A DNA stretch of 64,000 nt from Coriolopsis trogii (taxonomy: Eukaryota > Basidiomycota > Agaricomycetes > Polyporales > Polyporaceae). The translations under genes and the position numbers were made by a program. Where the stretch lies: the NCBI GenBank assembly GCA_020543525.1, contig JAHYIO010000008.1:930001-994000 (forward strand), in the 5' to 3' direction. The notes beneath the pieces were generated by a model, which was not told where the DNA came from, ran no database searches, and was given only the letters and a program-made list of their open reading frames with translations. How positions within the stretch are numbered: the first letter of the stretch is position 1; every line of letters starts with the position of its first letter. Positions 1 to 64,000 of the stretch are shown piece by piece.

Positions 1-722
1 CTCCTTACGATACCTTTTTGCCTCGGTAGTTACTATAGCGTTTCTTGGGCACAGTTGGCGACTTCTACCCGGATTGTCGGTAATTTCGGCTTACTGGCTC
101 TCTGGTTCACCTCAAAAGGTGCCCCTGTCCACCTTCCTCGCACGTGGCACGTCAATCATCGCGTATACTTTGAACCACCGTTCTGGAGCCGACTCTTCCA
201 GCATCTCCTCATTCCTCTGAGTCTGAAGTCGAGGACATCGTTGATACTTCGACAGAAGCATCCTCTGACAGCTCAGGCAACGAGGAATCCTGCGAGGATC
301 TTCCACACGTTTGGGACTCTGACGAACAAGTCGACGCCCACCTTCAAAGCGACGGTTGGTACAATTGTGCCGTGAGCCCCTGTCCTCATCGGTACAACAA
401 CGTTGCTTTACCGGAAGATCCCACATCGTTCGCTTGGCAACCTATCTCTCCCTACCAAGCAGACGAGGAGTTTCTTGCTGGAGTCAACACAGCTCTTCCA
501 GTCGCATCCGATACACCCTACGACACACCACTTGTCGTAGCGCTTCCTCTCGCCTCTAACACCCCATACGACACCCCTCTCATCGCATCTCCGCATCTCT
601 CTCCAATCGAAACTCTTCCTCCTCCTCTCGTCACTGCGCTTCCATCTGTTGCGCCTATATCCTTCACTCTAGACTTTGACGACGAGGATTATCTCCACTC
701 TTCTCAGTACCTGCTTTCAATC

Positions 723-3700
723 ATGGGAGACGTCAAGATCGACTCGATCCCTATCCTTTCTTCGGCGAACCAGTACAATGACTGGGCTGCAAAGCTCAAG
801 GGGTACTTCATCTTCATGGGCTGTTGGGAGATTGTCGAAGGCACCAAGACTGAGCCCTCTCCTGCCGGTACTACTGCCACTGCGGCGGAGTTAGTCGCCA
901 TAGAGGCATGGCAGAAGCTCAATGGGCAGGCTCGCGGCATGATGTATATGCGGGTCTCACCGAACTTCCACTACGTCCTCGATGCGAAGGTTCTGGGTCA
1001 AGGTGGTGCTGCTCCTCGTACCATGACAGCCGCTGAGACCTGGGCCGCCATCAAGACGAAGTTTGGCACGCCCAACAGTGCTCACGTCTGGGGCATGTTC
1101 GAGTCACTCGTTGCAGAGCCTCGCATGAACGATTCGAAGCCTCTCCAGGACCAGATGATGAAAATCATCAACCGCCTTCGCGACATCGATAGCAACGGCG
1201 TCAAGCTCAGCGAGACCATGCAGGCTCTCCTGTTGCTGTCGAAGGTCCCTGAGTCCTACCAGTCCATGGTTTCTGCACTAATGGCTATTACGGACATCGA
1301 CAAAATCACCCTCGACGACATCCAGTCGAAGACCTTGGCCGAGGAGTCATTGCGCAAGAACGGACAGTCCGCCAACAAGGTCTCCCAGACCAAGCCGAAG
1401 CCTAAGGGTCCTTGCTCCTTCTGTGGCGGTAGTTCTCACCACGAGTCCAACTGCTATAAGAAGCATCCAGACAAGCGTCCCAAGGGCAAGAAGAAGGAGA
1501 AGGAGAGGGATAAGGACAAGGACAAGGGGAAGAACAAGGACACTACTTCTCATAGCCATGCGCATGTCGTCTCTGAGTCTGTATCAGCTGTAAACGTACT
1601 TTCGGGTCCCTCGAACATCGCTGCTTCTTTCTATGATGAGGCTATGGCCTCGGACAGCTCGAAGTGGACCATGTGGCTTATGGACTCAGGAGCCTCTCAA
1701 CATATCACCGGCGACATGTCTGACTTCTCCACCTATCAGCCTTTCGAGACCACTGTTCCTTTCGGAACGGCTGCGTCAGGGGAAAGTAGTGTTATCCATG
1801 CGCTTGGATCGGGAACGGTTGAAGGGTTCACTTACATCGATAATCAGAAGGTCCCTGTCACCTTCAACAACGTCTACTACATCCCGCATGTGGAAGGTCG
1901 TCTTTTCTCGACGGGCTCCATCGAGCGCAATGGTTATTCCTTGTTCCAAGGCGAAGGTCGCATGTGTATCTTTGACAAGCTACCTGATGGTGCTGTCAAA
2001 CATGGTTCGACGATTCGTATCATGGGTCGAAAGATCCTTGAAGCGAGGTACAACCCGAATAGCAACACGTACTGGACGCTCCTCGAACTCCGTAATGGTC
2101 AGCGTGTCCACCTCAATGTCCGTCGCTTCAAGACCTGGCATCGTCGCTTTGGTCATGCGGGCAAGGACGTGCTGCGTCATCTTCCTAAGAACACCAAGGG
2201 AGTTGATGCCGTTGATCCTGCGGATGAAGAGCCATGTGACGGATGTGCCTTTGGCAAATCCACTCGCGCCCCCTTTCCACCTTCTGAGAAGCGTGCGACT
2301 GAAGTTCTCGAGCTCATCCATACAGATCTCGATGGACCGATGCGTACTCAGGCTATCGGAGGATGGAAGTATTTTGCCGGTTTCATTGACGATTACTCTG
2401 GTCTTGCTCGCGCCTATTACCTTAAGCACAAGTCGGATGCTATCAAAGCATTCCTCGACTATAAGGCATGGGCTGAGACTCAGACCGGTAAAAAGATCAA
2501 GAAAGTCCGCTCTGATCGAGGGGGGGAATACACGTCTAGCGAGTTCAGCGAGCTTCTTCGTTCGCATGGCATCGAGCACCAGAAGACAGTTGCGGGTTCA
2601 CCTCAACAGAATGGACGTGCTGAACGCTGGAACCGTACCATCACCGAGAAGGCTTTGTGTATGTTACATCAGGCTGGACTTAGTCACGGTTTCTGGCAAC
2701 TTGCCATCGATGCAGCTGTTCATATCTACAATCGTCAACCTATGCGACGACACAAATGGCAATGCCCTATCACGATGTGGGACGGCACCATACCGGACGT
2801 TTCCTACTTCCGCGTGTTTGGGTGCAAAGCCTTTGTGCATGTGCAGAAGGCGAAGCGCGAAGGGAAGCTCGACAAGAAGGCAGTCGAGATGATCTTCGTG
2901 GGGTATGAGCAGGGTTCCAAAGGGTATCGTTTTTGGAATCCGGCCACCCGCTCTATTGTCGTGTCCCGCGATGTGACATTTGATGAAGAGTCTTTCCCTG
3001 CACGAAAACTTCCTGGCAATCAACCTGTCGCCCCCAGTGATAATCCGTTTGTGAATGACCAGTCAGATGAGTCCTCGAACGACGACTCTGACTCGGTCGA
3101 TCCCAACGACATCCTGGACATTCCCCTTCCCATTCCGCTTGATGTCCCACCACCGCTTGATCACTCTGTAGACGATGATGCGCCTGAAGCACCTGCTCCG
3201 GCTAATGCCCCTGATCGTCCTCCAATACCACCGCCTGTTCCTGCTCCTCATCCTCCTCACCGTCGTGGTCGTAACAGACCAGTGGGAGATAATCAGCCTA
3301 GCATTGCTCGTGACCGTCCTCGTCGTGACAAAGCAGGCATTCCCCACCCGAGTAGGACTCAGGACAACATCTATGGTGACGAGAACCCGGTTCATGTCGA
3401 TGCTCGGACAGATCCGGATGGAGATCAGTGGGAGGCAGAGACTTTCCTTGCTTTTCTCGCTGCTGCTCAGTCAAAAGCTGGTATTCCTCAATCCCACAAG
3501 GAGGCCATGCGATCGCCTGATGCTCCTAAGTGGCGCGAAGCTGAGAAGTCGGAGTATGACTCGCTCATCGAGAACAGGACCTGGGTACTTGTTCCTCGTC
3601 CTAAAGGTCGACACGTCGTCTCAAACCGCTGGGTTTATGACATTAAACATGATGGGCGGTATAAAGCTCGTCTTGTTGCTCGCGGTTTTACTCAAGTATG

Positions 3701-5027
3701 GGGTGAGGACTATCACGAGACGTTCTCTCCGGTTGCGCGGTTCGAGTCTATCCGGTATCTTCTTGCGCATGCTGCGCTTGAGGACTGGGACATCGAATCT
3801 ATGGATGTCAAGACCGCGTTTCTGAATGGCGATCTCGAAGAGGAAATCTACATGGAACAGCCCGAAGGCTGGGTCGTTCCTGGAAAGGAAGATCACGTCT
3901 GTCTGCTCAAAAAGGCTATCTATGGTCTTAAACAGGCGTCGCGTCAATGGAATGCAAAGATTCATCAGTCGCTTCTTGACTTGGGATTCCAACGGACCTA
4001 TTCTGATGCCGGGATCTACGTATATCGGCGACAAGGGGGGGAACACGTAACGATTGTCGTACTCTATGTCGACGATCTACTTCTCATCGGCGATCAGTCT
4101 AGTCACATCAAGCACGTCAAGCGCTCTCTCTCTAAGCAGTACAAGATGACGGACTTGGGACCAGTCAAGCGCTTCCTTGGTCTTCGCATCACTCGAGATC
4201 GTTCTACTCGAACACTCGACATCGACCAGGAAGAGTATATCCAGTCTGTCCTTGAGCGTTTCCAGATGGCTGACTGTAAACCGTCGCGTACTCCTCTCCC
4301 TGCTGGTGCTGTTTTGGTGAAAACCGATCAGCCCGCTTCCGATTCATTCAGGCAACGCTACCAGAGTCTTATTGGCAGTCTTTTGTACGCCATGCTCGGG
4401 ACGCGCCCTGATATTGCTTTCGCTGTCACACGGTTATCCAAGTACAATGCCAATCCCTCTGAAGCGCACATGAACTATGCCAAGTATGTCCTGCGTTACC
4501 TTCAGGGAACAAAGGCGTACCGGCTGCGCTACAAGGGAGCGTCTAATGACGGTCTGATTTCATACTCAGATTCGGACTGGGCGGAAGACCGTGATGATCG
4601 GCACTCAACCTCTGGCTTTGTCTTCTTGATGGCAGGTGGTGCTGTATCGTGGGCATCGAGGCGTCAGCCTACCATTTCGCTCTCCTCGACCAAGGCGGAA
4701 TATAAAGCGGCCTCCGACACTTGTCGTCAGTTGGCATGGCTGAGGATCTTCGGCGATGAACTCGGAGATGACGTGACTGATCCGACGCCTTTGTGTCTCG
4801 ACAACCAAGGCTCGATCTTCTTGTCTGTCAATCCAGTCATTGACCGTCGTACCAAGCACATAGAGATCCATTATCACTTCATTCGTGAACAGGTCGAGAT
4901 GGGATCTGTCGAGATCTACTATGTCGCTTCTGAGGACCAATTGGCCGACCCCCTCACGAAGAACGTGCCTTACTCCAATCAGGCCAAATTCGTTGAGGAG
5001 ATAGGTCTTGTGTCCGTTGCATCTTGA
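723..5027 (+). CDS. Copia Gag-Pol polyprotein
   Basis: About 1434 residues from the first in-frame ATG; the same frame stays open upstream to about 176 without an ATG. In order: UBN2-type Gag (from 723); a CCHC zinc knuckle (C-x2-C-x4-H-x4-C, near 1423-1464); a retroviral aspartic protease (D-S-G-A-S near 1683); the GAG-pre-integrase H-x3-H and C-x2-C region (about 2130-2260); an integrase core with T-D, the D-R-G-G-E-Y block near 2515 and catalytic Glu in the N-G-R-A-E-R block near 2610; a reverse transcriptase with K-A-R-L-V-A-R-G-F-T-Q near 3665 and the Y-V-D-D catalytic box near 4066; RNase H ending in the K-A-E-Y block near 4690. All key catalytic residues are present, so the protein looks functional. 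It acts in cytoplasmic virus-like particles to copy and integrate the element. The start codon is uncertain and may need an upstream exon. Confidence 0.9.
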   Translation: MGDVKIDSIPILSSANQYNDWAAKLKGYFIFMGCWEIVEGTKTEPSPAGTTATAAELVAIEAWQKLNGQARGMMYMRVSPNFHYVLDAKVLGQGGAAPRTMTAAETWAAIKTKFGTPNSAHVWGMFESLVAEPRMNDSKPLQDQMMKIINRLRDIDSNGVKLSETMQALLLLSKVPESYQSMVSALMAITDIDKITLDDIQSKTLAEESLRKNGQSANKVSQTKPKPKGPCSFCGGSSHHESNCYKKHPDKRPKGKKKEKERDKDKDKGKNKDTTSHSHAHVVSESVSAVNVLSGPSNIAASFYDEAMASDSSKWTMWLMDSGASQHITGDMSDFSTYQPFETTVPFGTAASGESSVIHALGSGTVEGFTYIDNQKVPVTFNNVYYIPHVEGRLFSTGSIERNGYSLFQGEGRMCIFDKLPDGAVKHGSTIRIMGRKILEARYNPNSNTYWTLLELRNGQRVHLNVRRFKTWHRRFGHAGKDVLRHLPKNTKGVDAVDPADEEPCDGCAFGKSTRAPFPPSEKRATEVLELIHTDLDGPMRTQAIGGWKYFAGFIDDYSGLARAYYLKHKSDAIKAFLDYKAWAETQTGKKIKKVRSDRGGEYTSSEFSELLRSHGIEHQKTVAGSPQQNGRAERWNRTITEKALCMLHQAGLSHGFWQLAIDAAVHIYNRQPMRRHKWQCPITMWDGTIPDVSYFRVFGCKAFVHVQKAKREGKLDKKAVEMIFVGYEQGSKGYRFWNPATRSIVVSRDVTFDEESFPARKLPGNQPVAPSDNPFVNDQSDESSNDDSDSVDPNDILDIPLPIPLDVPPPLDHSVDDDAPEAPAPANAPDRPPIPPPVPAPHPPHRRGRNRPVGDNQPSIARDRPRRDKAGIPHPSRTQDNIYGDENPVHVDARTDPDGDQWEAETFLAFLAAAQSKAGIPQSHKEAMRSPDAPKWREAEKSEYDSLIENRTWVLVPRPKGRHVVSNRWVYDIKHDGRYKARLVARGFTQVWGEDYHETFSPVARFESIRYLLAHAALEDWDIESMDVKTAFLNGDLEEEIYMEQPEGWVVPGKEDHVCLLKKAIYGLKQASRQWNAKIHQSLLDLGFQRTYSDAGIYVYRRQGGEHVTIVVLYVDDLLLIGDQSSHIKHVKRSLSKQYKMTDLGPVKRFLGLRITRDRSTRTLDIDQEEYIQSVLERFQMADCKPSRTPLPAGAVLVKTDQPASDSFRQRYQSLIGSLLYAMLGTRPDIAFAVTRLSKYNANPSEAHMNYAKYVLRYLQGTKAYRLRYKGASNDGLISYSDSDWAEDRDDRHSTSGFVFLMAGGAVSWASRRQPTISLSSTKAEYKAASDTCRQLAWLRIFGDELGDDVTDPTPLCLDNQGSIFLSVNPVIDRRTKHIEIHYHFIREQVEMGSVEIYYVASEDQLADPLTKNVPYSNQAKFVEEIGLVSVAS

Positions 5028-5038
5028 ACGAGTGGGAG

Positions 5039-5505
5039 TGTTGACATTCTGGATTTACGGCTCTACCGGTCCGGAGTTGTGCACACAACCTTTGTATGGT
5101 CATGTTTACCTATGTTTAGATAGCGCTTACTATAGGCTGTGTTTCTACTTACCATATACGGTTTTCTCTACGAAACTACTGTACATTCCCATGACCATAT
5201 GGTTCCCTTGTCTTCCTTTGCGTTCTACAATGCACCGGAACATTCTAGACCTTATGTCTTACTCAGAATACTCTCGGCTCTTACTCATACGCCGAGTACG
5301 GACTCTTACTCATCGTTCTATGGTTAACATGTGACTGCTTCATTCGCTTACTCATGCACTCCTCTCTCCAGTATATAAGGCAGTCTGTTTGCCCCTCTGC
5401 TCTTCAGTCGTTCGCTCACTGACTGAAGAGTAAGTCTCACTCATTACTTATGCTCTACTACACTTTACTTACTAGTACTTGTAGTCTCTCTTTGTGTGAC
5501 TTACA
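5039..5505 (+). repeat. 3' LTR of the copia element
   Basis: Begins TGTTGACA after the polypurine tract and ends in TTACA at about 5505. It holds its own promoter: a TATATAA box at 5372-5378, with transcription expected to start about 30 bp downstream, near 5402-5406. A GT-AG intron (5430-5484) lies in the R-U5 part. The right boundary is inferred from the TG...CA rule and the end shared with the second copy at 5526-5572. Confidence 0.75.
5430..5484 (+). other. 55-nt spliceosomal intron inside the LTR (R-U5)
   Basis: The segment starts GTAAGT and ends TTGTAG, with a branch-point-like CTTACTAG about 15 nt before the end. It is exactly the piece missing from the otherwise identical copy at 5526-5572, which shows it was removed as an intron and not by random deletion. 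Confidence 0.85.
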
Positions 5506-5525
5506 GGTACTAAACTATGCAATAT

Positions 5526-5572
5526 AGTCGTTCGCTCACTGACTGAAGATCTCTCTTTGTGTGACTTACAGG
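5526..5572 (+). repeat. Spliced (intron-less) copy of the LTR R-U5 segment
   Basis: The first 24 bases match 5406-5429 and the rest match 5485-5507, with the 55-nt intron cleanly absent. The copy begins at the position predicted for the LTR transcription start. It therefore looks like DNA made by reverse transcription of a spliced element RNA, for example minus-strand strong-stop cDNA, inserted about 20 bp beyond the LTR. Confidence 0.8.
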
Positions 5573-6372
5573 TTGCTCCAAGCCTTCCAGGTTCAGAGTT
5601 CATCAGCGCGGTTCCACCGTGAGCTGATTGGCTACGCTATTGTTACGAAATGGGCCACTCCGACAGGTAGGTGATTTACTGAGACATTGCTAGTATGGCA
5701 TCTGATCAATTTTGTAGGCGAGATTGCATGGGTGACCCAGTTGTGCGTGAACACGGAGCAGCGCCAGCGCTATGTCGCCACGATGATGTTAGACCTCCTC
5801 AAGGACCAGAAGCCCTGGTTCTCGAACATCACCATGGTTGGAGTAGCAGCATCTCACTTTGCGGCATGCCATGCTGTGTGCAAGATCTTCCGTATGTATG
5901 CATGTGTTTCCTCAAGGAATCTGTATTTATGTATCTTGCAGAACGCTCTATTGTGAACGTTGACTTAGATTTCATCCGCACTCATGCTCCCGGCGCCATT
6001 GATACTAGCCCCATCGGGTACTTGCACAGGGCTGAGCTGCGCGGGAGTCTCTTCCAGGCCAATGCTCAGAATGGGGTCATCTGCCTGCTCTATACCGCAT
6101 TCAAGATCAATCATGAAGCCGCTCTTCTCGACCTGGACAACTTCTCCTACCGTCACCGTACACCGTGGCAGCTTGGCCGTTTGTTGGAGGGTCACGAATT
6201 TATTGTCATTGTGCCAGCTACGATCCCCCCCCCTCCCCAGGCTCCCAGTCCCGACATCTTCGCCGCTCCGGGCTCCAGTCCCGACATCTTCACCGCTCTG
6301 GGCTCCGGGTCCGGCGAGTCCAGCGTGTCTGGTGAGTCCGGCGAGTCCGGCAAGTCCGGCAAGTCGGACTGA
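5571..6372 (+). pseudogene. GNAT-like N-acetyltransferase, 5' end lost at the copia insertion
   Basis: Three exons can be read: about 5571-5666, 5718-5891 and 5942-6372, joined in phase 1 at both introns. The product holds the GNAT acetyl-CoA region (I-G-Y-A-I-V-T-K-W, then W-V-T-Q-L-C-V and R-x-R-Y-V-A-T-M-M-L) and the C-terminal part typical of a widespread basidiomycete acetyltransferase family, ending in E-F-I-V-I-V-P. A Ser/Gly/Glu repeat tail of about 35 residues follows. No start codon or N-terminal region exists upstream; the sequence runs directly into the LTR remnants. It was probably disrupted by the retrotransposon. The LTR promoter points towards it and could still drive a chimeric transcript, so inactivity is likely but unproven. 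The substrate is unknown. Confidence 0.7.
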
Positions 6373-6820
6373 GTATCATTACGCACCACTATATTTGTAT
6401 CTAGCTCTGTATTTCCCGTTATGGAAGGATCCCGTTCGCATCAGTGTTTTTCAAAGTCCGCTGTGTCTAAAAAAAATCGGACAGGGGCCTAACGATATGC
6501 CCTCAGCTGTAATGTGTGAGGCTAGTACCATGAGAGGCAAGTTGGGGATCCGCCAGGAGTATGTGGCAATGTGCTAGTTTGGCGCCTCGGGCTGTACGGA
6601 ATCTGACAGTGAGTAGACATCTTCTGTCATTACCAGATCGGGATGTTCAAGTCAATGTTTCGTCACCAAGGCCATCGCCTCGGCATTGCTTCGATAGCTT
6701 GTACTGACAAGCGCTGACATTCAGGGTCTACCCTAACGGAAGTATATCTGACCATCTCACTTCACTCGACTCCGCCGCACACCTCCTCTCTACCCATCCG
6801 AATCCTTAAATTGCTGGAAT
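6373..6820. other. Intergenic, no gene seen
   Basis: Only short frames without family similarity; likely the 3' end of the acetyltransferase transcript and the promoter of the downstream membrane protein gene. Confidence 0.5.
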
Positions 6821-8499
6821 GGCTGACGGATACTCCACGGAAGAGTTGACTAAACTGTTAGCCTTTATAATTGTCGTGCAGCTGGTACTTATACTGGGGT
6901 GCTCACCTCTTTCGCAGCTACAATTATGCATATGCTTCTGTTGCCTTCGCGGGTGAGTTACATCCGGTTCAAAATGCTATGGAAATACTGACATAATGTG
7001 GCATTGCAGCATTCATATCGTATGACACAATTTTGACGTTTCCGGATGAAGTGCAGAGGATATGGAAGCGCAAGTTCACTTGCGCCTCTTTGTCTTATCT
7101 CTTCATTCGTTACACCGGGCCGATATACTATGTTCTGGCTCTGTGCGGTTTGCTTATGCGTTACCCTTCAGTAACGGTGTGTACTCGGTTAACGGTCATC
7201 AACTATTGCTCAGCTCTGATTCCTGATTGGCTCTTGTTATCTCAGACCTGTGTTGTTCTTACCCGTGTCCAAGATGTGATGAGTCACCTGAAACAACTAG
7301 GAATATCAATGGTCATAATTATGCGTATCTACGCACTTTCCGGGAGGAGCTGGAAGCTGGCGTTGCTTGTAACTCCTGTTGCACTCTATTTCTCTATATG
7401 GAAAATAGTAAGTGGTCAATGATCGCGATGGAGGTGTCACGTTACGTAATGCTAATGATGAAAACCCTAGTTGTTCACAGTCGATGAGGTCATATGGGCA
7501 GATCCATCATTTCCGATCTTCGAGTGCTCCTACGATGTGTTTCGTTATGCCTCCTTAGATGGGGTAATTAATAGGTCTGTGGTCATGTACAATCATCTCA
7601 AAATGATGGTTCGCTAATACACACCACAATACATACAGCGGTAAGCTCTCAGCAAATATTTCATGTTGCTTGCAAGATGTCGGACTAATTGTGACTAAAG
7701 GGTGGTTCTCGCCCTATGTTGCTAGCATTAGTAGCGAGTTGGTCCTCATACTGCTGACATGGTATAAAACCTTTTCCATCAAGTTCTACTCACATGGATT
7801 AGAGGTCAAGACACCGCTGGCAACCCTTCTCATACGTGATGGTATGTTGCTTTCCATGTATACTACTGCTGAAACCATATTGACATTGCGAACAGGGACA
7901 CTCTACTTCTTGTATGTGACAACTTAATATCATAGTGACAATCTGGGAATCCGAGGTGTGACTGATGGATTTCATGCCAGATCCTTGATCGCCACACATG
8001 TGTTCATTATGTGTGTCAGTGCAGACTCATTGACAGTATGTCCCCATTAAATCCATATGGAGTAGACTGTTCCTCATCATTTTCCCCAATCTCTAGATTT
8101 CTGGGCCACTTGCCTATATTATGGGAAACATATGTGATGTGTAAGCAAAGCATTGTCGTTCACCACTGTATCGACATAAGCTATGATAACAACCCCCCAT
8201 CCAGAATGTTAGTGGCAGTGGCAGTACGCTTTCTGCTAAACCTGCGTGGTCTCTTTTTGGCTGAACCAGCCGTTACGGCATCGTATTCGACCATGTTCTT
8301 CCGGCATGCATTCGATACATATGCCGTAGGGAACCTCGGTGCAACAATGCAAACAGTGTCAGATGCTATTGGCGATGACGACGAGGCAGTCATACAACAG
8401 GGTTTTTCTGAGGACCCGTTCAAGGAGGGGTTGCTTGGGCCAGCAGAATCTGTTCATACTATGACTGATAGAGTTGTGGAGCCAATCACCGAGCAGTAA
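6821..8499 (+). CDS. DUF6533-type integral membrane protein
   Basis: Multi-exon gene whose second coding block (from 7010) carries the DUF6533 signature: aromatic-rich segment, S-Y-D-T-I-L-T, then E-V-x-x-I-W-K-R-K and F-I-R-Y. Further exons encode hydrophobic segments around 7250-7420, 7670-7840 and 8090-8270, consistent with about seven membrane helices. The last exon has the family's L-L-N-L-R motif and the L-G-N-L-G-A-x-x followed by an acidic tail. Clear introns are 6953-7009, about 7410-7470 and about 8142-8204; the first exon junction (6880-6918) and some middle junctions are not certain, and neither is the start ATG at 6821. The family is very common in Agaricomycetes and has no established function. 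No frame break is obvious. Confidence 0.65.
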
Positions 8500-8594
8500 T
8501 GTAGTTCATTATCCAGATAAGGCCAGTTGTCTAAGTCTATCATGCAACATATACGAGCGTCAGGTCAATAATTATGTAATTACATGTATGTTAA

Positions 8595-8687
8595 GGCCGA
8601 CTAGCTCAGTTGGTTAGAGCGTGGTGCTAATATTTGCTTGCTGGGCAGGTTACGCCAAGGTCGTCGGTTCGATCCCGGCGTTGGCCA
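8595..8687 (+). tRNA. tRNA-Ile (AAT) with intron
   Basis: A complete cloverleaf: acceptor pairs GGCCGAC with GTTGGCC (discriminator A8687), T-stem GTCGG/CCGGC with loop TTCGATC, and anticodon loop CTAATA. An intron of about 18 nt follows the base 3' of the anticodon, the standard nuclear position. Without it the anticodon stem TGGTG/CGCCA closes. Confidence 0.93.
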
Positions 8688-8909
8688 CTGTTTTGCTGGA
8701 TGTGGCTGTAATGGCCGAGCGTTCGGCCAGCAGTCTCCACTGCGCTGTCTCTGCCACCCATTCCATCTCACATTCCCGTATGATCCCCGCTCAGACTTGT
8801 TTTACCCGCATCTGAAGCCGCTGTTTGCTCCCACTCTCCTCAGGTCCGCTTCTTCTCCCATTTTGCGTTCGTGACTGCTGTGCACAATTGGCTTGACTAC
8901 GACTTGACT

Positions 8910-12851
<3,942 letters not shown>

Positions 12852-13113
12852 GGGGTCCTTATATAGAGCCTGGTATTATAGTGTTGACTTATTCAGTTGG
12901 ATTCTTGCGTCCCTGCTATGGTGAGCTCTGCCGGCAACGCGGACGCCCGCCCCTCCGCAAACGTGGCAAGGATTTTCACCTTTATCGTTGAGGATCCCAT
13001 GACCGTGAGGGCGGAGTGGAGAGGGCCCATTGGAAATCACTAGATAAGCCGGGTTTGCTCTTACCGTCTTAGACTGCAGCAAGTAGCGATTCTTGAATAT
13101 TTCGCCAAAACTG

Positions 13114-14466
13114 ATGGCCACGGAGTCAAATAAGGTGCCGCGATTGCACCTCGCAGGATCATCGTATGAGGTGTGTTCGTCTTAATCTCACGCTGGGTCG
13201 AATTTCGCTTAGACTAGTCTCGACCTGCAGATAGGGGTACAGCATGGCAGACAACTCGCCCCCCAGATTCTCGACCAGCTGCAGATCTATCGCCAGCTCT
13301 TCAAGGAAGCGTGCAAGTTCAACTGGGCGCACGTCCGCACGGTCGCAGACGAGTTCCGCGTAGGAATCGCCGCGCTCGCTCCTGACCTGCTGGTGGAAAT
13401 GCAGGGCATCGCGGATGGCGTTTCACAGTTCATTCCCAGAAGCACCGACCTGCAGGGTGAAACAGGGCAGCAGAAGGTGGACCTACTCGACATTGTAGCG
13501 CTAAACGCGCGCAGCGAGATCGCGCTTGGTCAGTGGGACGACGGGTGCACAAGTCTCGCATGGCGGATACGCACAACCGCCGATAGTCGTGACGATGGAG
13601 ATGGAGTTGCTGAGAAGCAGATCCTGGGGCAGAACTGGGATTGGAGAGAAGGGGTGGGGAAGAACCTCACGATGGTCTCTATTGCGAAGGCTGGGAAGCC
13701 TCAGATGTGGATGGTTATCGAGGTGACTTTGCGTTCGCTGCATTCGATGCTCTCCCGGCTGCTACTGACCATGACTTCGCCATACCAACGCGCGACTTGA
13801 CACCTCGTGTATACCAATGCACTAATGCAGCCTGGAATTGTTGGCAAGATCGGATTCAACACGCATTCAGTGGGCGTATGCCTGAACGCGATCCGCGCGC
13901 GGCCAGTCTCAACATCGCTGCTGCCCATCCATCTGCTCCTCCGCATCGCGCTCGAATGTGACTCGGTCGACGCCGCAATCGCCACGTTCGAGAAGCTCGG
14001 CGGGGCAGCATCCAGCCAGCACATTCTCATCGCCGACATCCACGGCTCACGCGGCCTTGAGCTCTCCCCGCTCGGGGGCGTCTACCTCTCCGAAGACTCG
14101 AACGGCATCCTCGTGCACACGAACCACTTCCTCCGAAACAAGCTCGTGTACGAGCCCCCGTGGTTGTCCGGCTCTCCCATCCGGCTCGAGCGCGCGTACG
14201 CGATCTGCGGGGAGCTCAGAGAAGAGCTCGGACCCGCGCGTCTCGGGGAGGTGAGCGCGGAGATGCTGCGGGAACGCTTCTTTGCGGACACGTTCAACTC
14301 GCCGCAGGCGATATGCTGCTCACCTGACCCGGCGCGTGAGGCGAGGATCAAGACGCTGTTCAACATCGTGATGACGTTCAGGCCGGGGGAGGAGCCGCAC
14401 GCCGAGGTCGTCTTTGGGAAACCAGGGAGCGGGGAGGAGAGCGGCGTGTACCGCATGCCGTGGTGA
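13114..14466 (+). CDS. Peptidase C45 / acyl-CoA:6-APA acyltransferase-like Ntn hydrolase
   Basis: Exons 13114-13170, 13231-13722 and 13831-14466 give about 394 residues. The N-terminus has the family motif I-G-V-Q-H-G-R. The autocatalytic site is D-D-G-C-T-S near residue 125 (13540-13554): in penicillin acyltransferase the bond before this Cys is cut and Cys becomes the N-terminal nucleophile. The block Q-N-W-D-W and the later N-T-H-S-V-G-V-C-L-N-A region also fit. Fungal homologues outside penicillin producers are mostly uncharacterised amidases or acyltransferases, so no substrate is claimed. A further small intron may exist near 13419-13470, where a short in-frame stretch looks unlike relatives. 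The third intron chosen here is long (108 nt) for this locus. Confidence 0.82.
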
Positions 14467-14624
14467 GCATGTTACTGTATACTTGTCGTGCACTGTTGCA
14501 TGATGGTGGCGGAGGCGGTGTATGAGGTAGATGCCAGCATGGAACGAACCTGTGACTCAATAATGTGTGGCAGTTCGGGCACGTAGAAGAGCTGGAATCC
14601 GTGTCTGCATGTCATGTATCAGTA

Positions 14625-16440
14625 TTACTTGCCAATGACATCTTCTTCCTGCAGCCTGGCGAATTCTTTATCCGAAAGGCCTAGCTCTTCTACCAGCACC
14701 TCCCGGTTGTGCTGACCCAACTCGGGGCCCGCCCATCGAGTCTGCGCGTCGCATCCTTCCAACACAGGAACGACTTTGGACATCTTCACGCTCCACCCTT
14801 CCTGCCCTTCCTTGTGCACTGGAACGTCCTCGATCAGCCCGCGCGCCTTCGTATGTTCGTTCTCAACAATGTCCTGCACGTTCAGCACGCGCCCGACAGG
14901 CACGCCGACGGCCCTAAGCGCCCCCTCGACTTCCTCGGCCGTGCGTGTCTGCGTCCAGGCGCCAATAGCGTCTTCGATCTCCTTCTGGCGTTCAACCCGG
15001 TGGTGGTTCTGTGCGTAGAGCGGGCCGATGAGGTCTGCACGTCCAAGGGCGGTCATGAGCCGGTTGTAGATCGAGTCGGCGTTGGCGCCGATCACGACGT
15101 ATGAGGGCGCAGACGGCGCGGAGGGAGAGGGCTTGCAAGGGTAGGCGTTGGTGGGGACGATACCTGTAACAGAGGATCCTGAAGGCCCGCGGATCTGATG
15201 TGGCAGGCGGTGAATACCACGAGCAGATGTACGAACGGGTGGAAGGTATTGTGTATCGTAGAGGGTAGTGCCCGCGGTCACGCACCTTGCCTTTGCGGTC
15301 GTACTCTGGAATGATACCTTCCATGAGGTTGATCATGCTGGTTGGCTATAATGAGATGAACGTGTACAATGAATGCATTGGCGATGCTCACCTCTCGAAG
15401 ATGCTCACGTCTACCGTCTGACCGCCCGGCAGGCCGCGACTCTCCCGGTTCTTACGAGACAGCAGCGCGAGCACCTGCATGCTGGCATTATTAGCTGCAG
15501 GGTCGTGCAGTATGAACGCGCGTGACCCACCGTGCCAAAGGCCGCATGTAAGCCTGCGACCGAGTCGCCCAAGCTGATGTTTGGGCGAATGGGTGGGCCT
15601 GACAAGGCACCGGTCTCTGGATCTGGGACCCCGTTGATATACCGGAAACCCGACTCTGCCTCGCACACCGAGGCATAGCCCGGCCGCGAAGCCCACGGAC
15701 CCGTTTGTCCATAGCCGCTGACGCGAGTGAATATGAGGGATGGGTTGAGGGGATGAAGGTCCGCAGGGCCAAGGTTCCACTTTTCAAGCGCTATGCCAAA
15801 AGGGATGGGTGGTGAACAGATACGTTTCGGGAATTGTTGATCACGTACTCCCAGGTTTGAAGTTTTCGATGATGACGTCGCTCTTGACTGCGAGCATTTT
15901 GACTAGCCTGCGGCGTAGCATGAACGACACGCCCCAAGTGCCGTCGAGTGAGGCAAAGGTTGACTGACCTCCGTCCATCTTCCTTACGCATGTCAATGGT
16001 AACGCTCTTTTTGTTACGAGCAATGCTACGCCACCATGGACTAACACCGTCGACGTCCCGCTCTCTCCAAACGCGGAGGGGATCTCCGACGATAGGTGGT
16101 TCGACCTTGATTACTTCAGCGCCGTAATGGCTGAGAACCGTCAGTGGAAGAGGGATGTGGCATCGTCAAACTACGTTTGGACATTTACCCAAGCAGCTGG
16201 CCACAGAATGGACCAGCTATAACCTGTCCGACTTCAAGAACTCGGATGCCCGACAGAGGTAGGTCGCCCTCTGCCGCGACGGAAGGGACAGCACTAGATC
16301 GCGCGCGGTCCTGTCAGCGTACCTCAATTGTTCAGGCACGTCTGGTTTGCCAACCTAGTGTGAGCGCGAGCAGTGAATCGTAGTATAAATGTGATGCTCC
16401 TGGATTGGCGAGCGTGTGGTAACAAGTTGGGTCGAAACAT
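14625..16440 (-). CDS. Class III (CaiB/BaiF) CoA-transferase, probably mitochondrial, SUGCT-like
   Basis: Eight exons on the minus strand: 16440-16355, 16293-16189, 16130-15969, 15907-15849, 15790-15531, 15474-15392, 15337-15286, 15194-14625, giving 458 residues with every phase matching. The first 40 residues are Arg/Ser-rich and free of acids, a likely mitochondrial presequence. The CaiB core follows: L-S-G-I-R-V-L-E-V-G-Q-V-I-A-G-P, Y-G-A-E-V-I-K-V-E, I-E-N-F-K-P-G, and the catalytic Asp in L-G-D-S-V-A-G (about Asp213, matching Asp169 of formyl-CoA transferase). The arrangement resembles succinyl-CoA:glutarate CoA-transferase, which recycles glutarate by moving CoA between dicarboxylates, but related racemases and transferases share this fold. 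It converges with the acyltransferase gene, leaving about 160 bp between stop codons. Confidence 0.85.
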
Positions 16441-17185
16441 AGTAGTATGCCACTACCGCGAGGTTTGCTGAGGGACTTGTTAGTACCCATAGCTTCAAGA
16501 AAGTTAGCTACCCACGTTATCGGGGAGAGAAGCTGAATACCAACGAATGCAGATGGTGGTACCAGAGTAGAGACGTGCCGCCGACCCGGCCGACTATGCG
16601 ACGCTCGAATGAACTTCCGCTTATGGAAGGTGAGCTAGCGGGCCGAGGGTGCGTACCAGGAACGGCCCGGGTAGGTCTTCCGCTCAACTCTTCAGACATT
16701 CTGTTGTGCTTGAGCCCTTGTCCATGTCATTGACTGAGACCTTAGCTCACGTCTGTCCACACCACGTACTGCCAAAGCTCCCTAGGCCTGATGTCGCACC
16801 CAGATTCTTGGCCATAGTGGACCTATCCACGAGCATCGAACAACACCAGAGAGCGAGGGGTTGGTCATCCAAACACCTTCAGAGTTCTTGCCGATCGCGT
16901 TGTTAATCTCATGCAAATGTATATGCACGTTGGGGGTGGTACCCTGCGCCATTTCATGTTTATCGATCTGCGAAGCAAATCCTGAATGAGTCCCTGTCTG
17001 CAGACGGTGCGAGGTCGTGCACCTCCCAGGCTGGCACTACGGATACTTAAGTGATATTCTGACATGCCTGTGTCGGCTCGAGCTTCGTGTCTACACTCTG
17101 AGGCTGTCCATGGGGGTTCTAATGAAAGGTTGAAGCATATAACGGCGAGCGAAGCACTGGCCATTGTCCCACCCGCCCTCAGAGT
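16441..17185. other. Intergenic, no gene seen
   Basis: Promoter side of the CoA-transferase and upstream region of the RhoGEF. Only short frames without recognisable similarity. Confidence 0.5.
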
Positions 17186-17595
17186 ATGATATTCCATGAT
17201 TTCCAGGTGAAGGTGCCGTGGCAAAGACAGGCACATGACCCCGTGTGCAAGTCTCGGTCGCCTCCACCTCCGCCTCTATCCCTCAGCTTCATCTCTCGTA
17301 CTGCCACCTCCATCTATCCCACCCACGGCTGTCTCCTACAACCGCCCTCGTACGGACTCACACGACCGCAAGGTTTGCTACGGGCTATATTCGTATACAC
17401 CTGGGGCAACCGTCACCGCATCTCTGGGCCAATTCGTGACCAGGCGACTCGCACGTGTAGTCCAGAACGCGGAACGTGAGTACCCTGGATTCTGTGCATC
17501 ACTCCATCCACTACAACCGCAGTGGCAGTCAGTCTGGGAACCAGGCGGCGCTCGCGCAGTCCGCGCACAGCAGATTGACGGGGTCAGTGTGCGAG

Positions 17596-20500
17596 ATGGA
17601 TGAGGACTTTGCGGGGCGGATTGAGAAGCGGATAAGTAACGGGTCTGGCACGGAGCTGCAGGACGAGACGCGATCGACGGAAATGAGCTCTTTATCCGAG
17701 AACACCACCGCGAACGGGCCTCGTTCTCGCCGCGTGGACAGCTCCGGCACACCTGAAGAGTTCAGGCTATCCACGACCAGCACGACATCCTCCTCCAGCA
17801 GCTCCCAGTTTGCTCCCTCGACCCCACCCACGACGTCTCCCCCGATTCCCCCGCGATCCCCCCTCCGGCTCAAGGGCAAAGCCGCTCGAGGGCCACCAAC
17901 TTCCGTCACGGCCGCTGACGCTCCCGACACCGACGAGATGCCGCTCGCACACGCCCGTAGCTTTGGCTCCATCTCCGGTCTCTTGGACCAGTCTCTCTCG
18001 GCTACTAGTCTCTCGCATCGACCGACCACTCCCGACAAGCCGCTACCCCTCACGCCTCAACCGTCGAATCCGATATCTTTGTCTTTAGACGAGCTCGAGG
18101 ACGCCGACGAAGATACTCTTGTTCCCTCCATGTCTACCACCTCCACTCGTTCTTCCGCCACTGCGGTAATGACCAAACGCCACCATGCACTCACTGAGCT
18201 GCTCGAATCCGAGCGAGTGTATGCGTACGACCTGAACATCATTCGCGAATACCACCTCCCTCTAGCGCAAGGTATGTGTTTTAGAGTTCGTCTCCCCGTT
18301 CATGATCGTCTCTATACAAACTCATGTGCCCCCTTTGCCCCCTCTGGTCGCCCGTGGCCCAGGCCAAATCGCCCCCTTGAATCCGACCCTTGCCACTCCC
18401 CCGGGATCGTCTGCGTCTTCTTCCCGGACCCTCTCTACTGCTTCCGATGCCTCCGCTGCGTCCTATCTAGGCCCACCTATGACCACGCAAGACGTGAAGA
18501 TTATATTCGGCAACATTGCGGAGATAGCGCACTTCGCAAACGACCTCACGCGCGAGCTTGCTCAAGCACTCGGGAGCGCATTGCAGGATGGGGAGAGCGA
18601 TGACCGCGTCGGACAGCTGTTCCTCGAGAAGGTACGTGGTAGTTCCATTTCGCCAGGGGGCTTGTTTGCTGATTATCAGTGGTATGTTCGTCTCCATACT
18701 CTTGTTTCACCTTCCCTGCCTCCACTCTCTTCTTGTCTCCTTCAGATACCCGCCTTCGAGTCGCTCTATCGCACGTACATCACGAAGCACGACAACGCTA
18801 TCGACCATCTCAACAGTCTTCCGAGTTCCCCCGCCCTTACGACGTATCTCACACAGACACAGCAGTTCACCTCCAACTATACTCACGCATGGGACCTTTC
18901 GTCAATGCTCATCAAGCCGGTTCAGCGGTTGCTCAAGTACCCTCTCCTCCTGAAAGCCATTATCGACGAGACCCCCGATTCGCACCCGGACAAGCAGAAC
19001 TTGATACGCGCACGGGCAAAGCTTGAGGAGGTCGCACGGGGTGTGAACGAGGGGCGGCGGAGAAGGGAAGTAGTGCGTGGGGTGCTGGCGAGCACGCCGG
19101 GTACGTCGACGCCGCAGAAGGGTGAACAGCAGGCGAAGAAGAAGGGCATCAACGTCAGCATCGCCGCGTCTGTTGGCCTGGGCCGGATGAAGAGTCTGCG
19201 GTCCGCATCATTCAAGGCCAAGGAGGGCGCGGAGGCGAGCGAGGAGGCCGAGGCGGTCAAGGCGATGGGCGAGCAGCTGCAGAAGAACGAGGCGTTCCTC
19301 CTCAAGTTCTCCAAGGAGGTCACCAGGTGGACGGAGTCCGTCCGGGCGCTCATGGACGCGCTCGACGACTGGGCACAGAGTTTCGGGCGCGTCATCTGGC
19401 TGCAGGACGAGCAGCGCTCGGAGGCGTTCGACGCGTTCCTCTCTCTCATCAGCGACGAGCTCCTCCCCGTCTGCGATCGCGTACGGTACGCGATCGATGA
19501 CACGCTGTTGCCCCAGATGTCGAACCTGGCAGACTCGACCGCGGCCCCGACGCGCCTCCTGGAGGCGATGCACACGCTTGAGCCGCTGCACTACGGTCTT
19601 CTCAATCTGAACGTGTCCAAGTCGCGTCCACCGCCTCAACTGCTGGAAGCATCGCAATCTTACGTGGCGCTTCGCGCACAGCTGTTCGCCGAGCTCCCGG
19701 ACTACCTCCGCTTGTTCGACAGAGGCCTGGGCGTGATCCTGCTCTTGTTTGCATCGATACAGCAGAGTTTCTACAACGACGTTCGCAACCGGTGGGGTGA
19801 CCTCTGGGACGCGCTCAAGGTCGACGAGGAGGCGAATCAGGGAGCGACAGAGACCCTCCGGGTTTGGTGGAGTCGATTCGCCGACACTCAAGCACAAGTC
19901 GAGGGACTGAGGATTGTGCGCCCACTCGAGAAGAGGCCCAGCTCGGAGAAGACAAAGGGGAAGAGCAAGCAACGTGAGAGCGATGCAGCACAGACCGTCG
20001 TCGTCTCGTCTGTGCTCGCCGCGCTCGATCCGCTCAGTATTCCCCATCCCAGCCCGTCCGGGTCCACGTTCGCCAATGCGTCGCCCGGCCCCGTGAGCGG
20101 GAAGACGCGCAGTATGCACTCGATGGAGAGCGAAGGCCACGTCATGGCTGAACGCAAGTCCATAGAAAGCATGCATTCGAAGAAGTCGAGCAAGTCGAGC
20201 AAGTCGCACCGCCCGCCTTCCTCGCGCGGGAATAGCATGGCCGGGTCCACGCTCGTCGACGAGCCCACGTACGGCTATGGGGTGCCTTCACTCGCTGCCC
20301 TCGCTCCGGTGCCCGCAATGCCCACGCCGACGTACTTGCGACAGAGGAGCCAGCCGCTCTCCCCCGCGACGCTGCACAAGTCGCACTCGACCGGCCGGTT
20401 CCTGGACGTGATGGAGAGCGAGAGCCCGTACGGCAGCAAGACGAGTCTGGTGAGTGTCGCGGGGACGCTGCAGGAAGACGCGCGCGGGCGACCGTCGCGC

Positions 20501-20965
20501 AAGCCGAGCTTCCGCCGGCGACTGACCGACAGCTTCCGGGCGACGCCCCTCCCTCTGTCCGAGACGCGACATCGGCGGTCACCGTCTCTCCCAGCGTACA
20601 GCGCGAACCCGTCGCCGGCGCCGTCGCCCAACAAGTCAACATTCACCTCCTCGACAGCGGCCGGAACGCACGGCCAGGGTGCGACGCGCCGTCGGAACCC
20701 GAGCGGGGGCCACATCCCTGCGCTGTACGAGTGCCGGGTGATCCACCCGTGCGAGCCGCCGCCGGGGGTGTCCTACCGCGACATCCCGTTCTTCACGCTC
20801 CGCGTCGACGATGTGTACGACATCCTCCAGGAGGCCGGACACCCGTCGACGCACCGCGACCTGCCGCTGTACGTGGACGACGGCGAGGACTGCCTGCTGC
20901 TGGCGCGCAGCGAGACGGGCGACGTCGGCTGGGTCCTCGCCAGTTTCCTCCTACCCGTCGACTGA
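17596..20965 (+). CDS. Rho/Cdc42 guanine nucleotide exchange factor, DH-BAR-SH3 type
   Basis: Exons 17596-18271, 18363-18631 and 18746-20965 give 1054 residues from the ATG at 17596. A Ser/Pro/Thr-rich N-terminus of about 190 residues is followed by a DH domain beginning K-R-H-H-A-L-T-E-L-L-E-S-E at about residue 192. It is interrupted by a Ser-rich insert of about 50 residues and resumes at Q-D-V-K-I-I-F-G-N-I to P-V-Q-R-L-L-K-Y-P-L-L-L. A long helical region (about 470-760) fits a BAR domain; a disordered Ser/basic stretch leads to a C-terminal SH3-like module ending W-V-L-A-S-F-L-L-P. The order matches Tuba/DNMBP-like and fission yeast Gef1-like Cdc42 activators, which couple membrane curvature to polarity. 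An earlier start through an exon at 17186-17475 (intron 17476-17523) is possible. Both strands show long antisense frames from GC bias. Confidence 0.86.
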
Positions 20966-22050
20966 GACCAGCTGGCCCCGGCCGGGGTGTTCTGCATTTG
21001 CTCGTGTTTCGAACGCCTTCGTGTTTCGCATGCGCGCGCGTGGCTCTAGCATTGGACCGTGGCATCTGACGGACTTCGCCTGCGTTTTGTGTACCGCACT
21101 CATGCTTCTTTCCTGCTGCTTGTATACCTCCATCCCATGTTCCATGTCCCACGCCCCATGCCTGACGTCCCATGACCCACAACCTACACCATCTCCTCAC
21201 GCGCATCTCTCTCTCTCTCGCATCTGTGTACATCTCTCTCTGTTGTGCTCCTATATCCCTCCATTGTTACCCCAGCGCTCGTCCCTCGTGTTAGAGGCTC
21301 TGTACTTTAGGCTTTCCTGTAGGGCGGTGTACGTTGAGCCTGCGATGGACCCATACGTCATGATCTTCATTCGACCGTTCGTGTTCACAACCTTCCGTGC
21401 TGTCCTACTCGCACAAGCATACAACCTTCGTTTCCGACGCACATCTCTGAGATCCCTTCGGCTTTTTTTTCGTCTTCCGCTCTTGTGTAGGTAGTGCGCA
21501 TACCTTAGATCTCCACAATCGATGCTGGCTGTTAGTGATATCGGCCCGCGTTGGTGGGGCCTGCGTCCATAACGTGGACGACCGCTCGGACCGTCGACTG
21601 GCCATGGCAGCGGGAACGACGCTCAAAGCTACGGCCTCACACGGTATCAATAGTTGGCCGGTGCATGCAAAGAGCCAGCAACATCTTGGCCATTGAGAGA
21701 TACATACGCATACACATACGCACGGACGAGGTCTGTGTTATTCACCATGAGAGAATACGTTCGCAACGACGCGACGGCACCGACCCGCGGCGGGAACTAT
21801 CTACGCGCACGACCACAAAGTGCGCAGAGCGGATGAACGCGCGGGGCCTGACACTCTCGTTCGTATACACGTACACGTACACGAGCCCACCATCCGCCAT
21901 CGTCAGACCCATGCAGCGCTCAGCAGCACCGGTCGGCACCCATCCCTCCGAGTCCTTCCAAGTTCCAAGTTCTCAGTCGTTGGCAGCGCCCCAGCGTACA
22001 CGCTCCGAGGGCCCAACGCCCGGCTGCCCAACCGCAAACGCCTCAAGCGG
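20966..22050. other. Intergenic between convergent genes, no gene seen
   Basis: Contains 3' untranslated DNA of the RhoGEF and flavoprotein genes. Pyrimidine-rich CT repeats near 21200-21245 and CA/TA-rich tracts near 21700-21880 are the only structure seen. Confidence 0.5.
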
Positions 22051-25000
22051 CTAATCGGCAGGCGACGGCGGCTCGTTGTGCAGCTCCCCGACGGGCTCCC
22101 CGTGCTCGTCGAGCGGCCAGAACGTGTTCCTGAGGAGGCACCGGGGGTCGTACCGCCGCTTGAGCTGCGCGAGGCGGTCCCAGTGTGTCCCGAAGCACGC
22201 CTTTGTGCGCGCTACGGACTCGTGCCGGCCGAGGAACTGCCGGGGGGGAATGGGCGAGGGTGGGTGAGTGAACGAGGAGAGAGAGAAAGAGGGGGGGGAG
22301 AGAGAGGGGAGAGAAGGGTGCGACTTACGGTTGGGAACGGTCCTCCGACCGAGGACGGCTTGATCGTGTTCTTCATCCACTGAGCGAGCCATGGAGGCGG
22401 GTGAGAGAGGGAGGAGAGAGAGGACGTCAGCGAGCACACCCTCCACTATGGGCCCACGGACCGAACGCACCTCCTCAGCGGTCTCCACGCAGCGCGGGTC
22501 GTCGATCCCGATGTCCCATTGGTGGAGCGCAGCGACGGTCCACGCCGCCGCGCGCTGCTCCTTCGGGATGCACGTGTCCTCAAAGTCGCCGATCGCGCCG
22601 CCCGCGAGCTCGAATATCCACGCTGCAGAGTGCCGTTCCCGGTCCGAATGAGTGGGATGCGACAGGGATGGGAGAGGAGAGGAGAGGAGAGGGAGAGGGA
22701 GAGAGGACGTACTGCATCCGAGGGGCGTGTCCGCAAACTCGAGCACCGTCCGGTTCACGAGCTCGTCGGGGAGGGACGTGATGAGCGACGAGCGGAGGAA
22801 CCACTGCCGTCCAGCTACCGCACGACGCCCAGTCAGTCCGCCTTCTGCGACGCCAGCAACGCGAGGGACGCACCTCGTCCCCTCAAGATCTGCGCGACGC
22901 TATCCTGCTGGTTCAGAAAGCTCTTCTCGTTCACCTCGTTCAGCAGGCACTTCTCGCCCTCCCAGCTCGCGATCGCCTGCAGGTACTCGACGCCCTGCTC
23001 CTTTGGGCCGAGGTAGCAGATCTGGATGACGACGAGCGAGTCCTTGTCGGCGGGGCCGGCGGTGAGGAGCACGTTCGCGTAGAGCTCGCGCGGCGCGCCC
23101 TTGATGCAGTCCCGGAAGTGCTTGATGAGCGAGGCGGCCGTCGCGCGGTGGAACCGGCTGCAGGCGAGGCCCGCACAGCGTCAGTCACGACCCACGGACG
23201 AGAGCGAGAGAGGCGATGGAGAGAGACGCACTAGATGAGGTTGCCCGCAAAGACGACGGGGACGGGGAACGCGCGGACCTTGTACCGCGTCGCGATCCCA
23301 AACGCAGGCCCGGCGCCCCGGATGGCCCACCAGAGGTCTAAGCGACGTGAGCTCGGCGGATAAGCAGAAGAGAAGAGACGACGTACCGGGGTCGGACTCG
23401 GCGCTGACGTTCACGATCTGGCCGTCGGCGAGGACCATCTCGACCTCGACGAGGTTGTCGACGCTGAGGCCGTACATGCGACTGATGAACCCGAACCCGG
23501 CGAGGAGCATGATGGACGAGCCCACCGGATGCGCGGACCTGTATTCGAAGAGCGAAGAGCGTCATGGTCAGCATACGCCCTTTCCAGAGTCTATGTCGTT
23601 ACTCTCATAAAGAGAAGAAAGAGGAGTAGGAACGGACGGCGTGTGTCGGACAAGGCGTATGCGTTTGTTGTGGTGTGCGTGGAAACATCTGGCTCTGGCC
23701 GGTGCTCATGGTGAACCGCCTGGCTAAGCCGCAGGACGCGGACCGGGAGGGCTCTCAGCATGTCCAGGAAAGACGTCACCGAGGGACGTATGGCACAGTG
23801 AGCGCACGAGCGCCGACGGTGAGCTCTCAACGATGGCTCCTCCGATATACACAAGCACAAAGTAAAATCTTGACAGAAAAGAAAGACGCACATAGGGACA
23901 TGGTACGGCACCGCAATCCCCGCGTCGCCCGTGACGGCGTCGAGGGCCTCGAGCGGGTGCTCCGCCGTGTACAGGTCGACCTCCTTCTGGCGGAGGCCCG
24001 CGCCGAACGTGACGTACGCGTGCGGGTGGACCGGTCTCGCGTTCGCGTGCGAGATCGTCGGGGCGTGGGCGAGCGTGAAGTCGGTGATGCGGCCCGGTAG
24101 GATGGGCGTCGGGGTGGGCAACGCCGACTGAGACGCGGACGCGGAGAGGGAGGGCTGGGATGACGTGCCGGGGACGGGGAACGGGAACGGGGACGAGAAG
24201 GAGGGCATGGCGAAGCCTGGGGGCGCGGGAGACGTCCTGAAGCCAGGGTTCCAGCCACCGACGCCGCTGCCGCCAGCGACGGGAGGAGCGGTGAACGCCG
24301 AGACGCCGAGAGCGGGAGCTCCTACGAGTGGGCCATCGGGGCGACTGCCACCGGACAGGTAGCTGAACGGGTCAGAGGACGACGGCGGACTGGACGCTGG
24401 GTCGGGGGAGGTGAGTGCGGTGGAGCCCGTCTGCGTCGAGAACCGGGAGCTGCTGCCCGACGACTGCGTAGAGTCGCCCGACAGCTGCCGGCCGTCCTCC
24501 GCCAGTGGGAGAGGAAGAGCCCTGCCACCGACGTGGCGCTGGGGAACAGCACTGGAAGGCAGGGGATCGGACTCAGTGGGCGAATGGGCGCGAGGAGAGT
24601 GGCGGCGGGGTCGGTTCGTGGGGCGCTCGCCCGACTGATTTTCAGGGGGCTGTCTGGGGGTCTCGCCTGGCACGGGAGGGAGCGGAGGGCCACGGAGGAA
24701 GGATGCGACGGCATGGGACGCGTCGTCGAACTGGCCCCTGCCCGTCGACGACCCCATCTCGTCCCGGCTCGTGTCGGGCGCGGACAGCGAAGGCGAGGGG
24801 GAGCGATCGTCCCGGCGCCGCTTCCCTGTCGCAGTGGCCGTCGCCGTCGCAGGGGTCGAAGAGGGCACGGCGGTCGCCGGGAGAGCTGCTGCACCACCGG
24901 CACGCCCCTTGCCCTTGCTGTCGGGCGGGAGCATGTCCCGCATCCTCACCCAGTCGACCCCGTCCCGCACGTCTTCCTCGGCCAGCGGCCGTTCGATCTC

Positions 25001-25405
25001 AATGTCCCTCATCATGCTCATATCGACCACGACGTCCCCAGCCACCGCCCACCCGGCGATCCCGTACCCGCCCGCGCGCACGGACGGCGACAGGGAATGT
25101 TTCAGGCAGAATTTCACGACCGTGCTTGTGTCTTGCGCATCGAGCGGCGAGACGAGCATGCGGCAGCGCGGCTCCAGTCTGCCATTGAACGTCTTGGCAC
25201 GTTCGGCGTACCTTGCGGGGCGGTCAGCGTGCAAGACCCCAAGGGAGAAAGAGGGAGAGACCCACTCGGGATCGGACGGGCGGAGGACAGGGCCTCTGAC
25301 GGCCGCTGCCAGTTCATCGAACAGTGCTTGCGGGATACCGCCGCCCGGTGGCGCCGTCTCCACGTTCAGGTTGAGGTCCGGGCGGGGGTGACGAGGCGGA
25401 TGCAT
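22051..25405 (-). CDS. FAD-linked oxidoreductase, berberine-bridge/FAD_binding_4 type, with long internal insert
   Basis: Eight exons on the minus strand: 25405-23892, 23538-23387, 23337-23232, 23157-22874, 22814-22713, 22622-22471, 22379-22329, 22236-22051; total 848 residues, all phases consistent. The first FAD-binding half reads through V-R-A-G-G-Y-G-I-A-G-W-A-V-A-G-D (about residues 109-124). A Ser/Pro/Arg-rich insert of about 280 residues then interrupts it before F-A-L/T-L-A-H and A-H-P-V-G. Later blocks L-W-W-A-I-R-G-A-G-P-A-F-G-I and the C-terminal R-Y-D-P-R-x-L-x-R-N-T-F-W-P-L are typical of the family. There is no obvious secretion signal. These enzymes oxidise small substrates through covalently bound FAD; here the usual flavin-linking His of the R-x-G-G-H motif is Tyr114. 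Substrate unknown. Intron 1 is unusually long (353 nt). Confidence 0.8.
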
Positions 25406-26445
25406 GTTGTGTGAAGGAGAGAGTTGGTCCACGCGCGGACAGTCCTGGGCTGCAGATCGGACTCCAATTCGCCCATATACCCCTCCGTCGGCGGTCAGGC
25501 TGCGGCGAGTCGTCAGATTCCGCGGCTTCTTTGTTGAACCTGCGCCCGCCCGCGAGTCAGTCGGACAGCTCGACGGCCAGTAATTGTGCAACACTAACCT
25601 TGCTGAACCGAGAAAGCCCAAGGTCCCGAGCAAGACTCCGTCCGAGCCCCGCCTTTAAGAGGAGACGGACAGCGTCTGCGGAATAGACTTTGATAGGCCC
25701 CTGTCGCCCCCTCGTGCACGCCCGTTAGCCGGACGGTCCTAGTGCGTCCTAACCACCAGCGCAACCCCTCCAAACATCACACACTCCCCTTCTTACGTTC
25801 CCCTCCCCCTGATTGCAGATCGTCAGACCGCTCTCGACCAAACACCCTGCGCTGCACCACAACAAATTGCATGCGGGTACGTCACTCCCACCCCCCGCAG
25901 ACGCTCAGAATCCCGTCTCCCTCGCGCCGTCTGCTCGGACAGGCCCAAGGCTGCTGCGTACGCGCGTCCACCGTCGACTTCCAATCCCCTGCCACGTCGA
26001 CGCTCCACCCGTCGACAGCGCGGACCATGCCCACCTGCCCGCCTGCCCGACACTTTGTCCACGCGCCTTTACGCAATGACGTACATACCACGCGTCGATT
26101 TCGCAACGACGCGGGCGGTGAGTGACAGTCCCACCCGTTCCCAATTCGTAATGCGCGAGGCTCGAACGACGACGTCCATCCGGGCCTTGGACGTTGCACT
26201 TTCACTGTGTGCACCCCCGCACATGATCGCGCGAAGCACCTCCACAACTCCAACGGCGCACCTTTCGTCATACACGCTCGATGAGAGTACGAAAACATGC
26301 AGCCGTCCGAGTTGCTCACCTTGAGTTGATCTCCAGGCGCACTACCAGCTCCAGTGAGACGTGGGGCAGGATTGATCGCCAATAGAATCGGCTTCCGACT
26401 GGGTGCCATGTCCTCGATGTATATACCACATGAAATGAAATTGTA
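25406..26445. other. Intergenic, no gene seen
   Basis: Upstream region of the flavoprotein gene and spacer to tRNA-Ala. Open frames here overlap on both strands and show no family motif. Confidence 0.5.
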
Positions 26446-26529
26446 GGGCACATGGTGTAGTTGGTTATCACATCCGCTTAGCATTCGTGCGTCTGCGGGG
26501 GGTGCTGGGTTCAATTCCCAGTGTGTCCA
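26446..26529 (+). tRNA. tRNA-Ala (AGC) with intron
   Basis: Acceptor stem GGGCACA/TGTGTCC with discriminator A26529, T-stem CTGGG/CCCAG with loop TTCAATT, and anticodon loop TTAGCA. A short intron of about 10 nt follows the base after the anticodon; its removal allows the TCCGC/GCGGG anticodon stem. Confidence 0.92.
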
Positions 26530-26829
26530 TGAACGCTGGCCTCGAAGTCGTTTTTTCGCATTCGTTTGGTCGGCGGTACAATGTCGCGCGCATCACACCA
26601 CGGTGTACATACAGATGCAATGTACTGCGTGCTGGTCAGACACATGTTTTTCACTGCATGGCCTGGGACACTGTCCTACTGCAGAGCATGGCTGTCGAGA
26701 GCGAACACACTGGCGTTGCCTCTCAGGCCGCTCGCGCACACTCGGACCTCACTCACGCAGGGGTGTCAGCGCTCTTCTCCCTCCCACCATTGACCATCTC
26801 CAGTGTCGATAGACGTGAACATGTAGTTG

Positions 26830-28421
26830 CTAGTAATAGGGGCGGTGCGCGAAACCGTCGAGGATGCCCTCGTACGCTGGCTTCTTGACAAAGTTCTGTC
26901 GGTCGACAGTGAGCGTGAGGGAGGGAGACGAGGGAGACGAACGGACCTCGTCCCATGGGCAGGCGAAGCCTTGGCCTGCGAACGTGCTCGGGACCCACGA
27001 GTACTGCATGCACGCGCGTGCGAGAGAGAGAGAGAGAACGTCCGTGTCAGCTTCCATGTAGTAGCCCTCCCTCGACCGGGCCCGCGCCCGCGCCCGCGCC
27101 GAGCGAACGCACCTTATCCGTGAAGTCCCAAAGCGTCACCCCGACACAGGCGCCTACGCGCGCGCACGCGGCGACGACGGTCTCGTAGTCTGCGCGCTGC
27201 TGGGCGAGGCCCGCGGGGGAGGCGGGCAGGGCGGGGAAGCGGAGGTCGAGCTCGGTGATGGCGAGCTCGACGCCGAGCGCGGCGAACTCGCGCAGGTTCT
27301 GCTCGAACGAGGGCGGCACGCGGCCGACGGTGAGGTGCGACTGGAGGCCGATGCCGTCGAGGGGGACGTGTGCGGCTTTGAGGGATTTGATGAGCGTTTT
27401 GAGCGCGGTGGATTTCGGGCCTGGGGAGCGGGGGAGGGTCAGGAGCTTGAGAGGAGTGTGGGAGAGGGAGGACGGACCGGTGCTTTCGATGTTGAAGTCG
27501 TTGATGTAGAGCTTCGCGTGCGGGTCGGCGAGGCGGGCGGCTTTGAGTGCGAGCGGGATGTAGGACGTGTTGAGCGTGTCGAAGAAGATGTCGGAGCGGA
27601 ACGTGCCGTCGTCGTTGAATGGCTCTGCAATTCGCACATGAGCGTGTCATTCCTCGACATCGATGACTCCGAGTGCGCAACGTGCCCACCGTTGATCACA
27701 TCCCAGCTATCTGTATCACATATCGCCCGGGGCAAACAGAGCGTCAGCGCCATCATCCGACACAGGCGAAAAGGGACACGGGCGGGGACACGCACAGACG
27801 TGTCCGCGATAATGCCTGACGAGCTCGAAACAGTGCCTCTCGACGATGAGCGCGAGCTCGGGCGCGCTGAAGTTGCCGTTCGCGAGCCATTCGGGCATCT
27901 GGTTGTGCCACACGCAGTTGTGGCCCCGGAGGAGCTTGCCCGTCTCGCGCGCGAATCGCGCGATCACGTCCCCGTCCGTGAAGTTGAACACGCCCTGCTC
28001 CGGCTCCGTGTCGAACTGCCGTCGTCGTTCGTGTTCATGTTCGTATTCGTGTCCGTGTCCGTGTTTGTGTTGGCGTTCGCAGGATCGCAAGTCGCAAGAT
28101 CGCAAGTCGCAAGATCGCAAGTCGCAAGTCAGTCACGGTCGTGCCAGGCAGGACGCCTACACGCACCCATTTCATGACGTTCGCGGCCGTGATCTGACCA
28201 AAATCCGCGTCAGACTTGAGCCGCTCAAAGTACGCCTTGTCCGTCCACTGCTCCGCGTTCGTCGCCGTCCCAAAGTAGAGCTTCCGTGCAGACTTGGCTG
28301 CGGTGTTCAGCCCCGACCTGGCATGCAACGACGTCGACTCTGATGCGGGGAGCGCGGTTGCAGCGCTCGGGAGGAGGGTTCCTAGAAAGATGAGGGAAAG
28401 CTTCCACGAGGTCAACATCAT
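26830..28421 (-). CDS. GH10 endo-beta-1,4-xylanase, secreted
   Basis: Six exons on the minus strand: 28421-28167, 28015-27796, 27710-27690, 27624-27113, 27003-26947, 26895-26830; 376 residues, all phases consistent. The first 22 or so residues form a signal peptide (Met-Met-Leu-Thr start, hydrophobic core, A-T-A-L-P). GH10 landmarks follow in order: [33 protein letters not shown] with the acid/base Glu, and I-T-E-L-D-L-R with the nucleophile Glu. The end is [17 protein letters not shown]. No carbohydrate-binding module is present. It would cleave xylan outside the cell. The 21-nt third exon sits next to the catalytic motif. Intron 1 carries short tandem repeats. Confidence 0.93.
28030..28135. 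repeat. Microsatellites inside GH10 intron 1
   Basis: On the plus strand, about 28030-28078 is a degenerate GT-rich hexamer array (units like GTGTCC, GTATTC). About 28084-28128 holds a tandem repeat of a 14-nt unit (GATCGCAAGTCGCA), about three copies. Both lie within the 151-nt intron and do not touch coding sequence. Confidence 0.8.
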
Positions 28422-30208
28422 CCGGAATCCAAGAAAACTACTGCGGTGGAGGTGAGACGTGAATGCGCGAACGGTCGTCGACAAGACCTATCACGCTCAC
28501 CTCGCGTGTGTGCTTTATACTCTCTTGCGAGGCGAACAGTGTGCGCGTGACCCAGCCCGAGGCTCCAAGGAACGATCGCATGCGACGTCCATAATACCCC
28601 CGAATACGCATCAGACGGAGCTGAGTCGACGGAACAGTTTGCGAGACGATCAAGAGGACGACGGAGCTCCTGCGAGGGAGGATAGTACGTACCCCACCGC
28701 GCTGCGTGACCTCCGGGGTCCACAGCGTTCACTCTCGAAGCTGGGAATAGACTACTTACCTGGACGAGCCAACCCGCGTGACTGTATACGGGGGCCCGAC
28801 GTCGTTTTCGAGAGCGCGGGCTTCGCGGTGGGAGAGCGGGAAGAAGGCTTGAAGCAAGAGGCTAACAGCTCCCGGGGGATCTTCGGACGGCGCTTTGTGC
28901 GAGAGAGAGTGTGTGTGTGTGATGAGCATGCTTGCGTTTGACATTTGACGAGGTCGTTTAGGTTGTAGTGTAGGGTGGCGTCGGTATAAGGCCCGTAGGG
29001 GTATGCTGTTGGAGGACATTGTGACGCCTGCCGGGCCGCCCGCCCGGGAGGCCTGAGTCTCGATGATCATTGACCCGACCATGGCGAGATGTCGATGAGT
29101 ACTGGCATGCATTCACGAAAGACTGACAGTAGACCTCATTCAGGATAAATCATGAGAGCGAACGACAGGTGCAGAGAACCATGCCTGCAGCGGGGCAGAG
29201 AGTAGGTGGGGAACGTCGGGGGTGGGTCTGGAGTCTGGAGATGCTGCGATGGCCAAATTGTCAATAGACCAAGGAACTGCAACCACTACTCAAGATCGGA
29301 CTCGCAACAAATAGGGACTTAGCACACCACCACATCAAAATGAACAGTCCGGGCTCGTAACCTGCCTTGCTGAAGGCCCTCTCCAGCTTTCTGATTGCCA
29401 ACATGTCGTGTAAAGTTATGTGTGATGGCAGAGACGACGTACCTCAAGCTTTTTGGGCATGCCGCGTGCGCTCTGTCCATGGGAAGGGTGGACCGTCGGG
29501 TCCAGCTTGTCTGCGCCCTTGGGATGAAGGGCGACTTCAAAAATAAACGCATCGTCTGGGTGTCGCTTCCGGCGAGACACCACTGAGGGCGGCTGTAGCC
29601 CGCTATTTTCGCAAGTAATAGATATCCTGGTGCCCGGAATGCACTGGACGGCGTGATCCTTGTCGGACGGTTAGGTCGACGTAGTTGTCGTTGTCGTACC
29701 GACGGCGGTCCAACGCAGTCAACGTCGCCGGCGCTTTTGTTGCTCATATGCATCCTTCCACTCATCCACCATGTTCTCCCAGGCGCGGCTGTCTCCTCTT
29801 ACCTTTAGCCTCACTTGTTGCGGAAATTCCACATACCCTGACGATACTTGAACTACTTTCTGAAACATCTTGGGCATCTGTGCTGCTTCTCTCGTCAGCT
29901 ACGGTGCACCTGTATATGAAGCGTGCAGTCTGTCATCGCGCGACGGCTTGTGTCTCCTCGAACATTTCTGCCTGAGCACCTAAGGAATCTCTCAACGCCT
30001 AGCCCTGCAGAGCGGATACGAGTCACTGGACCGCGGCAGGCAACGCACGGACATCTGATTGGTCAAAAGGGAGGGGCTTTGGGAGGGTAGTACATAAACT
30101 GTGCTCACGAAAGGTCAGATCGTCTTTGTTGCTGATCGACATTCTCTTCAAATACTCGTGTATTTCTATGCACTCCGTTTGTCGGCCAGGACATGAGCAA
30201 TTTGAGGG
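28422..30208. other. 1.8-kb region without a supported gene
   Basis: No frame here shows a domain, a conserved motif or a coherent exon series. It separates the conserved block from the first lectin remnant. Confidence 0.5.
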
Positions 30209-30434
30209 GGCTGCTAGTCTGACCAATACCTGGAACTTCGGTACCGAGGAGTCGTTCGTCAGGATATATACCACAAACATCCCCATCAGGTTGGGCCGGG
30301 CCATCGCGGGGCCGCTCGAGGTGCCTTGTGCCATCACACTCCTGTAGAACACCAGAGGGCTGGAGGCGCAGATGACGGGAACGTGGAAGGGTATCTCCAT
30401 ACGAAATTTGCATCGCAAGATTGACGTCGTTTGA
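30209..30434 (+). pseudogene. C-terminal fragment of an LSL-type pore-forming lectin
   Basis: Plus-strand reading resembles the last exon of the intact lectin at 58395-59470: T-N-T-W-N-F-G-T-E-E-S-F, then a V-P-x-x-I-T-L block and a T-W-K-G block close to the end. It is broken by an in-frame stop at about 30345-30347, and several consensus residues have changed. No N-terminal or middle exons are present upstream. It is a solitary remnant about 17 kb from the other lectin genes, so the family once extended further left or the piece was moved. Confidence 0.7.
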
Positions 30435-31056
30435 GCACGTCCGAACACCCATACAGCCCTGTACCACTTGTCGGTGCGACTGGTCGTAATTGGAATGCAA
30501 CTCGTGTCCCGCAAGGGTTGATCTGCGCGCTTTTGATGAGGTTCTAGCGGCCACGCTGAAGAACACGCTGTGCACATGCGCGCGCACTCAAAGCGCCGCG
30601 GTCTAGCGGAACTTCGTGGACACCCGTGGCCGTGCAAGAAGGAGGTGCGAGTGTAGGGAAGGTTGGAAACCCCCCTCTCCTTCTGCGGTCATCATTGGAC
30701 CCGCGATGACTTCCATTCAGCCCAGTTCCTTCTGCATGTATTCAACTGACCGGCGTATAGGTCGATAAGTCGGCGCGCCGGGCGCCGGCTTCGTACGTAG
30801 CCTGGAAGCATGGGTAGAAGATTGCGTTCGCGCTCATGCGGTCTCAGGCACCCACACTTAACATGCGCTATGTCTCCCGACCACCTTCGCTGTGTCCACA
30901 GGCGTCCCGAGGACGCCCTTCCCGATTGACCGCGATTATCGAATTTATTGGGGGGCTCAACAGGCGGCAGTGCGGTGCCCTCCCTTTCTCGCTCCCCTTC
31001 CACCTCAGTCGGAAACGTCTCTCTTTCTACGCAGGGACTCTCGTGATCTAACGTAA

Positions 31057-32787
31057 ATGTCGAACTCAACTGGGCTGAGCGCCGTAACAACGGCCAGACT
31101 ACGCAAAGATCTGACTCTCCTGGCGCACAACCGCGTCTTTCCTGTTGTCGTTGAGACTGCGTTATACGGTGAGTACTTACATCTGTCGATCGTGCACGCT
31201 CGCTGCCCTATGAATCCCCTCCTCATTGTTGGATGAACTAGCAATTTTCACGGTCCTGATCGCAGCTTCGACCTATCTCATAATGTGAGTGTAACTCTGT
31301 TCGCCTCGGATAGGACGGTGCTGTGCCGTCAAACCAACTAGCGCTGACACTCACGACTCCGTATCTCAGTGAACGGGGGCTGAGATACTCATGGGCAAAT
31401 CGCCTGATGCTCTTCGCGACCCTCGCGATGTACACACTGTCCACACTGGATTGGGCAATCGACATCCGACTGCTATGGAACGATCTTCAAACACTCCGGG
31501 TACTCGGCATCCCGGGGGTGAAGCGGCCACCGTTCGGATACTCAAGTCCGCCACTGCTCGTGCTCCAGGGCATCACCAGCGTGATATGCGTGCGTGTTGC
31601 TCTGCTCGCTGCTCGCGAGGTCCGCTCATACCCTCAACAGATCATTATCGGAGATGCGGTGGTTTGCTGGAGGGTGTGCGTCGTATGGGCGAACCGGAGA
31701 TGGATGATTGCGACAGCGCTCTTCTGGGTCATCGGCTCTATTGGTGCGTCCCCCCTTGTCGCTTCTTCTCTCCGTTTTACTTCTGCTTTCGGCATCTTGA
31801 CGCGTGCGATACTCAGGTGTCTTCACAACCTGGAGTGTCATGTTCGTTGGGTTCTACTATCCAGTCCCAGAGTCGATTCAGGTGCTAGTGGACCATAGCG
31901 AAGTTTTGAACGCGCTTGCCTTCTCGTGGTCGGCAGCTACGAACGTGTGGGCGACAGCGATGATCGCCTACAAAGCCTGGTACGGACCGCTCGAGCGCTC
32001 TTATGGTACTGGCATCACTGAACTCTCTCTTTCCCGCCTTTGTAGGAAGCAACGACAGAACTTACGTCGACACCTGCACACATCGGCTGGGAGCGCAGTG
32101 CAGAAGATCCTCGTGTTCCTTGTCGACCTCGGAGTCATTTACACCATTTTCATGGTACGCGTCTCGTCCTCGTTCATCAGCCCGGCCTGCGTCGCTCACC
32201 TTCCCTTCGAACTTTGGATCCTGGTATCATTCCTATGCGTCACCAGCTGCTCAACGTCGTCGTTCTCGCACCAAGCCTCACAAACAGCACCTTCTTCTAC
32301 TATGTCACGCTCTTCATGCAGCAGATAACCGTGCGTCCCCCCGTCGTCTCCCCTTGGGCCTGGTCACGGACTCACGAATGCTCCGCAGGGCATGTACCCC
32401 ACAGCCGTGATCGTGCTCGTCGCGCTCCAGAAGTCGCAGCTCGACCACCACTTCACGTACCCCTCCTGCCCCACTTCTCACTCGCACTCAGGTGTGGAGG
32501 GAGCTTCGCTGCCATTCAGTGCGCGCACAGGCACGTTAGGCGCAACGTACGCGTCCTCGTCGTCCACCGAGCTCCCGAGCCTAGCCCACGCTGGCAGGAC
32601 ACGCGCGCACGGGCAAGAGCCAGGGGTAAAGGCACGCGCGCGGGCGGAGGCGCAGGTCATCGCGTTGCTTGACGTCAAGCGGTCGATGACGAACACGACG
32701 AACGTGACGGGTGCTAGGGACTCGGTTTGGGAGACGACGGAGGACAAGGACGGGGAGTGTGAGGAGGGGTTTGGGCTGGCGAAGTAG
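31057..32787 (+). CDS. Seven-helix integral membrane protein, basidiomycete family of unknown function
   Basis: Starts at ATG 31057; first exons 31057-31168 and 31242-31284, then from 31370 onward. A probable intron at about 31588-31638 is stop-free and divisible by three; another ends before 31817 (V-F-T-T-W). The final exon begins near 32387. The central exon has the motif I-G-D-A-V-V-C-W-R-V-C-V-V-W, a hallmark of a large Agaricomycete membrane protein family usually with seven hydrophobic segments. Hydrophobic segments are seen at about 31240, 31400, 31560-31650, 31700, 31820, 31920, 32110 and 32260. A long hydrophilic cytosolic tail ends in acidic residues. No ligand or partner is known, and several 3' junctions are approximate. 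Confidence 0.68.
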
Positions 32788-32883
32788 ACGGCCGTGCCCC
32801 TATGCTCCAGCGTGCGCGCGGCGTTCGATCTCGATTCTTGTGACGTGGCTGATGTGGGCTTGTAATGCTAGGATATACTAGGA

Positions 32884-34491
32884 TTAAGATAATATAGTAA
32901 TGTGTAAGAATCCGTGCCATGTGAGAATGTAACAGAGCTGTGCATAGGAGGCGTGTGTCAAGGTCAGGGAGCGGCCGGAGACTTTTTGAAGCATAGGAGA
33001 GTAAGACTGGCGGCGAGAACACTTCGCGACCATTCTGGAAGACGCCTTCAGCTCTACTTCTGACAACACAAGTGGTAGGTGCTCACCCTTGACTCGCCGC
33101 CACCGCTTGACGGATCTTACCGACTCAGGCCCCCATACAGAAGCCGTGTAGTGCGATTCCTTGTCGTCTTCCTTCAGCTTTTCCTCGTACTGCTCACGAC
33201 GCCTCTCAAACTCTTTCGTGTACGCAGCGAACTCCGAGTCTTGGTACTCTTTCAATATCCTGGGAAACAGATGAGCGATCGCATCGCGGCCTCGAACCAA
33301 GTAGAGGGTGCCACGTACCGGGTGATAGCTTCGCACTTCTTCGCAAAGAGGAGAGGATCAGGCATGTCTTCCTGTGTCGTATGCGCCTGAAGGTCTAGAT
33401 ATGCGCTGACGACGGGGAGATGTGTAGACATGTCGAACTCCTCCAGACCGAGGTCGTAATGGTTGATGATATGGACATCGCCACTTCGCGGACCTCGTGG
33501 ACATAGGCTTGAATGAGTCGAGCCCCAGCCGCACCGTGGTCGAGACCCTGTCCTCGAGGATTGAGAGCTGGCGTCTTCCTCGAGGAGATCCGAGTTGTGA
33601 TGACAATTCATTGTAAGTGCATCGACTCGGACAGCACTGGACAATGAAGCTGCTGTTTTGGGAGGTGGCTCGGTGACCCTCAAGACGTCCGTGCTTCCCG
33701 GGTGGGTATATTGGCTGCACTTGCACGCGAGACCTTCATCACAGAGACTCGTAGCGGGATTTGGGGAAACAGCCTGAGGGAGGAGGATGGTAGGATTGGG
33801 AAGAGGTACTTCCGCCGGAGTTGGAAGGCCTGTGCCACAAGCTTCTTCGGGCGTACATGCAGATACGTCGGATCGGGGGCTACTCGCCCCTGCGCAGCGA
33901 GCCTCTATACGAGCCTGATCCTCTCGGTGGAATTCTCGCATGTTATACCATTCATCTGTCGATAGCTCGATGTACTCTCCTTCGACGGTGGTATAGCGAC
34001 CGGCTTTGACCCGGATCTGAATGGCCATGTCGTCTCCAAACCAGTGGTAGCAGTTGTCAAATGGGAAGCAAGGATCCGTGCGCACTGGAGCCCGTCCGTG
34101 TGGATGTTGGCTGGCGGGATAGATCGGGACACACATGTCGGGCGTGACGTTGTTGTCCGGGTCCTCTGGGCGGAGACCTGCTCCTACGAGAAAGACGTCA
34201 TAAGTGCTCGTCCTTTCGTCCTGACCGTCCATTTGACGACACTAATAGCATGAAGGGAACGAATGATCACAATTCGCGCAAACGACTTGAGCGTGAGAGG
34301 GAGCGTACCATGTCAAGAAACAACAGACATTTAGCTGTTCCGATTTCACGAACCTGTGACTGGACCTGAGCGTCCGCCACATGTGCTAGTGTTGCATCAA
34401 TGTCGATTTCCACTACGGCATATGTGCTCGGAAGTGGTATGAAAGCGGTCGTTGGGGACGGCGAGCGGCCGATGAATCGTGGCAATGCCAT
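32884..34491 (-). CDS. Family A protein A1, unknown function (partner of B1)
   Basis: Not recognised. Exons 34491-34309, 34241-33319 and 33259-32884 (last end uncertain) give about 493 residues. N-terminal block: Y-A-V-V-E-I-D-x-D-A-T-L, then K-C-L-L-F-L-D at the first intron. Core: C-V-P-I-Y-P-A-S-Q-H-P near codon 90 and F-P-F-D-N-C-Y-H-W-F-G-D-D-M. A Ser/Pro-rich low-complexity middle of about 170 residues is longer than in other members. Distal block: L-P-V-V-S-A-Y-L-D-L-Q to D-M-P-D-P, then a charged helical tail (E-F-E-R-R-R-E-Q-Y-E-E-K). No signal peptide or membrane helix. It is transcribed away from B1 across 496 bp; a TATATAAG-like box lies about 175 bp upstream of the start codon on its strand. 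Most divergent of the paired A copies. Confidence 0.7.
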
Positions 34492-34987
34492 GGCCGCACG
34501 CTGAGAGTGAGAGTGAGAAGTTGGGCGGGGATGTGAAGTGGGATCCTCTCGTGCAGAATCATTTGTGGTGATCCTATGTTCCGCAAAACAAAAGCTGGCC
34601 CTGCAATCGCTGCAATGTCGATGAGGAAGACAATAGAAGCTGTTGTTCAGAATTGGGTCGGTAGTTACATATAAGCGCTGGATGGCGCCGAGGGTCGGCC
34701 CGGGCGTCGGTGAGCGTTGTTTTTCCTTGTGCAACAACCTTCCTCGTACTACCGCGCGCATGTGCATCCCGAGAACACAACCTTCTGTCTCTAGATAAAG
34801 ACCATGTTACATCTTGGGTGCGGTATGGCCTGCTCTCTGAGCTCGGTTGCGTCATTGGTGCCAGAACTGTCCTATATACTCAGCATCTCAAGTGCACGAT
34901 CCAATCACACTGTGTATGCCCTCCTTCTTTCCTCATCGACATCGACAAGTCTACCGGTAGACATCGCTCACATTCTTTATTCGCACC

Positions 34988-36121
34988 ATGTCATACTCTC
35001 TGTCCTGTGCTCGTTGTATTCACCGCTCTCTGGTAGACCGTGATGGCACCCTCCAATTCTCCCCTAGTGACGACTCCGGAAACGTCTATGGCGTTTACGA
35101 ATCTCTCTCTACCGCTGTCTACCACTTGCTCAAGGAAAGCTACGGCATGCGTTATGATGCTGCCGAGTTTACTCGCTGCTTGGACGAATTCGACCGTGCG
35201 CGGAGCAAGCCCGACCACGACTTGAAGCTACGGCCTTGTGTCATCGTTCCGGCTACTGATCTGAACAATCAGAAGGTCTGGCCAGGGACACAAGCCATAT
35301 GTCTCGGTGCGACACTCGGACACGCATCATACGAGCAGCTTCCTACGCTCGCTCAGCACTTCTTCATACCAGTATACTCGAACCCGCGCTGTGCAGCTGT
35401 GCCGCACATGCATACGGTCCCTCAATGGGGCAATCCTCATCAGTGGATATTCGCCTACAAATGGGTTTGCGCACGAAATATGGACATCATGTGGAGAACC
35501 TCTTGCGACTCGACCTCCCTCGGCTCAGAAACTGACGTCTCTGCGTTGCCCTGCTACCAATTTGATAAGCGGAGCATGGCGCTGCTGGATAAAGAGTGTC
35601 GTAAAAGGTTGCAGGGGTGGAAAGCGCTATGTGCGCGGGATTCCACCTTTGCAGCTCGAGCTGCGGCTGACTACAGGGTGAGATTTCTCTACTCTCCTTT
35701 ACTTCGTTTTTATAACCATGGGCTTTCCTTAGGTCAAGCAAAAGAACGCTACCATGAATACTTTGGTGCGTATATCACCTAGTACTCACCTTCCAGTACC
35801 ACTAATTGGCCCTAACTCATGTTTATCTACAGGTTTCGCGATGCAGCACGCGCACCAAAGCGACTATCAAGACATCTCGGTCTATACGACCACTCGAGAT
35901 GCTGCCCGAGAACCCGGAGGACGGGCTCAGGTTCCCACAGAAGACCGGGATGGACTGTTCATCGTTGAAGAGCAGGGTACGTGTTTTGCCTGTCCTAAAG
36001 CTACATTCCGATCACTCAGATCACGCTCTCCACGCCGTTTCATCCTATCCCAGACGAAACATATGGATCGGAGGTCCTCCAAGTCCTCGATACATTCGTT
36101 CTGGCGTCGCACGCCTGCTAG
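34988..36121 (+). CDS. Family B protein B1, unknown function (partner of A1)
   Basis: Not recognised. Exons 34988-35677, 35733-35765, 35833-35976 and probably 36020-36121 (about 322 residues). If the last junction differs, an Arg/Ser-rich end at 36137 results. N-terminus has C-A-R-C (residues 7-10). Core: L-R-P-C-V-I-V-P, C-L-G-A-T-L, then F-F-I-P-V-Y-S-N, H-M-H-T-V-P-Q-W-G-N-P-H-Q-W-I. First exon ends in the A-D-Y-R block that precedes the first intron in three of four family members (B1, B2, B3). A TATA-like CTATATACT lies about 115 bp upstream. No membrane segments. It shares a bidirectional promoter region with A1, which suggests co-expression; any complex with A1 is inference. Confidence 0.68.
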
Positions 36122-36329
36122 CCCAACCGTGCGCTAGAGACAAGCACGTAGTGTACCATACTGCAGCCCCTTCTTGCTCTCAGATATCCCCCCGGGCCGT
36201 GCCCATAAAGGAAGAGGTGCAGCGGAGGGTTTGGACACTTCAGGGAAGGAATATGCACTGATATTCGTAGGGATACGGAATGATTTACAGCGGTGATACT
36301 TGTGGCTCGAGACAGGCTGGAGGGAAGAC

Positions 36330-37517
36330 CTAGAGATCATCCGTGCGCAACAGCTGAGAGGAACGCCTGCGGCGTGCTCGTAGGATGTCCATAGCACCTC
36401 CCAGAATGCGCTTCAGGCTATCAAAAAGCTTTCCCGTGACCAGGGATTGGTTCGGAAGTTGACGAGCAAGTGATGGAGAATCTTCCCCCGCGGCCACCAC
36501 TGGCTCGGGATTGCCTGTCTGCTCAGCAGCGGCTTGCCTTCGCTGCAGATCCCGGACAATTCTACGATGAATGAGTGAGCGAAAAGTCCGTATGCGATGT
36601 ATTTGCACGTACTGAGACAATGCGTTACACTCCTGGATGAACGCAACGGGGTCAGGGATGTCGTCGCCGCTCATATGCGCAGGAAGATCGAGCCAGAGGT
36701 CGACGATAGGCATAGCTTCTGTAGCCGCATCGTGGTCCCAGCCAAAGAAATTGTCAGGGAGGTCGGGGCCCACAGAGTCCCCTTCTTCGTTGTGCTTCAC
36801 AGACACACTTTGCCCGTCATCCGAGATATCCTCCCGATCGTCAGACATAGCCTTCGACTCAGCAGCCAGGGGGCGTATCCCAGGGGCTGGAGCAAGAGGT
36901 GTGACCTCAGGCGGGGCTCCAAACAGCTTGTATGACTCTGCGACACGGTGGTTGTCCTTTTGGTGGAAATTCTCCATTCGAACATATTGCAAGGACGGGA
37001 GGACGTAGACCCCCTGATTCCCGGGCTTCATGTACTCGCCCTTCTTGACCCGGACGTCGAGCTCCATGTCCTCCCCAAACCAGTGGTAGCAGTTCTGGAA
37101 CGGAAACTCTGGAGCAGTAAAGACCACGTTGGCACGGTCCGAGTCCGGGTGGCTCGTGTTGGGGAAGATAGGGATGCACATGTCCGCGGTGATGCGTAGT
37201 TCAGTGTTGGGAGGACGAAGCCCGACACCGACGATATAGAGAGAGTATTTGTACTCTGACTTCCTCGGGAGGGGCAGCTCGCGGACCTGACGAAGGATCA
37301 AACTGGTTAGCCTTGCCACGAACGTGTTCGTGACAATCGTATCTATTGTACATACGTTCTGAAGGAAGACAAGGCACTTGAGAGGCCGGAGCTTTTGTGC
37401 GGCAACCGATGCTTCTGCATCGATAGTAAGATCGCGCAAAGTGGCCTCGGTATCGAGTTGAGCCACTCCATATATCTTTGGCATCGGGAAGAACATCGTC
37501 GGTTTGGGGTCTGACAT
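36330..37517 (-). CDS. Family A protein A2, unknown function (partner of B2)
   Basis: Not recognised. Exons 37517-37356, 37286-36613, 36561-36330 give 355 residues. Both introns (69 and 51 nt) are multiples of three without stops, so an unspliced message would encode 395 residues. Blocks: Y-G-V-A-Q-L-D-T-E-A-T-L; K-C-L-V-F-L-Q-N; then after intron 1 Y-K-Y-S-L-Y-I-V-G-V-G-L-R-P; M-C-I-P-I-F-P-N-T-S-H-P; F-P-F-Q-N-C-Y-H-W-F-G-E-D-M. An acidic linker (D-D-R-E-D-I-S-D-D) leads to M-P-I-V-D-L-W-L-D-L-P, D-I-P-D-P and a basic tail ending R-A-R-R-R-R-S-S. Head-to-head with B2 across 338 bp; TATAAAA lies about 75 bp upstream on its strand. Closest relative is A4 (46104-47227). Confidence 0.8.
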   Translation of the reverse strand: MSDPKPTMFFPMPKIYGVAQLDTEATLRDLTIDAEASVAAQKLRPLKCLVFLQNVCTIDTIVTNTFVARLTSLILRQVRELPLPRKSEYKYSLYIVGVGLRPPNTELRITADMCIPIFPNTSHPDSDRANVVFTAPEFPFQNCYHWFGEDMELDVRVKKGEYMKPGNQGVYVLPSLQYVRMENFHQKDNHRVAESYKLFGAPPEVTPLAPAPGIRPLAAESKAMSDDREDISDDGQSVSVKHNEEGDSVGPDLPDNFFGWDHDAATEAMPIVDLWLDLPAHMSGDDIPDPVAFIQECNALSQYVQIHRIRTFRSLIHRRIVRDLQRRQAAAEQTGNPEPVVAAGEDSPSLARQLPNQSLVTGKLFDSLKRILGGAMDILRARRRRSSQLLRTDDL

Positions 37518-37855
37518 TGTGATAGCGAGGCGAGGGCAGATGGCTCAAGTTGAGAGTGATGATAGGGAGTCACGGAAAGCAGAGAGACGCGTTTTATATG
37601 TGGCCGACGCGGGAAAAGACTGCGGAGGACAATGGAGCTTTGGTAGCCGTGCCGTGCATGGTTGGACAAATTCTGTGGCGGGGAGTCCCGGCAGGCCACA
37701 GTGTGGCTCGCCGGTGACACATTCCCTTAGCTTTAGAGGTTACGACTTGAGGCGTCGTGATTATCTTTGTGTACGCCGAGCCACAACAATGTCACGCTGC
37801 GCGCAAGCTATATCATGAGCGAAGTTCGTCTACTCAGTCTACAGCCTCAGACAAC

Positions 37856-39053
37856 ATGCCCGGTCTTATCATCCCCAACTGTGAGGGTTGCACTAACTCG
37901 ACACCACCCGCTCAGGCACTTCCATCTACAGCATCACCTCCCAAGTACGAAGTTGGGCACGTTGCAACCATCTTCGAGAGTATCAGAACCCCCGTTGAGC
38001 ACCTCTTTCTCGACTTCCAAAGCTACCTCGACCCCAACTCCGCCCAAAGATGCAAGAATGCCCTGGACAGGATCACGGCTCCAGATTCCCTCGTAGGCAA
38101 GTATCGACCGTGCGTGTTAACATCACCGCTCGCAGCAAGGGAGAACGGTGTGGAGTGTATGCTCTTCGCTACCATGGACAATGCTCCGTTTGAAGATCTT
38201 CCCAGAGTCTACCGATGGTTCGTGGTCGGAGTCTATCCGAACACGAGCCACCCTTTGCCGCCTCATTTGCACACAGTCCCAGAATGGCGCAACCCCTATC
38301 AATGGGTGATGGCATATTCCTTCAAGAGCACTCGCTCCCTCGAGGGGCTGTGGCCGCGCGCGCGGGTTCTGGATTATGGTCCTAAAGGAGAGAAGATACT
38401 CACCCCACCGGCGGACGTCGTCGGAGAGCACCCGGTGTACAAATTGAGGGAAGACGACATGAGTCTTTTGCTTGAGCTTGCAGGAGAGAAGCTGATTGAA
38501 TGGGGTCAGAAGTGCGAGGAGAAAGAAGTGTTCGCAGCGGAGTGCGAAGAGGATTACCGGGTGAGAAACACAAGCCTCATCCACTTTTCGTGTTCTCTCA
38601 CCGATACGTCACTCAGCTTAAGAGACCTAGAGCGGGCTCGCGTTGGTCCTCGAGGGCATCTTTGGTAAGCGGCTTGGCAGCGCCGACCATTCTGAGGATT
38701 TCACTTACCCGAGTCGACACCGTTCAGAACACTTGCTGCAGCATGTCAACAATCCGCAGCACGGCGAGAAGCGTCCGTAGTATGGCCTCGGCGGCACCTT
38801 CTCTCGAGTCCGTTCCTCACAGTCCACTGCCCGGGGAGGAGAATGTCCCTCCCACTCCGACTCAGGCAGACTACGGAGGGTTTCAATCAGCATCGTCGAG
38901 TGCACAGGTCCGTGTCTCACTCACATTATCGCATCTATTCGAACTCACATCCGGATTTGTGCCGCGCATCGTCAGGTATCGTCCAAAAGCCGCAAGTCGA
39001 CAAAGCCTCTTGGCAGGAAGAAGTCAGCCTTTGCATGGAAGAAGAATATCTAG
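37856..39053 (+). CDS. Family B protein B2, unknown function (partner of A2)
   Basis: Not recognised. Exons 37856-38560, 38617-38664, 38728-38907, 38976-39053 give 336 residues, all introns phase 0. N-terminus contains C-E-G-C (residues 9-12). Core: Y-R-P-C-V-L-T-S, E-C-M-L-F-A-T-M, V-Y-P-N-T-S-H-P-L-P-P-H-L-H-T-V-P-E-W and Q-W-V-M-A-Y-S-F-K-S-T-R-S-L-E-G-L-W. The third exon (60 codons) has S-P-L-x-x-E-E-N-V-P-P-T-P-T, also found in B3. The last 26 codons form a Lys/Arg-rich tail that could bind nucleic acid, acidic lipid or act as a nuclear signal; this is inference. No signal peptide. A TATA-like GCTATATCA lies about 50 bp upstream. Confidence 0.8.
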
Positions 39054-39079
39054 GAGAGAATCGCTCTTCTCTTGTTGAT

Positions 39080-39165
39080 CCCCGCAGTAGCTGGCGATTC
39101 TGATTTCACAGACTTGCGATTGGACTTGCTTGTCTTGAACGTCAGCGGACGAAGCATATAAGCGA
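39080..39165 (-). pseudogene. Short remnant of a family A first exon
   Basis: On the minus strand a stretch reads Q-V-Q-S-Q-V-C-E-I-R-I-A, matching A1's first-exon Q-V-Q-S-Q-V-R-E-I-G-T-A. No further A exons follow. The rest of 39054-40110 shows no gene. Confidence 0.4.
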
Positions 39166-40049
39166 GCTTGGCTGAATGTATGCGTTCTATACTGAATGAG
39201 CCAGAGAATGATTAGCATAACGGAAAACCCGGTATCCGACTCAACAATTGTATCTTCGAGTGTCTCGACTCTGCAAAGCTCGCAGAGACATGATGACGGG
39301 GCTGCTGTACAAGACAATCCCAGTTCAAGTCGTTGAAATCGCAGGGAGCATAAGAAGACCGAAGTACCCACCTATCGGGCTTACCAGCTGCGATAGAGTT
39401 GAACGAGATGAATTGCGCAAGGGCCGTTGGAACGGTACCGCGTGTGTAGTTACCATTGAGGAGCACTACGCCTGCAGAAAAGAAAGATTGATCGGTCATC
39501 ATGACGACAACGCCAGGACCGTATTCACTCGCTCCCCACCTGATGCTCGTTTTCACTGTTGACGTCATTGGACGGCTGCTTCTCTCCGTGCGGACACTCA
39601 CACTTCACCTTCATTGTTCGGCTTCACGTAGAACCCAGTATCATGGGAAACGTCCTGTTCGCACCTGAGCAATATGGTGTTCTAAAGTGTATGCAAGAGT
39701 GAACATACCGATGTGTTTTCATGCCTGCGTGGATCTTTTGTCGCTCACTGTGCGTGTCAATGATAGACGAGCTGGTCGACAGACGATACAAGTTCATATG
39801 CGGCGACACGAGTGCGGCTGGGCCCAAGAGCAATCTCTGACAGCCTGAAGCATGGCCCGTGGCTGTTCTTCGCCGATGTTGCGGTGGGTAGGAGGAGAGA
39901 GGGCCGGCACCACTGCGGGGGCTACTCACTGTGACGACGCTCTATTGTTAGCGGCGCCTACAGATCCTAACAGCTGCAAATAATACCCCGTACAATATTT
40001 ACGCACTGGCAGCCTCTGGCGCGATCCCGCACTGTCTTGCACCTTCACC

Positions 40050-41940
40050 TTGAGCTCAGCGCGTCCCGTTGATCCCATCTGCAGCAGCCGCCATCAGTGT
40101 CCCACACTCCATGAACGATAACAAGTCACGTACGCGGTTCGCACCCATGCCGAAGCGGTACGCCGCCCTCCGAATGAACCCTGTGGCGACTGTGGCGCAC
40201 TTCAACTACCCGGAAGTGACTGCAGCAGCAGAGAGCATGTCACCAAAGACTTACCTGGTCTACATCGAAGAGGCGAGTAGCAGTTGTATACCAACGGCTG
40301 AGTCTCCACCCGTGCTCGACTGGCGCTGACAATCCAGGTGTCCGATCACCTTCTAGGACATGCCTCTCCCTTTTCCAGACGACCCATGGTTCCCTCGGTA
40401 CGTGAGCGGAGTGGCTCCTTGCATGCCATCCTATGAAGAAGACGAGGGCGCCACAACAGACATGTGCATACCTATTTTCTCGAACACGAATCATCCGACG
40501 AACCGGCCTCCAATCCACTCTACGCCCGAATTCCCGTTCTCAAACTGCTACCACTGGAGCTGGCCGGATAACGTGAGGGTCCGCGTCTTAGCACGGCCGG
40601 AGGGGTGGGCGGAGGACGCAGCACATTGCCTATTGATCCCGACTTGTTTGAAATTGTGGCGGACTACAGCGCAGGACCAGACAAGGGCGCTGCGCAATAT
40701 TGAGAGTCGGAAGAGTTGAAAGGACGTGGCACCAGCGCTGATGTCCGCTGCTCAAGACGGTGAGACGACGATCTCCCCTCCTGAGTTGAAGACAACGCAG
40801 TCACGTGCTATGCGCCGTGAGGCGGTGGTTGGCACGGCACCATCCGATGAGATTGTGCTTCCCGAAGACCCCCCCCCCCCGCGGATGAGGGTAACGACCT
40901 TGGTGATGTCCCGGACGACACATTTTGGACCCCTGTAGCTCCTAATGGCGAGACGCGAGCGGATTGCTGGAAGAGCACAAGGCGCTTCTGTACCGTCGCC
41001 GGAAGCTTCACAGAGCTTGACACTGACCTCTATACACTATAGTTTGGTACGCGCTGCTCAAGCACGGCGCGAGGAGGAGGAAATCATCCTGCACGAGCAA
41101 AATCTGACGAGCTCTAGCTTCTTATATGAAGCCGGCTGTGAATATGATGGAGACGTACCGAGCTGCTTCCGTTACAAGAGTTCGTACATTGTCATTTCTT
41201 GGCCATTGCACACGTTGATGGGAGAGGTCGTCGACAGGTATCCATGTGGGATCCACCATCAGAGGGCTGCGAAGAGGTGTCCACAGCGCTGTGGCGAGGA
41301 TGGCTCGATTCTTCAAAGTCCTATACATTCCGATTTGGCCATAGACCTGATTGTACTAATGTATGCGCTCCTTTCCGGACAAAGCTTGTACCATGAGCAC
41401 ATGCAGATGGCGTTGATATTGGATGACACTCACGAGATGCGATGCCTCCGCCGAACATGAGGTTGTCCGCAAAGCTTGTAAGACACAGCACACCAGCGGA
41501 CATGTGTGCTACCGCTTCAAGATATCACTACTGGTTGCTGCTGACCTTGCTATCGCGGCCTTGCGACGTGTGTGATACTCACGTCGGTGTGGCGAGGGAT
41601 TCAAGACGAGTGTCGGATGGTGACGCACATGTAAGCCTCCGATCTCACTGGGCCGCGCTCACCTACACATAACAATAGCTTCAAATAGCGTACCTCTATA
41701 TCAGGACGTTGCCTGCCTCGCGACCTGTCGTTCTCCTCCCCTAAACCTCTCCCAGCTTATCCTAATATGTGCTCACCTCTCGCGATGTCCCTAACACACA
41801 TGTCTCACATCATTTTACCTCGGATAATCTCAGGTGGCCTTGACCTTGTCTTTCATGCCATCATATGTGGTGACGTGGTGACAGTGCTCGACATTTCGTT
41901 GAGAAGTAGGCAGTGGTGGTGGTAGAGAGTCAGAAGGCGA
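40050..41940. repeat. Left arm of inverted segmental duplication (with 51460-53450)
   Basis: From upstream of psi-A3 to past its 3' end this DNA matches, in opposite orientation, the A6 locus. Examples are the blocks near 41100-41460 and 51857-52240, and the noncoding GTGACGTGGTG and GTAGAGAGTCAGAAGG-like stretches near 41870-41940. Similarity is high in exons and lower in flanks. Limits are estimated by eye. Confidence 0.7.
40111..41458 (+). pseudogene. Family A pseudogene psi-A3 (copy of A6)
   Basis: First exon 40111-40272 (54 codons, R-Y-A-A-L-R-M-N-P-V-A-T-V) and second exon from 40357 are nearly the same as A6, including C-I-P-I-F and F-P-F-S-N-C-Y-H-W-S-W. The frame stops at 40717-40719 (TGA where A6 has Arg). 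After about 40740 the frame resumes but the S-M-D-V-P-D to D-L-W-Y-E-L region is largely deleted. The last-exon homology returns at about 41043-41458 (A-A-Q-A-R-R-E-E-E-E). The first intron begins GC, as in A6 and A7. It has no B partner next to it and is probably non-functional. Confidence 0.8.
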
Positions 41941-43357
41941 CCGAGGGATGACAGTTGCTTTCTCCTGGTACACATAGTACGAGAATGAATAGCTTGGCCC
42001 ACGGGGAGAATGTAGTCGACGACGCAGCGCTCATGGCGACAGCACGCCGAGGGTGATATCTTCGAATGGCATTGTCGTGTGTTGCCAGTGGCTGCGGGTA
42101 GGAAGGAAGGTGTAACGGGCAGGTCACGGAGTGACCGCGTTACGGTTTCCGAGACACCAAGATACCAAGACGGGACTAGTCACCCCTGAGGTTGAGGTTG
42201 AGGAAGGTGTAATAACTAGGGATAAATGGGACGGATAGTCCAACGGTTGCGCGTGGTGCAATTCCCGCGCGTTCCATTTTCCCATGGTTGTTACAGAAGG
42301 GGAGCGCCACCTTCAATATGTATCAAAGTAGTGCAGTACCTGTGACCTTCCCCCCCGAGACGATGAACGGTGAGGTTGAGATCTCCGTACTCGGAGATGT
42401 AGCTCAGAACATGAACGTTTACTTGTAATGGTGCCCCCCTGGCGTATGTAATTGATGAATGAATAGCATGTCTCTGATGTCCTTACTGGTGTGAGATGCG
42501 TCTTTGAATGAGAAGGCTCAGGTATGTTCACAAAACGCGTGCATGCAGCATCCCCCGGCGCAGTGGCAATATTGCAAGGCGCTTGTGCACTGCTAAACGC
42601 CCTTAGGCCAATGTGTCGCCTCTATGAGTCATCCAACCTGCAGAAATCCACCAACCGCTGTTCATCAGGTCAATTTCCGCTTATTGTGCTCCCTGATTTC
42701 CGCTAGTCTACTCAGCACCCCGATTTCCGCTGGTTCAGTGTCTGGCGGTGTAGAGTTCGGTGCCGGATTAAGTAATATGTCCTGGAAGCGCCTGGACTGA
42801 AGACGCTCGTCTTCGCTGCCTTCCGTCCTGTCCACAGTCTGCCTCTCATCCACCCACCACATCATCCAGCTCATAGAACAAGTCAACGGCGATGCAAATT
42901 CTCACCCTGTTTGATACCGTTTGAGTGCTGTCCACAACCTCCAGCGACATCTATCAGTATCTGTCAAAAATCTTAACTGCTTCTGCCCCTTCCTGCGGTG
43001 CTGATCCTCGTGCTTTCAACCATGCTCCAACCCGCCGTATCGTCCCCTGGGATCTCTCCGAATGTACAATGTGGCGCATCTATCTTCCTCATGGGCGCAT
43101 CAGGGTCGACGATGACCACCATCCCATCCCTATGCGTCCTATGGTGCTTCCCGCGATTTATTAAGCATAGCCAAGGCTGAAGGCGCAGATGCTACTGTGG
43201 GCGTCCGGCTGGCGACGTTCTACTAGCTGAATGTAAGTAGAACGCTATCTTTGCGAGGACCAAGGCCGCGTTAATGACAAAGTGTCTGTTATAGTAAGTG
43301 CGAGTCGTGTTCCGCTTCCTCTTCACGATCCCGCTTCCTCTTCTCTCACTAGACGGC
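41941..43357. other. Intergenic, no supported gene
   Basis: A tRNA-like hairpin lies at about 42227-42276 and the motif ATTTCCGCT occurs three times at 42671-42730. Nothing else was recognised. Confidence 0.5.
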
Positions 43358-43826
43358 ATGTCTGATGCGGTCCTACCAAACAACCACGACATGTACGTTC
43401 ATACTTGCCATCTCCTATGCGACGCTTATCTCGTACACTGCCTGGGGTCCATGACACTGCATAGCACCATACTGACCTCGAATCGTCCCGCGCAGATTCG
43501 CAGAAGACTTCCTGCAGGTGATCGCAGGCATTGGATATTTCGTCTCCTTGATGATCACCCTCCTCATCCTCTCCCTGTGCACCATCGTACGCGAGCCCGG
43601 CTACAAGCCCAAGGTGTCGAGCACGCTCCCAAACTCGCCGAGGAGCTCCCTGAGGTCTCCTCCGCGTCACATCGTGGGGACGGCGCCTGGTGCTTACCCC
43701 CATCCGTATCACTATCCGCCACCGATGGTGCAGCAGTTCCCGCAGCGCATGGTCGGCTATGTCACCTCGAACGGGCATCGGATGAGCGTGACGGATGGGA
43801 CGGGATGGACGCGACGTCAGGCGTGA
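43358..43826 (+). CDS. Small single-pass membrane protein with Pro-rich tail
   Basis: Exons 43358-43392 and 43496-43826 give 121 residues. A short N-terminus (M-S-D-A-V-L-P) is followed by one strong hydrophobic helix (about residues 19-42: I-G-Y-F-V-S-L-M-I-T-L-L-I-L-S-L). Then comes a basic, Pro/Tyr-rich tail. Just past the stop, a second frame (about 43800-44250) stays open and is Ser/Gly/Asp-rich with amino acid use resembling a disordered tail, so a missed intron or a frameshift may join them into a longer protein of about 260 residues. No family was recognised. It sits between the psi-A3 and B3 loci and may be unrelated to them. Confidence 0.45.
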
Positions 43827-44502
43827 CCGAGACGGAGAGCGCGTATTCAGGTGCGTACTCGCAGAGCATGTGCTCGCCACGCGGGTCGCCCTCGCTGTAC
43901 GACGACTCGCCTCAGTACACGGCAACGGCGGAAGACGATGCAGGAGCAGGCCCGGACCCGGGCGTCGGGCAGAGAGGGAGCAAGGGTACAGTCCCGGGCA
44001 TCAGCCGTGGGCGGCGCAGGTTGAGCGCGTACAGTGGGCGGAGGATGGATGCGCACCCGGCACAGGACTCGGGTGCTGGAGACGCAGAGTATCTAGGGGA
44101 CGCAAGCGGGGACGCTAATGGAATGCGTACCCCTATACTCGTGCGCACATCCATTCCAGCATCCACGTCCGCTGCCTCATTCGCAGTCGCAGTCACAGCT
44201 CCCGCTGCCTTCCCATGTACACCAGCGTCATCCCCTTACCCAGTCGCACTCTAGTCCCCAGTTGATCCCTCTTGCGTCGTCGAGCCAGGGCATCCCCACG
44301 CCTCCGCACGACCACGCTCCCTCTATCGTCTCCGTCTCTGCCGCAGGCCATGTTGTGTTACGTTCGAAATTGCGAATACATGAAGGTAAGTCCTAGATAT
44401 AGACTTCACTATGTGTATCCAAATCTTATATGAGTCGTAGTTCAGGTAATCGGACAAGAGTAGAGCCTGGGGATGGATGTCACTATCATCGTACGCGAGT
44501 CG

Positions 44503-45621
44503 TCAGTGTGCACTTGTCGGTAAAACCTGGTCAAACAGAGGGACGCCTCCCTGTGATGCCACGATATGGATGTGAACATGAGCACAATGTTTGTTATCAC
44601 ATATGCAATGAAAAACTCACTTGCATGGCCGATGCCTCCGGGGGATAGTCATTTCGCCTCAGGGGAGTTGGCGTGGGTGGCACGTTCTCCTCTTCCTCTA
44701 AAGGACTGAGAGGGACGGACACCGAGACCACCGATGTCGATGAGGTGCAGCTGCGTATACTAATCGTATCGCTATCCGTGGCGCCGCTATAATGCGAAGT
44801 CTGGTTATGATATCAGGTCAGTAACGTCTCACCGGAAGGGAACACATGCTGACTCACAATTGAGGACCTGCGAGAACTCGCGCAGGATTTCAAGGCATTG
44901 AAGCGACTGCGCTGTTGGAGTGTTCAGACAAGCTGACCTCCGATGCCGACGTCGAAGAGAGAGGACTCACCCGGTAGTCACTTTCGAGCGACGCTATAGC
45001 CGGTGCGTTTTCTGAGCATTCTTGAGACCACTTGCTGAGCCGCTCCACCGCAATCTCACGCAACGACTGCATGGCATCGTCCCTCATCTTGAAGACCTGT
45101 CGAGAAGAACCGCTGGAGCTGCGGGCCTTTCTTCTGTCGCCGACCCACAGTCCTAGGAGGGGACGCGTGCTCTTGAATGCATATGCCATCACCCACTGGG
45201 AATCGTTCTCCCACTCCGGTACGGTGTGCAAAGGTTGGGGGAGTCCTTCATGGCCCTTGTTTGGGGATATCGCAACCAGAAATCGCTGATAGACTTCAGG
45301 AAGGGAGTCGTACGGTGTTCCACTCAATGTACCCATCAACATACACTCGAAGTCGTTGCCGGTCCGTTTGACTTTCCCTGCCGAAGTGAGGATACAGGGG
45401 CGACGCTTGCCAACGGGGGAATTAGGTGCGTTAATCTTGCGGAGAGCGTGCTGGCATCTTCGCTGCAAGTCGGCACACTGTGGGTCTTCGACTTGGGAGA
45501 ATAGCAGTTCCACAGGGGTCGAGAGGGTCTCAAAACTCGTGGAGATATGTCCCATCCTATAGCGAGGAAGAGCTGTCGTAGTCGAGAGGCCCGGGGGGCG
45601 CCGTCGGGGTTGAGTGCGCAT
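44503..45621 (-). CDS. Family B protein B3, unknown function (partner of A4)
   Basis: Not recognised. Exons 45621-44971, 44911-44858 and 44800-44621 are firm; a short last exon ending near 44503 is a guess. Core: R-R-P-C-I-L-T-S, F-E-C-M-L-M-G-T-L, then A-I-S-P-N-K-G-H, P-L-H-T-V-P-E-W and Q-W-V-M-A-Y-A-F-K-S-T-R-P-L-L-G-L-W. Exon 3 is 60 codons, as in B2, and holds S-P-L-E-E-E-E-N-V-P-P-T-P-T. The N-terminal CxxC of other B proteins is missing with this start. It is divergent to A4 across 482 bp. The pair B3/A4 mirrors B2/A2 in inverted order, so the unit probably duplicated whole. Confidence 0.72.
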
Positions 45622-46103
45622 CGGACTCTGGTGACAGGAGTCAGGTCGACGGACGGGAACACTGTGGGTAATGACCTAGGGGTGATATATCCTTCGACTC
45701 TAACCAAGGCCAGTGTTCGCAAATTCGGAAGCCACGTGCCTTGAAGGGAAGCCACAACGCAGCTCGACCATCTTGTCAAAGGCACAGGGCGGTCATCTCT
45801 CTAGTTGTTGCCGGGGGCCACAATTGGTTGTCGCGTCATGGCCCAGCCTCCACGCGACGCGGGCACAACCAAACAGAGTCATCCCCATCATCCGATCGTT
45901 GGTCGTTCGTTGTCACACGCTTGACGAATTCCTTTGTCAAGAAACGTTCGGGTGAGTTCTGCTCAGTCATCCTTTGTGCTTGTGGACACAAAGAGCCAAA
46001 CACTACAAGATTATCTGCATCTCCTGCTCCTCCACTCCTCCACCGTTCACCTCCTTCGTTTATATACAAATCCCTGAACTCCTACGGCTCGCTTTCGACC
46101 ACT

Positions 46104-47227
46104 ATGTTGTTCTTTCCTCTCCCTAACTGGTATGGTGTGGCTCAGCTCGACATAGAGGCCACGCTGAGAGATCTCCATCCCGATGTCGAAGCCCTCTCTG
46201 CTGCGCAGAACCTTCGGCCTCTCAAATGTGTCGTCTTCCTGCAGAATGTACGTCTAGTCATACGATGGCTTGTCCATGGCGCATATTTTGGAAGGCTAAC
46301 CTGGATTGTGTTGTCTCCTAGGTTCGCGAACTCCCCTTGCCCAGGAAATCCGACTACAAGTACACCGTCTACGTCGTTGGTCCCGGCCTTCGTCCTGAAA
46401 ATTTAGAGCTGCAGATACCAGCCGATATGTGCATCCCGATCTTTCCCGCCACCTACCATCCCGACGGTGATAGGACCCCACTGACCGCCGTTCCAACATT
46501 CCCCTTCCCAAATTGTTACCACTGGTTTGGGGATGACGCGTCAATTGACGTTCGGATCAAGAAAGGTGTATATGATACCCCGGATGGTCATGTAACCTAC
46601 GCGCTTCCATCAGGCGAGTACGTCCGGATGGAGGTGATCCAGTCGAATGATATCAACAAGGTATGGGACGCAAGCCAGCTCGTGGATTCCGCCGAGGACG
46701 ATATCGAAGAGTCATCGGAGCCCGGCGATGCCGAGTGTCTCTGTGACGACGTCGACGAGGATTCGGATGATGGGCGCAGCGTGTCGGTGTATTCGGAGGA
46801 TGAGGAGATGACCGAGGAGCCTCCCTCCGATATTCTCGGATGGGATTACGATCCAGAGCGAGATGCTGTGCCCGTTGTCGACTTCTGGTTAGATCTTCCT
46901 GCTCATGTTGAAGGCCACGACATTCCGGACCCGATGGCGTTCATCCAAGAATGCAATCGCCTCTCGCAGTACGTTTTCATAGTGGATTGGCATTCGAGCG
47001 AACGCCCTGCTGACGAGCAAAATCAACACAGGATAGTGAGAGACCTGAAGCAAAGGCAATTGACGGCTGAGCATGAAGCACTCCCCGTTCCCGCCGTGAA
47101 TGTTCCAGACAGCCCTGAGACCGAACAGCAGCCTAGAAGACCCCGGGGCTCTGCAATTGTCGCTGAGTTGACTCGCATCGTCGGACGAGTGAAAGGTGTG
47201 GTATTCCAGCTCATCCAGATCTTGTAG
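46104..47227 (+). CDS. Family A protein A4, unknown function (partner of B3)
   Basis: Not recognised. Exons 46104-46247, 46322-46968 and 47032-47227 give 328 residues. It follows A2 block for block: Y-G-V-A-Q-L-D-I-E-A-T-L, K-C-V-V-F-L-Q-N (intron), V-R-E-L-P-L-P-R-K-S, M-C-I-P-I-F-P-A-T-Y-H-P and F-P-F-P-N-C-Y-H-W-F-G-D-D. A strongly acidic middle (E-D-D-I-E-E, D-D-V-D-E-D) follows, then V-P-V-V-D-F-W-L-D-L-P, D-I-P-D-P and I-V-R-D-L-K-Q-R-Q. The second intron (63 nt) is stop-free and a multiple of three. A TTTATATAC box lies about 40 bp before the ATG. No signal peptide or membrane helix. Confidence 0.8.
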
Positions 47228-47467
47228 GGCACTCACGTTCATGCGACCGTCAGGCTTTGCCTGTACCCTCTTCAAGCCCAGAAAGTGATGCGTCCTTCTC
47301 AATCCTTTCAACACTGAGTGTAGCTAGGAATCCCCACGTTGTTTGTATCCTTCAGCTTGAGATAATTCATACTGTCCTACTCGAACACACTCTTTTACCG
47401 TCCATATTCAATCAATTCACATAGGTCTTTGAGCAGGATACTGCGGTCCGCACCCTACCTTGTCTCA

Positions 47468-47640
47468 ACAAGGCAGTCGCAGTACAAATACACCGTATAT
47501 GATATAAATCGTGCGAACCGGCTTGTGTCCTCCCAACATAGAGAGATATCCCACAATGTGCATGTGCGCCCCCGTCCTCCCGAACACGAACCCAGTGCGA
47601 CTCACACGGCAACTCTCGTCCAGGGAGGTGGGATGGCCGT
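47468..47640 (+). pseudogene. Decayed family A fragment
   Basis: Readable as Q-Y-K-Y-T-V-Y-D followed, in another frame, by R-T-G-L-C-P-P-N, T-M-C-M-C-A-P-V-L-P-N-T-N-P. This matches the A4 region Y-K-Y-T-V-Y to C-I-P-I-F-P with a frameshift. It lies 240 bp after A4 in the same direction, a tandem remnant. The rest of 47228-47941 shows no gene. Confidence 0.6.
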
Positions 47641-47941
47641 TAGTCGCTGAGTTACTCACCTATAATACTTGCTTGATGGCCTTCGTGTTCTCTCCTAATC
47701 CCTCGTATCCGGTGTATATATCTCATGCATGGTGGATGCGAGACGTTGCACTTGTTCATTAAGAGACCACGTAGCCGCGTATCGGAAGCCTCCAACTCTG
47801 GCTGATGCTCAAGCTCCCTATTTACAACAAACGAAGCCGACAGGGGGGTCGCCGGGCTACCGACCTCATTCCTGGTTAGTTCTGTGCACAGCAGAGTTCT
47901 GATGGATCGCAGAGCGCACCTATGAACAAATCATTGCTGTT

Positions 47942-49015
47942 TCAAGTACAATCCGGGGTGGATTGAGATATGCTCAAGTCATGATGCACGTTCCAGGAAG
48001 AGACTCCCTTCCACTTTCCTCTCATCTGCGTCTCCATGCCGCTGATATTTTGTACGAGTGTGATGGTGAAAGGCACCTCGAGCGTCCCGTGGGTGACGGT
48101 GGACATTGCGTGTACGGTCTGATGCGGGGCAGCCTTGACAGGGATGCTTGTGGTGTAGGTCTTGGCAAATGACTCCTCGGGACCCAAGTGCCAGGTTCTC
48201 GTGGTAGAGTCGTCGGACGTCCCAATTTTACCCTTGCAGACAAACGGGATAGTGGCTTAATAGCCACAGTACTTCAGAGCACAGCCGGTCAAAAGGCGAG
48301 TGAGCACGTACATTGGATTTCACTGTTAACAGCGAGCTTGATTCCATTTGAGTACTCGAACTTGGATGTGTGCCTTACGCTCTCGTTGAGATTGTACAAC
48401 ATCTCCTGCACGTGGTTGGTGTTGTTCGTAAACGACTGTTCCGCTAGTGTGACCAAGCCGCTCGCGAGTATCCTGCCCGAGGCGACGTCGTACTCAATCC
48501 TCTTCACTACGATATCGTTGAATGCAAACGCAAAAAACTGATCTCCATATACCTCCTCCGCGGGATGGTTGCAGACGTAAGGGTCGCGGTGGGTGCGCGA
48601 GACCCAGACCTTTCGAGTCGCAGGACACAATATACGGAACTTGCCCGCTCTACTGCCCGACCCTCTCTCAAACTGAAACCAGCTGATTGAAGCCACACAT
48701 TTTGGTGTTAGCCATGGTTTATCGTTAGATTGATTCTAGAATCACATACTTGTCATTGTACTTCCCATCTCCGCCAATATGGCCGATACGAGGGTTCGGG
48801 CTGTTGCGAGAGAATAGAACATTGCCACTCGCTTTGCCCTTGATAGCGTAGGTCCCTTGTCGAGAGCCTTTGCCGTGGATAAGCGAAAACAGCTGATCAT
48901 CGTACTTTGGTCCTTGGAAGTGCCCCACTTCTGGGTGCGGCCCTTTCCGCGAGTACAAGACGTACCCCTTCGTATCGACGAGTCGAAAATAAAGACCAGG
49001 AGGAGGAATGTACAT
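47942..49015 (-). CDS. LSL-type pore-forming lectin L1 (beta-trefoil plus aerolysin module)
   Basis: Exons 49015-48750, 48682-48312 and 48255-47942 give 316 residues, almost exactly the length of the Laetiporus sulphureus lectin. The N-terminal half is a beta-trefoil sugar-binding domain with repeated G-x-Y-A-I-x-G-K-A-S-G-x-V-L-F-S-R type segments and ends near W-V-S-R-T-H. The C-terminal half is a Ser/Thr-rich aerolysin-like module (from D-Q-F-F-A-F-A-F to W-K-G-V-S-S-W). The founding protein is haemolytic; here the natural target (nematodes, insects, microbes) is unknown. No signal peptide, as expected for cytosolic mushroom lectins. Exon 2 is 371 nt, the same as in L3. No break is seen. 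Confidence 0.86.
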
Positions 49016-49714
49016 CTCTCTGGAGAGGAGAGTAATGCGAGTAGGGCCTGTGTAGACTCAAGATAGATGATCGAGGAGCGACAGCTGGCCTCGTGTCACT
49101 TGCTCCGTGGATGTGGTACACGATAGAGATGCGGCGTACCTCGTCTTGTGCCCATGCGTGCGAAGCAGACAGCCACGATCAGGCCATGCGATAACCCACG
49201 TAAGATTGTCAGCTGGCCAGCATAGAGTTACCGAGCAAGTTCCGCCTGTACTGAAAGGAAGCGGGCCTTCGCGAAGTACGCGTACGACGTCCCGGCTTGC
49301 CATACTAGCTAAACAGTTAAGGGACCTCAGCAAAGTATTCCGCAGATGCCTTCTGCCAGAGCCTTCGAGTTACATAGATAGATATGGTTTGAAGACATCA
49401 TGAGACAAGCCGGTTGGTGGAGGGAATGCACGTCTTCAGACTGATTTGTGCCCACTGAGAAAGCGCTCAATCAAGTCCCCGGACCGAGGGGACCGTTCAG
49501 GCAAGCCCTAGCGTTTACCGGCTCGTCTTGACTATCTCACAGATATATGTATAGTTAACGATGTCTGAGCTCAACTTCGCCTGGAGTGTATTGTAACTGG
49601 TCGTGCGAGAAATTCGATGTATTGGATACTACAAAGAATCATCCGTATCGACAGATTAGAGCGTGTGCAGTTTCAACGCGACGCAGATGTCTCCACGCGA
49701 CCAAGAGAAGTCGA

Positions 49715-50733
49715 TACCATAGCGCAAGATCTAGGTGGAGACACCCTTGCATGTTCCCGTCACCTGCGTCTCCGCGCCGCTCCCGTTCCGAACGAGCGTG
49801 GCAGTGAGGCACTTCGAGCGTCCCGCGCTACACGGTGGCTACTGGCCACTGCCTGCACGCTCTGGCCTGGCGGGACCTTGTCGGTGTACGTCTTGGCAAA
49901 CGCCTCCTCGGAACCGAAGGGCCAGGTCGTGGTGTCAGACCCATCGACGGTGGGTTTGCCTCCGCTGACAAACGGAAGGCCCGCTGGTGTATGAAGAGGC
50001 CATCAGTACAAGTGTCAGGTCTTCGTAGCCAGTCTGGAAACAAGCGAGCAGTAGGCACGTACTCTTGACTTCAGTTGCAGTAGCGAGCTGGACCCCGTTA
50101 TAGGACTCGAACGTGGACGTCTGCGTCACACTTGCGGCGAAGCTGAACGGCAGCTCCTGCACCTTGTCGGCGGTATTCTTCAGCGTCTGGTCCGAGAGCA
50201 TGAACATGCTGCTCTCGACGATCTCGCCCGAGGTGACGTCGTACTCGATCTTCTTCACAACGATGTCGTCCAAGGCGAACGTGAAGAACTGGTGTCTAAA
50301 CACATCCTTTGCTGGATGGTTCCATAGTCGTCATGACGCAAGACCCAGACCGACTGGTTCGCGAGACATAAGATACGGAACTTGCCCGCGTATGTGCCCG
50401 ACCCTTCTGGGATGGAACCAATTATGAGATACGCAAATCATGATTAGCAATTTGGAGGGCAAACATATAGACGTGATCACGTACCTGTCGTCGTCCTTCC
50501 CGTCACCTTCGATGTGACCGACAAGGGGGTCCGAGTTGTTGCGAGAGAAAAGGACTTTAGCGCGTGCCCTTGCGAGAGCCTGAGCCATAGATAAGCAAGA
50601 ACAGTTGGTCCTCGTACTTTGGTCCTTTGAAGTGCCACATCTCCGGGTCCTCCCCATATCCGTTGCGCGAGTATAGAACATACTCGTTCAGGTCGACGAG
50701 GCGGAAGTATAAACCGGTCGGAGGAATACACAT
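49715..50733 (-). pseudogene. Pore-forming lectin pseudogene psi-L2
   Basis: Starts at 50733 with a first exon very close to L4 at 63799. A deletion of about 28 bp after the K-G-T codons (near 50560) shifts the frame and gives an immediate stop. The second exon (about 50420-50050) has at least two further frameshifts. The last exon (about 49983-49715) has frame loss and a stop in place of the W of the conserved final motif. It lies directly upstream of L1 in the same orientation, but its nearest relative is L4. It cannot make a full lectin. Confidence 0.85.
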
Positions 50734-51459
50734 GTCGTTTATTGCGCTGAATTGAGGTGGTGAAGTCTCTCGTCCAAGGTTGCACGAGCCGGACCTTCGA
50801 CCCGACCCATGCCTTCAGGTAACGAGGCCGACGTCGGATGTCGTTCTCCAGTTTACCAACCTGAGGTCCGATGAGAAGAAAGTAGTCTTGGTGGCTGTCA
50901 CAACGCTTACAGACAGGAGACCTTTGAGGCACGCCGGCTATCTGTGCTCTATCCAGTCCTGAGGGCCATCGCGATAGGTACCCCAATCTGTTGACCTGTA
51001 TTCGGATCAGCATACACAAAGCGAGCACCAAGGTGAAAGCTGCTACCGAGAACACACGGGGACAATGTACACGCAGTTCGTCCCCCTCCACTCCTCCATA
51101 CTGCGTCCCGCTATCGGATTCATGGACTTGGGCACGACCTGCCAATATGAACGGGGAACGGACGGGTACGAGACCAGGTCGCCGTCTGGCCATAGTGCTG
51201 TAAGTCGGTCGATGGAGGTTCAACCTCCATAGTACGCTGCAGAGGCATGGGTCCACAATTTGTGTTGAGACAGCTTAGCAGAACGAAAACTTTGAGTCCA
51301 TAGGATCGATTAGAGTCTCGGTCTACAAGATGGTAGACCGTCTCAGGAAGAGAACGATTAGGGGCGCTAACAGCCTTCAATATACTCGCGAGAACCGGGG
51401 CGGGCGTGCCGTACAGCCCCAGGTCCGGCAACAGACAGCAACCCGTTTCATGCTCCCTT
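50734..51459. other. psi-L2 upstream region, similar to the L4 promoter
   Basis: On the minus strand, about 50760-51060 aligns by eye with 63120-63380 upstream of L4. Shared pieces include GACGTCGGCCTCGTTACCTG and the ACTACTTTCTTC start. No coding frame supported. Confidence 0.6.
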
Positions 51460-53450
51460 CTGACTCTACCACCCACACCAGACCCACACTGCCTGCTTTT
51501 CAGTAAAACGTCGAGCTCATGCACCACGTCACCAGATAGGACGGTATCAAGACTCCACCAGATAATATCCGGTATTTTCACGTGATGGGCACGGGCGGAG
51601 ACAGGTTCAGAGGATATTGCGAGGGGCGGGAATTTGTTGCAATGAACTGGGAGAGTGGAAAGGGACGGAGATTGACAGGTCGAAATGCACGCAACATAAT
51701 CATATAGAGGTACGCTATATGAAGCTGTCGATATATGTAGGTGAGCGCGGCCCCGCAAGAATGGAGGGTCACATGTGCGCCATCATCCGACACTTGTCTT
51801 AAAACCCTTGCCACCGACATGAGCATCACAACATAAGGTCAGCAACATTCAGTCTCTCAGCGGTGGTACACCTGTCGCCCGGCGTGAAGAAACAACCTGT
51901 ATGTTCGGCGGAGGCATCGCATCTCGTGAGTATCATCCACTATTACCGCCATCTGCATGTGCTCTTGGTTGAAGCTTTGTTCGGAAAGGAGCGCATACAT
52001 AAGCACAATCAGGTCTATGGCCAAATCGGAACGTATAGGACTCTGAAGAATCGAGCCATCCTCGCCACAGCGCTGTGGACACCTCTTCGCAGCCCTCTCA
52101 TGGTCGACCCCGCTTGGATTCCTATCGACGACCTTTCCCATCAATGTGTGCAACGGCCAAGATATGACAATGTACCAACTCTTGCAACGGAAGCAGCTCG
52201 GTACGTCTCCATCATATTCACAGCCGGCTTCATATAAGAAGCTAGAGCTCCTCAGATTTTGCTCGTGCAGGATGATTTCCTCCTCCTCGCGCCGTGCTTG
52301 AGCAGCGCGTACCAAACTGTAGTATATAGAGGTCAGTGCCAAGCTCTGTGAAGCTTCCGGCGACGGTACACTCACTCTTGAAGCGCCTTGTGCTCCTCGA
52401 GCAATCCGCTCGGGTCAGGGATGCTGTCTTCCTTGAGGTAGTCCGTGAGCTCATACCAGAGGTCGGCCATTGGGAGAACCTCAAGCTGCCTCGCCGAACT
52501 CTTGCGCATGTCGTCGACGATTGCGTCGATGAGAGAATCATCGATCGAGGCGGGATGTGAACCTTTGTCACCCTCTGGAGCCCTAGGAGGCCATGCGGTG
52601 TCATCTGGGACATCCATGGAGTCGTTGTCCTCATCAGCTGCTCCGGTGCCGTGCACTATCACATCGTTGTGTGGTGTCGTGCCGACCTCTGCATCAGGGC
52701 GCATAGCAGGTGAGCCCGATGTCGTCGACTCGGGATGGGAGCTCAACGTCGTCTCACCTTCTTGGGCGGACCCCAGCACTGGTGCCACGTCCTTCCGGCT
52801 CTTCCGACACTCAAGGTTCCGCAGCGCCCTCGTCTGATCCTGCGCGATAGTGTCCCACATGTCAAAACAAGACTCGATCGACAAGCGATGTGCTGCGTCC
52901 TCCGCCCATCCATCCGGTCTTGCCAAGACGCGGACCCTTGCTTTATCCAGCCAGCTCCAGTGATAGCAGTTCGAGAACGGAAACTCGGGTGTGGAGTGGA
53001 TAGGAGGCCGATTTGTTGGATGTATGGTGTTTGGGAAGATGGGGATGCACATGTCCGCCGTGGCACCCTCGTCCTCATCGTAGGATGGCATAGATGAAGC
53101 CACTCCTCGAACATATCGAGGGAACCACGGATCTTTCGGCCAAGGGAGAGGCATGTCCTATATGGTGTGCGGACACCTGGATTGTCAGTGCTAACCGAGT
53201 GTGGCGGAAACTCGGACGTCGTTGCGGGGCTACTACTCGCCTCTTCGATGTAAACCAGGTAAGTCTTCGGCGACATGCTCTCTGCTGCTGCAGTCAAGTC
53301 CGGGTAGTTGAAGTGCGCCACAGTCGCCACAGGGTTCATCCGGAGGGCGGCATACCGCTTCGGCATGGGTGCGTATCGTGCGTGTGACTTACTATCGTTC
53401 ATGAGATACTGATCACAGCGGCTGCAGTATAGAAGGACGGGACGGATTGG
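51460..53450. repeat. Right arm of inverted segmental duplication (with 40050-41940)
   Basis: Carries A6 in minus orientation and matches the psi-A3 locus in reverse. Boundaries are estimated by eye. Confidence 0.7.
51857..53402 (-). CDS. Family A protein A6, unknown function (no B partner)
   Basis: Not recognised. Exons 53402-53241, 53157-52376, 52316-51857 give up to 467 residues. Intron 1 begins GC instead of GT (GAG|GCGAG) and ends TAG; no usable GT donor is nearby. Blocks: R-Y-A-A-L-R-M-N-P-V-A-T-V, S-P-K-T-Y-L-V-Y-I-E-E, P-W-F-P-R-Y-V-R-G-V, M-C-I-P-I-F-P-N-T-I-H-P, F-P-F-S-N-C-Y-H-W-S-W. Later come D-M-R-K-S-S-A-R-Q, L-P-M-A-D-L-W-Y-E-L-T, D-S-I-P-D-P and the tail A-A-Q-A-R-R-E-E-E-E. 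The last ~100 codons are unlike A7 and may be read-through into noncoding DNA. No B gene lies upstream; the orphan state is shared with its duplicate psi-A3. Confidence 0.72.
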
Positions 53451-54059
53451 CTCACGGTCAGAGTGAAAGACAGTGCGAGATGAGCTCAGAGGTTGCATCA
53501 TTATTGTACGCCATATTATTTGCAGTTGTTACGATCTGTAGGTGCCACAAACAATAGAGCTACTACCTGTGTCTCCTCGACAACCGTTCAGAACCTGAGG
53601 TCATCGCGTCATAAGGATTACTCTTCGAATGCATGGTGCCAAAGCCTAACAGTTCCTACGAAACCTCAGGGCTACGGCCACACGGGAATGTAGGGAAGAC
53701 GAAAACGCCATCGTAGACGGAGGACCAGTCGTCGAACTCTCACGCAGAGCTCCCAACGGATAACGCGTATGCGAGAAGCTAGTGCGTATACGGCGAGTGT
53801 AAGGTAGTGCGTCATGCCACCAAATTGCGGAGTACTTTCAGTGTTCACCTAGTATACGTCTCATACAATAGGACGAAGTCTTGCACTCCACCGGTGTTGG
53901 TGCAATTGACTCACTTATACTCGTGTACGATCCTATCCTTGAAGGACCCTCCATAATAAGCCGTTGGTTCTGTGCAGAGAGTACTAGTCTGTCACAGAAT
54001 TATCGTTGACGGACTGGGTCAGTAGGCATATAGATGTCACTCGCCTTCTCAGAGTATTG

Positions 54060-54185
54060 CATTCGTTTATGTATCGAACGGACTGGGGATCTCGTCTTCC
54101 TTGATGTTGGCTTCTAGCTGGTACAAGAGGTCGGTCATAGGTAGGTCCTCTTCTTCGTCTTTGTCTGGCCCCAACATATGCTCCA
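54060..54185 (-). pseudogene. Family A distal-block fragment
   Basis: Minus strand reads L-P-M-T-D-L-L-Y-Q-L-E-A-N-I-K-E-D-E-I-P-S-P, clearly the block seen as L-P-M-V-D-L-W-Y-E-L-T in A7, preceded by acidic residues. No other A exons are found around it, and 53403-54654 is otherwise without a gene. Confidence 0.65.
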
Positions 54186-54654
54186 TGCCACCGAGTCACT
54201 GAACATTACTCACCTCAGCCTGTGGCAGAGTCTGTCATATTATCGTGGCACGGTGTGGATGATGCCTGTTCAATTTGGTCCAAAACGAGGTAGAGTCCCA
54301 TATATGATGAGTACTGTATGAGACAGTGCGGAAGAGGACGAATGAAACTGCCAGTCGCAACTGGTAAGTCAAGTCCGACTCTCAGCGTCTAGCTGAGTAC
54401 CAAGAAAGCGCCGTAGATTGCACCGCTCCGCCGCGGCCCTGCAGTGCCTCCTCCTCCTACCTACAACGTCTACCATCCCGCTCAGCCCTCCATCCATGCC
54501 CCTGAGTCACGGCCAGAACGGAATATAAGGAACTCGTAGCACATTCTGTATACGATCCGACATTGCCCTCAAGCCCGCCCGCACTCGCACCGCGACATCT
54601 GAACTTGCACAATCTGGCAACAATCAGCCTGAGTTCTCATCATCGGACATGACT

Positions 54655-55881
54655 TCATGTACTACACCAAGACTCACAAAAGCATAACAAACACATTGGT
54701 ACGTCATATTCATCTTCACGCCCGCTGTAGAACTCGAAGCTAGAGCTCCTCCTCGCAAGTTCGTGCTGGACGATCTCGTCCTCTTCGCGCCGCGCTTGCG
54801 CAATATACACCAGGCTGGGGCAGATGAAGAATCATATCAGTATCAAAGTAGATGATCCCCAGACGAACGGTACGCTCACTCTTGAAGCTGCTTGTACTCT
54901 TCTATCAGTCCGTTAGGATCTGGGATGCTGTCTTCCTTCAGGTACTCCGTGAGTTCATACCAGAGGTCAACCATAGGGAGGAGCTCGTGTTGTCTCGCCG
55001 TTCTCTTGCGCATGTCGTCCATGATTGCATCGACGAGAGACTCGTCAATGGAGGCGGGATGCGAAGTCCTGCTTCCTCCAGAGGCCCAGCTAGTGTTATC
55101 GGGGACGTCTGTGGAGTCTTCGCGTCCCTCGCATACGGCGGGATCTTGGGGGAGAACATCGATGAGTGCCGTCGAGCGTGCCTCAGAGGCCTCATGATCT
55201 TGAGACCCCACTTCTGTGCTGGCCAGCTCTGCGGATAGCATGTCTTTCTCCATGTTCACAATAGTTGCCTCCGCTGCTGCCGTGACTACCTCCGGTTTTG
55301 TTCTCAGTTTGCGATTCTGAACCCCTTGAGCCCGATCCTCTGAGATGATATTCCACAAGCGCATGCACTGATTGACTGATAGGCGATATGCGGAGTCCTC
55401 CGCCCATCCCTCTGGCCTTGCCATCACGCGTACTCTGACCTTGTCGAGCCAAGACCAATGGTAGCAGTTCGAGAACGGGAACTGGGGTGCGGTATGGACG
55501 GGAGCCCTGTCCGTTGGGTGGGCCGTGTTAGGAAAGATGGGGATACACATATCCGCGGTTGCACCTTCGTCTTCATTGTATGACGGCATACAGGCTCCCA
55601 GGCCCGAAACGTAGCGAGGGTAGTATGGGTTGTCTGGCCACGGGAGAGGCATGACCTGTGCCGTCGCATCAGTACTGTCCGGAACTCGGTCAATATGAAC
55701 ATCGCGTCGATGTGCTCGCCTCCTCGATGTAGACCAGGTATGTCCTCGGTGACATGCTCTCCGCTTTTGCAGTTAATTCTGGGTAGTTGAAGTGCCCCAC
55801 AGTTGCGATGGGATTCATGCGCAGGGCACCATACCGTTTCGGCATAGGCGCAAACCGCGTACGAGGCTTGCTATCATCCAT
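54655..55881 (-). CDS. Family A protein A7, unknown function (partner of B4)
   Basis: Not recognised. Exons 55881-55720, 55655-54880 and 54814-54655 give 365 residues. First intron has a GC donor (GAG|GCGAG), as in A6. Blocks: R-Y-G-A-L-R-M-N-P-I-A-T-V, Y-L-V-Y-I-E-E, P-R-Y-V-S-G-L-G-A-C-M-P-S, M-C-I-P-I-F-P-N-T-A-H-P and F-P-F-S-N-C-Y-H-W-S-W-L-D. Then a variable linker, D-D-M-R-K-R-T-A-R-Q, L-P-M-V-D-L-W-Y-E-L-T-E-Y-L-K-E-D-S-I-P-D-P and I-A-Q-A-R-R-E-E-D-E. The end (M-C-L-L-C-F-C) is Cys-rich. Head-to-head with B4 across 413 bp. No membrane or secretion signal. The first exon is 54 codons, identical in length to A2 and A6. Confidence 0.8.
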
Positions 55882-56294
55882 GATCGAGTTCAACGCTGCC
55901 GGAGAGTTCAGGTTGTTGGAAGATAACTTGATGTCAAGGGGAGAGCGTGTATAGCACGGAGTCGCAGGAGGTGGGTGGGTCAGCCTATGCCTGTGAAGCC
56001 CCCTCATTATCTCACGTTGTTTGCAGCTATTGTTGTCAGTGGGCGTCGTGCGCCTCGCCGGTACGGATGCTTCACATGCATGTGGTCGTAGCTATGTACA
56101 TGGGCGATGGTTACGTCGTCTGCTGGTGAGTTATTCACGTTATGGGACTGTCAGGGACGTTCGGGCGGCGAGATTTGCCACAGGGTCAGGGGAACAGACC
56201 TTCCTGTATCGAGCTCGTAATCCAGTCCTGCCAGATACAAAGCTGAGCTTTGATACATCCTCCCCCTTTTTGTCCTCCGTCTCGTTCTACCATC

Positions 56295-57626
56295 ATGTCT
56301 TGCGTCAACTGTTGTGCTCCTGACGTCCCTCCAACCATCACCTTGCCCCGCCTAACGGAAGGTCAAGTACGAGGCTCTTATGATTCTATCTACGCTGCCC
56401 TCGTGCATGTTCTGTCGTTGGGGACTAACATAGAGCTAAACACGCCCGTGGCCACCTCTGACACACAATCTGAGGCCAGTAGCATCAGTTCAAGAGTTTC
56501 CAACGGTCGACGCTCTACCGCGCGCCCCTGCATTATCATCCAGCACGACGCCAAGACGAACTCCGCCCGTGGGTTCCTCATGACTCACTACGGTACTACG
56601 CCGATAGGCGCAATGCCTGAAGTCTTCCGGCATTTCAGCGTCAGCGTGTTCCCCACCAATAATCCACTCAGCACTCGACCTGGTGGCCCGAACCACATTC
56701 ACTCGTTGCCAGACTGGGATCACGCTGGACAGTGGATTATTGCATGCCCCTTCGAATCTACCAGACTGGACATCAACCACGTGTGGACCATGGCAGGAAG
56801 AGAGGTACTATTCGGGGTCAGAGCCATGTCCGAGCTCCTGCAGTTCGCCGAGGAACGCGCAGATCAGTGGATGGATTACATCATGACCAACCCGACCTTT
56901 CTCGCTAAGCAGAAACGAGCTGTAGAGGTATGTGGTGCACAGCGTACACGAACCCCAGCGAGCGGAATGCTGACAACTGTGCTAGGATCACATCCGCCAG
57001 TTTGAGGCAGGCCCAAGAGTGAGGACGCTTCTATACTCTGCTACCCTTTCCCGCTCTCTCAGCATTGCCCTTCAGGCTTACAGAGCATCTTCTCACCGCT
57101 CCGGACCTTCCGGACGCCTGTCCCAACAATGGAAGGACGGTCGGAACAGCCTAGCGGCACAGCCAATACCCGAAGAAGAGATGCTGGCTAGCGTTCCCGA
57201 TGAAGCCTGGAGGACGGTAAGGAGGGCGGACGTGAGGCAACGACTATGCTGATACGAGTACTCTGCAGGTTGGAGCACAACGCAAGGCGCGTCGGTCAAC
57301 CACTGGCAGCCGCACCAGTACGACGTATGGCACCAAGCCGCACACGAAGTCGTCCCATGGATCTCGTACATCCATCGGGTCCATCATAGCCCTCGACGGT
57401 AGATCTTCTGGAACGGTGAGTATTCGTCTCACCTAAATCAGTCTTCGTGGCAGGACTTATATTTTGCCATTAGAATGTCAGTACACCGGATCGTATGGAT
57501 GGTCGCTCGACAGGTGCACCTCCTGCAGCTCCTCGGTTGAGTCTGAAGAAGCGACTTAGCATGGGCATGCACGCTATCGACCGTAGTGTCGTTCCTGTCA
57601 GGAAGAGCTCGAAGAACAGTGAATGA
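56295..57626 (+). CDS. Family B protein B4, unknown function (partner of A7)
   Basis: Not recognised. Exons 56295-56927, 56986-57216, 57269-57415, 57474-57626 give 387 residues, all introns phase 0. N-terminus M-S-C-V-N-C-C. Core: A-R-P-C-I-I-I-Q, then F-S-V-S-V-F-P-T, H-I-H-S-L-P-D-W-D-H-A-G-Q-W-I-I-A and F-E-S-T-R. The C-terminal third is Ser/Thr/Arg-rich (S-R-T-S-T-T, S-H-G-S-R-T-S) and ends in a basic tail (L-S-L-K-K-R-L-S, V-R-K-S-S-K). The E-E-N-V-P-P-T-P-T block of B2/B3 is absent. Divergent from A7, with which it forms a second lineage of A/B pairs. No signal peptide or membrane helix. Confidence 0.78.
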
Positions 57627-58394
57627 GCTGCGGTGTGTGAAGAGCTTCTGTCGTCTGTTGCTTATCTGTATAACTATCGACGTGTGCCAGTGTGTCGTGT
57701 GTAGAAAAGAAAATTGTACCCTCCTCGAGCAGGCGAAGGAATGACCGAGGACGCCCATAGAACGCTCATGTAGACCGGAGTGGGCGAACGGCCCGCCGGC
57801 ACAAAACAACTGTTCTTGTGTCTCGACTCGCCCACCGACTCGGACTCGCCGAGTCTACTATCAACACCATCTCCTACTCTTCGCGTATACACCACATTCG
57901 CATATCACTACAACACACAATAGAATATCAGCTCAACTACCGCTCAAGCGACTGCAAGCGACTGTCAGTCGTTTTACACAGAGACCATAGTCCATGAGTC
58001 CCGTAATATCGCTCGCCTTGTCGAGGCACGGTCGGTGGCGGCGAGCGTCCCATACTCTCTTCATGTCGATCACTTCCGCATGTTTACCAAACTATACTCA
58101 ACTCGTCAGTGCGTGCGCGGAGGGCACCAGCATCCGCCGGACTGAGGCCACTGCAAGAGACGACGACTGGGAGCAAGGTTTGAGCTACCGTGCAGGCAAT
58201 ATCATCAAGCAGAGGTGCATGTCATCATCTATATGTGATCATCGTCACGGTGCGGCCATCCTACAGGAATCTTACCGCACTCGTCATCATCGATGGTAGC
58301 TGGATAAATCTGCGAGAGACACGCTCGCGTATTCGATTGCTAGCAAGAAGCACTCGGTACCGTCAGGTCCGAGCAGACACCTATTCCGGCGCCC
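57627..58394. other. Intergenic, no gene seen
   Basis: Spacer between the convergent ends of B4 and lectin L3; only short unsupported frames. Confidence 0.5.
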
Positions 58395-59470
58395 TCAAAC
58401 GATATCGATCTGGTGACGCAAGTTCCAGGTAGAGGTACCCTTCCACGTTCCCGTCATCTGCACCTCCACACCACTGGTGCTCTGCACGAGCGTGATAGTG
58501 TAAGGCACCTCAAGCATCCCGCACTGGACGGTGGACACCGCGTGCACGCTCTGCCCCGGCCCGGCCTTGATAGGAAAGTTGGCGGCGAACGTCTTGGGGA
58601 AGGACTTCTCGGAACCGTAGTTCCAGGTGTTAGTCACAGCCCCGTCGACCTTGACGTCGCCTTGGCGGACGAAAGGAATGCCCGCTGATGACGAGGAATA
58701 GGTCAGTATGAGATCTTTGGACTATCCCGTAGACGAGCGAAGTATACACGTACTCTGCAGTTCGGTGCCAGCAGCGACCGGGAAGCCGTTCGAGTACTCG
58801 AACGCGGACGTGTGCGTCACGCACTCGCTGAACGTAAAGGACAACTCTTGTTCCGTGTTGGCGGTGTTGTTCAACGTCTGATCCGAGAGTGTGACCGTGC
58901 TGCTCTCGACGATCTTGCCCTGAGCGACGTTGTACTCGATTTTCTTGACGACCATGTCGTCGAAGGCGAACGTGAAGAACTGGTCGCCGTATACCTCGCT
59001 TGCAGGGTGGTTGGTAACGTTAGGGGCGGCGTGAGTGCGCGAGACCCAGACCATCTGGCTCCCAGGACACAAGATACGGAACGTGCCCGCACTAGCGCCC
59101 GGTGCTTGTGGGAATTGGAACCAGCTATACAAGACCGTATGTCGAGTCATCAGGCATGATTCAAATAGCGGGCTCGTGAGCTGGATGGAATCGCATACCT
59201 GTAATTGTTCTGCGCATCTTGTGCGACGTGGCCGATACGGTCGCCCCTCGTGCTGAACGGAAGGGAGAAGAGAACTTTGCCGCTCGCCTTGCCCAGGATA
59301 GCGTACATGCCCACGTGGGCGCCGGTGCCATAGACGAGCGAGAACCGCTGGTCGTCCGCCTTCGGGCCTTGAACGTGCCACACTTCCGGGGTCTGCCCGT
59401 TCCGCGAGTACAAGGCAAGGCCCGTGCTGTCGATGAGGCGAAAGTAGAGGGCGGTGGGAGGGACGAACAT
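58395..59470 (-). CDS. LSL-type pore-forming lectin L3 (beta-trefoil plus aerolysin module)
   Basis: Exons 59470-59199, 59124-58754 and 58684-58395 give 310 residues; exon 2 has the same 371 nt and phases as L1. The beta-trefoil half includes G-x-Y-A-I-L-G-K-A-S-G-K-V-L-F-S and W-V-S-R-T-H. The aerolysin-like half runs from D-Q-F-F-T-F-A-F-D-D to T-W-K-G-T-S-T-W-N-L-R. Intact, and with L1 one of two full-length lectins in the window. A TATAAAG box at 59609-59615, in the context AGAGTATAAAG, is also found before L4. Expected to be cytosolic, and to bind galactose-type sugars if it behaves like the founding member. Its closest neighbours are family A and B genes, but no functional link is shown. 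Confidence 0.86.
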
Positions 59471-59939
59471 GTTGCTGCTGCATGCCAGTGTTCAGTACGT
59501 GCGCATGAGTCAACGGAGGAACCGCAACTCACCGAGAGGTCCTTGAGTTGGTGGTGAAAGCGATGGAGAAGTGATGGAACTGGCGAGAGGCCGTGGAGGC
59601 GGGGGAATCTTTATACTCTACCCAACAATCAAGGGCATGGGGTCGGCGACACGTCCGACGACATGTGTTCAGTCCTTCCCAATGGGCAGAAAAAGCAGGC
59701 TGTCGCGACGCATACACAGCAGCGAACGTTCAGGGCGAGTCCTTTGCTATGTTCTGCATGACCTTGCAGGCTACCGAGTGTGGGCCGAGATAACAACCTG
59801 TGTTCGGTTTAGTAGTATGTAAAGGAAGCGGCAGCAGTACCTCGAGTCATCGAACACCGTCTGGACGAGCACATGCAGCAGACGGTCGAGGGTGAGTCAC
59901 TTTCTACATTCTGCGAAACCGCTCAGGCGACAGTCCACG

Positions 59940-60800
59940 TTTGAAGAAGTAGCCGAACGAGTTCCACTGAATGGAAGGTGTCCCAGCGGCACAGGTCTGA
60001 AGACCGTCTATGCCCGGGTGCGGTGCATACTACGTTCGGCCCACTCCTGTAGACCCTGCAGACGCTGTTGACTGTGGACACGTGCCCCGCTCTACTGACC
60101 CCGCTCGGGTCAGTTGCATGCAGAACAAGCAATCGCATGAGCTCGACTCACTGGAAACTGGGGTCACCGTCGCCCGAGATCAATCATGGACCATAGTGGT
60201 GGGGGTACGGCATCACGCCTTCCATGGGGTCCGCCCTGAAAGTAGACTGCATTAGCAAACACGAACACACAGACCCCACGCCGCTGCTAAGGGCGTGTGT
60301 CATTGTACGTGATCCATTGCGACCGGTTGTACTTCACCATACCCCGACAACACCGTTTGAACGAGGCTTGTTCGATTCTCAGAGAAGTTTGAAGCGTCAA
60401 GTTCAAGGCTCAGCACATTGCCATCAAGATACCGTTTACCGCAGTGGCGGCGATCCTTGTGACAACATAGGGAGTCGTGCACACTTGTCAGTCCAATAGA
60501 GGCAGCGACAAACGTGCCTGATCATTGCCTCTGCGTTCCGGTAATCGACATGCTGGAGAAGTAGCCGCAGGAGCTCAACTGGATGGAAGCTGTCGTGATA
60601 TTCGGCCCATTCCTGTCGACGCTGGTGACTGTCGGCATGTGTGCCGCTCTATTGGCCGTGTTCGGGTCAGTTGCAGAACAAGTAATCGCAGGAGCTCACC
60701 TCACTCGAAACCGACACGAGCGCAGCACGAGGTCAATCGTGGTGGAGTGAGGCGTCACGCTCTACTGAAGTCCGCTAAGCGAAACTGGAATGTATCGAGT
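59940..60800. repeat. Diverged direct repeat in noncoding DNA
   Basis: About 59943-60170 and 60556-60750 share several blocks in the same order, including GAAGTAGCCG..GAG(T/C)TC(C/A)AACTG-like pieces, TTCGGCCCA.TCCTGT, and GGGTCAGTTGCA..CAGAACAAG.AATCGCA. Each unit also holds an internal echo. No frame runs through it. The rest of 59471-61338 shows no supported gene apart from the possible end of A8. Confidence 0.6.
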
Positions 60801-61338
60801 TCACGATACCCACAGACGCCAGAGCGCCGCTTCTATGCGTGTTGGCAGCGATCCTTGGAACACAATGGAGGAGTACCTCGTACCAAGGGCGCAACGAGCG
60901 ATAGAACCTAATGATGTTGGAAGTCGGATCGGACAGCTTCAGCGCCTGCATATATCCAAGCGTTAAAAGTCGTCAATTCCATCCAAGTTCTTCATAAACA
61001 TGAGGGTTCGTCACAAGCGTATCACTCTACTCCCTGTTGGGCAACACAAAGACGGGCCGTCCCAGCACGATCCGCGAGATCGACTTGACAACTCGCTTGC
61101 GGAGCTGCCGCAGGGTTTTGGCCGCACGGATGCCTAGCGTATATGTGTTAGGTCATTTTGTGCTGGACGTAGAACTACCAGGGGCCGAGCAAAGAAACTT
61201 ACGTCTCGACTCCGGCGGGGGGCTAGGTTGGGGTGCTCGATTAGCATTAGGGTTCCGCTCGCGAGCGGCCTTGATGATTCTACGGGTCCGAGTGAGATCC
61301 TGTCCCTGCAACATAATCGTCATACAGCGTCGACGCAC

Positions 61339-62303
61339 CTAATAAGGGCTGCACGCTCCCTGTAGAGGTCAAGCGGGTTTGGGATTTTGTCCTGCTTGAG
61401 GAGCCCAGTGAGGTCGTAGGAGAGGTCGACGAGCGGAAGGAGCGCTGCATCCCTCGCGTTCTCCCTCAGGTCGTTGAGAGGGAGCGAGGGATTACCAAGC
61501 GACTCTACCGAAGACGCTGCGAAGTTCTCGGAATCGCTACTCGCTGTCTCAGACGATGGGCCAGTGCCGTCGGCAGAGGGAGTGCTGCCCGACGTGCTCT
61601 GATCCTCTTGGCCGTTCTCGCCCTCTCCGCCTCCGCCCCCACCCTGAGAGGCATTGTCGCTGTTGTCGTTGCCGTGTGCCAGAGCCGTGAGGGGCTGCGG
61701 GAAACCAAACTGCGGCCTGCACAACTCCAGAAACTCATTCACGACCTTATCATCGTCCGAGGCATGGTTCCAGAGGGCGGTCTTCCCTTTTTGCGGGAGC
61801 CGGAACGCATGGGTCTCATTCCAGCCGTCCGGCCGCGCGCGAACGCGGACGCTCATTTCGGTTTTGTACCAATGATAGCAGTTGTTGAATGGAAATTCGG
61901 GCTCGGTGTGGACTGGCTTGCGGTTGTTGGGGTGCTGTACGTTCGGAAAGATGGGAACACACATGGCCGATTTGAACCCGAGGCGATGGACTGCGGGACG
62001 AAGGCAGGGGGCGATGGGGGAGATGGAGTACGAGTGCCATGGTCTTCCGGGGATAGGCAGAGTCAGGCCCTGTAGGAATTGACAGCGGGTAACTGCTCAG
62101 ATGTGCTCATGCAGATTTTTGGGCGAGTGCGGGCTCACAGTGTTAATATAAACCAAGTACGACTTTGTTTTAATGGCCCGTGCTGCCGCGAGGGCATCCT
62201 CGTCGCATTGAGGTAGGCTCTTCAACGTCGCAACCGGGTCAATGCGTATGACGGCGTAGGTGGAGTCTAGGGGATAGTGAATCTGGATGGGCTTGCGAAG
62301 CAT
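61339..62303 (-). CDS. Family A protein A8, unknown function (no B partner in window)
   Basis: Not recognised. Exons 62303-62139 and 62069-61339 are clear; one or more terminal exons probably lie at about 61000-61320 (a stretch T-R-T-R-R-I-I-K-A-A-R-E-R-N looks like the family tail, but in a frame I could not join). Blocks: Y-A-V-I-R-I-D-P-V-A-T-L, Y-L-V-Y-I-N, M-C-V-P-I-F-P-N-V-Q-H-P, F-P-F-N-N-C-Y-H-W-Y-K. A Gly/Ser/Glu-rich linker follows (six consecutive Gly), then L-P-L-V-D-L-S-Y-D-L-T, K-I-P-N-P. Intron 1 uses a normal GT donor. It is the outlier of the family, and no B gene is seen between it and L4. Confidence 0.7.
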
Positions 62304-63798
62304 CGTTGGATCGTTCGAGACAGCAGACCAAGGGTGTGTGATGTGAGTTGACCGGGGGCAGTCATCGTACGCGCAACGAGACTCTCATCTTTACATACCG
62401 GAGAGAAGACTGGCTCGCCGGCTAACACTCCACCGTCGCTGACCCGCAAGGACCTGCATAAGAGAAGACAAGACGTACCATCGAGATCTGTCGCAACTCA
62501 CTCTACCCGACCGTATTGTTATTGTTATCTCTCCATCACTGGTCAACCCGATGAGCTGATGATGGGTTTTCTAACTGCAACTTGAGCTGGACGTCCAGTA
62601 TCGGCCGTACTGGGGCAGAAGAGGCTCCATGAATGACAGAGGAGGAAACAACGAGACATAGCTGAGAACGGAAGGGAAGGGACTCGGGACGATGTTATAA
62701 CAGTTGCGCACAAGCATGGAAACAGACGCCCCGGGATTGTTCCGGGCCGCTATACCGCGCAGGTGACTCGGAGATTGTTCTCTCTGTGGCGGCTAACATC
62801 TGATCTGCTGAGACTCTTAGTAACTCCCGATGGACTCATTGTCGTGCTGCTTGAACTCTTATTGGTATGTACTGTGAAAATATGCTGCTTACACGGTTGT
62901 TGGTCAACTCATTACAGCGTGACGAATCAGACGACACGGCCTAGTCTTAATGTATGCAGTCCCTTCCCGGTTATCCAGTCAGTCGAGTGGGAATACGAAT
63001 ATTCGTGTCCGTGGTTCGGAAAGCGGGACACAACAGAGGGCTGTCGCGTCCAGCGTCCCTGTAGGCTGTGTGTTCTCCGTGACAGCTTCCATTGCTGGCT
63101 TTGCGTACGCTGACCCGATTACAGGTCAACGAACTAGGGCACCTTTCTCGACGTTTTCCAGGGCTGGACACAAAACAGACTGCCTGCGCGCCTGAATACT
63201 CTCCTGTTGGTACATACTATGATAGCATTCCATCATCAAACTCATGACTACTTTCTTCGCATCCGGCTGTCCGGACCTCAGCTCGGTAAACCGGAAAACG
63301 ACGTCTAGACGTCGGCCTCGTTACCTGAAGGCAAGGACCGAGTTGAAAGTCCGGCCTCGTGCGACCTTGAACGAGAGCGGAGACCGGTCCTGTGCAAGAA
63401 GCGCTGTTCAGGTCGAAAAGCCGCCTCTCCTGCTATGGTTTGTGACAACTTCCATACAGTCCTCCGACGACTATGCACTGTGCTAATGAGCACAAAGCTC
63501 GAAATACCGGGATACGTGGCCGGCTTCACTTCCTGGAAGCTTGTCAAGACGTACTATGCCCATTGGCGCACAAGCTACTACGCTCATACTCGTGATTTTC
63601 TGCGCTTGAGTCTCAGGTTGCCGTAAGGCCAGTCTACAGGCTGTAGGCCTGGAGAGAGTATAAAGTCACCCCGCTCCTCTACCGTCTCCCACCAGTCCCT
63701 ACATCCAGATCTCCCCTCTGTGAGTTGCCAATTCTTCAGTCAATCACCCGCTTCAGAGGCCGTAGTACTCATCTCCTCAATCCAGCGCAATATACAAT
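62304..63798. other. Upstream region of lectin L4
   Basis: No gene supported. About 63120-63380 resembles the upstream DNA of psi-L2 in inverted orientation. A TATAAAG box at 63659-63665 lies 134 bp before the L4 ATG. Confidence 0.6.
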
Positions 63799-64000
63799 AT
63801 GTTTATCCCTCCGGCCGGTTTATATTTTCGCGTCGTCGATCTAAACGAGTATGTTCTATACTCGCGCAACGGACCTGGGGAGGACCCGGAGATGTGGCAC
63901 TTCAAAGGACCAAAGTACGAGGACCAACTGTTCTCGCTAATCTACGGCTCCGGTTTTCGCAAGGGCACGTATGCTATCAAGGGCAAGGAAAGCGGCAAAG
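63799..64000 (+). CDS. LSL-type pore-forming lectin L4, cut by the window end
   Basis: Only the first 67 codons are inside the window. They encode the start of the beta-trefoil lectin half (I-P-P-x-G-L-Y-F-R, Y-V-L-Y-S-R-N-G, D-Q-L-F-S-L-I-Y-G-S-G, Y-A-I-K-G-K). The frame is open where psi-L2 has its deletion. It is nearly the same as psi-L2 over this stretch, including silent positions, so the two separated recently. Whether L4 is complete depends on sequence beyond the right edge. Confidence 0.8.
   Translation, partial: MFIPPAGLYFRVVDLNEYVLYSRNGPGEDPEMWHFKGPKYEDQLFSLIYGSGFRKGTYAIKGKESGK

What the first reader, a model, noticed from the sequence alone, without database searches (positions are those of the whole stretch)
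32884..57626. Four head-to-head gene pairs of two unrecognised families (A/B system)
Each family B gene in the window is divergently paired with a family A gene: A1/B1 (496 bp between start codons), A2/B2 (338 bp), B3/A4 (482 bp), A7/B4 (413 bp). TATA-like boxes occur on both sides of several of these gaps. Such strict pairing of two sequence-variable, intron-containing families within 25 kb points to a co-expressed two-component module. I know no described function for either family. No membrane, secretion, protease, nuclease or transposase motif is visible.
Basis: partly seen in the sequence, partly recalled or inferred. Interest (0 to 1): 0.92.

Follow-up and report, generated by a model that had tools for sequence, protein, structure and literature searches.

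The report
Paired fungal MazF-like gene families
In this fungal genome nine back-to-back gene pairs encode two related unnamed proteins, at least one of which resembles bacterial RNA-cutting toxins; one partner is never found without the other, which hints at a toxin-and-antidote-like system.

The parts
33054..34491 (-). A1 (clade I), head-to-head with B1; 3' end uncertain
   Evidence: gene model; own-genome match
34988..36121 (+). B1, with CxxC, RP and HMHTVPQW motifs
   Evidence: start set by hand
36330..37517 (-). A2 (clade II); in-frame introns
   Evidence: splicing curated by hand, the script's model was wrong
37856..39103 (+). B2
   Evidence: 69% identical to P0003
40114..40938 (+). A3, unpaired A copy, frame interrupted
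44393..45621 (-). B3 (no CxxC in the model)
46104..47227 (+). A4, head-to-head with B3
47366..47650 (+). A5, short stretch resembling A (uncertain)
   Evidence: read by eye in the translation; not matched or 36
51857..53399 (-). A6, unpaired A gene 3' of A7, same strand
54482..55881 (-). A7 (clade III), head-to-head with B4
56295..57626 (+). B4
61332..62303 (-). A8, unpaired A gene outside the stated range
34492..34987 (.). gap between A1 and B1 starts, 496 bp
37518..37855 (.). gap between A2 and B2 starts, 338 bp
45622..46103 (.). gap between B3 and A4 starts, 482 bp
55882..56294 (.). gap between A7 and B4 starts, 413 bp

Best explanation
A and B are two branches of one fungal family with the MazF/PemK (CcdB/ToxN) toxin fold. 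B is the effector, probably an RNA-binding or RNA-cleaving protein. A is a catalytically degenerate relative that binds its own B, as a mixed dimer or through its conserved C-terminal strand-helix element, and keeps it in check. Divergent transcription from one short gap keeps antidote and effector together, so a B without an A is not tolerated while spare A copies are harmless. Shown here: the pairing, the asymmetry, the correlated divergence, dN/dS below 1. Supported but not proven: A-B relatedness and the fold of A. Inferred: the fold of B, RNase activity, neutralisation, a shared promoter.
Confidence: 0.42

Rival explanations
1. Self/non-self recognition module working like HD1/HD2 mating-type pairs: two related partners, co-diverging, form active mixed dimers only with partners from another pair or allele.
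For: Same gene layout, many diverged pairs, correlated A and B distances.
Against: No homeodomain; the only Homeobox_KN match is on C20 and all 18 STE3 matches are on C4, not C8. It does not predict that only B is never alone.
Confidence: 0.15
2. Spore-killer or other selfish element: B kills meiotic products that lack the linked A.
For: Tight linkage, never B alone, repeated duplication toward a contig end (B genes about 73-224 kb from the end of C8).
Against: dN/dS below 1 and deeply diverged pairs suggest long maintenance; no population data.
Confidence: 0.12
3. A ribonuclease-type defence against mycoviruses or retroelements, with A as a regulator released on infection.
For: MazF-type fold match; expanded and variable family; a copia element lies at window 174-5027.
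Against: Nothing ties the genes to infection; PADLOC has no match to the four proteins scanned.
Confidence: 0.15
4. Pair of RNA-binding or scaffold proteins with no enzyme activity, paired only because a tandem array duplicates as units.
For: Unit duplication explains much of the pairing; catalytic residues are aligned only by weak profiles.
Against: Unit duplication alone does not explain that A copies exist alone at many places and B at none.
Confidence: 0.16

Closest known systems
MazF/PemK/Kid (PF02452), CcdB and ToxN/CptN/AbiQ toxin superfamily
   Same: Fold match of the A model over residues 4-161; in B a conserved Gly-x-(I/V) strand, an invariant Arg-Pro before a strand and a following Thr.
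   Different: Eukaryotic, intron-containing, most models about 280-400 aa, shared fungal stretch PxxPNxxHP...TxPx(F/W)...W, no Pfam-level similarity; B has an N-terminal CxxC in 9 of 10.
Type II toxin-antitoxin modules (MazEF, PemIK)
   Same: Two genes, one never without the other in this genome.
   Different: Divergent, not an operon; the presumed antidote is probably related to the effector and not to MazE (recalled: MazE is a small DNA-binding antitoxin).
Basidiomycete HD1/HD2 mating-type pairs
   Same: Head-to-head, variable, multi-pair locus (recalled layout).
   Different: No homeodomain; the genome's homeobox match is on another contig.

Membership tests
MazF/PemK superfamily | MazF/CcdB-type fold, A | tested here: met
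MazF/PemK superfamily | MazF/CcdB-type fold, B | tested here: inconclusive
   B2 model pLDDT 54, no match
MazF/PemK superfamily | match to PF02452 above its cut-off | tested here: not met
   0 matches at E up to 10 in the genome, six-frame; not among Pfam hits of A or B
MazF/PemK superfamily | catalytic Arg and Thr, B | tested here: inconclusive
   Arg-Pro 10 of 10; Thr 8 of 10 but one alignment column off
MazF/PemK superfamily | catalytic Arg, A | tested here: inconclusive
   Arg-Pro at the start of the corresponding strand in 5 of 21 A (clade II and P0001); the A-MazF residue alignment itself is unsure
MazF/PemK superfamily | RNase activity | not testable with these tools
   needs purified protein
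Toxin-antitoxin module | effector gene never without partner | tested here: met
   9 of 9 B paired in this one genome; other fungal genomes not available
Toxin-antitoxin module | partner neutralises effector | not testable with these tools
   needs co-expression
HD mating-type pair | homeodomain | tested here: not met
   PF05920 matches only C20:1964386; no homeobox hit among Pfam results for A or B
Conserved bidirectional promoter pair | shared promoter motif or co-expression | tested here: inconclusive
   no shared 7-9-mer above shuffles; no RNA data

The most novel reading that the evidence does not exclude
A eukaryotic toxin-antitoxin-like system in which both partners descend from one MazF-fold ancestor: B a sequence-specific RNase, A its dead twin serving as antidote, multiplied into co-evolving, mutually specific divergent pairs.
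Probability: 0.28. Interest if true: 0.92.

Novelty: new variant of a known kind. Interest (0 to 1): 0.72.

Why it matters
MazF-type toxins are, to my knowledge, described from prokaryotes; one survey of 2008 found no eukaryotic sequence meeting all its toxin-antitoxin criteria, only looser ParE and Doc matches (PMC2446400, passages). A chromosomal, intron-bearing, multiplied and partner-locked version in a fungus would be a new branch of eukaryotic RNA-targeting or self/non-self systems. The pair logic allows a clear test: is B toxic alone and rescued by its own A but not by another pair's A?

Tried and rejected
Mating-type locus: rejected. Sequence libraries: Pfam (nine window proteins, then the members of the B and A alignments), NCBIfam (two proteins), PHROGs (ten B), PADLOC (four proteins), PDB sequences (A2, A and B profiles): only weak single-member hits. 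The best, an HNH-endonuclease phrog with one of 10 B members (E 0.018), was not pursued: I judged that the order of Cys and His does not fit, from recall. Shared promoter motif: none. B fold: the model failed. Homologues in public proteins: two A (P0001; P0002 from Daedaleopsis nitida) and one B (P0003) in three searches, so pairing in other species was not testable.

Literature: nine searches of the open-licence library. The listings (MazF, PemK or toxin-antitoxin with basidiomycet, fungal, fungi, Polyporales or fungal genomes) showed no paper on MazF- or PemK-like proteins of fungi, and those none on such pairs; sought the catalytic residues. Passages were seen of PMC2701414, PMC2446400 and PMC10893535.

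Dropped rows: models A5b, A6c, A25, A38a, A38b and at first A8, A9 were left out of the profiles; A8 and A9 were added by hand and A38a in the tree; A39a was left out of the A core profile (20 rows kept). Two of 12 dN/dS pairs (A1/A9, B2/B3) had saturated dS, and six of the other ten have dS above 1. The first map of loci had wrong orientation and was redone. In the B tree the tool warns that long branches (Bg, B4) meet. In the first full draft I gave Arg-Pro in A as 2 of 11; counted over all curated A it is 5 of 21.

Full report
What is there. The window is G000:C8:930001-994000 of a 38.8-Mb genome in 39 contigs. Beyond the window, three B queries (B2, Bh, B1) return the same nine B loci, all on C8 between 912.6 and 1062.9 kb (a C3 match at E 0.25 was not counted). 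The A queries find 15 gene-sized copies on C8, plus fragments, and matches at nine loci on C25, C39 (3), C38 (2), C5 (2) and C6. Every B start faces an A start: Ba/Aa 492, B1/A1 496, B2/A2 338, B3/A4 482, B4/A7 413, B5/A9 632, Bf/A13 371, Bg/A14 513, Bh/A16 235 bp.

Asymmetry. Six C8 A copies have no B (Ab, A3, A6, A8, A12, A15). By the coordinates, five of these six lie on the 3' side of a paired A in the same orientation (Aa-Ab, A13-A12, A14-A15, A7-A6, A9-A8). No A locus off C8 has a B match. In the A tree the label 'paired' needs 6 changes and is not clustered more than in shuffles (113 of 500 as low), so unpaired A copies arose in several places. A3 has an interrupted frame, A12 seems to lack the C-terminal motif and several off-C8 copies are fragments; I did not establish that all unpaired copies are intact.

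Evolution. Distances among nine A and nine B proteins correlate (r 0.806; 1 of 20,000 permutations). In the trees, (Aa,Ab)-(A1,A9) mirrors Ba-(B1,B5), and A16-(A14,A15) mirrors Bg-Bh; A2, A13 and A4 (with A12) group together as B2, Bf and B3 (with P0003) do, but there B is not resolved and the long-branched B4 falls in, and the tool warns about the long branches Bg and B4. dN/dS is 0.12-0.35 in the 10 of 12 copy pairs with finite dS; only four of these, all A, have dS below 1 (A14/A15, A39b/A39c, A4/A12, A3/A6). These look like constrained protein genes, not chance frames.

Relation of A and B. Both carry P(I/V)xPNxxHP...TxPx(F/W)...W. Core profiles match at P 7e-5 (HHalign probability 63%), and none of 300 column-shuffled decoys scores as high; 0 of 199 in the earlier version. 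Against this, a first comparison with narrower trimming gave P 0.009 and the whole alignments 0.98, and HMMER alone found nothing significant. The matched stretch is short (29 columns), so common descent is likely, not proven.

Residues. Arg-Pro is present in 10 of 10 B (nine genes and P0003), and a Thr in the next strand in 8 of 10. Of 21 curated A proteins, 5 have Arg-Pro before the corresponding strand (A2, A4, A12, A13, P0001). In MazF-sth mutation of Arg29 or Thr52, the counterparts of Arg25 and Thr48 of MazF-bs, removed most activity (PMC10893535, passages). That E. coli MazF uses its Arg29 and Thr52 is recalled; in my alignment B's Thr falls on Thr53, one column off. B also has CxxC at the N-terminus in 9 of 10 and HxH(T/S)xPxW in 9 of 10; a zinc site is a guess.

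Mechanism. The asymmetry fits an effector that cannot be carried without its antidote, and the residues put the effector role on B. A's conserved C-terminal PxVDxWLDLxxHLxxDxIPDP element, behind a stretch of low pLDDT in the P0002 model (residues 187-241), could be the neutralising arm; this is inference. I give the whole reading 0.42, the pairing itself near certainty, and a MazF-type fold of A about 0.75.

Noticed in passing
window 47942-50814 (-): Pieces of two adjacent copies of a beta-trefoil/aerolysin-like haemolytic lectin lie inside the A/B array: 48725-49057 matches Boletus edulis lectin (best E 2e-33) and LSLa, 49935-50330 a later part of the Laetiporus lectin LSLa (E 4e-19). Described only.
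   Followed up: partly
window 174-5027 (+): Long copia-type retrotransposon frame (1617 aa) with gag, integrase and RVT_2 domains.
   Followed up: partly
G000:C38 and C39: The A protein predicted at C38:14.0k is identical to that at C39:13.4k; C38 is only 32.6 kb long; possibly duplicated contig ends or haplotypes.
   Followed up: no
window 8784-14466 and 17461-20965 (+): P-type ATPase pieces, an acyl-CoA:6-APA acyltransferase-like piece and a RhoGEF gene lie upstream of the array.
   Followed up: no
C-terminal tails of B2, B3, Bf and of A1, A9, Aa, Ab: Short shared tail motifs, seen by eye in the models: E-x-EN(V/I)xPTPT in clade II B and KxSHxTASV in clade I A.
   Followed up: no
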